Source: a virus
Strand: one strand, 5' to 3'
Virus record (IMG/VR): IMGVR_UViG_3300036651_000595
Span: 1 to 38,485 of that record
Length of the DNA: 38,485 nt
A program made the translations under genes and the position numbers. Of this stretch, positions 1 to 38,485 are shown piece by piece (the stretch's first letter is position 1; each line of letters begins with the position of its first letter). The notes below the pieces were generated by a model that saw only the letters and a program-made list of their open reading frames with translations, did no database searches and had not been told where the DNA came from.

Positions 1-199
1 AGGCGGCCCACACCTTCATACGGCCGATGGCCTCGGCGATGTCGGCCGACGTGACCTTGCCGCCGTGCTTCTTGGCGATGCCTCGGGCCACGCCTCGGAT
101 GTATCCGGGCAGCCCGCCAGCCTTGGTCACCCAATTCTTGCCGGTGCCGAGCGGGCTCTCGTCAATGGGGCGGCCACCGGGGGAGATTCCTGAAGGCAT
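1..199 (-). CDS. Partial structural or morphogenesis protein (N-terminal 66 aa)
   Basis: The start ATG is at 199 and the frame stays open to the window edge, so only the N-terminus is visible. It reads MPSGISPGGRPIDESPLGTG followed by NWVTKAGGLPGYIRGVARGI and an alpha-helical stretch ending GRMKVWAA. The W-V-x-K-x-G-G-L-P-x-Y-I-R-x-V-A block followed by a short helix and VKxWA is, from memory, a conserved block in small or N-terminal domains of actinophage proteins coded near capsid genes; the family name is not certain. It starts 4 nt after the stop of the 73-aa gene, so it is in the same operon. The capsid genes would be expected just beyond this edge. Confidence 0.7.
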   Translation of the reverse strand, partial: MPSGISPGGRPIDESPLGTGKNWVTKAGGLPGYIRGVARGIAKKHGGKVTSADIAEAIGRMKVWAA

Positions 200-203
200 G
201 ACA

Positions 204-425
204 CTACGCCGGAATCAGGTAGCCAAGCGACTCAAGCAGCACTATTAGTGCGTTGATCGCGACCTTGTTGGCGTTGGCGAGGGTGATGGACGACGGGCCG
301 TCCGTGGCGTCAGGCGCGGTGACGTGCGCGACGGGGCCGCCGAATGGGATGGCAGCAACGGCCTGCGCGATAGCTTCAGCGATAGCCGCGTCGATCTCGG
401 CCGCCGATACGTGCCTCAGTGCCAT
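204..425 (-). CDS. Small structural protein, possibly fibre-like (73 aa)
   Basis: An ATG at 425 follows a weak AAGGA about 12 nt upstream. The protein starts with an Ala-rich helix (residues 5-28, AAEIDAAIAEAIAQAVAAIP), followed by a short polar linker and a C-terminal helix (ANANKVAINALIVLLESLG). A helix, a linker with TLAN-type asparagines and a terminal helix ending near -GYL resembles small trimeric head-fibre or tail-fibre accessory proteins; this is a resemblance only. It lies between the repeat-containing 601-aa tail-type protein and the partial gene at the edge, in a head/tail structural operon. No enzymatic motif is present. Confidence 0.65.
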   Translation of the reverse strand: MALRHVSAAEIDAAIAEAIAQAVAAIPFGGPVAHVTAPDATDGPSSITLANANKVAINALIVLLESLGYLIPA

Positions 426-469
426 GACCAGGACGTTCCTTTGCTGTGTCGAGCGGGACTCGGCCTAGT

Positions 470-2275
470 CTACTGCTCGACCGTCTCCGTGATGGCGAGT
501 TGGCAGTCGGTGAGCAGGGTGGAGCCAGCCGTGCCGGAGAGGGGGATGTCGGTGAACTTCGGGGCGAGGTAGCTGCCGTAGAGCTTGCGGCCGTAGCTGT
601 CTCGGAAGAGGACGGTCTTGCCCGTGAACGCCTTGATCTTGGCAACCTGATCCGGGGTCAGCGCACGCAACACAATGGGATCAAGCACACGGCTCGTGGC
701 GACGCCTTGGATCAGCCGCACGTTGTAGTTCGCGTACTGCCTGAAGTCCCCTGACTGCGTGGTTGTGTCGGCGCGGAAAGAGCCGCCGCCGATGGCACCC
801 GCCGAGCCCGCGCTGACGAACTGCGAGAGATCCGACGCGAGGTTGATGATGACGCGATCAATGTTCAGCCGCGCGGTGAGTGGCGGCACCGCCGGGACGA
901 TGCCGTTGATGATCGGGACCGGCGCGTTCGCGGTGGCTCGCGCCGCCACCGCGTTGACGTTGATGTTGTCCGTGGTCGCCACGCTCGGAGCGAGTGCGTC
1001 GGCAGTCGCGGTAGCCACGACGGCGCTGACCGTACCAGAGCCGCTCACGACCGGCGCGATGGCGTCGGCGCTCGCGGTGGCGGCAGGCGGCGAGAGCGTG
1101 ACGTTGCCGTCCGTGCTCACGCTCGGGGCGATGGCGCTCGCGGTTGCGGTTGCCGCCACGGCGGTCACCGTGGCGTCCCCGGTCACGCTCGGCGCGAGCG
1201 CGTCTGCCGTGGCCGTGGCCGGGACAGCCGTCACGGTGGTCCCGGAGCCGGTACTCACGCTCGGAGCCGGAGCGTCGGCGGTTGCCGTGGCTGCGACGGC
1301 CGTGACGGTGGCGTCGCCGAACACGGTAGGTGCGATGGCTGCGGCCGTGGCGGTCGCCACGACTGCGGTCACGTCGGCCGACCCGCTCACGGTCGGAGCG
1401 GGGGCGTCAGCGGTCGCGGTGGCGGCCGGAGCGGTCACTGAAGCCGTGCCGCTGACGGTGGGGGCCGGAGACAGCGCCGTGGCGGTGGCTGGAACGGCCG
1501 CTACCGCGATGTCGCTCGTGGTGGTCACTGAGGGGGCCGGAGCGGTAGCGGACGCCGTGGCGGCCACAGCAGCCACCGTCGCGGTGCCACTGACGCTCGG
1601 GGCCACGGCCGCTGCGGTCGCCGTAGCCGCGACTGCGGTCACCGTGACATTGGTCGAGCCCGGCGCGAGGACGATGGTGAACGCGGCGTCGCGCGAAGGC
1701 GAGCCGTCCACGGTGGCGGTCAGCCCGCCGCATGAGCCCGCGCCGACGTTTCCGCCGTCCGTCGCGATCATGGTGATGTAGCCGGTGCCCGAGTCGTTGG
1801 CGTTGGCTCGGGTGGTTTCTCCGGCCGGGGCCGTCCAGGTGGTCGAGGTCGAGGACTTGCTTGCCCAGATTGAGACCACACGGCCCCCGCCAGCCGGGAC
1901 GGTGCTCGTGGGGGACGTGTAGGAGGTCGTGCCGGACGCCTGAATCGCCGAGTTGTGCGCGGCGACCGGCGTGGTCGTGTTCGTGCCGGTGTAGGCCAGC
2001 AACATCACCGAGGCGTGCGTGGTGGCCGTGTGCGTGACGTTGACGGTCGAACCAGCGTCGCCGGACTGCGCCACGCGGGTCCAGACCTTTACCTCCATCG
2101 AGGACGTTTGAGAATCCAGGGAGGTCCAGCCGCCGGGCACGGTGATGGTGTCCGTGGCGTTGATGCCGACCACGAGGATCAAGGCGTCGCCGACCGCCAC
2201 CGCCGAGGGGATGGTGACGGACCAGCTCGTGCCGTTGCCTACGGCCGTGCTGTCATTGACGAACCCGATAGACAT
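470..2275 (-). CDS. Repeat-containing tail/fibre-type protein (601 aa)
   Basis: The ATG is at 2275, preceded by a GGGGGAG Shine-Dalgarno 3 nt upstream. Three parts are visible. Residues 1-205 form a Gly/Thr/Ser-rich beta-type domain. Residues about 206-455 hold roughly 11 tandem copies of a 22-24 aa unit of the form V-T-A-V-x-A-T-A-T-A-x-A-x-A-P-x-V-S-G. Residues about 460-601 form a unique domain starting LTARLNI. Its last ~54 conserved residues before TVEQ are encoded by DNA identical over 165 bp to the end of another gene at 38318-38482. The protein is probably a virion surface or tail component in which the repeats form a rod or spacer. It is flanked by a 145-aa structural protein and the small 73-aa protein. 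The exact receptor or assembly role cannot be read from sequence. Confidence 0.85.
   Translation of the reverse strand: MSIGFVNDSTAVGNGTSWSVTIPSAVAVGDALILVVGINATDTITVPGGWTSLDSQTSSMEVKVWTRVAQSGDAGSTVNVTHTATTHASVMLLAYTGTNTTTPVAAHNSAIQASGTTSYTSPTSTVPAGGGRVVSIWASKSSTSTTWTAPAGETTRANANDSGTGYITMIATDGGNVGAGSCGGLTATVDGSPSRDAAFTIVLAPGSTNVTVTAVAATATAAAVAPSVSGTATVAAVAATASATAPAPSVTTTSDIAVAAVPATATALSPAPTVSGTASVTAPAATATADAPAPTVSGSADVTAVVATATAAAIAPTVFGDATVTAVAATATADAPAPSVSTGSGTTVTAVPATATADALAPSVTGDATVTAVAATATASAIAPSVSTDGNVTLSPPAATASADAIAPVVSGSGTVSAVVATATADALAPSVATTDNINVNAVAARATANAPVPIINGIVPAVPPLTARLNIDRVIINLASDLSQFVSAGSAGAIGGGSFRADTTTQSGDFRQYANYNVRLIQGVATSRVLDPIVLRALTPDQVAKIKAFTGKTVLFRDSYGRKLYGSYLAPKFTDIPLSGTAGSTLLTDCQLAITETVEQ
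484..648. repeat. 165-bp exact direct repeat, copy 1
   Basis: Base-by-base comparison shows 484-648 identical to 38318-38482 in the same orientation. It diverges immediately on both sides (G483 versus A38317; G649 versus C38483). Both copies are read in the same frame and encode the same 54 residues, VAKIKAFTGK through CQLAITE, at the C-terminus of a tail-type protein. Here the protein continues TVEQ-stop. Confidence 0.97.
910..1660 (-). repeat. Tandem coding repeats (about 11 x 66-72 bp)
   Basis: This is the DNA behind the Ala/Thr/Pro repeats of the 601-aa protein. Units are in frame and differ by synonymous and conservative changes (for example AVAATATAAAVAPSVSG, PAATATADAPAPTVSG, AVPATATADALAPSVTG). 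They are old, diverged protein repeats rather than fresh DNA duplications. The repeat number could still change by recombination, which would alter the length of the protein. Confidence 0.9.
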
Positions 2276-2299
2276 GTCTCCCCCTCTAGGGGGCCATTA
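2276..2299 (-). promoter_or_regulatory. Hairpin overlapping the ribosome binding site
   Basis: On the minus strand the short gap before the 601-aa gene reads CCCCC-TAGA-GGGGG-AGAC-ATG. The GGGGGAG Shine-Dalgarno can pair with the five upstream cytosines around a tetraloop. This could lower translation of the repeat protein relative to its upstream neighbour. The stem is only 5 bp, so the effect is speculative. Confidence 0.4.
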
Positions 2300-2737
2300 T
2301 CAGGCCGCCGTGATTGTCGCGATTCCCGCTGCGTCCCACGTGATCGTGAACGTGCCGGATGAGTCCGACTGATCGGCTCCGAAGTCCACGTACGCGATCA
2401 GCGGCCGAGTCGCGTCGGTGGCGGGGGTGCTGTCGTAGATCACGGCGTAGCGCGCCGTGATGGTCGATCCCGACCAAACGACATCGGCGGCGTCCAGCGC
2501 CAGCACGTTCGTCCCGGCCGTGTACGTCAAGGTGACCGAAGTGAGCGTGTCGCCGCCAGCCGTGTAGCCGGTGCCCGTGATCTCGTTGGTCACGTCCGAC
2601 TTGAACTGGTGGGTGTCCTGAGCAGGGGTGTAGCTCGAAGAGCAGAGCATGACCTTGAGCGTGTCCGAGTCGAGGACCATCTTGCCTTCGGCCATCGACT
2701 TCAGAGCGAGCCCGTAGAGCTTCGCGGTGACTGCCAT
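2300..2737 (-). CDS. Phage structural protein (145 aa)
   Basis: ATG at 2737 with AGGAGCAGGACA upstream. The protein begins MAVTAKLYGLALKSMAEGKM and contains DSDTLKVMLCSSSYTPAQD, TNEITGTGYTAGGDTL and ITARYAVIYDSTPATDATRP-type segments, then a beta-rich end (FTITWDAAGIATI). From memory, this is a widely seen virion-associated protein type in actinophages with KVMLCxSxYTPxQDxHxF, TNExTGTGYTAGG and ARYAVIYDxTP signatures. It has no assigned biochemical function and is usually annotated as a minor tail or head-associated protein. It starts 12 nt after the stop of the glycosidase-like gene and runs into the 601-aa gene. Confidence 0.8.
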   Translation of the reverse strand: MAVTAKLYGLALKSMAEGKMVLDSDTLKVMLCSSSYTPAQDTHQFKSDVTNEITGTGYTAGGDTLTSVTLTYTAGTNVLALDAADVVWSGSTITARYAVIYDSTPATDATRPLIAYVDFGADQSDSSGTFTITWDAAGIATITAA

Positions 2738-2749
2738 GTTGTCCTGCTC

Positions 2750-5101
2750 CTAGCTGTTGTAGAGGCCGAGGTCGCTGCGACCGAGGCCACCCCAAATCTG
2801 CTGGTTGTTCACCCAACTCGTCCAGGGTATCGAAGTCGGCAGGCCGCCGGTCCCGAGGTTGTAGGCACCGAACGATGGCTGAGCGGCCCCGAGGTCGCCG
2901 ATCTGGGCGAAGGTGCCCGGCGCGCTCGACACCCGGATCGTAGCCGCCGTGGTGGCTCCCGAGTTGTAGACCATGAGGTAGAGGCGCTCGCCAGGGGTGC
3001 GACCGTTCTCCGGCGTGTAGCCGTTGGCGACGAGATCGAACTTGGCCGGAGCGTTCCCGGAGCTGGGGACCGTGGTGAACATCGTGTTCACGCCAGTCGT
3101 GTAAACGCCGTTCGGCAGGATCAGGCCGTGGCTGTCATAGACCGCGAGCTGCGAGCCGGTGCCTGCGGTGCCGACCTGCGCGCTCTTGAAATTGAGCCAG
3201 ATTTGGTCGAACGTGTCGTCCTCAAGGATGAACGCCACCCAATAGGCCCAACCGCTTGTGAGGGTCTGCGTGTTCGAGTTGTGGGCCGAGCCGAAGTCGA
3301 ACGACGACGCCACGATTCCGTTCTGCCAGTTCGAGCCGCGCTTGCGGTAGACCTGCGAGTGGAAGCGGTTGTCGAGGTCGTCCATGAAGCCGCGCAGCAG
3401 CGGGCCGAGGGTCCGAACGAGATCGCCGGTCTGCGGCTTGGTCCAGTTGAAATACTTGGTGCTCGCCGTAGAGCCGAGCGTGACCTTGATGAAGCCCGAG
3501 GCCGTGTTGCTGAGCAGCGACGTGTTCGTCACAGCCACCGAGTAGGACCAGTTACCGGCGACGTTGAACTCGTCGGTCGTGCCGGTCGCCCCGGTGTAGT
3601 GAAATTGGTTGCCGTTCGGGTCTGTGAACACCCATGCGTAGCTCAGCGCCTCGCCGTTGGGGTCGGTCGCGCCGACCGAGAAGTCCCACTTCAGACTGTC
3701 GGTGGCGTTCGGCACGAGCGCCGGGGGCGTCGTGATGCTCGGAGCGGTAGCCGCGCCGGGCTGAAGCGTCGTGAACGTCGGGAGAGCACCGGAGACCGTG
3801 CCGAAGCCGGAGTTGCCGGTCGGGTTGTCCCATGTCGCGCTGTACGTGTACTCCGTGTTCACCAGGAGGCCCGTGATGTGCCACGAGACCGTGGTGCTCG
3901 GCTGGTCGGGTTGACCGGCCGCTGCGTCCTGCCGGTGTAGGTTCGTCGTGACGCCGGTCCCGAGGTAGACCCGAGCGCCGTCGATGCTGAAGCCGGTCGG
4001 CGCAGTGTCCCACCCGATCACCGCGCCGGTCCCGTCCGAGTCGAGCGAGATCACGTGCAGGCCCGTGGGGGCCGGAGCCACCGTGGCGACGCCGCCGGAC
4101 GTAAGGACGGCGTTGTTTCCGGTGGCGGCCATCGCGTTCGCGATGCCGGTGTGCTTGCCGACATGGGCCGTGCTCGTGGCCGGGTCGTCCGAGGCCAGGT
4201 AGTTCCAGTTCTGGTACTTCTGCGACGCCTGAGCCCACAGGTAGATCCCCGTGCAGATGACATCCGTGGCGGCGTTCAGGGTCGTCGCGACCCCCTCAAA
4301 CCACGCCTGCATGTCCGAGTCGCTGCCGGACTCGGCCTCGGAGAACTCGGGGCAGTTGAACGGCTTGTTCAGCGAGCGCACCCACGAGAGCGCGTTGGCG
4401 AAGGCCGTGGCGAACGGCTTGGTCGAGCCGTCATAGGTCCACGTGCCGCTGAAGTCCCCGTAGAAGTCGATCCCAAGCACGTCGATGATGTCCGCGCCAG
4501 GGTAGTACGAGTTGATGAGCCCGAGGCGGCCGTTGCTGATCCCGTACTCCGTGACGCAGAAGTTCAGGGAGAACTTGTCCCGGACCCCGGCGGTGACCAT
4601 GAGGTTGTGAAGGTGTCGGACGTAGGCGGCGTACTGCGCCGTGCTGCCGTAGGAGTTGTACTTCGGCTGGTCAACCTCGTGGTCGATGGCAAGCTCGATG
4701 TCCGGGTACGTGTAGCCGCCGTAGCTGCCGACGCCGGTCCCGGCGACGGGCGACGAGAAGTTCAGGTTGGCCGTCATGCGGGTGAACATGTCGGTCCAGT
4801 CAGAGTCCCACGAGCCGACCCCGGCGCTGACGCCGTTGGTGCCCTTCTCCCACGTGAACCCGGAAATCTGCTTGGTCTGATTGGAGACCGAAGTGACCAT
4901 CCGGCATCCCTCGTTGAACGCGACCGTATCGAGCGCGCCGGAGGTCTTGAAAGCGTCAGTCGGCCGGGTCCAGTACCAGCGGACGCCGAGTCGCTTACCG
5001 AGGTAGTGCGGGGCCGCGCCAGCTTCCGCGCGGAAGGGGGCAGCGCCGCCGTAGATGGTGCCAGCGGAGGAAAGCGTCCCCCACATGATGTTCTGCGTCA
5101 T
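2750..5101 (-). CDS. Tail-associated glycoside-hydrolase-like protein with Fn3 domains (783 aa)
   Basis: I chose the ATG at 5101, preceded by GAGGT 4 nt upstream, over longer readings because it lies just past the upstream stop. Residues about 15-325 look like a TIM-barrel glycosidase. They include WYWTRPTDAF, DIELAIDHEVDQ (about 132-143, a candidate acid/base Glu after His), VLGIDFYGDF (about 213) and NCPEFSEAESG (about 250, a candidate nucleophile Glu). The arrangement recalls GH26-like enzymes. Residues about 345-530 contain two Fn3/Ig-like segments (APAPTGLHVISLDSDG; PSITTPPALVPNATDSLKW). The rest is a beta-rich C-terminal region. The likely role is degrading capsule or wall-associated polysaccharide at the tail or fibre. 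Family and substrate are inferred; a non-catalytic receptor-binding barrel is possible. Confidence 0.75.
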   Translation of the reverse strand: MTQNIMWGTLSSAGTIYGGAAPFRAEAGAAPHYLGKRLGVRWYWTRPTDAFKTSGALDTVAFNEGCRMVTSVSNQTKQISGFTWEKGTNGVSAGVGSWDSDWTDMFTRMTANLNFSSPVAGTGVGSYGGYTYPDIELAIDHEVDQPKYNSYGSTAQYAAYVRHLHNLMVTAGVRDKFSLNFCVTEYGISNGRLGLINSYYPGADIIDVLGIDFYGDFSGTWTYDGSTKPFATAFANALSWVRSLNKPFNCPEFSEAESGSDSDMQAWFEGVATTLNAATDVICTGIYLWAQASQKYQNWNYLASDDPATSTAHVGKHTGIANAMAATGNNAVLTSGGVATVAPAPTGLHVISLDSDGTGAVIGWDTAPTGFSIDGARVYLGTGVTTNLHRQDAAAGQPDQPSTTVSWHITGLLVNTEYTYSATWDNPTGNSGFGTVSGALPTFTTLQPGAATAPSITTPPALVPNATDSLKWDFSVGATDPNGEALSYAWVFTDPNGNQFHYTGATGTTDEFNVAGNWSYSVAVTNTSLLSNTASGFIKVTLGSTASTKYFNWTKPQTGDLVRTLGPLLRGFMDDLDNRFHSQVYRKRGSNWQNGIVASSFDFGSAHNSNTQTLTSGWAYWVAFILEDDTFDQIWLNFKSAQVGTAGTGSQLAVYDSHGLILPNGVYTTGVNTMFTTVPSSGNAPAKFDLVANGYTPENGRTPGERLYLMVYNSGATTAATIRVSSAPGTFAQIGDLGAAQPSFGAYNLGTGGLPTSIPWTSWVNNQQIWGGLGRSDLGLYNS
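3098..3107. promoter_or_regulatory. CGTGTAAACG site 1
   Basis: Exact copy of the dispersed 10-mer, inside the glycosidase-like gene, where the minus strand reads GTT-TAC-ACG. Shares 13 bp (CGTGTAAACGCCG) with the site at 37972. Confidence 0.55.
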
Positions 5102-5108
5102 GCCGACC

Positions 5109-5420
5109 TCAGTCCAGAAGGTTCGAGCCCGCGAGCGAGCTGATCTGAGCGCCGAGGGTGGCTTCGACTGCGGATGTAGCGGCTGCGGTCGCTGCGGTGG
5201 TAGCGGCCGTTTGGGCGTTGCTGATCGCTTCAGCGGTGGACGTGCTGACAGGCTTGTCGGCGTCCGACGTGTTGTTGACGGCACCGAGGCCGAGGGAGGC
5301 GGCTGTCACGGTCACGTCGCCGGTTGCACCGTTGACGCTCGTGACAGCGCCGGTTGGCGCGGACGGGGCGGCACCGCCGACCTCGCCGTAGTCCGGGGGG
5401 CTGTAAATGGGGAGAGGCAC
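5109..5420 (-). CDS. Small tail-fibre-like protein
   Basis: The core VTSVNGATGDVTVTAASLGL followed by NNTSDADKPVSTSTAEAIS is the classic phage fibre motif VNGxTGxVxLTAxxxGL...N.SDxxKPVSTAT. A long Ala/Thr-rich helix to the C-terminus (TAATTAATAAATSAVEATL) suits trimeric coiled-coil packing. The start is uncertain. GTG at 5420 gives 103 aa beginning MPLPIYSPPDYGE, but it lies in the 3' arm of a perfect hairpin and has no clear ribosome binding site. TTG at 5477 gives 122 aa but abuts GGGAG with no spacing and overlaps the upstream gene. The stop is 7 nt before the start of the glycosidase-like protein, which suggests joint assembly at the tail tip or fibre. Confidence 0.75.
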   Translation of the reverse strand: MPLPIYSPPDYGEVGGAAPSAPTGAVTSVNGATGDVTVTAASLGLGAVNNTSDADKPVSTSTAEAISNAQTAATTAATAAATSAVEATLGAQISSLAGSNLLD

Positions 5421-5445
5421 ACGGCAAGAATACCGTGTGCCTCTC
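5412..5445 (-). terminator. 13-bp perfect hairpin between the nucleotide enzyme and fibre genes
   Basis: GAGAGGCACACGG (5412-5424) pairs perfectly with CCGTGTGCCTCTC (5433-5445) around an 8-nt loop. It begins 16 nt beyond the stop codon of the 282-aa gene. There is no U-tract on either strand, so it may be an attenuator or RNA-processing site rather than a full intrinsic terminator. It covers the GTG start favoured for the fibre-like gene. Confidence 0.6.
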
Positions 5446-5460
5446 GGGGCCGAGCCGGTG

Positions 5461-6309
5461 TCAGGGCCGGTCGTCAACTCCCGTGCCGGTCAGGCTGTAT
5501 TCCAAGAGCGTGAGCGCGTGCCACGCGACCGCTGCCAGGTGCGGGGAGCCCTCCGGCCACGCCGGGTCGATGTCGGTGTCCTCGCCGTCCCACCACTGCG
5601 TCAGGTGCCGCACGAGCGCCGAGTAGCTCTTGCTCCACTCGAAGCCCTTGCGCCAGTTGTTCGGCGGGTACTTGTGCGCCGTGCGGCCGTAGTGCTCGGC
5701 GACCGCCTTGAGCGCCTTGACCGGGATGAGGTCGAACCGGGCCAGCTTGACCCCCTTCATCGCGCCGGACTCGCTGACCTCGCGAACCTCGGCGGCAGGC
5801 GTGGTGATGAAGCCGCCGCTGAACGGCAGGACCGTCTCGGGGTGACGCCGGTCGAACTCGGCCGACTGGTCGGGGACGATCTGCTGCACCGCGCGGTACT
5901 GCGGCAGGATCGGCCCCAGGCCCTCCCACTTCCCCCACTTCGGGCTCCATCCGGCCTTGAACTGATCGAGCGTGTAAACGGGCAGACCGAGCGCCTTTGC
6001 CAGCGCGACCTCGGCGTTTGCACCCGAGCTGTTTTCCCACCCGTCGAGCGTGCAGACGGCCTCGGCCTCGCCGCAAATCCACGCGCAGTCGGCGGCCAGC
6101 GCCTCGCGGAGATCGAAGTCGTCGGGGTGGAGATCGTCCATGTCGCCGCTCAGCTCGTACCAGTCGATCTCGGGGTGAAGATCGCGGTCCCGCTTGGCCG
6201 GGCTGAATACCTCGTGGCCGCGCGCTTCGAGCTGATCTGCTGCGTCGTCAAACGCCGGGAAATTGAACGCCTTGCGGCCTCGCATGGGGCCGGACACGTA
6301 GACCTTCAC
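5461..6309 (-). CDS. Fused DUF4406 (deoxyribosyltransferase-like) and DUF5664/dATP-dGTP diphosphohydrolase-like protein (282 aa)
   Basis: GTG at 6309 overlaps the upstream TGA as GTGA. The N-terminal half has the DUF4406/nucleoside 2-deoxyribosyltransferase-like pattern: MKVYVSGPMRG (1-11), FPAFDDAADQLEARGHEVFSP, and GWENSSGANAEVALAKALGLP (about 90-110). The C-terminal half (about 176-270) has KGVKLARFDLIPVKALKAVA, KYPPNNWRKGFEWS, RHLTQWWDGED and SPHLAAVAWHALTLLEYSL. This matches the MazG-like dATP/dGTP diphosphohydrolase N-terminal family (DUF5664). The two halves suggest nucleotide-pool manipulation: base exchange or hydrolysis plus dNTP pyrophosphohydrolysis. It is odd that it sits inside the head/tail operon, next to a metallophosphoesterase. 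Activities are inferred from family patterns only. Confidence 0.85.
   Translation of the reverse strand: MKVYVSGPMRGRKAFNFPAFDDAADQLEARGHEVFSPAKRDRDLHPEIDWYELSGDMDDLHPDDFDLREALAADCAWICGEAEAVCTLDGWENSSGANAEVALAKALGLPVYTLDQFKAGWSPKWGKWEGLGPILPQYRAVQQIVPDQSAEFDRRHPETVLPFSGGFITTPAAEVREVSESGAMKGVKLARFDLIPVKALKAVAEHYGRTAHKYPPNNWRKGFEWSKSYSALVRHLTQWWDGEDTDIDPAWPEGSPHLAAVAWHALTLLEYSLTGTGVDDRP
5971..5980. promoter_or_regulatory. CGTGTAAACG site 2
   Basis: Exact copy inside the fused nucleotide-enzyme gene (codons GTT-TAC-ACG). Shares 14 bp (CGTGTAAACGGGCA) with one half of the promoter operator at 13362-13375. Confidence 0.55.
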
Positions 6310-7352
6310 CGTTCGTCGTCCTCCTGAAGGATGATCTTGTACTGAGCGGTTACCCGGCCCTTCACCGGGTCGATGAAGTGGAGTCGCTGGGATGGGATCG
6401 CCGAGGCGGCCATCGTGTCCCGCGCGTAGCGGTTGTCGCTCTCCGTGCTGCCGGTCTGGTAGATCGTCCCCTTTCCGTTCGCCATTGACCACTCGGCGTG
6501 ATTGTGGTAGTGGCCCATGTAGATGTCCCGGAAGTCCCAGGCGTATGCGCCGGAGCGCCACTTGTTCGCGTGGTTGACCATCGTGGTCGGCGAGGCGAAG
6601 CCGTTGCGGCCAACCTCGTCGCCGTGGATCACGAGCGCGCGGTAGTTGCCGATCTCCAACCGCTGAATGTCCTCGGGGCAGTCCTGCCAGGTGATCCGGG
6701 TCTCGTCCTTCAGCAGCGCGCGAGCGAGCTGGTACGTCATGCGGTCGGCGTTGTCCGACTTCGGCACGGCGTCCCGCTTCGAGCCGATCCGGCCGTGGTT
6801 GCCCCACTCGGGGACGACGTGGACGGTCTTGTAGATCGCCAGCGCAGCGCGGAGGGTCTCCACGATCAAGTCCGCGACGTTGACGTACTGATCGAAGAGG
6901 GTCGAGTCGATCTCGTACGGCTGCGTCGGGAAGTTGAACAAGCCCTCGATCATGTCGCCGCCGAAGGCCACCACGCAGTCGTCAACGTCGTGGTCGCTCC
7001 GGTGGATCTTGGTGATCTTGAGGGCCTTCTCGACGTAGCGCCGGACGCGCTCGCGCATGACATTGGTGTTGTAGCTCACCGTGAGCTTCGAGCCCTGCCA
7101 GTCGCTCAGGTGCCAGAGCGCGACCTCGGGCCGCCCCTTGGCCTTGCCGAGCACCGGGAGCTTGACCGGCTTGGGTGCGCCGAGCGCGAGCATGGCGCTC
7201 TGGGCTCCCTCGAACGCGGCGGCGCACAGCGCGTCCTGCTTGTTGCGGGCCTTGGCGAGCTTCCCGCTCATGGCGCGGAGCGCGTCGCGCAGTTCCTCCT
7301 TTTCGAGGTCGGCCCGGAGGATCTCGTCAAACGTGGGGTCGTCGGCGCTCAC
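6306..7352 (-). CDS. Calcineurin-like metallophosphoesterase (348 aa)
   Basis: GTG at 7352 overlaps the preceding TGA. After an N-terminal helical segment rich in charged residues (about 10-40), the metal-binding motifs appear in order: WHLSDWQG (about 80-87), FGGDMIEG (130-137), PEWGNHGRIG (181-190), VIHGDEVG (241-248) and MGHYHNHAEW (279-288). This is the complete set expected for a dinuclear metallophosphoesterase. Phage relatives are often annotated as DNA exonuclease-like or phosphoesterase; the substrate is unknown. It couples directly (GTGA) to the fused nucleotide enzyme and follows the HTH protein, so these three may act together on DNA ends or nucleotides during infection or packaging. 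Confidence 0.88.
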   Translation of the reverse strand: MSADDPTFDEILRADLEKEELRDALRAMSGKLAKARNKQDALCAAAFEGAQSAMLALGAPKPVKLPVLGKAKGRPEVALWHLSDWQGSKLTVSYNTNVMRERVRRYVEKALKITKIHRSDHDVDDCVVAFGGDMIEGLFNFPTQPYEIDSTLFDQYVNVADLIVETLRAALAIYKTVHVVPEWGNHGRIGSKRDAVPKSDNADRMTYQLARALLKDETRITWQDCPEDIQRLEIGNYRALVIHGDEVGRNGFASPTTMVNHANKWRSGAYAWDFRDIYMGHYHNHAEWSMANGKGTIYQTGSTESDNRYARDTMAASAIPSQRLHFIDPVKGRVTAQYKIILQEDDER

Positions 7353-7618
7353 GCCTCATCCTTTCGGTAGCACGGGCAGACGCCGCGTCGATGGTTGCCG
7401 ATGGCGGTGAAGTTGATCTTGATGCCGTGCTTGCCGAGCACGGTCGAGAGCTGCCGCGTGGACCACTTCGGGTTCTCGACGGCGGCCAGGACAGCAGCGC
7501 CGTCACGCTCGGGGAGCTGCTGGGCCTGCTCGATCAGCGCGCAGACCGCTCGGCGGTTGGGGTGCGGGGGTGGGACCGCAAGATCGTCAGCAAGTGTAGA
7601 TGGAGATTGCTTGGGCAA
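7349..7618 (-). CDS. Small putative HTH DNA-binding protein (89 aa)
   Basis: TTG at 7618 is the likely start, with ATGAGGAC just upstream and the previous stop only 7 nt away. The first 20 residues are Pro-rich. Residues 24-45 and 48-80 are helical; NPKWSTRQLSTVLGKHGIKI followed by NFTAIGNHRRGVC reads as a helix-turn-helix with a recognition helix ending in HRR. The C-terminus carries CPCY, so a small metal site is possible. Similar S-x-R-x-L-x-x-x-L...HRRxxCxC proteins occur in phages with no fixed function. Its place between the MuF-like and phosphoesterase genes could fit a packaging or regulatory accessory factor. Confidence 0.65.
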   Translation of the reverse strand: MPKQSPSTLADDLAVPPPHPNRRAVCALIEQAQQLPERDGAAVLAAVENPKWSTRQLSTVLGKHGIKINFTAIGNHRRGVCPCYRKDEA

Positions 7619-7625
7619 CGTGTCC

Positions 7626-8279
7626 TCATTTCTTGAGGCGGTAGGTGGTGTGCTCTCTGTGTAAGCCTACCTGATCGTTGACCATTCCACCGCCGGGGTG
7701 CGGAGGCCCCGCGACACAGTGGCAGTGCGGGTGAACGGAGCCGGGGAAGCCGATCACGGTCCCCTCGGCGGCGTAGAAGTTGTGGCCGTCTGCCTGGTAG
7801 CACTCGGACTCGGAGTTCGAGGTCGGGTCACGATACCAGCCGAGCAGCGGCCCGAAGAGGTCGGTCTGCTGCTGCATCTTGATCGAGGTCGAGAGCCGGT
7901 TGCGCCGGGCCTGCTCGTGGGCCTTGCTGAAGGGCCGCTCCTGCGCCATCGCCTGCCGGAACGTCATGCCGCCCTTCATCGAGGCGTTGATGCGCTTGGA
8001 GGCCGCCACGACGTACGCGGAGCGGAAATACAGCTCGTCGTCCCGGACCTGCCGGACCACACCGGCCGTTCTTGCCCCCTCAGCCTCACGGAGACGCGCG
8101 TTTGGCCGGTGGACGGTTCCTGACCCGGCCAACGCCAGAGCGGTCCTTACGGGCAGGATGGGGAGGCGTAGAACGTGCGCGACGCCGCGAGCCTGAAGGT
8201 TCTCCGGCGCACCGCGCGCCAGGAGGCGGGAGACTTGCCGCGTCAAGGCGTCGTCGGGGACCGGCTCGTGTAGCCTCAC
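7626..8279 (-). CDS. MuF-like head morphogenesis protein (217 aa)
   Basis: I chose the GTG at 8279 because it overlaps the stop of the small Cys-rich gene (GTGA). The visible features are an N-terminal helix (PDDALTRQVSRLLAR), a middle segment DDELYFRSAYVVAASKRINA, GMTFRQAMAQERPFSKAHEQ, and a C-terminal block with YRDPTSNSESECYQADGHNF and PGSVHPHCHCVAGPP. The (P/G)xxHPxCxC ending with an upstream C-x-x-x-x-G-x-x-F/Y is the hallmark of the Mu gpF-like minor head protein family. That role fits its position after the portal gene. It is shorter than typical MuF proteins. Confidence 0.8.
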   Translation of the reverse strand: MRLHEPVPDDALTRQVSRLLARGAPENLQARGVAHVLRLPILPVRTALALAGSGTVHRPNARLREAEGARTAGVVRQVRDDELYFRSAYVVAASKRINASMKGGMTFRQAMAQERPFSKAHEQARRNRLSTSIKMQQQTDLFGPLLGWYRDPTSNSESECYQADGHNFYAAEGTVIGFPGSVHPHCHCVAGPPHPGGGMVNDQVGLHREHTTYRLKK

Positions 8280-8434
8280 GGCTTCTTTTTGCTGTCGAGC
8301 GGGAAGCCGTGCGACTTGGCCGCTACGAGCGCCGACCGGAGGCAGCCGCAACCGTGGCACCCCGAGCAGAGATGGTGCTTCTCGCGTGTGCAACCGGAGC
8401 AGACGCGGGCTTTGTCACAGCACGGCTCTTTCAT
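8276..8434 (-). CDS. Tiny Cys-rich, putative zinc-binding protein (52 aa)
   Basis: This gene fills the gap between portal and MuF with overlaps on both sides: ATGA with the portal stop and GTGA with the next start. The protein has nine cysteines, in CC, CSGC, CSGC and CGC groups, with interleaved His residues (EKHHLCSGC), followed by a basic tail (DSKKKP). The spacing is consistent with one or two zinc knuckles. The tight coupling argues that it is a real gene. I do not recognise a family; it may be a DNA- or protein-binding assembly factor, but that is inference. Confidence 0.7.
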   Translation of the reverse strand: MKEPCCDKARVCSGCTREKHHLCSGCHGCGCLRSALVAAKSHGFPLDSKKKP

Positions 8435-9936
8435 TTCGGCACCGGAGGGTAGTCGGCCTTCGGCGGGGAGTTGTTCGGCCGAGGGTTGCGAAGGCGCTGC
8501 ACGACCTGAAGCGCGGAGTTGGTCGCTCCCGAGATCCCGGCGACGGCCTGCCCCTGCGGGCTCGCGCCAGCGGCGCTCTGCTTCGCGGCCGCCTCGGCAG
8601 ATTGCTTGGCCTGGTCCTGGAACGCCTTGGTGATCTTCTTGGCGTCGAGGCCGAGGTAGTTAGCCACCTGCCCGGCCAGCTCTTCCACGAACTCGGACGG
8701 CACGGTGTCAGGCTGCCCTGGCGCGAAGCGGACGCCGAGAGCGGTCTGAAGCAGCTCGACGGCCGTGCTCTTGTCCTCGTCGTTCAGCGGCTCGAAGCGC
8801 AGGTGCGGCACCGAGGCGCTCGGCCCCTTGTTGGCCCGCACGAGCGGCGCGAACACGTGACGCCGGATCGAGTGAGACAGCTCGTGAGTCTTGCTCTCTT
8901 CGCGCTGCAAGAAAAGGTCGCCCGCGTTCTTGCTGAGCGCGTAGCTCCCTCCGGCCTGCCCCATGTTGCCGGTGCCGCCAGTCAGGTTCACGAACCCGGC
9001 GTTCACGGCGTCGGACGCCGCGTTGTCGAGCCACTGGATCGCGTTCATAAACTGCTCGGCACCCTTGCCGCTCACGTCGAGCGTGGTCACGTCGAGCGAG
9101 TGGCCGCTAGCTCGGCTGCCGGTCTTGCCGACCACGGGTAGCACGCCGCTGCCCTTGAGCTTGGCAATCTGCGCGGCCATCGCGTTCGCGGTGGCGATGT
9201 CCGGGCCGGTAACGAGGGTGCGAGGCAGCGAGACGTTTTCGAGGAACTGGAACCACAGGAAGAGGATCTTCTGCTTGGTTTTCCAGCACCAGTAGGCAAT
9301 CTCCATGTCGCTCGACCCGTTCAGCGGGTCGCGACGCCGGTCGTGGAGATGGACGAACGCGCGCTGAGCCGGGATCTCGATGGGCCAGTGGCCCTGCGCG
9401 ATCTCGGGGCCGACGTAGAACGCCTCCTGCTCGAACCCGGCGAAGTCGCCGTTCTTGGGGTCGCGCCTCATGCGGCACGTGGTCTGCGGACGCCACCCGA
9501 GCTTGTCGTAGACCAGCGCGTCGGCGAAGTCGCCAGTGCCGCGCGTCCAGACCTTCTCAAAGAAGGCGCGCTTGTAGCTGATCGCGGACGTGCTCAGCTC
9601 GACAATCTCTTCGAGCGAGGTCTTGCATCCGCCGTTCAGGTGGTCGAGCTTCCAGAACTCCTTGAGCCACTCGCACTCGCCGGAGTCGCCATCGGCGGGC
9701 ACGATGTCGCGCTCGGCCGCGAGGATCGGCTGCACGAGGACGTTCTCAAGCTGCCGGGCTCGGTAGTCGCGCGCCAACATCTCGTAGATGTCGCGGGCTT
9801 CCCAATCCCCGTAGTCGAACACCTTGCCGTCGCGCCAGCCGAAGAGCAGCCGGTCGAACCACCCGAACTCGGAACCCTCTTCTTTGTCCAGCGGCACGCT
9901 GAAGCTGTCGCCTTCCGCAAGCAGTTGAACCGTCAC
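8431..9936 (-). CDS. Portal protein, DUF935 / Mu gp29-like (501 aa)
   Basis: GTG at 9936 overlaps the terminase stop. Landmarks are: MLARDYRARQLENVLVQPIL (about 50-70), a mid region with SYKRAFFEKVWTRG, HLHDRRRDPLNGSSDMEIAYW (about 205) that aligns with the DUF935 'dP.G.g.......' stretch, FLENVSLPRTLVTGP, and a long helical region through LQREESKTHELSHSIRRHVF. The last ~60 residues are Ala/Gln-rich and probably disordered. Portal proteins form the dodecameric DNA-entry vertex and bind the terminase. Placement directly after terL and before MuF is the standard order. The family call rests on pattern and synteny, not on a search. Confidence 0.85.
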   Translation of the reverse strand: MTVQLLAEGDSFSVPLDKEEGSEFGWFDRLLFGWRDGKVFDYGDWEARDIYEMLARDYRARQLENVLVQPILAAERDIVPADGDSGECEWLKEFWKLDHLNGGCKTSLEEIVELSTSAISYKRAFFEKVWTRGTGDFADALVYDKLGWRPQTTCRMRRDPKNGDFAGFEQEAFYVGPEIAQGHWPIEIPAQRAFVHLHDRRRDPLNGSSDMEIAYWCWKTKQKILFLWFQFLENVSLPRTLVTGPDIATANAMAAQIAKLKGSGVLPVVGKTGSRASGHSLDVTTLDVSGKGAEQFMNAIQWLDNAASDAVNAGFVNLTGGTGNMGQAGGSYALSKNAGDLFLQREESKTHELSHSIRRHVFAPLVRANKGPSASVPHLRFEPLNDEDKSTAVELLQTALGVRFAPGQPDTVPSEFVEELAGQVANYLGLDAKKITKAFQDQAKQSAEAAAKQSAAGASPQGQAVAGISGATNSALQVVQRLRNPRPNNSPPKADYPPVPK

Positions 9937-11705
9937 AAGTCACTCCAATCGGGCATGTCGCGCGAACCCCACCCTCGACCTTGGATTCCCGGCCCCACAT
10001 TCATGTCGTCCTCGACAAACGGCAGGTATCCCTCGCTGTACACAGCGTACTCGGCGTGCTTTGCGGGCTGGAACTCCTGGACCTTCGGCATCTCCCCGCC
10101 GCCGTCAGCCCAGAACGCCTGAATCACAGCGTCGGCGCTGTCCGTCGAGCGGCCGATCCGCTTCTTGATCTCTTCCTTGCTCTCGACCACGAGGATGCCG
10201 CCGATGTGGAAGCGGAAGTGCGGCGCGCACAGTTCGGCCTTCAGCATCTCGTCGTCCGGGATCGCCACCACGGAGCCCCGCGAGGGGTCGAGCAGCTCGC
10301 GCATACGCCACCACGCCGCCGAGCGGTCGTTGCGGAACTTGAACTCGCCGGTCGCGTCCACGCCGCCGGACTGCGCCGAGGCGGTGAACGGCATGGGGGT
10401 GCCGACGATCATCCCCTCGCGCTTGTACCGGCGCAGGAGGTCGAACACGCCACCGCCGACGCCTACCACGTCCACCACGGCAATCGAGCCGGGCTCGTGC
10501 AGGTGCGCGGCGGCCGTGTCGGCGGTCTCCGTCGTGTCAGCCTGCCGGTAGCGCCGGATCTCGGTGCAGAGCGAGCCGTAGCGGATCGCGATGGCCGTCT
10601 CGTCCTCGCCGCCACGCGCCACGTCCACGCCGATCACCTTGCGGCCGGATTCCGGCGCGCGGAGGCTCGGCGCGACCTCGGTCGGGTACTTGTCGCCGTC
10701 CATGAGATCGTGCCAGCGGTTGATCGCCAGCTCGATCCACCCGAGCGGGATGACGCCGCCGGAGCCGCTGTCCGGGAACACGCCGCGCACCTTGGCCTGA
10801 AAGATCGGGCTCGACGCACAGCGGCGGGAGACCAGCTCGCGGAGCTGGTCCGGCGGGAACACGAGCTGCGCGTCCTCGGGGACGCCTCCCCACCGCTTGA
10901 TGCGTTCCTCGATCCACAGCTCGGAGATCAGCAGCGGCCGGATGTCCTCGGGGATCGCCTCGGTGGCGAACGGGATGCCCTCGACCTCCATAAGGGTCTT
11001 GAGCAGCGGGAACTTGGGGTTCTCGGGGTCGGGGCCGACCACGCGGTCGTAGGTGAGGTTCGGTGAGCGGAGGCCGTCCAGGTGGATCACGTTCCAGCCG
11101 GAGCCGGGCTTGCACACGACGCCGCCGAAGTGGGAGCCGGGGTCGTCCGGGTTCCCGATGGCGAGCACGCGAGCGTACTCGTTGGTGGCGAGCGCGTCCA
11201 CGGCGTCGAACAAATGCTTGGCGATGCCGCACGCCTCATCCAAGATCACGAGGACGTACCGCTCGTGGATTCCCTGGAAGGCGCTTTCCTCGTAGTCGGC
11301 GGGCTTGCGGCCATATCCGACGAGGATGTCGCCGATGAACCACTGCGGGTATCCGGCGCGGTTGATCCGGCCCTTGGTCTCGGTCTTGAGCTTCATCTTG
11401 CCGACCTCGCGCCAGAGAATCGCGGAGACCTGCGCGGCGGTCGGTGCCGTGGTGACGACGAACGCGGTGCCCGGCGGGTGCGAGTCGATCCACCACGTCA
11501 CGAGGTTCGCGGCGACCTTGGATTTGCCCATATCGTGCGCGGAGTGGACGGCGGTGTAGCGATGCTCGACCACTGATTGCATGATCTCGCGTTGCGCGGC
11601 ATACATGTACTCGCCGCCTCGATCAGCGCACCACGCCACCGGGTCAGTGCTGTAGTCAGTCGGCGTATCCCAAAGATCCGCGAGCTGCTGCCCCATGCTG
11701 GTCAC
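9933..11705 (-). CDS. terL: Terminase large subunit (590 aa)
   Basis: The ATPase domain has a Walker A-like SAHDMGKSK (55-63), Walker B VLVILDEACG (151-160, Asp-Glu pair) and a coupling motif AIGNPDDPG (about 192-200). The RNase H-like nuclease domain begins VIGVDVARGGEDET (first acidic residue D371). It continues with VVDVVGVGGGVFD (about 440) and ends with a DSADAVIQAFWADG segment carrying the last acidic residue. The protein translocates and cuts DNA at the portal. The start is either GTG 11705 or the in-frame ATG 11696; neither has a good Shine-Dalgarno. The gene begins about 25 nt after an intrinsic terminator, so its expression probably depends on read-through or on signals in the structured gap upstream. 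Confidence 0.95.
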   Translation of the reverse strand: MTSMGQQLADLWDTPTDYSTDPVAWCADRGGEYMYAAQREIMQSVVEHRYTAVHSAHDMGKSKVAANLVTWWIDSHPPGTAFVVTTAPTAAQVSAILWREVGKMKLKTETKGRINRAGYPQWFIGDILVGYGRKPADYEESAFQGIHERYVLVILDEACGIAKHLFDAVDALATNEYARVLAIGNPDDPGSHFGGVVCKPGSGWNVIHLDGLRSPNLTYDRVVGPDPENPKFPLLKTLMEVEGIPFATEAIPEDIRPLLISELWIEERIKRWGGVPEDAQLVFPPDQLRELVSRRCASSPIFQAKVRGVFPDSGSGGVIPLGWIELAINRWHDLMDGDKYPTEVAPSLRAPESGRKVIGVDVARGGEDETAIAIRYGSLCTEIRRYRQADTTETADTAAAHLHEPGSIAVVDVVGVGGGVFDLLRRYKREGMIVGTPMPFTASAQSGGVDATGEFKFRNDRSAAWWRMRELLDPSRGSVVAIPDDEMLKAELCAPHFRFHIGGILVVESKEEIKKRIGRSTDSADAVIQAFWADGGGEMPKVQEFQPAKHAEYAVYSEGYLPFVEDDMNVGPGIQGRGWGSRDMPDWSDL

Positions 11706-11730
11706 GCGATCAGTTTACGGGCAAAGCAAA

Positions 11731-11764
11731 AGGCCCGGTGAGGGCTTCTAATCCCACCGGGCCT
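11731..11764 (-). terminator. Intrinsic terminator upstream of terL
   Basis: On the minus strand a 10-bp perfect stem, AGGCCCGGTG/CACCGGGCCT (11755-11764 with 11731-11740), encloses a 14-nt loop. It is followed directly by TTTGCTTTGC. The T-rich tail is only on the minus side, so it terminates leftward RNA just before the terminase gene. Confidence 0.75.
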
Positions 11765-11930
11765 GCACAGGCTTTGAGTGTGGCGGCCTCGGCCGCGTAG
11801 TGCCTTTGTGCGCCGAGAGTCCTGGCGAGGCGGTTAAGCTCTGTCCCGGTCGCTCGCAGCTCCCCTCAAGGGCTCTGCGATAGCTTACCGGCGGCTTGGT
11901 GGCCTCCGTGGCTCTCACTACAGATTATGC
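11765..11930 (-). ncRNA. Candidate structured small RNA or packaging-site element
   Basis: This stretch has no credible ORF and lies between a strong 10-bp hairpin (11931-11962) and the terminator at 11731-11764. It contains nested pairings. A 9-bp stem with one bulge joins 11831-11840 to 11882-11890 and encloses a 6-bp stem, TCGCAG/CTGCGA (11854-11859 with 11875-11880), capped by a CCC/GGG mini-stem. A second 6-bp stem joins 11788-11793 (CTCGGC) to 11812-11817 (GCCGAG). No T-arm or anticodon pattern supports a tRNA. It may be a processed RNA, a terL leader or a DNA packaging site; the sequence cannot decide which. Confidence 0.35.
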
Positions 11931-11962
11931 CCCGCCGGAGCGGCGCTAACCACTCCGGCGGG
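11931..11962 (-). terminator. Strong hairpin after the 104-aa gene
   Basis: CCCGCCGGAG (11931-11940) pairs with CTCCGGCGGG (11953-11962) around a 12-nt loop. It lies 11 nt beyond the stop of the 104-aa gene. A second short palindrome, CCCGGT-CAC-ACCGGG (11969-11983), overlaps that stop codon. No U-tract follows, so termination may be inefficient. Confidence 0.5.
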
Positions 11963-11973
11963 TGTGATCCCGG

Positions 11974-12288
11974 TCACACCGGGAGGACGTACCCCTTCCC
12001 GAGCAGCTTGGCCTCGCGCTGGTAGAAGTGGCGGCCCTGAGCGCGCGGGTCGCGCTTGGCCTCGACGCGCTTGCTCGGGGGCACGTGGTCGGCGCGGGCC
12101 TCGGTCGCTCCCTTGAGCCACGCCGCGCGGCGGCCGTTCTCTCCCTTGCGGTCGGCCTCCTTGGTGCCCGGCTCGGTGTACTCGAACGGGCACGCCTCGG
12201 TGATCTTCTTTTCGGACGGCTTGCGGGCCTCGCCGAGCACGAACGCTCGACCGGCGAGGAACGCGAGCTGCCGGGTGGTGATCTTCAT
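11974..12288 (-). CDS. Unknown basic protein (104 aa)
   Basis: ATG at 12288 overlaps the SprT-like stop (ATGA). The protein starts MKITTRQLAFLAGRAFVLGE and is rich in Lys, Arg and Glu throughout, with a C-terminal ...QREAKLLGKGYVLPV. The first 20 residues form an amphipathic helix; the rest is probably helical or disordered. I do not recognise a family. As the last gene of the block that starts at the promoter near 13.37 kb, it is coexpressed with the SprT-like and DUF6011 proteins. The high charge would fit nucleic-acid binding, but no motif confirms it. Confidence 0.7.
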   Translation of the reverse strand: MKITTRQLAFLAGRAFVLGEARKPSEKKITEACPFEYTEPGTKEADRKGENGRRAAWLKGATEARADHVPPSKRVEAKRDPRAQGRHFYQREAKLLGKGYVLPV

Positions 12289-12890
12289 TCTGGATCTTGC
12301 TCCTTCTCTTCGATGGTGAGCGAGAGACCGGCGGCCTCGCACTCGGGGTTGGGGCAGAACGGGGTGGCGACTTCGAGCCACTTGCGGGTGGTGCGGACGG
12401 TGTAGCCACAGTCGTCGCACGAGCACTTGACCATCCGCGTGCCCTGCTTCTTGGTCATGCGGTAGCCGGGCTGAAGGCCCTTGTGCGGGTATGGGCCGAG
12501 ATCCGACGCCACCGAGCACAGCACCTTCCACAGCTCGGAGCCGCGCTTGACCTCGCTGGTCGTCGGCTTCCCGTCGAACCCGAGCGCGCGCCACGCCTTA
12601 ACGAAGGCTCCCTTGTGGCCGCTCTCACAGTCATCGCAAGCGTGGATCAGCTCGTGGAGCAGGGTCGCGAGCACCTTGGTCGGCGCGGTCAACGTCGGCG
12701 AGATGAACACCTGCGTCACCCCCTTGCCGCACGAGCGGACGTAGCACTGTCCGATCACGACGCCGTTGCGGTCGTTGCGCGGGAAGCCGACCGAGACCTG
12801 CACCTTCCCAGCTCCGGGCAGCTCGGTCTTGTCGGCGATGAGCGCCAGCAGCCTCTCGGCTGCCAGCGTCAACCACTCTTCGCGTGTCAT
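12285..12890 (-). CDS. SprT-like zinc metalloprotease domain protein (201 aa)
   Basis: ATG at 12890, 2 nt after the previous stop. The catalytic signature LLHELIHACDD places HExxH at H79-E80-H83. It is followed by GHKGAFVKAWRALGF, where the third zinc ligand His is expected in SprT/Spartan domains. The C-terminal part has CSCDDCGYTV and TPFCPNPEC, a four-cysteine zinc ribbon as in SprT-like proteins. Cellular SprT/Spartan proteins cleave DNA-protein crosslinks. In phages the family is widespread but its role is undefined; it could clear proteins from DNA or process a host factor. It sits with a DUF6011 zinc protein in a small operon. Confidence 0.88.
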   Translation of the reverse strand: MTREEWLTLAAERLLALIADKTELPGAGKVQVSVGFPRNDRNGVVIGQCYVRSCGKGVTQVFISPTLTAPTKVLATLLHELIHACDDCESGHKGAFVKAWRALGFDGKPTTSEVKRGSELWKVLCSVASDLGPYPHKGLQPGYRMTKKQGTRMVKCSCDDCGYTVRTTRKWLEVATPFCPNPECEAAGLSLTIEEKEQDPE

Positions 12891-12892
12891 GG

Positions 12893-13321
12893 TCAGAGCC
12901 TCCCTGCACAGATGGGGCCGATCCCGGCCTCGATGCTGTCCGGGTTGGTGAGGGTCCGGCCGCACACGCAGCAGGCTCCGAAGCAGCGGCCGAACTCGGC
13001 GGCCTCGGTCAGTGTGATCCGGTCCTCGGCGTAGAGCTTGCGGATGGTGCCCTTGCTGTACTCGAAGCTCACGCCGCTCGGGTCCACGACGATCAGCTCG
13101 GCGTAGAGGTAGCCCGACCGGCCCTCGCGGACCCGGTAGAAGTCCCCCTCGTGCTTGTAGACGCCGATCTCGGAGACCGGGTGGAGCGCGCGGGTGGCGA
13201 CGATTGAGTCCCAGCTCGGGGCTCCAACGGCGTCGAGGTAGTTGTCAGCGCCGGGGGTGTGGCCGCAAGCCTTGACGTGCGGGATGTCCACGTCGGCGGC
13301 CTTGCAGTGTCCGCAAATCAT
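12893..13321 (-). CDS. DUF6011-type zinc protein (142 aa)
   Basis: ATG at 13321 with AAGGAG about 8 nt upstream, the first gene after the promoter at 13356-13384. The N-terminus MICGHCK with a nearby ACGH could form one zinc site. The C-terminal 32 residues, with CFGACCVCGRTL, a Ser, and GIGPICAGRL, match the DUF6011 pattern CxxCGRxL...S...GIGPxC common in phage and actinobacterial proteins. The middle (YKHEGDFYRVREGRSGYLYA) is beta-rich. Function is unknown; the domain is often attached to DNA-associated proteins. It is the promoter-proximal member of a three-gene unit with the SprT-like gene. Confidence 0.82.
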   Translation of the reverse strand: MICGHCKAADVDIPHVKACGHTPGADNYLDAVGAPSWDSIVATRALHPVSEIGVYKHEGDFYRVREGRSGYLYAELIVVDPSGVSFEYSKGTIRKLYAEDRITLTEAAEFGRCFGACCVCGRTLTNPDSIEAGIGPICAGRL

Positions 13322-13355
13322 GGTGTGTGACTCCTTGGTGGTAGGTGGTGTGACC

Positions 13356-13384
13356 AAGGTATGCCCGTTTACACGGGCTGTCAA
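13356..13384 (-). promoter_or_regulatory. Sigma70-type promoter with palindromic operator in the spacer
   Basis: On the minus strand TTGACA (13384-13379) is followed by exactly 17 nt and TACCTT (13361-13356). The spacer is almost wholly the palindrome GCCCGT-GTAA-ACGGGC (13378-13363), so a bound repressor would block polymerase. Its core CGTGTAAACG recurs elsewhere in the window. The TGA inside TTGACA is also the stop codon of the upstream 68-aa gene. Confidence 0.75.
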
Positions 13385-13587
13385 CCCGTGGAGAGGGCCA
13401 GATATTGAGCGCCGATCTTGACGAGGCCCACCCGGTCGTTCACGGCCGGGGTGTAGTACTTCGGCACCTTGACCTTGATCGCCGTGGCGCTGCCGTCGAT
13501 CTGGCACAGCACGTTCGGCGTGATCGCCGTGATGGTGCCGGGGATCAGCTCGAAGGGGTTGCCGCGCTTGCGGCCCAGCAAGATCAC
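13381..13587 (-). CDS. Small beta-barrel-like protein (68 aa)
   Basis: GTG at 13587 overlaps the upstream TGA (GTGA). The sequence is almost all beta: FELIPGTITAITPNVLCQID, then GSATAIKVKVPKYYTPAVND and RVGLVKIGAQYLALSTG. The G-T-I-T-x-I...V-x-x-D-G-S...Y-x-P-x-V-x-D-R-V pattern resembles small OB- or SH3-like domains found near head-completion or baseplate genes of actinophages. I cannot name the family with confidence. It follows the putative small terminase, so an assembly or packaging role is plausible. Its stop codon lies inside the -35 box of the next promoter. Confidence 0.7.
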   Translation of the reverse strand: MILLGRKRGNPFELIPGTITAITPNVLCQIDGSATAIKVKVPKYYTPAVNDRVGLVKIGAQYLALSTG

Positions 13588-14381
13588 TTGTTGTCCCTTG
13601 GGTTGCCGCGCTTGCGTGCCTCGGTCTCGGCCTCGCGCACGAGGCTATGGCCGGTGGACACGATGTCCTTCGCCGTGGCGACCACCTTGGCCGAATCGCT
13701 CCCGGCCACGGGCAGCGCGAGCATCTCTTCTCGCACCGTCCGGCGCAGCTCGGGGTCGTGAACGTCGTGGCCGAGCTTGGTCAGGATGGCGACGACGACG
13801 CCGTTCAGCGCGTCCACCTTCTGCGCCTCGATTTCGAGCTTCCGCACGTCGAGTTTCGCACCGATCCAGATTTTGATGAGTTCGACCAGATGCTTCCGCT
13901 CGCGAAGCTGCATCTCGTAGAACACGTTGGCCTGCGCCTTGCTCGTGATGTCCGTGCCGGGGAACTCGCCGGACCCGACGCGCTTCTCTTCGGCCTTGCC
14001 CCACCCGAGCTGCTCGGGGTCGAGTTCGAGGATCATCTCGTCCAGGTAGCGGATCTTGGCGATGGTGCGCCGGAACTCAAGCTCGAACGCCGCGATGGGG
14101 TTGGCCTCGATGTCGTCGCCGGGGATCGGCGTGACGAACTTGAGCAGCCGGGCCACGGCCTTTGTCCGGTTGCGCTTGTCCACGGCGGCCGGGCTCGCGC
14201 CGCCATGCCGCGCGCAGACGCGCAGACCGATGCACCGGGGCTTGCGGCACCGGAGCGGCACCCCGGCCTCGTTCGAGCGGGTCTTGGAGCGCGCCACACA
14301 GCGCGCTTCCTCCGGGAACGGGGCCTCGAAGCCATCGGAGTGTGTGAAGGGGCCGTCAGGGTAGGCAGGTGACCAAGGCAC
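13584..14381 (-). CDS. Putative terminase small subunit (265 aa)
   Basis: GTG at 14381, 3 nt after the lysin stop. The N-terminal third contains a Cys/His cluster (EEARCVARSK, RCRKPRCIGLRVCARHGG) leading into GGASPAAVDKRNRTKAVARL. This C-x(n)-C...HGGxxPxxxxxR signature is frequent in actinophage proteins annotated as small terminase or packaging-associated. The rest is a long helical region (about 95-260), including FRRTIAKIRYLDEMILELD and RERKHLVELIKIWIGA, compatible with an oligomerising coiled coil. It lies upstream of terL but is separated from it by five genes and a structured gap, which is unusual for a small terminase. An HNH-like or regulatory protein is an alternative. Confidence 0.6.
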   Translation of the reverse strand: MPWSPAYPDGPFTHSDGFEAPFPEEARCVARSKTRSNEAGVPLRCRKPRCIGLRVCARHGGASPAAVDKRNRTKAVARLLKFVTPIPGDDIEANPIAAFELEFRRTIAKIRYLDEMILELDPEQLGWGKAEEKRVGSGEFPGTDITSKAQANVFYEMQLRERKHLVELIKIWIGAKLDVRKLEIEAQKVDALNGVVVAILTKLGHDVHDPELRRTVREEMLALPVAGSDSAKVVATAKDIVSTGHSLVREAETEARKRGNPRDNK

Positions 14382-14384
14382 AGC

Positions 14385-15260
14385 TCACGGCTCCCTGCGG
14401 AGGCACCAGGCCCAGACGCGCTCGTCGGCGACGCCGGTCATGGGCCAGCCGTTGATCTCCTGGACGCGGTTGATCGCGGCGATGAGGACGGAGTGCAGGA
14501 CGTTGCGCGGCGCGATGAGCAGGCCGTTGGCGTAGAGCAGGGCTTGGAGCCGGACGACGGTCGGGTGAGCGAAGTTCAGCGGCCCGTGAGCGTTGACGTT
14601 GCCGGGGTAGAGCACGGTGTCTCCTGAAGGGATCGGGACGGGGGCCGGGGTCGGAGCCGGTGGCGGGCCGGGGGCAAAGAAGATCGCCTGGTCGGCGAGC
14701 AGCACATCCTCGTCCAGGGTGTTCGGCGGGAACGAGTGGTACGCCTGCGTCTGTGACCCGGCGCGCTGGTAGAGCGCGGCGAACCGAGAAATCTCGGTGG
14801 ACCACGCCTCGGTCTGCCAGCCACTCTCAAAGAAGTCGATCACGCGGTTCGAGCCGTACGGGATCGCCATGTGACCGCTCGCGTGAGCGAAGGCGACGAG
14901 GTACTCACGGATCGAGCCCTGCCAGCCGAACACGCCACGGTCGTCCTCGTCGAGCGCGACGAAGATCGGCACGTCGGCCGGGACGCCGCACTCTTCGAGG
15001 ATCGAGCGAGCTGCGGCCCCCTCGACAGCGCCGGTTCCAGCGCCGCCGAGGATCGAGGTCCCGGTGGTCTCCCACACGAACCCTACATACAGGCCGTGGC
15101 TATGCAGGTCTGCCAGCTCCGGCGGGCTGATGTTCTTTTCCGGCTGGTAGCTCAGGTAGCGCAGAACGAACCTGTAGCCAGCGGCGGCGATGGCGGCACC
15201 GCCGGGTCGCGCCATCGAGTAGTCGCAACCCAGCGTGCCCTTTGGGAGTGTGGAGACCAT
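14385..15260 (-). CDS. DUF1906 glycoside-hydrolase-like endolysin (291 aa)
   Basis: ATG at 15260 with a weak GAGGT upstream. Residues about 8-195 match the DUF1906 / Rv2525c-like glycoside-hydrolase-like fold: LGCDYSMARPGGAAIAAAGY (D13), RFVLRYLSY, LYVGFVWETT, FVALDEDD (about 100) and QTEAWSTEIS. A Pro-rich linker, PGPPPAPTPAPVPIP (about 196-210), leads to a C-terminal helical region (HPTVVRLQALLYANGLLI; NRVQEINGWPMTGVADERVW) that resembles a peptidoglycan-binding repeat. The protein probably cleaves host wall glycans for lysis. Holin-like genes lie far away at 33-34.6 kb, so the lysis functions are split. The enzymatic bond specificity of DUF1906 is not established. Confidence 0.82.
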   Translation of the reverse strand: MVSTLPKGTLGCDYSMARPGGAAIAAAGYRFVLRYLSYQPEKNISPPELADLHSHGLYVGFVWETTGTSILGGAGTGAVEGAAARSILEECGVPADVPIFVALDEDDRGVFGWQGSIREYLVAFAHASGHMAIPYGSNRVIDFFESGWQTEAWSTEISRFAALYQRAGSQTQAYHSFPPNTLDEDVLLADQAIFFAPGPPPAPTPAPVPIPSGDTVLYPGNVNAHGPLNFAHPTVVRLQALLYANGLLIAPRNVLHSVLIAAINRVQEINGWPMTGVADERVWAWCLRREP

Positions 15261-15264
15261 GCGT

Positions 15265-15753
15265 TCAGGCTACCTCGGGCAGGATGTTTCGTCCCGTCGT
15301 GAGGTCCACCGGGAAGTACACCCGGCGAGCGGACAGCTTCTCGTACGCGGCCGGAACGGGGTGCTTCTCCCGCTTGGCGTTCTCGTACTGCACGAGGTAG
15401 GTGGGCCAGCCGTCCGGCGTGAACTTGATGTCGATGACGCGGGCCTCTTTGCCGTCCACCTTGCGCCAGACCTTCGCGCCAAGCGCGAACCGGCACCGAT
15501 TCGTCCACTCCACGGCCGTCGCGAGCATCTCTTCCGGCGTCGGGTCCGGCGGGGCCACCGTAGCGACCTCCGTCGCGGCCCGGAACGCCGCCTCCTGCTG
15601 CTCCACGATGTCGCCGAGGGTGATTGTGTGGGTGCCCGGCGGAACGTCGCCTACGGCCTCCACAGAGGCCCTCACGCGCTTGGCGTACTCGGCCAGCAGG
15701 GGACTCACGAAGGCCCCTGCCGCGCGCTCACGCGCTCGCTGACGCTTTCCCAT
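15265..15753 (-). CDS. Unknown protein (162 aa)
   Basis: ATG at 15753 with AAAGGAG about 6 nt upstream. It overlaps the end of the 129-aa gene by 26 nt and stops 4 nt before the lysin start. The N-terminus is strongly basic (MGKRQRARERAAGAF), followed by a helical acidic middle (IVEQQEAAFRAATEV; TPEEMLATAVEW). The C-terminal half is beta-rich (ALGAKVWRKVDGKEARVIDI; KFTPDGWPTYLVQYENAKRE), like a small SH3-type barrel. No family recognised. Its contiguity with the lysin suggests late or lysis-linked expression, but no lysis motif is visible. Confidence 0.75.
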   Translation of the reverse strand: MGKRQRARERAAGAFVSPLLAEYAKRVRASVEAVGDVPPGTHTITLGDIVEQQEAAFRAATEVATVAPPDPTPEEMLATAVEWTNRCRFALGAKVWRKVDGKEARVIDIKFTPDGWPTYLVQYENAKREKHPVPAAYEKLSARRVYFPVDLTTGRNILPEVA

Positions 15754-16117
15754 TGTCTGCTCCTTTCCGTACCCACGGCAAGCGCACGAACGTCGCTCTC
15801 CGGTCGATTGAGGCCCCAACGTAGCCCTCTTCGAGCACCCCCGCCTCTTCGAGCGCGATCAGCAGCTTGCGGTAGACCGGCCAGGAGATCGCCACGTCGA
15901 GGTACAGGTGGCCGTGGCCCGGCGTCGTGCTCGGTTCGTAGTGGTGCGGCACGTCGATGTCCAGCACCGGCATGTGAGCGCCGCCGTACGTCTCCGAGCT
16001 GACCACATCCGACTCATTCGTCGGCCGTTCCTCCCGATCCTCCGGGAGCGCGATCTGGGGGTCCGAGCTGTCGGTTGACCAGCGGTTGACCCGGTAGGTC
16101 TTACGGCCTCGAAACAT
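15728..16117 (-). CDS. Unknown protein (129 aa)
   Basis: ATG at 16117 with GGAAGGAG about 8 nt upstream, overlapping the preceding membrane gene by 17 nt. The first 48 residues are polar and acidic (STDSSDPQIALPEDREERPT) and probably disordered. An internal ATG (MPVLDIDVPHHYEPS, residue 49) could be a second start. The C-terminal part, GHLYLDVAISWPVYRKLLIA followed by LEEAGVLEEGYVGASIDRRA, looks like a small alpha/beta domain. No family recognised. It belongs to the string of small accessory genes. Confidence 0.65.
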   Translation of the reverse strand: MFRGRKTYRVNRWSTDSSDPQIALPEDREERPTNESDVVSSETYGGAHMPVLDIDVPHHYEPSTTPGHGHLYLDVAISWPVYRKLLIALEEAGVLEEGYVGASIDRRATFVRLPWVRKGADNGKASASA

Positions 16118-16262
16118 TGGTGCGCTCCTTCCGGTGCTGACGGACGACGCCGCGCACGGCGTCGAACGTCGCCGACACGAGAGCCGCCACGAACACGAGG
16201 CAGACCCAGGCGACGACGCTGAGCAGGACGACGGCGATGACGTAGAGCAGGAAGTGGATCAT
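16101..16262 (-). CDS. Small single-pass membrane protein (53 aa)
   Basis: ATG at 16262 overlaps the stop of the 118-aa gene (ATGA). Residues 2-32 are strongly hydrophobic (IHFLLYVIAVVLLSVVAWVC then LVFVAALV), enough for one long or two short membrane segments. A positively charged tail follows (RGVVRQHRKERTNVSRP), predicting a cytoplasmic C-terminus. Unknown function. Such tiny membrane proteins in accessory clusters can act in host takeover, superinfection exclusion or lysis timing, but nothing here singles one out. Confidence 0.7.
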   Translation of the reverse strand: MIHFLLYVIAVVLLSVVAWVCLVFVAALVSATFDAVRGVVRQHRKERTNVSRP

Positions 16263-16615
16263 CGCGCGGCTCCGTCCTGGACGGTGGCAGCGAACCCGTG
16301 TCGCTGCCGGTTGACGGCGCTCGCGGCGTGGAGCTGCTTGATCTCCAACGCCGTCACGATCTCGGCGACGACGGGGGTCGAGAGCAGCCAGTCCAGCTCG
16401 CTCCCGGTCGCCGGGGTGCCGAGCGCGGGGTTCGGCGTCGTCCGCTGAGCCCGAGCGATGATGTCCACCGAGTTGACCAGCCAGCTCAGCAGGCTGGTCA
16501 GCTCGCGGAACTTGAGGTCGCGGATGGCGACCGGCGCGTCGATCTTGTTGCGCCGCCAGGCGTTCGGCGTGGCGAGGCACTCAAGGACGCAGTTCTGACC
16601 TACGTAACTCTTCAC
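16259..16615 (-). CDS. Unknown helical protein (118 aa)
   Basis: GTG at 16615 with AGGAG about 10 nt upstream. The protein begins MKSYVGQNCVLECLATPNAW and continues with a helical region (DLKFRELTSLLSWLVNSVDI; SELDWLLSTPVVAEIVTALE), ending ...RHGFAATVQDGAAR. It is translationally coupled to the small membrane protein that follows. No catalytic or DNA-binding motif is recognised. The spaced hydrophobics in the central helices suggest oligomerisation. Confidence 0.7.
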   Translation of the reverse strand: MKSYVGQNCVLECLATPNAWRRNKIDAPVAIRDLKFRELTSLLSWLVNSVDIIARAQRTTPNPALGTPATGSELDWLLSTPVVAEIVTALEIKQLHAASAVNRQRHGFAATVQDGAAR

Positions 16616-16644
16616 GGTGCGTGTTCTCCTATGGTGAGGGTTGA

Positions 16645-16851
16645 CTACGAGACGGTGATCTCGAAGTAGTTGATGTTGCTGCGGTCCACGAGGATCATCG
16701 GGGCCGCCGCGCGGGTGAAGGTCACCCACTCGTAGGCGTCGAGCTGGTCACGCAGCGAGACGGCGGTCGCCGCCGCGTCTGACGTGGCGCTGTCGGTGTC
16801 GCCGACGATTGTCGTGCCGTCGTGCAGGTGGAGCGTGACCGTGACGGCCAT
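16645..16851 (-). CDS. Small beta-rich unknown protein (68 aa)
   Basis: ATG at 16851 with AAAGGAAG about 7 nt upstream. The sequence MAVTVTLHLHDGTTIVGDTD, an Ala-rich helix (SDAAATAVSLRDQLDAYEWV) and FTRAAAPMILVDRSNINYFE predicts a beta-beta-alpha-beta mini-domain. V-x-L-H-L-x-D-G-x-x-I followed by DRSNIxYFE recalls small SH3/KOW-like modules. Function unknown. A TTGACA hexamer lies about 50 nt upstream, inside the end of the previous gene. Confidence 0.7.
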   Translation of the reverse strand: MAVTVTLHLHDGTTIVGDTDSATSDAAATAVSLRDQLDAYEWVTFTRAAAPMILVDRSNINYFEITVS

Positions 16852-16876
16852 GTTGATCTTCCTTTCGGTTGCTACC

Positions 16877-17014
16877 TCAGATGGTGCGCGCTCGACGCCG
16901 GGCTGTCAAGCGGCCGACGCCGAACGCGAGCGCGGTGACTCCAAGGTTACGCAGGTAGTACCGGATGCCGAGCCACGCCATGCGCTCAGCGCCGGTCATG
17001 TAGTGGCGCTTCAT
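16877..17014 (-). CDS. Tiny basic protein with hydrophobic segment (45 aa)
   Basis: ATG at 17014 overlaps the previous stop (ATGA). MKRHYMTGAERMAWLGIRYY and LRNLGVTALAFGVGRLTARR show a moderately hydrophobic middle flanked by Arg/Lys, ending RRRARTI. It could be a small membrane-associated or nucleic-acid-associated peptide. Its 3' end contains TTGACAGCCCG, the same 11 bases as the -35 region of the 13.37-kb promoter, so it may double as promoter for the next gene. Confidence 0.6.
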   Translation of the reverse strand: MKRHYMTGAERMAWLGIRYYLRNLGVTALAFGVGRLTARRRARTI

Positions 17015-17166
17015 CGGCAATACTCGATCACGGTGTTGCCGACGAAGATCGCGTGCGGCGTGCAGCTCGACGGGGTGGCGTAACTCAGGGCCAGCAGGAC
17101 GCCGACCTCGACCACGACGAACACCACGAGCGCGATCAGGCACACGAGCCAGTCCCGGCGCGTCAT
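17011..17166 (-). CDS. Small single-pass membrane protein (51 aa)
   Basis: ATG at 17166 overlaps the upstream stop (ATGA). MTRRDWLVCLIALVVFVVVE and VGVLLALSYA form a clear N-terminal membrane helix after a basic start. A short C-terminal part follows with two cysteines (SSCTPHAIF; VIEYCR) that could form a disulfide outside the membrane. Unknown function. It is one of four small membrane proteins coded between 16.1 kb and 33.1 kb. Confidence 0.7.
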   Translation of the reverse strand: MTRRDWLVCLIALVVFVVVEVGVLLALSYATPSSCTPHAIFVGNTVIEYCR

Positions 17167-17378
17167 GCGTCGCTCCCGGAGCCGCCGGAGCCGGAGAGCT
17201 TGTCGCCGACCTCCACGATCTCGTGGCCCGCGTACTCAAGCAGCTCGCCGTTGTCGAGCCGGAGCCAGACCTTCAGGCCGTCGCGCGGCATCTCCTTGGC
17301 CTGGACGTAGTGCCAGCGGTGGTTGATCTTGACCTGATCGCCGCGAACGACGCTGCTCGCGTTGATTCTCATGCTCAT
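17163..17378 (-). CDS. Small SH3-like unknown protein (71 aa)
   Basis: ATG at 17378 with AGGAGAG about 6 nt upstream. An internal ATG two codons later is also possible. The core INASSVVRGDQVKINHRWHY, VQAKEMPRDGLKVWLRLDNG and ELLEYAGHEIVEVGDKL alternates strands and turns as in small beta-barrels, with the R-G-D-x-V and G-x-x-V-x-L-x-L-D-N-G pattern. A Gly/Ser-rich tail follows. Function unknown. Confidence 0.7.
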   Translation of the reverse strand: MSMRINASSVVRGDQVKINHRWHYVQAKEMPRDGLKVWLRLDNGELLEYAGHEIVEVGDKLSGSGGSGSDA

Positions 17379-17388
17379 GTTGTCTCTC

Positions 17389-17706
17389 CTAGATGGTTGG
17401 CGGTGTGTTGTGGTGGCGCAGGTGCGGGGTGTGTATCCCGCAAGCGTGGCAGCGAGGGGGCTCGGCCACGTCGGCGGCCTCGATCAGCAGGGCGGCGTAC
17501 GCGCGAGCGTCGTCGGCGCTGATGAAGTCGGTGGTGTTGTCCCCGGCGTCCGCGATGAGCCGGATGCCGACGAACGGGTGGCCGGTGCCGATCTCACTGC
17601 GGAGCGCGTGGACTTCGAGCGCGCCAGCGCCGAAGCGGTGAGCGCGGACGATCTTGTGGACCCCCTCGGCGAGGGTGGGCCGTGCGACGGTCTCGGGGCT
17701 GCTCAC
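17389..17706 (-). CDS. Small accessory protein, paralogue family member A (105 aa)
   Basis: GTG at 17706 overlaps the previous stop (GTGA). The central part, HPFVGIRLIADAGDNTTDFI followed by SADDARAYAALLIEAADVAE, matches the end of two neighbours (17703-17921 and 18727-18969): a beta-hairpin, then (S/T)xx-EA/DA-R-x-x-A-x-x-I-x-x-A-x-D. The C-terminus adds CHACGIHTPHLRHH, a possible zinc site absent from the others. This points to local duplication and divergence. Function unknown. Confidence 0.72.
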   Translation of the reverse strand: MSSPETVARPTLAEGVHKIVRAHRFGAGALEVHALRSEIGTGHPFVGIRLIADAGDNTTDFISADDARAYAALLIEAADVAEPPRCHACGIHTPHLRHHNTPPTI

Positions 17707-17921
17707 GACTCGATCTCCTTGGGTGTGCTGTCGAGGACTTCGGTGATCTTACGGGCCAGCTCGTGCGCCTCGTGCGGCGCGAGCAGGATGATCCCGGTGA
17801 TGGCCTCGCGGCCGTCCTCGGACGCGCACACGTCGAGGTAGAGGCCCTCGGCGTGGCGGCCGATGTGGAGCGCCGAGAACTCGCCGTCGTGGTGCAGCTC
17901 GACGCGAGCCTGCCCCCTCAC
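17703..17921 (-). CDS. Small accessory protein, paralogue family member B (72 aa)
   Basis: GTG at 17921 overlaps the previous stop (GTGA). It reads MRGQARVELHHDGEFSALHI, GLYLDVCASEDGREAITGII and LLAPHEAHELARKITEVLDS. The last helix is the shared element of the three-member family (LAPHEAHELARKITEVLD versus LTPAEARELAAQLIKAAD at 18727-18969). The predicted fold is beta-beta-beta-alpha. No enzymatic residues are obvious. Function unknown. Confidence 0.72.
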   Translation of the reverse strand: MRGQARVELHHDGEFSALHIGRHAEGLYLDVCASEDGREAITGIILLAPHEAHELARKITEVLDSTPKEIES

Positions 17922-18139
17922 AGCTCGACCGCCTTGCCGGGGTCCTTGCGGATCACCCACTGCCCGTCCCGGCCCATGACGCCGAGCGGCTGCCACTTCC
18001 CGGCCTTGCGGACTTCGAGCAGCAGGCCGTTGACGGCCTCGTGGCGCGCGCAGGGCTTGATCCGGCAACACGCGGCGGCGCGGACTGCGCCGTTGCGGTT
18101 GCGCTGGACTCCGGCGCGGCGGATGTCGGCGCGGCTCAT
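17918..18139 (-). CDS. Small basic protein with Cys residues (73 aa)
   Basis: ATG at 18139 overlaps the previous stop (ATGA). The N-terminal half is Arg-rich with AACCRIKPCARHE, suggesting a compact Cys/His metal or disulfide element. The C-terminal half (LLLEVRKAGKWQPLGVMGRD; GQWVIRKDPGKAVEL) is beta-rich. Possible nucleic-acid binding by charge only; family unknown. Confidence 0.68.
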   Translation of the reverse strand: MSRADIRRAGVQRNRNGAVRAAACCRIKPCARHEAVNGLLLEVRKAGKWQPLGVMGRDGQWVIRKDPGKAVEL

Positions 18140-18342
18140 GCCGACCTCCGTCCACGGCGGGCCAGCGAGCGGCGGTATGCCGCCGAGCCGACTGCCGAGA
18201 GCGCCGGAGCAGACGCCGAGAGCCCTACGGTGCGGACGGTCTCGCGGTTGCCGTGCGCGGCCTGCCGGGAAGCGGCGATGCGCTTCCAGTCGCCGTTGGC
18301 GCGGCCCTTCTTCTTGGTCTTGCGGAGCGGGTTGGTGGTCAT
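18136..18342 (-). CDS. Small highly basic protein (68 aa)
   Basis: ATG at 18342 overlaps the previous stop (ATGA). MTTNPLRKTKKKGRANGDWK and a C-terminal AAYRRSLARRGRRSA are strongly cationic, around an Ala/Ser-rich middle (VGLSASAPALSAVGSAA). It is likely disordered and nucleic-acid binding. No family recognised. Confidence 0.62.
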   Translation of the reverse strand: MTTNPLRKTKKKGRANGDWKRIAASRQAAHGNRETVRTVGLSASAPALSAVGSAAYRRSLARRGRRSA

Positions 18343-18611
18343 CGTGCGCCTCCCTGGACGAGGATGGGTGTGGGTTGGGGGGTGACTGCGCGGCCCCACG
18401 CGAACACGAAGTCCTCGTAGGTGGTCGCCAGGATGAAGGGGATCTCGCACCCGGCGACGTGGACCTCGACGCACCTTGTCGGCGTGGGGTCCGGGTCGTC
18501 GCGAGTCTCCGGCGGGAACCAGAAGTGCGGGCTCGCGTGGGTGACGTTGCCGAGGTTGATCGCCACCTTCCGCTTGTTGTTGCGGAGGGTGAAGCTCTGG
18601 ACGATGCTCAC
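18339..18611 (-). CDS. Small beta-rich unknown protein (90 aa)
   Basis: GTG at 18611 was chosen because it overlaps the stop of the 40-aa membrane protein (GTGA). The protein reads MSIVQSFTLRNNKRKVAINL, GNVTHASPHFWFPPETRDDP, RCVEVHVAGCEIPFILATTY and EDFVFAWGRAV. It looks like a small mixed beta domain with a Pro-rich end. The ILATTYEDF(V)xAWG segment is distinctive but not assigned to a family I know. Confidence 0.7.
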   Translation of the reverse strand: MSIVQSFTLRNNKRKVAINLGNVTHASPHFWFPPETRDDPDPTPTRCVEVHVAGCEIPFILATTYEDFVFAWGRAVTPQPTPILVQGGAR

Positions 18612-18730
18612 GAGACCACGCTCCAAGCGATTGCGATGGCTGCGGCGACCAGAACGACCGCCGTGTAGATCAGAGCGATGCCCAGCGCGGTCGCGCTGTC
18701 GCTCTCGGGGTAGGGGTGGCGCTCGTTCAC
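18608..18730 (-). CDS. Tiny single-pass membrane protein (40 aa)
   Basis: GTG at 18730 and the TGA at 18608-18610 are both engaged in GTGA overlaps, with the 80-aa and 90-aa genes, so the reading frame fits the operon exactly. After a polar start (MNERHPYPESDSATALG), residues 17-40 (IALIYTAVVLVAAAIAIAWS, then VVS) form one membrane helix. Unknown function. Confidence 0.68.
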   Translation of the reverse strand: MNERHPYPESDSATALGIALIYTAVVLVAAAIAIAWSVVS

Positions 18731-18969
18731 AGCTCGCGCTCCACTTCTCCGTCAATGACGGGGTGGTCGGTGGCGTCGGCGGCCTTGATGAGCTGAGCAG
18801 CCAGCTCGCGCGCCTCGGCGGGGGTGAGGTTGGCGAGCGGGATGCGCGGCGGGCCGTCCTCGTGGTGGCGGTTCAGTTCGAGCCAGACCACGCCGTCGCG
18901 GTAGCCGGGGTCATCGAGGACCCCGACGCTCGCGAAGTCGTGATCGGTGCTCAGGCGCACGTCGTTCAC
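18727..18969 (-). CDS. Small accessory protein, paralogue family member C (80 aa)
   Basis: GTG at 18969 overlaps the previous stop. MNDVRLSTDHDFASVGVLDD, RDGVVWLELNRHHEDGPPRI and PLANLTPAEARELAAQLIKA define a strand-strand-helix protein. The terminal helix matches those at 17389-17706 and 17703-17921. The family is a local small-gene expansion; function unknown. Confidence 0.72.
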   Translation of the reverse strand: MNDVRLSTDHDFASVGVLDDPGYRDGVVWLELNRHHEDGPPRIPLANLTPAEARELAAQLIKAADATDHPVIDGEVEREL

Positions 18970-19166
18970 AGCGCACCGCCAGAGGCCAGCGCGACCCGGA
19001 CGCGCTCGGCGGCCAGGTCGAAGGCGGCCGAGCGAACGGCGGCCGGGGTGAAGGGGGCCGAGGCGTGGAACGGGCTCGGGACCGGGTTCGGGAAGCGCCG
19101 GTCGTGGCGGTTCGGGTTGGCCGCAAAGAAGTCGCGGGCCGTGGTGCTCGGGCTTGCGGTGTTCAT
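18966..19166 (-). CDS. Small unknown protein (66 aa)
   Basis: ATG at 19166 with AAGGAGAG about 5 nt upstream. The N-terminal half is polar (MNTASPSTTARDFFAANPNR; HDRRFPNPVPSPF) and the C-terminal half an Ala/Arg helix (FTPAAVRSAAFDLAAERVRV, then ALASGGAL). Unknown family. First gene after a 116-bp gap that carries a TTGACA hexamer at 19226-19235. Confidence 0.65.
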   Translation of the reverse strand: MNTASPSTTARDFFAANPNRHDRRFPNPVPSPFHASAPFTPAAVRSAAFDLAAERVRVALASGGAL

Positions 19167-19282
19167 GTCTCTCCTTGGGTTGGTGTGTGGTTTTGGTGCT
19201 AGGTCCAGCTTCCGCTCTTGCGGGGCCGGTGTCAAGGGTTCAGTTCTAGATTTTTTAGCGGGGTCTAGCGCGAGCGGTGGCG

Positions 19283-19528
19283 TCACCAGTCCGGGTAGAA
19301 GTCCCAGCTCTTCGCCTCTTCGCGGTCGGCGATGCTCTCGTCGCTGAAGTAGTCGGCGGGCAGGCGGGTGACCACCCGGACGGCCAGCGGCCAGTGGCAG
19401 GCGTAGCACGGCTCGCAGTTGTGGATCGCCACGAGGCAGCAGAGGTCGAGCGGCTCCCGCCACGGCTGGATGTACGGCCGGATGGCGGCGGCTGTCGCGA
19501 CGCTCATCTCGAACGTGAGGGCGCTCAC
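19283..19528 (-). CDS. Small Cys-rich unknown protein (81 aa)
   Basis: GTG at 19528 overlaps the previous stop (GTGA). The protein has a helical start (MSALTFEMSVATAAAIRPYI), then CCLVAIHNCEPCYACHW (five cysteines and two histidines within 17 residues), which could bind one zinc or Fe-S centre, and an acidic aromatic end (DREEAKSWDFYPDW). I know no family. The cysteine cluster is the most informative feature for structure prediction. Confidence 0.7.
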   Translation of the reverse strand: MSALTFEMSVATAAAIRPYIQPWREPLDLCCLVAIHNCEPCYACHWPLAVRVVTRLPADYFSDESIADREEAKSWDFYPDW

Positions 19529-19713
19529 CGGATGGCCTCGATGTAGTCGGCGGCCGTGGGGACGCCGAAGGTGCGCTCGATGTGCTCACGGTCCTCGGTG
19601 GTCGGGTAGGTCGCGTACGTGGTGGCGAACTCCCACCCCTCGCGCTTGAGAGCAGATGCGCGCTCAAAGGGCTGGGAGCGGCGGTCGCCTCGGGGTGCGT
19701 GGTGGCTGCTCAT
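19525..19713 (-). CDS. Small unknown protein (62 aa)
   Basis: ATG at 19713 overlaps the previous stop (ATGA). MSSHHAPRGDRRSQPFERAS is polar; LKREGWEFATTYATYPTTED followed by REHIERTFGVPTAADYIEAI forms a compact alpha/beta end. The EGWEF...T.ED..HIE..FG pattern suggests a small folded domain, but I cannot name it. Confidence 0.68.
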   Translation of the reverse strand: MSSHHAPRGDRRSQPFERASALKREGWEFATTYATYPTTEDREHIERTFGVPTAADYIEAIR

Positions 19714-19898
19714 GCCGTCACGTCCGGGGTGCAGGCCAGCAGGAACCGGCTCTGGTCGAAGCGGGGGTTCGCGGCCTTCAGCTCGCGGCAGATGGTGACG
19801 GCCGCCAAGCTGACGCCGAAGTCCTCGGCTTGGCTCGTGGCCGCGTCGTGTGCTGACGCGACCGCCTTGGCGATCAGCTCGTAATCCTTGCGTGTCAT
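19710..19898 (-). CDS. Small helical accessory protein (62 aa)
   Basis: ATG at 19898 with AAAGGAG about 6 nt upstream, first gene behind the promoter near 19.95 kb. MTRKDYELIAKAVASAHDAA, SQAEDFGVSLAAVTICRELK and AANPRFDQSRFLLACTPD predict two amphipathic helices. An MTRKDYxLIAxAxxxA start with a xxNPRFDxxRFLxAC end is, from memory, a common actinophage small protein of unknown role. Confidence 0.75.
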   Translation of the reverse strand: MTRKDYELIAKAVASAHDAATSQAEDFGVSLAAVTICRELKAANPRFDQSRFLLACTPDVTA

Positions 19899-19933
19899 GG
19901 TGTGCTCCTTTGGTGGTGCGGGTGGTGTGAGTC

Positions 19934-19963
19934 CATTAGCTCACGGGTGGGGGTTGGTGTCAA
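19934..19963 (-). promoter_or_regulatory. Promoter for the small-gene cluster
   Basis: On the minus strand TTGACA (19963-19958) is followed by 17 nt and GCTAAT (19940-19935), a 6/6 and 4/6 match to the sigma70 boxes. The downstream leader CACACCACC and a strong AAAGGAG precede the 62-aa gene, resembling the leader of the 13.37-kb promoter. Confidence 0.6.
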
Positions 19964-20170
19964 GCGAAACGGGGGAGGATTTTTTCAACCGTAGCTCGTG
20001 GCCGAAACCGTGGGGGTTTGGAAAACGGGAGGGGGTGTTTCCCTGTACGGCCTAGTCGCCCCCCGCCCGTCGATTTCCCAGCTTTCTCGCGGGTAGGGGG
20101 TGGGGTGGTGCGACGCTCGCGCATGTGCGCGTGCGCGGCACTCCCCCCTGCCAGCCAGCAGCCAGGCAGC

Positions 20171-20221
20171 TACGGTGGAGCGCGATTCGAGCGAGCAACG
20201 CGCTCGCTCAATCGCACCGTA
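20171..20221. repeat. Long interrupted stem-loop (20 bp paired)
   Basis: Three consecutive helices share one axis: TACGGT/ACCGTA (20171-20176 with 20216-20221), GCGATT/AATCGC (20182-20187 with 20210-20215) and GAGCGAGC/GCTCGCTC (20189-20196 with 20202-20209). The loop is 5 nt, with a 5-nt and a 1-nt bulge on one side only. There is no U-tract. It could be a structured RNA, a transcript stabiliser after the acidic 59-aa gene, or a DNA recognition site. Confidence 0.75.
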
Positions 20222-20250
20222 CGGCCGTGGGTTTTCGGCCCTCCCTTGGC

Positions 20251-20430
20251 TCAGGGCCACCACGGAGGACCCGCCTCGCCGTAGTCTGCGCTGTCGTAGT
20301 CAGCAGCAGCAGGCTCGGCAGGCTCGTCCTCGTCAGTGAAGCCGTCCTCGTACAGGTAGCCACTCACGCTGTCCTCGAACGCTTGTTCGAGCCAGCCATC
20401 GTCCGCGTAATCGGTGTCGGTGTCGTCCAT
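20251..20430 (-). CDS. Small very acidic protein (59 aa)
   Basis: ATG at 20430 with GGGAG about 10 nt upstream. MDDTDTDYADDGWLEQAFED, SVSGYLYEDGFTDEDEPAEP and AAADYDSADYGEAGPPWWP give an extremely acidic protein with many Tyr/Trp and a WWP end. Acidic small phage proteins can mimic DNA and inhibit host DNA-binding or defence enzymes; that idea rests on charge alone. It lies alone between the iteron region and a long stem-loop, the first gene downstream of the putative origin. A TTGACA hexamer (20466-20461) lies about 30 nt upstream. Confidence 0.6.
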   Translation of the reverse strand: MDDTDTDYADDGWLEQAFEDSVSGYLYEDGFTDEDEPAEPAAADYDSADYGEAGPPWWP

Positions 20431-20512
20431 GAGCAACACGCTCCCACACTGACGCCGGTCTGTCAAGGGCCACCCAGAAGGCCCTCTCACGGCGGCCTTC
20501 AGTGGACGGCCG

Positions 20513-20589
20513 CCACAGAGCGGCCCTACGCCGTGGGTCATAGGACCACCCCCGAGAGCGGTCGCTGAGCGGCGCTCCACAGAGCGGCC
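20513..20589. repeat. 13-bp direct repeat CCACAGAGCGGCC
   Basis: Copies at 20513-20525 and 20577-20589 are identical. The inner ACAGAGCGG recurs at the iterons (ACAGAGCG at 20854-20861 and 20865-20872), so both repeat groups may be seen by the same protein. Confidence 0.7.
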
Positions 20590-20663
20590 TCTCAGAGGAC
20601 CGGCGTCTGCGTACTGCCGCCTGCGCTGCGTGGCGCGCAGTCGCGCTGCGTCGAGCCTCAAGA

Positions 20664-20747
20664 TCGAACTGACTGGCGAGTCAGTTCGACTTGTATAAAC
20701 GAGAGCAGTGCTCTCGGTTCGGAGCGGCGCTCTCAAACGAGAGCGCC
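20664..20747. repeat. Cluster of three perfect inverted repeats
   Basis: Within 84 bp: TCGAACTGACT/AGTCAGTTCGA with a 4-nt centre (20664-20689, 11-bp arms); GAGAGCA/TGCTCTC with a 1-nt centre (20701-20715, 7-bp arms); and GGCGCTCTC/GAGAGCGCC with an AAAC centre (20726-20747, 9-bp arms). None has a U-tract. TTGTATAAAC separates the first two. Confidence 0.85.
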
Positions 20748-20848
20748 AGACCCGCGCGAGAGGCTGGAAAGCTGCTCGGCCAGGGTGAGGGAGCAATTTC
20801 ATGCCCTCCACGGTCCTTCCAGCTCGCCTCTCTGTGACCCACATCACG

Positions 20849-21103
20849 TATGACAGAGCGATGACAGAGCGGTGACAGCAAGAATATGCCTCTGACCTGC
20901 ATGTATGACAGAGATGACGTGTATGACAGCACTCTTGCACCTTTATACGTATGTGCGGGTGTGCGGGCGCACACACCCCTCCCCTCTCTACTTACCTTCC
21001 TCATACGCAAAGGAAAGAAGTTGCTGTCATCGCTGTCATCCGCGTTTCCACCGCAGGTCAACCGTATGACAGCAACCGCGATGTATGACAGCACTGCTGT
21101 CAT
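20849..21103. repeat. TGACAG iterons (candidate origin)
   Basis: TATGACAG occurs at 20849-20856, 20904-20911, 20922-20929, 21065-21072 and 21084-21091. Variants GATGACAG (20860-20867) and GGTGACAG (20871-20878) lie beside the first. Inverted copies CTGTCAT lie at 21024-21030, 21033-21039 and 21097-21103. The last direct and inverted copies form a perfect 19-bp palindrome, ATGACAGCA-C-TGCTGTCAT (21085-21103). Confidence 0.85.
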
Positions 21104-21111
21104 CCACATGG

Positions 21112-23460
21112 TCACCGACCCCCAATCGACAGATTCCGCTCACGGAGAGTGATGCCGATGTAGTGGCGCTCCTGTGTCCCCTTGCGGGCGCTCCCCATCA
21201 CCTTGCCCGTGATCGAGCGATGCAGCGACCGCAGCTCTCGTCCGATTTGGGGGTTGTTGGGCTGGAATTGGATAGCTTGCGCCTCGCGCCATGCCCGGTA
21301 GGCGTCACCGAACTCGGCCGCCGACACGTGCAGGTCGGCCCCCAGCTCGCACCGCTCTTCGATGAACGTCCCCAGCTCGGTAGTTGCACGGGCGATCTCT
21401 TCCAGTTCGCCAGCGGTCGAGCTAGGCACCGTGAACGCACCCCGTTCGCGCAGCCTACGCAAGCCGCTGAGAGCCCAATTCAGGATTCCGGGCATCTCAC
21501 CTACCAACTCGCCGTAGAGCCCCGCAGAACGCCGTTCAGAGGGCACCGTGGCCGATGTCTCTAGGACCATCAACCGCCGCATGACCGCGCCGGACGGATC
21601 GCGCAGGAACGGGCGCTCGTTCGAGACCAACATCAGCCGGGCCGACACGTAGGCCGAATACGCCTTCTCGTACTTGTCCTCGATCCGCAACTCGTCCTCG
21701 CCGGTCACCCCCTTGAGCGTCTGGACCACGGTGTCCATCTCGCGCATTGTCCACGAGACATCGCTCATCATGCAGAGCCGGGCGCGGGCCATCTGCGCCA
21801 TGCCGAACGGAGAGCCGAGCGACTCAATCGTCACCGACTCGACCGCGTGCTTGCCGAGCAAGCCGCGCAGCACACGAGCGATGGTGGACTTGCCGCTGCC
21901 AGGAGGGCCGTAGAGCGAGAGGAACTTCTGGTGCGACGTGTCGCTGGTCAGCACGTAGCCGAACCACTCTTGCAGCAGCGCGACCGATTCCGCGTCGCCG
22001 TCGAACGCCTCGATGAGGAACTGCTCCCAGCGGGCGCAGGACGCCGCCGGGTCATAGGTCCACGGCAGAGCCGACAGCACGAAGTAGTCCGGCGACGGCG
22101 GCAGAGTCTCGTAGGTCTTGAGGTCGATCACCTGCCGTTGCAGATAGAGCCGGTCGTCGTCATCCTCGCCGCTGAAGCGGTAGCCGGGCGAGTAGTCGGC
22201 GGGCACGAACACGTCATCGAGCCCGTCGAGCATGTCCATGACCCCCTTCAGCTTGGAGCTGGTCGGGTTCCACGGCACGAGTTCGCCTTCGGCGTTCTTG
22301 GTCCGCTTGTCCTTGAGGATCTCGCGCAGTTGGCCGCGCATTTGCTTCTCTTCCAAGATCACGTACGAGCCGACCTCGGGTATCCAATAGAGCCACTGGT
22401 CGCGCCAGTTGCGGATGCGGCAGTGACCGGCCCACGTGATGTTGGCGGCCAGCTTCTCGGCGACATCCGAGGGCTGATTCGAGGACGGCCACGCGAGCCC
22501 CATAGCGGGCGGCTCAGCGTCCGGGTCACGCTCGACCGGGATCACGTCGGGCAAGCGAAGCCCGATCTCGTCGTCGGGCACGTCGTCAACCTTGTCAACC
22601 GCCAGCTCGGCGTCCAGGTCCACCGGGACCAGCTCGCGGATCTTGAACTTGGCGTCCAGGTGCTCGCAGATGTCATCGCCGGGGTTTCCCGTCGCCGAGC
22701 GCACAACCGAGACCGCCGTAGTGGGCAGCAGGCCGAGCAGCGAGTCACGAACGTCGCGGGCGTACTTGAACCCTGCCTCGTCATAGTCGGCGATCACGAC
22801 CACCTTCGAGGCACCGGCCAGCAGCGCGCCGTGGCCGTCCGTCCAGCCTTGCGAGCCGCCGGGCGAGCAGGTGACCACAGCGCGCCGCTGCTCACCCTTG
22901 CCAGCGACCGCGTTCAGCCGGTCCACGCTCTTCTCACCCTCGACCACGTACACCGGCAGGCCCGCGTCGATGCCCTTGCGAAGCAGCTCGTAGCGGAAGA
23001 GCACCGGGCGCTTGTCATGGATCTTCTGCCGGATGGTCTTGGTGCCGTCGCCGAAGTCGAACCGGATCACCTTGCGCGCCAGGTCGCCCTCCGGCGTGCG
23101 GTACTCGTACGCCGTGCGCTTGACGACGCCGCCGTGCGCCTTGGCCTGATCTTCGAGCGACTTCTGCCCGGATCGAGCCTGCCCCGCGTCGTCGGGCGTC
23201 TCCTTGAACGCCGGGTCGCCGGGCTCGTAGGCGAACACAATCGGCCAGGTGGTTCCGAGCGCGGCCAGGACCTCGGTCGGGTGGCAACCGGCGGCACAGT
23301 GCAGCACGACGCCTTTCTCGCCTTGGCTGACGCCGAGGGAAGCATTGTCGTCATCGTGCGCCGGGCACTGCCAATCGTCCCCTTGGCCGTACTTGCAGCC
23401 GTTCTGGCGCAGGAGACCCTGCAAATACCAGAGCTGTGTGTTCTCGGGCGCGTCAGCCAT
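21112..23460 (-). CDS. Primase-helicase, D5/P4-like (782 aa)
   Basis: ATG at 23460, overlapping the zinc-ribbon gene by 8 nt. The N-terminal zinc-binding region carries CPAHDDDNASLGV and HCAAGCHPTEVL (about 32-66). A Toprim-type catalytic part follows, with VYVVEGEKSVDRL (E175) and VVVIADYDEAG (D225, D227). The C-terminal superfamily 3 / D5-like helicase has LSLYGPPGSGKSTIARVL (about 513-530), a Walker B-like CMMSDVSW (about 568) and LMLVSNERPFL (sensor-1-like Asn). It makes primers and unwinds DNA at the fork. In phage P4 the related alpha protein also binds origin iterons; here iterons begin 9 nt past the stop codon, which supports a similar arrangement. Confidence 0.92.
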   Translation of the reverse strand: MADAPENTQLWYLQGLLRQNGCKYGQGDDWQCPAHDDDNASLGVSQGEKGVVLHCAAGCHPTEVLAALGTTWPIVFAYEPGDPAFKETPDDAGQARSGQKSLEDQAKAHGGVVKRTAYEYRTPEGDLARKVIRFDFGDGTKTIRQKIHDKRPVLFRYELLRKGIDAGLPVYVVEGEKSVDRLNAVAGKGEQRRAVVTCSPGGSQGWTDGHGALLAGASKVVVIADYDEAGFKYARDVRDSLLGLLPTTAVSVVRSATGNPGDDICEHLDAKFKIRELVPVDLDAELAVDKVDDVPDDEIGLRLPDVIPVERDPDAEPPAMGLAWPSSNQPSDVAEKLAANITWAGHCRIRNWRDQWLYWIPEVGSYVILEEKQMRGQLREILKDKRTKNAEGELVPWNPTSSKLKGVMDMLDGLDDVFVPADYSPGYRFSGEDDDDRLYLQRQVIDLKTYETLPPSPDYFVLSALPWTYDPAASCARWEQFLIEAFDGDAESVALLQEWFGYVLTSDTSHQKFLSLYGPPGSGKSTIARVLRGLLGKHAVESVTIESLGSPFGMAQMARARLCMMSDVSWTMREMDTVVQTLKGVTGEDELRIEDKYEKAYSAYVSARLMLVSNERPFLRDPSGAVMRRLMVLETSATVPSERRSAGLYGELVGEMPGILNWALSGLRRLRERGAFTVPSSTAGELEEIARATTELGTFIEERCELGADLHVSAAEFGDAYRAWREAQAIQFQPNNPQIGRELRSLHRSITGKVMGSARKGTQERHYIGITLRERNLSIGGR

Positions 23461-23632
23461 CGTGAACCGTCCTCAGTGATTTCTTGCACAGCTCGCACGT
23501 GGCCTTCGAGACCTTGCAAGGTGTGTCGCAGTGCGGGCAATAGAGCACATTGACGCCGCGCGTCAATGGCTCGGGTCGCGGGCGCAGAGTGAGCCCGCAC
23601 GAGCACGAGCGCCGAACCGGGATCGCAACCAT
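23453..23632 (-). CDS. Zinc-ribbon protein (59 aa)
   Basis: ATG at 23632 overlaps the resolvase stop by one base (TGATG). Cysteines are arranged CSCG...YCPHCDTPC...ATCELCKK, giving two or three CxC/CxxC knuckles consistent with a rubredoxin-like or double zinc ribbon. The C-terminus KKSLRTVHDG is basic. Between the resolvase and the primase-helicase it may be a DNA-binding accessory to replication. No specific family can be named. Confidence 0.75.
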   Translation of the reverse strand: MVAIPVRRSCSCGLTLRPRPEPLTRGVNVLYCPHCDTPCKVSKATCELCKKSLRTVHDG

Positions 23633-24273
23633 CACCGGCCTCCGAAGAGATGCGGCCACGCCTCGGCTCGCAGGTCGGCGTCCTGCCGGGCGCGGCGCAG
23701 GAAGAGCGCGCCATGCCGGGCCGCGTCGGTGGCGTGTGGCATCCCTCGCCGGTACAGACGGAGCGCCTGCATCCTTTCGTCCGGGAGTGCCAGCATATCC
23801 GAGGGATCTTGCCGGAACGGCGGGCGCGGCGGGTTGCCGAGCAGCATGGCGTCACGGAGCGAGCTGCCGACGCGCGGGGAGGACAGGAAGTCGTCCGATT
23901 GCGAGATTTGCCGCACGCGGAAGTCCTCGTATCCCCACGCCGCGAACGGGTGCCGGGCGAGCACGTCGAGACCGGCCAGCACGGACCTCAGCTCTTGCAG
24001 GTCGTGGACCTTGATGCCGTGCGAGTCGGCGGCCTCAAGCGTGGCCTCTGGGATCTCGCACAGCCCTTCGGCGGCGCGCTCCAACCGGCCGACCTGAATG
24101 TGGTCGAACGTCAGGATCGCGTCGCGCAGACCGGCCAGGTTCGCGCGTCCCTCCCCGGCCAGCCACGCGGGCTCGACGTTGACGATGAAGATGCCGGTCG
24201 TGCTGCCGGGGTCGAACCAAACGAGCTGGGCGCTCGACGGCGGCAAAGGGGGTTCGATCTTTTTCTTGCTCAC
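23632..24273 (-). CDS. RuvC-like Holliday-junction resolvase (213 aa)
   Basis: GTG at 24273 overlaps the polymerase stop (GTGA). The RNase H-fold signature begins LVWFDPGSTTGIFIV (catalytic D21). It continues with WGYEDFRVRQ (about 115, acidic residue after a strand) and ends with PHATDAARHGALFL (about 180), where the Asp before Ala-Ala-x-H-G is typical of RuvC-like phage nucleases. It would resolve branched DNA before packaging. An insertion of about 60 residues between the first and second motifs (FDHIQVGRLERAAEGLCEIP) is longer than in RuvC itself. The context with polymerase, SSB-like and Sak4-like genes agrees. Confidence 0.85.
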   Translation of the reverse strand: MSKKKIEPPLPPSSAQLVWFDPGSTTGIFIVNVEPAWLAGEGRANLAGLRDAILTFDHIQVGRLERAAEGLCEIPEATLEAADSHGIKVHDLQELRSVLAGLDVLARHPFAAWGYEDFRVRQISQSDDFLSSPRVGSSLRDAMLLGNPPRPPFRQDPSDMLALPDERMQALRLYRRGMPHATDAARHGALFLRRARQDADLRAEAWPHLFGGR

Positions 24274-26132
24274 TTTTCTCCACTCCAACGGGTGCCGATG
24301 ATCTCGGCCTTTGCGGTGAGTTCCATATCGCCGATCTTGGTGTACATGCACTCTTCGAGGACGCGGCAGGCGTGCTCGGCGTCGCTCTCGGGCACTTCGA
24401 GGATGATCTCGTCGTGGACCGGGAGCCAGATGTTGCGACCGTAGCCGCGAGCGTCCAGGTTGACCAGCGCGTCGCCGAGAGCGTCGCGGCCGGAGGACTG
24501 AATCGCATAGTTGCCGTTTGCGTACGGCTTGAACGGGTTTTGCGGGATCAGGCGGCCCCACGGGTTCGTGATCGAGTCGAACCGGGCGACGTGCTCGCTC
24601 CACCGGACCAGACCGGCGTAGGTCTTGCGCCACGCGGCCCACAGCGCCTTGCCCTCGGCGTACGGCTTGCCGAGCTGAGCGGCGATCTTCTTAGGCCCGG
24701 CCATGTACTGCTGGGCGAAGTCCAGGATCTTCGCGGCCTTGTACTGGTCCGGCGACTCTTCCTTGCCAGCGAAGTCGGGGAAGATCCGCTCGGCCGTGAG
24801 CACGTGCTGACTCAGCCCTTCGAGGACGATCTGCCAGAGCAGCGGGTCGTCGCTGAACGCCGCCGCTATGCGGATCTCCTGCCCCTCGTAGTCAGCGCCG
24901 ACGAACACGTTGCCGGGCGCGCTTACGACAAAGCACCCCCTGAGCGGACCCTTCTTGAAAGTCTGCATCGGCGGGTTCCTCATCGACATGCGGCCGGTGT
25001 ATGCCTGCTGCGTGAGGATGCGCGGGTGGACGAAGCCGTTGCGGTCTTGGGCGCGGTAGCACTGCGCCAGGTTCGAGCGCATGTTCTTGTGCGTCGAGAG
25101 CGTCAGCAGCGCCGCCAGCACGTCGCCAGCGGGCGTGCCGGGCTCGTACAGCTCCACGAGGTACTCAAGCTGCTCGCTCGCCAGCTTCGGTCGGCCGGTC
25201 GGCGTGCGCTCCACGAAGCTGACGCCGTTGCCTTCGAGCCAGAGCCCGACCTTGGGCGAGCCGCTCTTGCAGTCGCAGACGCGCTGGACGTAGTTGTCGG
25301 CCGCCTCGAACGTCGCGTTGATCTCGTTCAGCCGTTCGAGCGTGTACTCGGCGTCGAGCTTGTGGCCGCGCACCTGCACGGCGGTCATCAACCGCTCTAT
25401 GCGCTGCTCGCGGCGGCCCAACCGCGCCATCCCAGCCGCACGGAGACGGGCGTTCAGGATGTCGAGCAGCCGACGTACGTAGATGGCGTCGAAACCGCCG
25501 TAGCGGCTGAATGAGGGGTCGTCCAGGGGGATGTTCGTGAAGCCCCACGCCTTCAGCGCCTTGCCGGGTTTCAGCCCGTTCTTGGTCGTGGTGCCCTTGC
25601 GCGCCTCTTTGGGGGCCAGCTCGTAGAACCGGGCGTGCATCTCCTTCTCGGCGGCCACGAGCTGCCAGTCGATGAAGATGGTCGAGAGGGTCTTGAGGTC
25701 CTTCGCGTTGGTCTCGCCGGGGCGCAGCAGCGCGGCCATCGGGAACGTGTCGAGCGAGCGGTCGTCCACCCCGAGGTCGATCCCGAACTCGCGCAAGATC
25801 CACAGCACGTCGTAATTCGTGTGGCTGACAAAGCGTTTACACGGGTCATTCAAGAGCCCGACGATGCGCCGACGCCAGAACGGGTCAGTGGGGTCGAGCA
25901 TCCACGCCTGCGTGGCGGTGCCGAACTGCACGGCGCGCAGCTTCGCGTCCGGGTGCCAGGCACCGAGGTCCTCGTCAATGGCCGTGGTCTCTACGTCCAG
26001 GCCGAAGATCGTTTCCGACTCGCAGAACTGCCGCCAGCGACCGCCGAAGTGGGCGCGGCGTTCCGGGTCAGAGGGTGGGAGTGCAAAGACCTTGACGGCT
26101 TCGCCGTCGATCTCAGCGGTGATGAGTGGCAA
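24270..26132 (-). CDS. DNA polymerase I (family A) with 3'-5' exonuclease (620 aa)
   Basis: The start is TTG at 26132 with GGAG 6 nt upstream. The exonuclease domain has FGLDVETTAID (D46, E48), HTNYDVLWIL and YGGFDAIYVRRLL. The polymerase domain has motif A FVGADYEGQEIRI (about 400), motif B-like DQYKAAKILDFAQQYMAG (about 470, Lys and Tyr of the O-helix) and motif C WLPVHDEIILEV (about 575, His-Asp-Glu). No 5'-3' exonuclease domain, as usual in phage. It replicates the phage genome with the primase-helicase. A strong hairpin separates it from the SSB-like gene upstream, and with the rare TTG start this may limit its level. One CGTGTAAACG site lies inside the gene at 25834. Confidence 0.95.
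   Translation of the reverse strand: MPLITAEIDGEAVKVFALPPSDPERRAHFGGRWRQFCESETIFGLDVETTAIDEDLGAWHPDAKLRAVQFGTATQAWMLDPTDPFWRRRIVGLLNDPCKRFVSHTNYDVLWILREFGIDLGVDDRSLDTFPMAALLRPGETNAKDLKTLSTIFIDWQLVAAEKEMHARFYELAPKEARKGTTTKNGLKPGKALKAWGFTNIPLDDPSFSRYGGFDAIYVRRLLDILNARLRAAGMARLGRREQRIERLMTAVQVRGHKLDAEYTLERLNEINATFEAADNYVQRVCDCKSGSPKVGLWLEGNGVSFVERTPTGRPKLASEQLEYLVELYEPGTPAGDVLAALLTLSTHKNMRSNLAQCYRAQDRNGFVHPRILTQQAYTGRMSMRNPPMQTFKKGPLRGCFVVSAPGNVFVGADYEGQEIRIAAAFSDDPLLWQIVLEGLSQHVLTAERIFPDFAGKEESPDQYKAAKILDFAQQYMAGPKKIAAQLGKPYAEGKALWAAWRKTYAGLVRWSEHVARFDSITNPWGRLIPQNPFKPYANGNYAIQSSGRDALGDALVNLDARGYGRNIWLPVHDEIILEVPESDAEHACRVLEECMYTKIGDMELTAKAEIIGTRWSGEK
25834..25843. promoter_or_regulatory. CGTGTAAACG site 4
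   Basis: Plus strand reads CGTTTACACG. It lies inside the polymerase gene, in frame CCG-TGT-AAA-CGC, a different phase from sites 1 and 2. Shares CGTTTACACGGG with the promoter operator. Confidence 0.55.
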
Positions 26133-26153
26133 CTTGACTCCAAGAGAGGGAAA

Positions 26154-26189
26154 GCCCGGCGGGGTCGGTGTGGTCAGCCCCCGCCGGGC
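26154..26189 (-). terminator. Terminator-like hairpin between SSB-like gene and polymerase
   Basis: GCCCGGCGGGG (26154-26164) pairs with CCCCGCCGGGC (26179-26189), 11 bp perfect around a 14-nt loop. On the minus strand TTTCCCTCTCTT follows, a weak T-rich tail. It probably reduces transcription into the polymerase gene rather than stopping it. Confidence 0.65.
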
Positions 26190-26204
26190 GCGGATCAGCA
26201 GGAC

Positions 26205-26765
26205 TCAGAACGAGTCGCCGTCGTCCGGCACATCCCATGCGTCCGGCTCGGCGTCCGGCTCGCTGTCGGGCTCGGCGTCCTTCTCCACCGATACCGTGTT
26301 GCCGGTGCTCGCGAACGCGCGGGCGGCCAGCGTCCAGTCGCCGGAATCCTCGGGCCACTCTTTCCGCTTGGTGTTCACGAGCACGGTCAGCCCGTCCACC
26401 TTCTTGCGGCCGATCTTGACCACGCGCTCTTCCTTGCCTCCGTCGTCCGAGAGGATGATGTCGTCCGAGCGTCCGAGCCCGAGCGCGTCCAGCATCGCGT
26501 TCAGGTAGGGCGCACCGACGCGGGTGATGTTGGCGTTGTGCCAGATGGCGTAGCCGTTGTACTTCGCCTTCTCGCTGCCCTTCGGCTCGGAGACCTCGAA
26601 GATCACCTTGAACATCGGGTCGCCGGACCCATTCTTGGTGAGCTTCATCCACTTCAGCGTGCAGTGGTAGAGCCCGGCCGGAGGCACCGGGCCGGTGTAA
26701 TCGGTGAACCCAGCGGCGGGCTCGATGTCGGCGAACTCGCCGAGTCGGACGTTGGCTTTGGGCAT
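26205..26765 (-). CDS. SSB-like (DUF669-type) protein with acidic C-tail (186 aa)
   Basis: ATG at 26765, 1 nt after the ATPase stop. The body has DYTGPVPPAGLYHCTLKWMK, DPMFKVIFEVSEPKGSEKAK, WHNANITRVGAPYLNAMLDA and KVDGLTVLVNTKRKEWPEDS, a beta-barrel pattern as in phage DUF669-like ssDNA-binding proteins. The C-terminus is a long acidic run (EPDSEPDAEPDAWDVPDDGD) ending in SF, like the acidic tip ending in Phe through which SSB proteins recruit partners. It probably protects ssDNA and loads the Sak4-like recombinase next to it. The DUF assignment is by pattern. Confidence 0.78.
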   Translation of the reverse strand: MPKANVRLGEFADIEPAAGFTDYTGPVPPAGLYHCTLKWMKLTKNGSGDPMFKVIFEVSEPKGSEKAKYNGYAIWHNANITRVGAPYLNAMLDALGLGRSDDIILSDDGGKEERVVKIGRKKVDGLTVLVNTKRKEWPEDSGDWTLAARAFASTGNTVSVEKDAEPDSEPDAEPDAWDVPDDGDSF

Positions 26766-26766
26766 T

Positions 26767-27603
26767 TCAGCCTTCCTTGGTGGTGGTGTTCGACGCGATG
26801 ATTCGCGCCGCGATTTCCTTCAGGTTGGGGTTGTCCACGTACGGAGAGAGCACCCCGTAACGGTCCTTCCCTCGGTATGGCCCTGCCGAGGCAAACTGCC
26901 AGCGCCGCACCGAATCTTCCGCCTTGCTGGGCTTGACCACGCGGAGCGCGCCGTAGGCGTGAACCTTGCTCATGGTCCAGCGGGCGGCCGTGCTCTTGTC
27001 GTTGGTCCCCCACTTCCCTTGAATGTCCGGCATGATGAGCGGGTTGCCGTCCTCGTCCTCGATGTGCTGAGCGTGGGCGAGGAAGAGCACGTGGCACGGC
27101 ACGTCGTCCTTGAACGCCTTGATGAGCCGCTGGTAGCGGGACATCATCACGCCGTAGTCCTGAAGCTCGGGCTGGTCGATGTTGCGCGGCTTCTTGTTCG
27201 GCGGGTCGAGCAGCACGCCGGTACGGATCAGCTCTTGCATCCCGCCGAGCGTGTCCACGGCCACCCACTCGGGCGCAAAGCCCTGGTACGCGCCAGTCCG
27301 GCGCAGTTGGTTCACAACCGCGCCGATCTGCTTGTACGAGCGAACCCGGACGGTCTTGGCCTTCGAGCCCATCCGGCGTGCCGTAAAGGTTCCCTCTTCG
27401 GTAGCGATGATGAGCATTTTCTCGCCACCGCTCCCGGCGAGACAGGTCTTGCCGACGAACGGGTCCGAGTACGCCAACATGCAGAGGTACTCGGTGAACT
27501 CGTCCAGGTCGGTGACCGGGGGCAGGTCGGTTGCCTGCTCCCCTGTCACGTCGTCCGAGTTGGGCTTGCGCGCCTTGGGCGCGTCCTCGGTCTCGTCACT
27601 CAT
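26767..27603 (-). CDS. Sak4-like RecA-fold ATPase / single-strand annealing recombinase (278 aa)
   Basis: ATG at 27603, overlapping the previous gene by 8 nt. A Walker A-like AYSDPFVGKTCLA (44-56), Walker B PEWVAVDTLGGM (D117) and a core HVLFLAHAQHIED (about 175) define a RecA-like domain, compact as in the Sak4/AAA_24 group. A strong acidic N-terminal extension (MSDETEDAPKARKPNSDDVT) precedes it. Sak4 proteins anneal or exchange ssDNA with help from a phage SSB; the adjacent SSB-like gene fits exactly. It could also be annotated as a generic RecA-like NTPase. Confidence 0.83.
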   Translation of the reverse strand: MSDETEDAPKARKPNSDDVTGEQATDLPPVTDLDEFTEYLCMLAYSDPFVGKTCLAGSGGEKMLIIATEEGTFTARRMGSKAKTVRVRSYKQIGAVVNQLRRTGAYQGFAPEWVAVDTLGGMQELIRTGVLLDPPNKKPRNIDQPELQDYGVMMSRYQRLIKAFKDDVPCHVLFLAHAQHIEDEDGNPLIMPDIQGKWGTNDKSTAARWTMSKVHAYGALRVVKPSKAEDSVRRWQFASAGPYRGKDRYGVLSPYVDNPNLKEIAARIIASNTTTKEG

Positions 27604-28156
27604 TCGGGTTGTGCCCCCAATTCGCAGCGTCGGACATCGCGAGCCCGATCTCGACCTCGTGCTCAGCGGCGGATGCCGTGAGCTTGGCTTCGAGGTCGGC
27701 GTCGGCGTCCGCTTGGATCTCTTCGAGCAGCGCCTCGATCTGGGCGCGGATCTCGTCGCGAGTGTCGAACTCGGCGGCGTCGAACTGCGCGACCAACTCG
27801 ATCACGTTGGCGACCTTGGTGCCCGCCTCGTAGTGGCGGCTGTACGCCTCCACCATCGACAGACGCCGGGCGTCCACGTCACTGAAGCCGCGCACGACAA
27901 ATGACATCTGCCGTTCCTCGTGCTTCCGGGTGAACACCATCGCGAGCATCGTTGCCGCTCCGATGGCCTCGGCGTAGGGCAGCGACGCGAACGACATCAC
28001 GCCGCCGGACGGCATGTCGGGCGTGTGGATCGCGGCGACGAACCAACCGTCGCCGTCGCCGTCCTCACCGGGTTCCCGGCCGCCGAACAACTCCTGCACC
28101 ATCTCGTTCATTCGGGCGCAAGCCTCTTCGGACTTCTCTTGCAGGTCGTTCTGCAT
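27596..28156 (-). CDS. Unknown acidic helical protein (186 aa)
   Basis: I chose the ATG at 28156 because AAGGAG lies 7 nt upstream; the longer open frame starts with low-quality sequence. The N-terminal third (QEKSEEACARMNEMVQELFG) is helical. A beta-rich middle follows (GWFVAAIHTPDMPSGGVMSF; RKHEERQMSFVVRGFSDVDA), then a long acidic coiled-coil-like region (RDEIRAQIEALLEEIQADAD; ADLEAKLTASAAEHEVEIGL). No family recognised. It lies between the nuclease and the recombinase, so it may be a partner in DNA end processing. Confidence 0.75.
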   Translation of the reverse strand: MQNDLQEKSEEACARMNEMVQELFGGREPGEDGDGDGWFVAAIHTPDMPSGGVMSFASLPYAEAIGAATMLAMVFTRKHEERQMSFVVRGFSDVDARRLSMVEAYSRHYEAGTKVANVIELVAQFDAAEFDTRDEIRAQIEALLEEIQADADADLEAKLTASAAEHEVEIGLAMSDAANWGHNPNE

Positions 28157-28181
28157 TTCTTTCTCCTTGGTGGGTGTGTGC

Positions 28182-29300
28182 TCAGTCCGCGTCTGCGGAC
28201 TCGCGGTGGTCAGCGTAGGGATCGGACTTCTTGAATGAGCCGTCCCGGAATGCCTGCCAGTCGTCGCCGGATTCCTGCAACTCACACATCTGGAAATAGT
28301 CGCAGTCCCATCGACAGTCGGGGGTCGGTGTTTTGATGATCGGTAAGAGCCTACGTCGCACTGCGTCCATATGCAAATGCTCGGCCTGGATCTTGCGGAT
28401 CTGTGTGCGCTGCTCGGGCGCAGTGCGGTACACCGGCTCGCGGTGGAAGAGCGCCGGAGGCTGCCGCTCGGATACTTCGCCGAGCACCGTCACTCCCCAC
28501 TTCTCGGCTTCCTCGATCAGCCGATCCTTGGTCATCTTGCCGTGGACGATGCACCCCGCCTCGGTGAGCGACTTGAGAAAGTGCTCCTTGGTGGGCTGAT
28601 TCGTGTACTGCCCGGCGGCGTTGCGCGGGCGCGGGTCCGGCTTCCCCTTGCGGAGGAAGTTGTAGAGGATGCCGTCGAGCTTCTCGCCGCGCGGGATGAT
28701 GCCCTGATCGGACAGCACCTTCGAGGCCACGGCCCAATAGCTGCCAGCTTGATCGTCAAGCGGCAGGTGGTCGAGCGTGATCTGCTTCGCGGTCTTGTGG
28801 TCCCACAGCCACAGCGAGCCGTCCGTCTCAAGATCGCGGCCCACGAAGTCAAACGTCCCGTTGTAGAGGACCATCGTGCCTTCGCGCTTGGGGTAGGGGA
28901 CCGGGAACTCGAACCTTTGTTCGGCCGAGAGCACGTGCCACGTCGGGTCGAGCCCGTACTCGTCCAGGTAGCCGCCGAGCATGATCTCGCCTAGCTCGCG
29001 GGCGTCCACCCACTTCGGGTGCTGGTCGTCCTCTTCATCGGTCACCCAGACCCCGGCGGCCTCGTCGTTGCAGTAGTCACGCCAGACGCCGAGCACGTTG
29101 TAGCCGCGCTCGGTGCCGGGCAGGCTGTAGCGGTGTTGCAGCGCCAGGTGAATCCCGGTGCCGAACCACCGCGCGTCCGGGCGCGGGTACTTGGGCACGA
29201 GCCCCTTGCGCCAGCGCCAGTCCCAGCGGGCCACGCACCGCTTGAAATCCTTGCGCTCGGACGTTCTCAGGTGCGGCGTGCCCGCGACAGGGCGGCCCAT
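28182..29300 (-). CDS. PD-(D/E)XK nuclease with Fe-S-type cysteines (372 aa)
   Basis: ATG at 29300, 1 nt after the previous stop. The core has GTFDFVGRDLETDG (about 149-162, catalytic Asp) and LWLWDHKTAKQI (about 166, the D-x-K part). The first cysteine is C22 (RKDFKRCVARW) and the other three are in DCRWDCDYFQMCEL near the C-terminus. A first Cys far upstream with a C-terminal C-x3-C-x5-C is the Fe-S arrangement of AddB/Cas4-type nucleases. It probably resects DNA ends for annealing or degrades host DNA. A central acidic-aromatic segment (WVTDEEDDQHPKWVDARELG) precedes the core. Confidence 0.88.
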   Translation of the reverse strand: MGRPVAGTPHLRTSERKDFKRCVARWDWRWRKGLVPKYPRPDARWFGTGIHLALQHRYSLPGTERGYNVLGVWRDYCNDEAAGVWVTDEEDDQHPKWVDARELGEIMLGGYLDEYGLDPTWHVLSAEQRFEFPVPYPKREGTMVLYNGTFDFVGRDLETDGSLWLWDHKTAKQITLDHLPLDDQAGSYWAVASKVLSDQGIIPRGEKLDGILYNFLRKGKPDPRPRNAAGQYTNQPTKEHFLKSLTEAGCIVHGKMTKDRLIEEAEKWGVTVLGEVSERQPPALFHREPVYRTAPEQRTQIRKIQAEHLHMDAVRRRLLPIIKTPTPDCRWDCDYFQMCELQESGDDWQAFRDGSFKKSDPYADHRESADAD

Positions 29301-29301
29301 C

Positions 29302-29766
29302 TCAGAACTCGTCGTTCGCGTCGTCGGCCGGGATCTCGAAGTCCTCGAAGTCGTCCGGCTCGAACTCGGGCGGCGTCTCGTCCACGACCTCGGTGCTCGT
29401 GAACGTCACGGTGTCGTCGCCGTTGTCCACGACCGGCGGCACCGGCTCCACGACCTCTTGCACCGGGGGCGCTTGCTTGTCCTTCGGCTTGCGCGGCGTG
29501 CGGGTGCGCTTGGGGTTGGCCGCCTCGGTGACCGTGCCGGTGGTCAGGTGGGCGACCTCGGCCACGACTACGGGGCCGACCGGCTCTCCCAGCTCGGCGC
29601 GGATCTTGTTGGCCTCTTCGATGGCTCCCGCGATCACGGCTTCGAGACCGCGCAGTTCGAGGACGCGCGAGAATCGGGCGACGATCTCCGGGTGGCGCTC
29701 CTGTGCCCACTCGTAGAACTTCTCGGCCGCGATGGCTTCGCCTTCGGGGGTGGATTTAACGGGCAT
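29302..29766 (-). CDS. Unknown protein with Lys/Pro linker and acidic C-tail (154 aa)
   Basis: ATG at 29766, overlapping the SNF2-like gene by 11 nt. The N-terminal 60 residues are helical (AAEKFYEWAQERHPEIVARF; GAIEEANKIRAELGEP). A basic Pro-rich linker (NPKRTRTPRKPKDKQAPP) follows. The last 40 residues are acidic (FEPDDFEDFEIPADDANDEF) and end in Phe, reminiscent of SSB-type tips. This is a helicase-nuclease neighbour with a possible protein-recruiting tail; family unknown. Confidence 0.75.
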   Translation of the reverse strand: MPVKSTPEGEAIAAEKFYEWAQERHPEIVARFSRVLELRGLEAVIAGAIEEANKIRAELGEPVGPVVVAEVAHLTTGTVTEAANPKRTRTPRKPKDKQAPPVQEVVEPVPPVVDNGDDTVTFTSTEVVDETPPEFEPDDFEDFEIPADDANDEF

Positions 29767-31576
29767 TGGTGTGCTCCTTCTTGGTGATGTAGAGCTGCCG
29801 GGCGTACTCTACGCCGCGCGCTCCGTCCAGGACGTACTTCTGAACGCTCTCTCGGGCCGCCGCAATCCAGGCGACCTCTTCCTCGATGGTGCCGAGGGTG
29901 CGGAGGTAATGGATCGTGACGTTGTGCATCCGGCTCGCGCGGTGAACGCGGTCCTCGACCTGCTCTTGATCGTCCGGCACCGTGGACTCGTCCAGCATCA
30001 CGAGATCGTCGGCGGCGTCGAGGGTGATCGCGACCCCGGCGGCCATCGTGTTGATGAGCACGACGCGGTGGGTGGGCGAGTCACTCTGGAAGTCGTCCAT
30101 GATCTCCTGACGGCGCTTGCTGCTGGTCTCGCCGGTCAGCGCGACCGCCGGGATGCCAGCGGTGACCAGACCAGCGGCGAAGATGTTGATGAGGCGGGTG
30201 AACCGGGAGGCGACCACGAGGCGGCCCTCGTCGGGCAGCCCCAGCTCGGCGCACTTCTCGATCAGCCACTCGAACTTCACCGAGTCGCACGACGGCATGA
30301 GCGTACCGTCCCCGAGGATGCCGTGGACGGCGCTCGCGAGCTGCACCTTGCGGGTGTGCTCGGCCAGTGCGCCGACCGCGATGATCTCGGCCCCGTCAGC
30401 CTCGATGCTCGCGTCGCTCTCGAACTCGGCGTACTGCGCCGCGTGCTTGGGCGAGGGGGTGAGCCAGACGCCGAACGGTGAGCCCTCGTCGCCGGGGATC
30501 AGGTGCCAGCCCGCGTAGGTCTTGGGTGGCAGCTCGGGCAGGACCTCAGCCTTGGTGCGCCGGAGCATGATCGGGGAGACGGCCTTCGCGAGCGCGTCCT
30601 CCCCGCCGGGCCGGAAGCCGACGATGACGTGGCGGCTGAAGCCGTTGCTCTCGGTCTCGTAGAACTGCCCCACGAAGGACCAGTACGAGCTGTAGACCTT
30701 CGGGTCGAGCCAGTTCAGCGTGCCCCAGAGCTGCTCGGGCTTGCCGCGCATGGGCGTCCCGGACAGCGCGATCCGGTCGCGGGCCTTGAGCGCCACGATG
30801 CCCTTCCGCTGCTGAGACTCGGACTTGACGCTCTTCCGCACGAGCGCGCGGTGGCTCTCGTCCAGGATCACGGTGTCCCACGCGATCTCGTGGAGCTGCG
30901 GCCAGAGCGGCTCGCCGTTCTTGAGTCGCGCCATCTCTATGTTCGCGCAGACAAAGACATGCCCCGTGGTGACCCCCAGCGCGGCGCTGAGCGCCGTTTC
31001 GCGCTTGGCCCTAGTCCCGACAAGGGGGAAAGCCTGAGAGTCGCTGAGCGTCCACTTGGCGACCTCGGCGGGCCACACTGTCTCGGCCGCAATCTTGGGC
31101 GAGAGGATCAGGTGCCGGTAGAGCGGCTTCTCGCGGTTGCGCTCGATCACGGTGCCGATGGCCTGAGCGGTCTTGCCGAGGCCCGGCTGATCTGCCAGCA
31201 GGAAGGTGCCGACGCGAGCGCCGAAGGCGATGCCCGCGCGCTGGTACGGCCGCGCCGCCTCGTGGAGCGCGGGCGCGTAGGTGCGGATGCAGGGCAGCGC
31301 GGCGTCCACGGCCATGCTCTTGATCGCGTCCAGCTCAGCCTCGGCGGCCTTGGCCTGCCGAGCCCACAGATTCAGCGCCGGGCCGATCTTGAGCTGAGCG
31401 CCGAATACCTCGCGGAACCGGCGGCACGTCGTCATGCTGACGGGGTAGCGCCAGTGCTTGCCGCCGACCTTACTGAACCGGCCGCCACCGACACGGCGGC
31501 AGAGGTCGGGCGTGTTCGGCCCGACCCATCCGCGCAGCTCGATACGGTCCTCGACCAGTTCGACGGTGATTGCCAC
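29756..31576 (-). CDS. SNF2-family helicase/ATPase (606 aa)
   Basis: GTG at 31576, 3 nt after the previous stop, with weak ribosome binding. Helicase motifs are complete: LLADQPGLGKTAQAIGTV (motif I, about 127-144), VILDESHRALV (DExH, about 236), IALSGTPMRGKPEQLWG (motif III region), LVVASRFTRLI (motif IV) and VLINTMAAGVAITLDAADD with QVEDRVHRASR (motifs V-VI, about 543). The 140-residue N-terminal part (IELRGWVGPNTPDLCRRVGG) resembles the HARP-like or substrate-binding extension of phage SNF2 proteins. It may remodel stalled forks or displace proteins; it precedes the nuclease and recombinase in the operon. Confidence 0.92.
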   Translation of the reverse strand: MAITVELVEDRIELRGWVGPNTPDLCRRVGGGRFSKVGGKHWRYPVSMTTCRRFREVFGAQLKIGPALNLWARQAKAAEAELDAIKSMAVDAALPCIRTYAPALHEAARPYQRAGIAFGARVGTFLLADQPGLGKTAQAIGTVIERNREKPLYRHLILSPKIAAETVWPAEVAKWTLSDSQAFPLVGTRAKRETALSAALGVTTGHVFVCANIEMARLKNGEPLWPQLHEIAWDTVILDESHRALVRKSVKSESQQRKGIVALKARDRIALSGTPMRGKPEQLWGTLNWLDPKVYSSYWSFVGQFYETESNGFSRHVIVGFRPGGEDALAKAVSPIMLRRTKAEVLPELPPKTYAGWHLIPGDEGSPFGVWLTPSPKHAAQYAEFESDASIEADGAEIIAVGALAEHTRKVQLASAVHGILGDGTLMPSCDSVKFEWLIEKCAELGLPDEGRLVVASRFTRLINIFAAGLVTAGIPAVALTGETSSKRRQEIMDDFQSDSPTHRVVLINTMAAGVAITLDAADDLVMLDESTVPDDQEQVEDRVHRASRMHNVTIHYLRTLGTIEEEVAWIAAARESVQKYVLDGARGVEYARQLYITKKEHTNAR

Positions 31577-31579
31577 GGA

Positions 31580-31891
31580 TCAAGCATCCGCCGGGGGCTG
31601 GGATTTGTCAAGCCCCTGCCGGTCTTTCCAGCGCCGGAGGCACTCGGCCTTCACGCCGTTCTCGTCCAGCACGCCGCGCGACATGATCGCGATGGCCTGC
31701 ACAAGACCGACCACGCGGCCGTGCATGAAGTCGAGGTTGATCTCGGCGGGCAGCTCTTCGCCGTTGCGAGCGTGCTGCCGGTAACGCCGCCAGCGGGCGT
31801 AAGCGCCGTCGAGCTTGAGCCAGAGCTGCTCGACCAGCGTCGGCCCGGCGTGGGCCTTGTCCGGCAGGCCCATGAGTTCGCGGGTGTTCAC
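31580..31891 (-). CDS. Unknown helical protein (103 aa)
   Basis: GTG at 31891 overlaps the previous stop (GTGA). MNTRELMGLPDKAHAGPTLV, LWLKLDGAYARWRRYRQHAR and INLDFMHGRVVGLVQAIAIM are helical and basic. DENGVKAECLRRWKDRQGLD continues the helix. No motif beyond the high Arg content. The last bases before the SNF2-like gene contain another TTGACA hexamer. Confidence 0.7.
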   Translation of the reverse strand: MNTRELMGLPDKAHAGPTLVEQLWLKLDGAYARWRRYRQHARNGEELPAEINLDFMHGRVVGLVQAIAIMSRGVLDENGVKAECLRRWKDRQGLDKSQPPADA

Positions 31892-32283
31892 AGCTCGACC
31901 TCTTCTTGCTCTTCGCGCGGCGGCATGGCGGCCTGCCCGGAGAGGATGTCGCCGAAGAGTTCGAGCAGCTTCACCACGACCTCGACGGTGGCGTCGATGA
32001 CCTGATCGCGCGGTTGTGAACCGTCACACGGTACGGTGAGCCGCTGCGTCCCTCGGGCGCGTCCCCCGTCCGGTTGCGGCGCGGGCCACTGCGCCTCCAC
32101 GATCAGGTAGGGGATGACCTCGCTACGCTCGACGGCGACGCGCATCTGCCTCATCCCTCCCTTCTCGCCTCGGTGCCACCAGTCGATCCGGCCGCCCTCG
32201 GAGTTGCCGAGCGGCTCGAAGTCGCTTTGGTAGAGCGCGGAGTTGACGGCCTCGGCCGCCTCCTGTAGCAGGGTGACTGCCAT
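31888..32283 (-). CDS. Unknown protein (131 aa)
   Basis: ATG at 32283 overlaps the upstream stop by one base (TGATG), so I use this start rather than a longer frame. MAVTLLQEAAEAVNSALYQS, FEPLGNSEGGRIDWWHRGEK and MRVAVERSEVIPYLIVEAQW suggest an alpha/beta domain. A C-terminal helix (VIDATVEVVVKLLELFGDIL) and acidic tail (REEQEEVEL) follow. No family recognised. Confidence 0.7.
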   Translation of the reverse strand: MAVTLLQEAAEAVNSALYQSDFEPLGNSEGGRIDWWHRGEKGGMRQMRVAVERSEVIPYLIVEAQWPAPQPDGGRARGTQRLTVPCDGSQPRDQVIDATVEVVVKLLELFGDILSGQAAMPPREEQEEVEL

Positions 32284-32888
32284 CACACGACCCCTCTCGG
32301 TTTGTAGCACTTGGAGCCGACGCCACGGATGGCGCTCAGCTTGACGGAGCGGATGCCACAGCGGGTGTCTTTGCCGTGGGGGTAGCCAGCGACCGGCGTT
32401 TGCCCGGCCTCGTAGCTCGCGAACGTCAGCACGCGCTTGGCGGGATCGGGCGCGGCGTCGAGCTTGGTGAGCTTGCCGTCGTAGGGCACGATGGCTTTCT
32501 CTTCGATCCCGGTGATCGAGTTCTCCCACGTCAGCTCGCGGCCACGGAGGCGCGGGTAGATGTCGGCGGCGTCAGCCTCGGGATCGAACGGGAGCCGGTA
32601 GTAGCCGGTGTCGGTCAGCCGGACGGTGCCGGGGTCCTTCAGCACGCGGAGCGCGGCCTTTAGGTTCTCCCACGGCTCGCGCCAGCGCCGCTCGCCTTCC
32701 CAGACGGTGTGCCAGCCCTGCTTGAACACGTAGTTCCCGGTGTGCGGCTTGAGCTGCCAGGTGAAGTCGAAGCTCTCGCCGGGTCGAGTGACCGAGACGC
32801 CACGCAGGCCGTTGCCGGGGCGCAGTCGCTCGACGGTCCAGCCGGGGCAGACCTCGGCCTGCGCGGCGAACACTCCGGCGGCGGTCAT
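32283..32888 (-). CDS. Unknown protein (201 aa)
   Basis: ATG at 32888 overlaps the small membrane gene (ATGA). Segments include MTAAGVFAAQAEVCPGWTVE, SFDFTWQLKPHTGNYVFKQG, RRWREPWENLKAALRVLKDP and TDTGYYRLPFDPEADAADIY; it ends GSKCYKPRGVV. The region with W, F and Y in strand pattern followed by an R/K helix may be a nucleic-acid-binding domain. I do not recognise a family. It is the second gene of the early operon. Confidence 0.7.
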   Translation of the reverse strand: MTAAGVFAAQAEVCPGWTVERLRPGNGLRGVSVTRPGESFDFTWQLKPHTGNYVFKQGWHTVWEGERRWREPWENLKAALRVLKDPGTVRLTDTGYYRLPFDPEADAADIYPRLRGRELTWENSITGIEEKAIVPYDGKLTKLDAAPDPAKRVLTFASYEAGQTPVAGYPHGKDTRCGIRSVKLSAIRGVGSKCYKPRGVV

Positions 32889-33034
32889 GCCGCCACGCTC
32901 CGGCGGCAGAGCCAGCGAACCGGCGCGGCAATCACGGAATACGCCACGTAGAGCAGCAGGAAGGGAGACAGGGCCAGGGTGGCGACCGGGCCGAGGCTCA
33001 CGCCAAAGCGGCGTGATCGAACGTACGTTCTCAT
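32885..33034 (-). CDS. Small single-pass membrane protein (49 aa)
   Basis: ATG at 33034 with GTAGGAG about 7 nt upstream, first gene after the hairpins that end the lysis operon. After a basic start (MRTYVRSRRFGVS), residues 14-38 (LGPVATLALSPFLLLYVAYS, VIAAP) form one membrane helix, followed by VRWLCRRSVAA. Unknown function. As the promoter-proximal early gene it may act at the membrane soon after infection, which is inference from position. Confidence 0.65.
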   Translation of the reverse strand: MRTYVRSRRFGVSLGPVATLALSPFLLLYVAYSVIAAPVRWLCRRSVAA

Positions 33035-33106
33035 GGGTGACTCCTACGGTGTGGTGGTGGTGTGGTGCAACTCCATTATCGCATGGCTGTCAAGTGCCAA
33101 CATGGC
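33035..33106 (-). promoter_or_regulatory. Leader of the early operon
   Basis: On the minus strand this leader holds TTGACA (33093-33088), GATAATGG (33080-33073), CACACCACCACC and TAGGAG before the ATG at 33034. The hexamers are too close (7 nt) for a standard promoter pair. GATAAT could be a -10 with a weak -35, and TTGACA could be part of an operator. The leader resembles those at 13.36 kb and 19.95 kb. Confidence 0.4.
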
Positions 33107-33141
33107 GCGACCCCCGTAGATTCCACACCTACGGGGGTCGC
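33107..33141 (-). terminator. 13-bp perfect hairpin downstream of the holin gene
   Basis: GCGACCCCCGTAG (33107-33119) pairs with CTACGGGGGTCGC (33129-33141) around a 9-nt loop. It has no U-tract, so it may work with the neighbouring hairpin to separate the lysis operon from the early operon. Confidence 0.6.
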
Positions 33142-33149
33142 CAGGGGCT

Positions 33150-33172
33150 CCGGGTGGGAGTCAATCACCCGG
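33150..33172 (-). terminator. 7-bp hairpin after the holin stop
   Basis: CCGGGTG (33150-33156) pairs with CACCCGG (33166-33172) around a 9-nt loop, starting 10 nt after the stop codon of the holin-like gene. Second member of a double-hairpin boundary. Confidence 0.55.
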
Positions 33173-33181
33173 CACATCCCT

Positions 33182-33463
33182 TTAGGAGAGAGCCTTCTTG
33201 GAGCTGAGGTAGGACGCGACCAGGGTCTTGACTGCGCTGAAGCCAGCAGCAGCAGCGCCGCCGACCACGGTCACGAGCGCCTTCTCAGCGCCGGAGATCG
33301 AGAGCAGCTCGTGGACGTGCAGGCCGCTCGCGGCGTAGAGGACGGTCAGGTTCGCGGCGGCTGCCTGCCAGAACGTGTGACCGGCGCGCTTGGCGAGATC
33401 GAGCACGGCTGACTGAATGACGGCGGCCTCACCAGCGCCGAGGGGGGCGACGGGAGTGGTCAT
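33182..33463 (-). CDS. Holin-like membrane protein (93 aa)
   Basis: ATG at 33463 with TGAGGA about 5 nt upstream. MTTPVAPLGAGEAAVIQSAV, LDLAKRAGHTFWQAAAANLT and LYAASGLHVHELLSISGAEK are followed by ALVTVVGGAAAAGFSAVKTL and VASYLSSKKALS. The central and C-terminal hydrophobic stretches, the length and the Lys-rich tail resemble r1t-type phage holins, although hydrophobicity of the first segment is modest. It would form lesions that release the lysin coded at 14385-15260. Last gene of the lysis cassette. Confidence 0.7.
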   Translation of the reverse strand: MTTPVAPLGAGEAAVIQSAVLDLAKRAGHTFWQAAAANLTVLYAASGLHVHELLSISGAEKALVTVVGGAAAAGFSAVKTLVASYLSSKKALS

Positions 33464-33470
33464 GGATTCC

Positions 33471-33776
33471 TCACTTCTTGGGTTGAATGACTGCGGTGTG
33501 CGGGTTGTAGCTCCCACAACGGTACGTCACCCGGACGTAATCCGTGAGCGGGTCGCCGGGCGGGATCTGATTCACCACGCCGCACGCAAGCAGCCGGATC
33601 TGCTGGTTCGTGTAGCTGCGGCCTTGCTCGACGCCGAGGGAGTAGATGGCCCAACCGCCGACGCCAGCGATGACCAGAACGGCCAGCGCCAGCCCGAGCA
33701 AGCCCCTACGCAGGCGGCGGAACGCCAGGAGGTATGCCGTCTGGACTACCAGCTCCGGGCTCGCTTCCTCCGACAT
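33471..33776 (-). CDS. Membrane protein of the lysis cassette (101 aa)
   Basis: I prefer ATG 33776, with GGGAGG about 9 nt upstream, over the further ATG at 33815. A cytoplasmic basic patch (AYLLAFRRLRR) precedes a clear membrane helix (GLLGLALAVLVIAGVGGWAI, then YSLG). A polar extracellular part with two cysteines follows (RLLACGVVNQ; VTYRCGSYNP), suggesting a disulfide outside the membrane. It overlaps the 140-aa gene by 71 nt in another frame. Possible lysis regulator or accessory holin. Confidence 0.7.
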   Translation of the reverse strand: MSEEASPELVVQTAYLLAFRRLRRGLLGLALAVLVIAGVGGWAIYSLGVEQGRSYTNQQIRLLACGVVNQIPPGDPLTDYVRVTYRCGSYNPHTAVIQPKK

Positions 33777-34128
33777 CCGGTGTCGCCTCCCTTCGCGCCT
33801 CTCGGACGCGCTCATGCGTCTCTGGATCGTATCCCAGAATCCACAGAAATCGCTCTTGGCGGGCGAGTTTCGTTTCGAGGTCTGCCTCGCGCTGCTCGGC
33901 GGCCTGCCCCTCGGTTCGCGCCTCTTCGACCTCGTGTTCGAGCCGTTGCCGCTGAGCTTCAGCGTCGGCTCGAAGGTGGCTGATCTCGCGTGGGGTGCGC
34001 TCTCGGCGGGAAAGCAGCGCGGGAATCACAGCGGCCACCACGACCGAGCCCGCTGACACGAGCGCGAGCTTGAGGTTAGAGGCACTCGCCGTTGCCGCCT
34101 CGGCCAGAACGATCAGGCTCGACGGCAT
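33706..34128 (-). CDS. Membrane-anchored coiled-coil protein (140 aa)
   Basis: ATG at 34128 with a near-ideal AAAGGAGG about 9 nt upstream. The N-terminal segment (LKLALVSAGSVVVAAVIPAL) is one membrane helix. It is followed by RERTPREISHLRADAEAQRQ, RLEHEVEEARTEGQAAEQRE and ADLETKLARQERFLWILGYD, a long charged coiled coil, then a Pro/Gly tail (GAGSPDGIPPGVPPPA). An anchor plus periplasm- or cytoplasm-facing coiled coil recalls spanin-like or holin-accessory proteins, but the host is probably Gram-positive and topology is uncertain. Overlaps both neighbours (53 and 71 nt). Confidence 0.72.
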   Translation of the reverse strand: MPSSLIVLAEAATASASNLKLALVSAGSVVVAAVIPALLSRRERTPREISHLRADAEAQRQRLEHEVEEARTEGQAAEQREADLETKLARQERFLWILGYDPETHERVREARREATPDVGGSEPGAGSPDGIPPGVPPPA

Positions 34129-34567
34129 CGGGGGTGTCCTCCTTTATCGGTAGCGCATCCGGCGGGAAGATCACCATGCCCTCGGCAAGAGCCCCTTGGC
34201 CCACCCACAGAAACGGTCCAGCCCAGACCAGCTCGCCGGTCACGAACCATGAGCCCGCTTGGCTCAGGCCCACCAAGAAGGCTACCCCGGCAAAGACACG
34301 GAGCACCCACGTAGAGTGACGGTCAAACTTGGTCAAAACGGCGTACGCCATACCGAGCGCCAGGACCAGCAGGACGACGCCGACCGTCCTCATTCCGCCG
34401 GGGACGGCGTTGATGAGGATGTGGTAGGCCGGACTCCGGGCGGCGCGGTTGCCGTCGAGCGCAAAGCCGAGGCCGATCCACGCCGTAATCACGGTCAGGA
34501 CCGTGCCGACGAACGACCAGAGGTTCAGAGCTTGCTCGCGAGTATTGGGGCGAAGCCTAAGTCGCAT
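34076..34567 (-). CDS. Multi-pass membrane protein (163 aa)
   Basis: ATG at 34567, overlapping the end of the tail gene by 11 nt. Hydrophobic segments: LWSFVGTVLTVITAWIGLGF (about 16-35), TVGVVLLVLALGMAYAVLTK (about 61-80) and VLRVFAGVAFLVGLSQAGSW (about 88-107), with a probable fourth at WAGPFLWVGQGALAEG. The acidic tail (KEDTPDAVEPDRSGRGG) is likely soluble. A three- to four-pass protein opening the lysis cassette could be a holin or antiholin. No specific family recognised. Confidence 0.72.
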   Translation of the reverse strand: MRLRLRPNTREQALNLWSFVGTVLTVITAWIGLGFALDGNRAARSPAYHILINAVPGGMRTVGVVLLVLALGMAYAVLTKFDRHSTWVLRVFAGVAFLVGLSQAGSWFVTGELVWAGPFLWVGQGALAEGMVIFPPDALPIKEDTPDAVEPDRSGRGGNGECL

Positions 34568-37115
34568 CGGCGAAGCCTCCGTCCGACGAGTATGCCCTGA
34601 CGCGGTAGGCGTAGAGGGTCTGTGTGACCACAGTGTAGTCGGTGTAATCCGTGCTCGGGCTCAGCGTCGCCACGAGGACCTCGGGCGTGCCGTTCGTGAG
34701 ATCCTGCCGGTAGACCTCGTTGTAGATCGCCGTGAACGTGCCCGGCGGGTTGACGATGCCGAGATGCACGGTGCCGTCGTCGTTGTTGATCGTCAGCGTG
34801 ACGGTCGGTGCGTCCGGCGGGTTCAGGTTGACGACGGGCGTGCTCGTGCCGACCGGGCTGTAGAGGTTCAGGTCAACCGTGTCGGCGTACTCGACCATGA
34901 TCGTGATGGGCTGCGACGGAAGAGGCCAGTCCACCGAGTAGCTCAGCACGTTCGCGACGGTCAAGACCGAGACCGAGAGGTTCGCGGTGCCCTGCCACGA
35001 GGCCGTGCCAGGGTTGCCATTGGCGTTGCCGCCATCGAAGTACCCGTTCAGGTTCGTGCCGTACTCGATCAGCACCGCGTCCACGTAGCCGACCTGTCCG
35101 GCGGTCGTCGGGTTGACGTTGACGATGGCGAGGTAGCTCGTGGTGCTCTGGGCGACGAAGGTGCAGGACCCGCGCACGAACACACCGGCCGTGACCGGCG
35201 TCATTTCCTCGTAGCTGCCGAGCTGCGTCACGCCATCGGCGTCGAGCGCCTCGATCAGCATGGGCGGGTCGGTCCCCACGGTGTCAACCGTGGTGTACGC
35301 CGAGAGAGTGTAACTCTTGCCGGGGATCGTCGGGAACGGGAACCGGGCCGCCTGCGTGAACGCTCCGGCCGTAACCCACGCGAGCTTCATGGAGTGCGAG
35401 GGGATGACCGAGTGCGCGGCGCTTTGCGAGATCGTGATGCCGCCGACCGAGCCCCACCCGGTCGTGTCCGTCTCGAAGCTCGGGTTCGTGCAGGCGTTTA
35501 CACGGCTTGAGTAGAGATCGCCGGAGTCCACCTGGACGGTGCCGTTCTGGTCGAGCGCCTTGACGCGGTAGATCGTCTCGGTCACCCCGGCGTCCACGGT
35601 CCAGTCCACCGTGAAGGGGTTGGTCGAGAGTGTCGCGCCGTCTGCCGGGCTCGTGATCGTGGGCGCACCCGGCACGTCGATGGCCTGGACCTCGATGATC
35701 GTGTAGCTCGACACGTCGCCGTACTGGTCATAGACCCGGACCCGGATGTCGTAGGCCGTGCCTCCGGTGAAGGTGCCCGCTGGGATCGAGAGGAAGTTGT
35801 TGGTGCTCGTGGGGTTCAGCAGCAGCGTCCACGAGTCGGCGGCGTGGACCGAGTAGCCGACATCGAAGCCGCCTTGCACTGCGCCGGACGCGAGCGAGCT
35901 GAAGCTCCACTCGACCACGAGCGCCTCGTTGATGTTGATGAAGTCCTGGTCGTTGGGCGTCGAGATGGCCGGGGGGTTCGGCGGCTGCGTATACGTCACG
36001 CGCGCCAGGCCGTTGACGCCGACCTGTCCGTCGATGCCCGCCGGGGGAACGTGGGCGTAGCTCGCCGTGCCGGTGAAGCTGCCCGAGAGGTAGTTCGAGC
36101 CTCCCCCGCCACCCGCGCCGTGCGTGGCGAAGTTCTGCGAGCTGTCGGTCTCGCTACCGGACGCGCCGCCGCCGCCGCCGTAGTAGCCTCCACCGCCACC
36201 GCCACCGCCAGCAGTGAAGGCGTCGCTTGAGCCGGTGAAGTCAGCCGTCGTGACGTGCGCGCCGGTCCCGCCGGTCCCGACAGCGCCAGCCGAGCCAGCT
36301 TCACCCCACGTGCCGGTCGCCGTGCCGCCTGCGCCTCCCGCCGTCTGCGAGCCGCCCTTGCCCTGCGAGTTGGCGACCGAGAGCGTGCTGCCGCGCGACG
36401 CGCCGCCACCCGTGCCGCCAGTGACGCCGCCGCCGTTGCCGCCGTAGGACGGGCCAGCAGTCGGGAAGTAGTTGGGGCCGTCCCCCGCGCCAGAGCCGGG
36501 CACCGTGTCGTTGGTGTAGGGCGGGTCGGGTGTGGTTGGGTTGGCCGTAGCCGTGTTCTCGGTGGCGCTGCCGGGGTGCGTTCCACCCCCGCCTCCCCCG
36601 CCGCCTGCGACCGCAATCCGGTTCGAGAGCGCCGTGCCGCCGGAGCGGATGTCAGTAGCGCCGCCGCCACCGTTGCCGGGGAGCTGCGAGCCAGCGAATC
36701 CGACCGAGATGTCCGAGTAGCCGCCGTTGCCGCCACCGTTCCAGCCGCCGGGGCCGTAGTTTGTGGTGGACGGTGTGGACGTGGTGCCCTCAATGACGTT
36801 GCCGGTGTTCCCGTAGCCGCCAGCGCCGCCGACGTAGACGCCGAAGCTGTCGCCGGACGACACCGGGAGGGTGCCCGCGACATAGCCGACGAGGGATTTG
36901 GTGTTGGCGGCGTACTTGATGAGGCTTTGGGCGTAGCCGTTGTTGTACGCGAGCGCGCCGGAGCTGCCAGAGATCCCGAAGCCACCGAACGTCCCGAACG
37001 CGCCTTGGCCGCCGGGCGCACCCCACAGCTCGAAGTAGACAGCCGTGACGTACGCCGGGACGGTGAACGTCTGCGCCGCTCCGGTGAATCGGAAGTCTTG
37101 GGTGACCTTTGCCAT
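34557..37115 (-). CDS. Glycine-rich minor tail / receptor-binding-type protein (852 aa)
   Basis: ATG at 37115 with AAGGTAG upstream. Residues about 1-375 hold MAKVTQDFRFTGAAQTFTVP, a Trp-G-A (ELWGAPGG) and Gly runs (GGGGGGGGTHPGSATENT; AGGGGGGGGYYGGGGGASG), like Gly-rich adhesin or tail domains. Residues about 380-530 form Fn3-like segments (PPAISTPNDQDFINI; PGAPTITSPADGATLSTNPF). Residues about 545-710 look like a CBM4/9-type carbohydrate module (ACTNPSFETDTTGWGSVGGI; SYTLSAYTTVDTVGT). A final Fn3 segment ends the protein. It probably contacts host surface glycans. It is followed directly by lysis genes. One CGTGTAAACG site lies inside at 35495. Confidence 0.85.
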   Translation of the reverse strand: MAKVTQDFRFTGAAQTFTVPAYVTAVYFELWGAPGGQGAFGTFGGFGISGSSGALAYNNGYAQSLIKYAANTKSLVGYVAGTLPVSSGDSFGVYVGGAGGYGNTGNVIEGTTSTPSTTNYGPGGWNGGGNGGYSDISVGFAGSQLPGNGGGGATDIRSGGTALSNRIAVAGGGGGGGGTHPGSATENTATANPTTPDPPYTNDTVPGSGAGDGPNYFPTAGPSYGGNGGGVTGGTGGGASRGSTLSVANSQGKGGSQTAGGAGGTATGTWGEAGSAGAVGTGGTGAHVTTADFTGSSDAFTAGGGGGGGGYYGGGGGASGSETDSSQNFATHGAGGGGGSNYLSGSFTGTASYAHVPPAGIDGQVGVNGLARVTYTQPPNPPAISTPNDQDFININEALVVEWSFSSLASGAVQGGFDVGYSVHAADSWTLLLNPTSTNNFLSIPAGTFTGGTAYDIRVRVYDQYGDVSSYTIIEVQAIDVPGAPTITSPADGATLSTNPFTVDWTVDAGVTETIYRVKALDQNGTVQVDSGDLYSSRVNACTNPSFETDTTGWGSVGGITISQSAAHSVIPSHSMKLAWVTAGAFTQAARFPFPTIPGKSYTLSAYTTVDTVGTDPPMLIEALDADGVTQLGSYEEMTPVTAGVFVRGSCTFVAQSTTSYLAIVNVNPTTAGQVGYVDAVLIEYGTNLNGYFDGGNANGNPGTASWQGTANLSVSVLTVANVLSYSVDWPLPSQPITIMVEYADTVDLNLYSPVGTSTPVVNLNPPDAPTVTLTINNDDGTVHLGIVNPPGTFTAIYNEVYRQDLTNGTPEVLVATLSPSTDYTDYTVVTQTLYAYRVRAYSSDGGFADAT
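35495..35504. promoter_or_regulatory. CGTGTAAACG site 5
   Basis: Plus strand reads CGTTTACACG. Inside the Gly-rich tail gene, in frame CGT-GTA-AAC-GCC, a third codon phase, using the AT-ending codon GTA. Confidence 0.55.
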
Positions 37116-37125
37116 GCGATCTACC

Positions 37126-38295
37126 TTACGTGGCGACGGTCTGCCAGGTCCACGTCATGTCCGCTGCCCCGTCGAGGGGCAGGGTCCACACGAGGGCCTG
37201 AACGCGCCGGAGCCGGGACTTGAGGGGTGGCACGAGGTCGAGGTTGGGGTCGATCATAAGGATCTGGTCGTATTGCCAGGCCAGCGGGAACGGGCTCGTG
37301 GAGACCGTGAACTGCTCGGCGGGCGTGAGATCCTGCGCGACGACGCTCTGCGCGTAGCTCACCAGACCGGCGTAGTCGGCCGCGCTCACTGAAACGATCT
37401 TCTTGATGAGTCGCTTGCGGTTGACCGCACTGCCGGGGCTCTGGGCCGAGTTATCGACGTAGGTGTATTGCGTCGTCCCCTCGACGGGCACGCCAGAAAG
37501 GTTCTGCATCACGAAGCGCCACCAGTTCGGCACGCTGAAGAGGTCTTGCTGCGACGTGCGCGCCTCGGCGACGATGTTCTTGTCGGCCGAGAGATCGAAG
37601 GTCCATTCGGCGTTGGTGCTCGTGGGCGTCACGTAGGGCACGAGCTGGAACACGCCGTTCCAGTCCACCCACAACGGCTGATAGCCGACGGACTTCAGCA
37701 GTTGATTCACGATGTCGAGGTAGAGAGTTTGGTTCGAGGCGTCGAACGGAAACGTCATGTCGGCCGCGAGAGTGCTCGTGGTGTCCACGGCGTTGATGAC
37801 CGCGCCGGGGAACGCTTCCGCGATGAGCGCCTGCGCTTCAGTGATCGGGTCCGCTCCGGCGAGCACCTGCACGCTATCGCCGACCGGCTGATTGAGGTAG
37901 TAGAGCAGGTCGTAGCCGGTGATCGAGAGCACACTCGGGCGCTTCGAGTTGTCGAACGTCGGCGTGCTCAGCGTGTAAACGCCGAGATAGAACCGGGCCG
38001 CCTGCTCGGTGTCCGGGTCGATGATGTCCATGTAGGGCTTGACGAAATCGGTGCCGTAGACCACCGGGTTGTCCGAGTCGAGCATGAGGGTGCAGGTGCG
38101 GTGGATCGAGGCCGTCGAGTCGCTCTTGATCGAGCTGCCCGAGGACATCCAAGCCGTGATGTCCTGGACGTAGGTGAGGTTGGCGTCGTAACGGTGCGCG
38201 CCGTACGCGATCTTGATGTTGGCCTTGTTCTGCAAGAGATCCGTGACGAACTGTGTCGAGAGGCTCTGCCGGGGGGACGCGGTGAGCGGCTGCAT
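37126..38295 (-). CDS. Minor tail protein, DUF5047-like (389 aa)
   Basis: ATG at 38295 overlaps the upstream TGA by one base; a GTG at 38298 would add one residue. Segments such as NIKIAYGAHRYDANLTYVQD, STASIHRTCTLMLDSDNPVV, KPYMDIIDPDTEQAARFYLG and VYTLSTPTFDNSKRPSVLSI are typical of actinophage minor tail proteins near the baseplate (DUF5047-like, from memory). Later parts, DIVNQLLKSVGYQPLWVDWN and PLAWQYDQILMIDPNLDLVP, are consistent with a hub-like fold. It lies after another tail gene and before the Gly-rich protein. One CGTGTAAACG site occurs at 37972. Confidence 0.8.
   Translation of the reverse strand: MQPLTASPRQSLSTQFVTDLLQNKANIKIAYGAHRYDANLTYVQDITAWMSSGSSIKSDSTASIHRTCTLMLDSDNPVVYGTDFVKPYMDIIDPDTEQAARFYLGVYTLSTPTFDNSKRPSVLSITGYDLLYYLNQPVGDSVQVLAGADPITEAQALIAEAFPGAVINAVDTTSTLAADMTFPFDASNQTLYLDIVNQLLKSVGYQPLWVDWNGVFQLVPYVTPTSTNAEWTFDLSADKNIVAEARTSQQDLFSVPNWWRFVMQNLSGVPVEGTTQYTYVDNSAQSPGSAVNRKRLIKKIVSVSAADYAGLVSYAQSVVAQDLTPAEQFTVSTSPFPLAWQYDQILMIDPNLDLVPPLKSRLRRVQALVWTLPLDGAADMTWTWQTVAT
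37972..37981. promoter_or_regulatory. CGTGTAAACG site 6
   Basis: Exact copy inside the DUF5047-like gene (codons GTT-TAC-ACG), with the same 13-bp extension as site 1. Confidence 0.55.
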
Positions 38296-38485
38296 CACGT
38301 ACCGCCCGTGTAGCTGATCTCCGTGATGGCGAGTTGGCAGTCGGTGAGCAGGGTGGAGCCAGCCGTGCCGGAGAGGGGGATGTCGGTGAACTTCGGGGCG
38401 AGGTAGCTGCCGTAGAGCTTGCGGCCGTAGCTGTCTCGGAAGAGGACGGTCTTGCCCGTGAACGCCTTGATCTTGGCAACCTCTT
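38295..38485 (-). CDS. Partial tail-type protein, C-terminal end
   Basis: Only the last 62 residues are in the window: EVAKIKAFTGKTVLFRDSYG, RKLYGSYLAPKFTDIPLSGT and AGSTLLTDCQLAITEISYTG then GT-stop. The stop (TGA 38297-38295) overlaps the next start by one base. Fifty-four residues are identical to the end of the 601-aa protein, at DNA level over 165 bp. By position it is the minor tail gene before the DUF5047-like one. The upstream part is beyond the edge. Confidence 0.85.
   Translation of the reverse strand, partial: EVAKIKAFTGKTVLFRDSYGRKLYGSYLAPKFTDIPLSGTAGSTLLTDCQLAITEISYTGGT
38318..38482. repeat. 165-bp exact direct repeat, copy 2
   Basis: Identical to 484-648. The window ends three bases after the match stops, as expected if sequence assembly broke at this repeat. 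Here the encoded protein continues ISYTGGT-stop, while copy 1 continues TVEQ-stop. Confidence 0.97.

Follow-up and report, generated by a model that had tools for sequence, protein, structure and literature searches.

A dispersed palindromic DNA site follows the zinc-ribbon loop of an SprT-like metalloprotease across phage genomes

We found that the spelling of a short, dispersed DNA site follows an SprT-like zinc metalloprotease across about 100 unrelated phages; on this basis the protein appears to be a phage regulator of a new type that acts across the genome. Our computations show that the sites are real, selected at the DNA level, associated with promoters, and tied to the SprT-like protein and its loop. 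The window, meaning the whole 38,485-nucleotide stretch of viral DNA analysed, is an incomplete genome; the same virus's two other IMG/VR contigs extend it by about 12 kb, in which GTGTAAAC occurs once more, and a DNA polymerase query, intended as a control family, matched the same virus only.

The site in the window and in other phages

The window carries six exact copies of CGTGTAAACG, three per strand, all located and oriented as the preliminary description had reported:

3098..3107, + strand: exact site in gene 2750-5284 (-), GVYTT, phase 2 (direct observation)
5971..5980, + strand: exact site in gene 5461-6807 (-), PVYTL, phase 2 (direct observation)
13356..13361, - strand: -10-like element TACCTT, matching consensus
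13363..13378, - strand: extended inverted repeat GCCCGTGTAAACGGGC around the promoter copy, within the 17-nt spacer (direct observation)
13366..13375, - strand: exact site in the spacer of the TTGACA-17-TACCTT promoter, operator position (direct observation)
13379..13384, - strand: -35 element TTGACA, matching consensus
25834..25843, - strand: exact site in the DNA polymerase I gene 24270-26132 (-), PCKRF, phase 1
35495..35504, - strand: exact site in gene 34557-37115 (-), RVNAC, phase 0
37972..37981, + strand: exact site in tail gene 37126-38298 (-), GVYTL, phase 2

The core is an 8-bp quasi-palindrome, GTGTAAAC, with half-sites GTGT and GTTT. Expected copies number about 0.04 by dinucleotide shuffling and about 0.03 under Markov models of order 1 and 3, in agreement with the earlier estimate of fewer than 0.1, and CGTGTAAACG is the window's most over-represented 10-mer (P about 2e-12, uncorrected for about 5e5 possible 10-mers). 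A count of one-mismatch variants, which the preliminary description had proposed, returned none in the window against about 1.35 expected. The promoter palindrome and the three codon phases of the five genic copies (phase 2 three times, phases 1 and 0 once each) were likewise as described.

Exact CGTGTAAACG sites total 177 in 18 contigs versus 0.31 expected, with variation tolerated mainly at positions 1 and 10 and as G to T at position 4. Relatives among Streptomyces, Arthrobacter and Microbacterium phages have 20-40 copies each, located in promoters and distributed rather evenly over genes, compared with six to seven in the window phage. Counts in isolates are 33 in Honk, 26 in YesChef, 22 in Zeta1847, 17 in R5C and 16 in Pan1, against 0-3 in each of eight phages that lack a full SprT match. 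Both strands are used with no consistent bias (+/- counts of 3/3 in the window, 21/19 in Intolerant, 6/20 in YesChef and 15/8 in Barnstormer). In several lineages the sites are spaced more evenly than a random placement would give (CV 0.5-0.6), a regularity compatible with non-regulatory roles too. The motif ranges over phages of actinobacteria, proteobacteria and cyanobacteria, and in SprT contigs without CGTGTAAACG the top de novo repeat is GTTTAAAC, which, like the GTGTACAC form, is a full palindrome. In a literature search confined to papers open without subscription, we found neither CGTGTAAACG nor GTGTAAACG reported as a phage repeat, nor SprT-like proteins reported as repressors.

Intergenic enrichment of the sites is significant (P 9e-10 and 2e-7). 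In Barnstormer and Crewmate the extragenic sites outnumber the intragenic ones and often fall in promoters, and those in Barnstormer promoters occupy the spacer position. Upstream of the SprT gene the sites peak at 0-150 nt, and 39 of 98 loci have one within 300 nt, against 13 expected. Blind 16-nt pattern scans of IMG/VR returned contigs at chance level (about 21 each, by our own estimate); SprT was present in 10 of 21 contigs with the site in a TTGACA spacer and in none of 17 with the inverted site.

We give almost no weight to the reading that the copies arose by chance, from codon usage or from a repeat in the encoded proteins. Three of the five genic copies do encode V-Y-T, but the three codon phases do not fit such an origin, and Intolerant alone has 25 exact copies. 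The preliminary description had named six or more copies in codon-preserving shuffles as an outcome that would count against the site; 1000 such shuffles never gave six (mean 1.09, including the fixed intergenic copy; maximum 4), and the site therefore withstands that challenge, with chance and codon bias ruled out as its cause. Conservation in relatives, a second check suggested there, also exceeded background, with 20/23 and 22/25 aligned sites identical in three Streptomyces relatives versus about 40% for 10-mers of the same GC content. The operator pattern of HutC/GntR regulators is GT-N-TA-N-AC, and a host operator of this type was considered because GTGTAAAC fits it; we rejected it, as no GntR domain occurs among the scanned proteins and the motif spans unrelated hosts.

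Covariation of the site with the SprT-like protein

The first two genes behind the site-bearing promoter have the following features:

12893..13321, - strand: first gene behind the site-bearing promoter, encoding DUF6011 (PF19474) at its C-terminus
12285..12890, - strand: SprT-like zinc metalloprotease gene, 201 aa from ATG 12890, operon gene 2, proposed site binder
12642..12656, - strand: HELIH catalytic motif of the SprT-like protein, its two His and Glu invariant in 52 homologues
12426..12452, - strand: loop KKQGTRMVK beside the zinc ribbon, whose Arg codon (12435-12437) co-varies with the site's outer base pair

The preliminary description recognised no repressor gene in the window, and we found no annotated repressor among the scanned window proteins, a scan that covered small ORFs in part. 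An 89-aa ORF (7349-7618) has an HTH_32 match below threshold. A candidate binder is nonetheless present in the SprT-like zinc-ribbon metalloprotease, whose gene is the only one common to site-rich contigs, including those found blind by motif. The protein joins an HExxH metalloprotease domain to a C-terminal zinc ribbon; H104, E105, H108 and H117, comprising the active site and third zinc ligand, are invariant in the 52 homologues. It scores 18.9 bits against Pfam PF10263, below the 25.6 cut-off, and a PDB profile search gave Spartan as its nearest solved relatives, a weak match (E 0.05). A fold search of the model against the PDB returned nothing significant, the best, weak match being CapP, and confidence in the modelled loop is low (block pLDDT about 68).

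In our non-redundant covariation set, many of whose loci were retrieved by SprT query, 89 SprT loci carry Arg in the ribbon loop, usually as QxTRM. GTKTAMAC is significantly enriched at 70 of the 89 (750 sites versus 43 expected), and the same motif read backwards gave 33 versus 72 expected. The 19 loci that did not reach significance are mostly partial contigs or have two to five sites; L102 and L079 have none. The repeat of L102, which had first stood out as an exception, is Shine-Dalgarno-associated (GGGAGCAG before ATG) and not a palindrome. Both testable Tyr-loop loci carry CTKTAAAG instead of GTKTAMAC (34 versus 1.0 expected). The Arg-to-Tyr change arose in two independent lineages, the motif switching symmetrically with it, and each Tyr-type SprT has an Arg-type sister still with GTKTAAAC; the testable cases are these two, and other residues differ as well (both read KVxKTY). 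Where the loop is lost, the motif is enriched at none of three loci, and both GTKTAAAC and CTKTAAAG are missing from a TerL relative that lacks SprT. GTKTAAAC is absent from Milly (Timquatrovirus), whose SprT match spans 36 residues, and Lomovskayavirus phiBT1 has neither GTKTAAAC nor SprT.

Proposed mechanism and competing explanations

We favor, at a probability of roughly 60%, the reading that the SprT-like protein itself binds the dispersed sites, which would serve as autoregulated operators and intragenic roadblocks. Direct binding, repression and any role of proteolysis are inferred, the first of them from the covariation. CGTGTAAACG would be the recognition site, the two facing GT[G/T]T half-sites of its GTGTAAAC core being read by a symmetric dimer in which the Q-x-T-R-M loop of each zinc ribbon contacts the outer G of a half-site; the protein is predicted to prefer GTGTAAAC over CTGTAAAG. 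Binding in promoter spacers, that of its own operon included, would stop initiation, and binding at intragenic copies along the genome would hinder elongation, thus forming an operator/stoperator-like network. The protease domain would likely be a release or induction device, acting by self-cleavage or by cleaving a partner. More tentatively, and with odds somewhat against it, the protein may represent a new regulator class that combines zinc-ribbon DNA reading and a metalloprotease in one chain, silences the genome through dispersed palindromes, releases it by proteolysis, and includes the immunity repressors that temperate phages of Cluster AZ (perhaps EH) have so far seemed to lack.

Less probable is a SPRTN/ArdC-like enzyme, an SprT that binds regularly spaced sites and clears or cleaves host silencers, restriction enzymes or crosslinked proteins, with transcription control limited to autoregulation. 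The invariant HExxH catalytic residues, the weak resemblance to Spartan, the regular spacing and an antirestriction annotation on one homologue all fit, and ArdC of R388, which binds ssDNA and contains a metalloprotease domain, overcomes restriction (PMC7213743). However, ArdC is described as an ssDNA binder and not as a reader of duplex palindromes, and most Barnstormer and Crewmate sites are extragenic, often in promoters. We consider it improbable that the sites have a parS-like or nucleoid-like role in organising or segregating the phage chromosome, or one in replication or packaging: even spacing, use of both strands and the numerous intragenic copies would suit such a role, but the sites concentrate in promoter spacers and ahead of the SprT gene, and parS-type sites are usually clustered. 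Slightly less credible still is another phage or host protein as the binder, with SprT as its linked protease partner in the manner of ImmA-ImmR, IrrE/PprI-DdrO or CapP-CapH. Pairs of an HExxH protease and a separate repressor are known (PMC10904395), and CapP is the best fold match, albeit weak; against this, site-rich contigs have no other gene in common, the motif spans actinobacterial, proteobacterial and cyanobacterial phages, and its identity tracks the SprT zinc-ribbon loop and vanishes upon loop loss.

Relation to known systems and to Cluster AZ immunity

Cluster A mycobacteriophages such as L5 and Bxb1 have near-identical dispersed sites, some in promoters and some at the repressor locus, and their motif diverges with the repressor (PMC6550527). 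The sites described here are likewise many, dispersed and highly similar, with at least one in a promoter. However, Cluster A stoperators are asymmetric, 13-14 bp long, mostly in one orientation and bound by a helix-turn-helix repressor, whereas ours have an 8-bp core, form quasi- or full palindromes with a symmetric base switch, occur in both orientations, are often intragenic, and are tied to a zinc-ribbon metalloprotease. Of the analogous system that the preliminary description proposed, the dispersed operator/stoperator-like network in promoter spacers, upstream of SprT and at regular intervals in genes, conserved at the DNA level in relatives, is well supported, but the sites do not resemble Cluster A stoperators in form or strand use. 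Streptomyces phage R4, also an actinophage, reportedly has a repressor that works at many sites as well as at an early promoter (PMC10276819); it is a different annotated protein.

Cluster K phages possess an SprT-related gene (PMC3203893). Some Streptomyces-phage sites sit exactly between the Shine-Dalgarno sequence and the start codon, as do cluster K Start-Associated Sequences; those (GGGATAGGAGCCC) differ in sequence, being 13-bp, asymmetric, placed before start codons, and confined to one orientation and one genome half, whereas most of our sites are not at start codons. The phage protein shares with SprT/SPRTN and ArdC an HExxH domain combined with a C-terminal region that binds zinc, although phage members score under the PF10263 cut-off. 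Previously described SprT/SPRTN and ArdC proteins are not known to need a particular sequence in the DNA they act on. As in ImmA/ImmR, CapP/CapH and IrrE(PprI)/DdrO, an HExxH metallopeptidase is associated with operator sites; unlike in those systems, where the DNA binder is separate, both parts here appear to reside in one chain. Where such a system would place its repressor gene, beside the protease, the window has the gene for the DUF6011 protein.

In many isolated actinophages this gene is labelled only 'SprT-like protease', and it also occurs in phages of proteobacteria and of a cyanobacterium; the present data assign it a proposed target on DNA and a specific hypothesis of its molecular action, and the Arg/Tyr loop switch offers a specificity code that binding tests can use directly. 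In experiments Powerpuff, a Cluster AZ phage, proved temperate and homoimmune, and its repressor was not identifiable (PMC8758107). The SprT-like protein is a candidate for the repressor of temperate Cluster AZ phages. YesChef, a homoimmune relative of Powerpuff, has 26 sites and a Q-x-T-R-M SprT, and the AZ repressor question is therefore directly testable.

Site conservation and placement

All six exact copies of the 10-mer noted in the preliminary description are present in the window against 0.03-0.04 expected (Poisson P values rest on simple base-composition models), and CGTGTAAACG ranks first among the window's over-represented 10-mers, with no one-mismatch neighbours there. Gene models agree with the earlier reading of the copies' placement, with one copy in the spacer of a promoter and five within genes, where every codon phase is represented. 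We ran the codon-preserving shuffles that had been proposed, and six copies were never reached (maximum 4 in 1000 trials, mean 1.09 including the fixed intergenic copy). The relatives Intolerant, JackieB, and Microdon carry 25, 25, and 24 exact 10-mers, respectively (the latter two counted over the first 50 kb of each), where well under one is expected by chance. Conservation of the sites, also suggested as a check, was borne out among these three phages, with 20/23 and 22/25 sites identical compared to ~0.40 for 10-mers of the same GC content, and 21/23 compared to 0.62 in the closer pair. The word persists although its positions change, as seen in the TerL gene, where Intolerant carries a site and the window does not. 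We regard it as nearly certain that the sites are real and selected at the DNA level.

Substitution counts from 18 site-rich contigs (177 exact copies versus 0.31 expected) define the core: positions 1 and 10 can vary, position 4 accepts T, position 2 rarely accepts A, and all other substitutions are practically absent. In Barnstormer, 14/23 sites lie wholly or partly outside genes (9% expected, P=9e-10), as do 11/21 in Crewmate (8% expected, P=2e-7). Most of these are 8-80 nt ahead of a start codon, and several in Barnstormer occupy the spacer in copies of a recurrent CTTGCG...TATGCT/TAGACT promoter, one of them inverted. In most lineages the sites are spaced more evenly than chance would give (CV 0.49-0.68 versus ~0.95), although the effect is not significant in Zeta1847 and Barnstormer. 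Five or more sites in loci L037 and L075 (Intolerant) sit precisely in the gap from Shine-Dalgarno sequence to start codon, which suggests a further influence on translation or on leader position.

An SprT-like protein as candidate binder

A single gene is common to the motif-rich contigs, several of which were found blind by DNA pattern alone:

12285-12890, minus strand: SprT-like metalloprotease with C-terminal zinc ribbon, second gene behind the site-bearing promoter

Its product has homologues annotated 'SprT-like protease' in Intolerant (44% identity), Barnstormer, and Crewmate. The preliminary description recognised no repressor gene, and neither an integrase nor an annotated repressor was found among the scanned proteins of the window phage, but SprT is a candidate binder encoded within the window.

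Eighty IMG/VR loci fetched by SprT homology and nine further loci hold 179 exact 10-mers versus 1.24 expected, and a further set, retrieved with patterns that avoid the zinc-ribbon loop, showed the same behaviour (66/71); this co-occurrence is partly ascertained through SprT itself, and many of the loci compared are fragments. The top repeat found de novo in contigs without CGTGTAAACG was GTTTAAAC, which is the symmetric version of the same type of site. Site counts in SprT-bearing isolates run from 33 in Honk, 26 in YesChef, 22 in Zeta1847, 17 in Dinoroseobacter R5C, and 16 in Pseudanabaena Pan1 to 5 in E. coli ECO1230-10 and 4 in Achromobacter Mano, the last two retaining a site immediately ahead of the SprT gene. 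In eight phages that lack a full SprT match the count is 0-3, and it is zero in a TerL relative of the window that lacks SprT. Over 103 loci, site density is highest within 150 nt ahead of where the SprT domain begins (2.22/kb versus 0.48 overall), and 39/98 loci have a site at most 300 nt upstream of SprT, compared to 13 expected. Four alphaproteobacterial SprT loci (L181, L184, L186, and L187; Methylocapsa, Hyphomicrobiales, Mesorhizobium, and Methylobacterium) have two sites only, one ~1.0-1.5 kb ahead of the point where the SprT match begins and the other 0.3-0.5 kb beyond it, and may represent a compact form of the system.

Site sequence also varies with the protein. Nearly all these SprT proteins have a Q-x-T-R-M/L loop ahead of the zinc-ribbon cysteines, and in this Arg class 70/89 non-redundant loci are enriched, with 750 sites versus 43.1 expected (33 versus 72.5 for the control motif read backwards). 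Tyr replaces Arg in two lineages, the two testable Tyr-loop cases: contig G004 (KVQKTYM) has 19 CTGTAAAG versus 0.06 expected and neither GTGTAAAC nor GTTTAAAC, and contig L257 (KVAKTYL) has 13 CTTTAAAG versus 0.09 expected, the non-redundant class total being 34 CTKTAMAG versus 1.0 expected. A third Tyr-loop locus, only 5 kb long, has neither motif. When the tree is computed with the loop columns left out, the two lineages are widely separated, and each is placed next to an Arg-type sister (L191, L225) that has retained GTGTAAAC or GTTTAAAC on its contig. In both lineages the outer G...C of the site has become C...G, a symmetric switch of the kind predicted for a dimer bound to a palindrome. 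In locus L130, which has a TRY loop, the site is GTGTACAC, the remaining one of the three ways to pair GTKT half-sites. Rollins and Bordetella CN1, which lost the loop and most or all ribbon cysteines, have 0 and 1 sites, respectively, and the non-redundant loop-lost class shows no motif enrichment. On these sequence comparisons, SprT is the probable binder of the sites (probability about 0.85).

In SprT-bearing contig L102 (loop AGTRL), 15 copies of GGGAGCAG across 351-11761, most directly before ATG, resemble the Start-Associated Sequences of cluster K phages.

Proposed regulatory cycle

An SprT-like dimer would bind the palindrome; at promoters it would block RNA polymerase and control its own expression, and within genes it would act as a roadblock. 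The AlphaFold model (pLDDT 88.7) is confident apart from the termini and loop region, and a fold search returned only weak metallopeptidase matches, CapP being the top one. The active site is similar to that of SprT/SPRTN, although the protein falls below the Pfam cut-off and matches Spartan only at E 0.05. The catalytic residues do not vary across 52 homologues, so the cycle probably includes a proteolytic step, perhaps self-cleavage triggered by a signal. The analogy here is with IrrE/DdrO and CapP/CapH (PMC10904395) and with LexA-type repressors.

Transcriptional repression is the main role we somewhat favour. That SprT is specifically a lysogeny repressor is a more doubtful proposal; it fits the Cluster AZ phage Powerpuff, which is temperate and homoimmune with no identifiable repressor, and the SprT-like protease common to AZ and EH phages (PMC8758107). 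No integrase was seen in the Streptomyces relatives or among the scanned proteins of the window phage, and lytic phages may therefore use the system as well. The operator/stoperator analogy drawn earlier stands in that the system would work like Cluster A stoperators (PMC6550527), but fails on symmetry and orientation, in which the present sites differ.

The window genome and its other repeats

The window is an IMG/VR virus record of 38,485 bp. Nearly all its genes are on the minus strand, and the genes encode TerL, portal, endolysin, primase, DNA polymerase I, a Sak4-like annealing protein, exonuclease, helicase, and tail proteins. Judged by TerL, the closest annotated relatives are phages of Streptomyces, Intolerant and JackieB among them (~45% amino-acid identity). 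Two further contigs, sharing one metagenome number, match the window at >99.9% and extend it by ~12 kb, giving a full genome of ~50 kb; the added DNA encodes the major head protein, head-tail adaptor, major tail protein, and tape measure, and contains one additional GTGTAAAC. Other features of the window are:

484-882: repeat of ~400 bp (93.5%) shared with DNA just past the window's right end in contig G001
38318-38417: 100 bp of the same repeat
13584-14381: 265-aa protein of unassigned function adjoining the promoter, with a ~30% match in TerL relatives L009 and L010
20848-21091: five GTATGACAG repeats and inverted TGCTGTCAT copies, a local array just past the primase gene stop
914-36279: seven occurrences of CGGGACCGGCG, mostly within long genes 2750-5284 and 34557-37115

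Because of the two repeat copies and the match in G001, the window ends may be assembly joints. The array past the primase gene may be an iteron-type origin or a regulatory array, and the CGGGACCGGCG occurrences are perhaps repetitive coding sequence.
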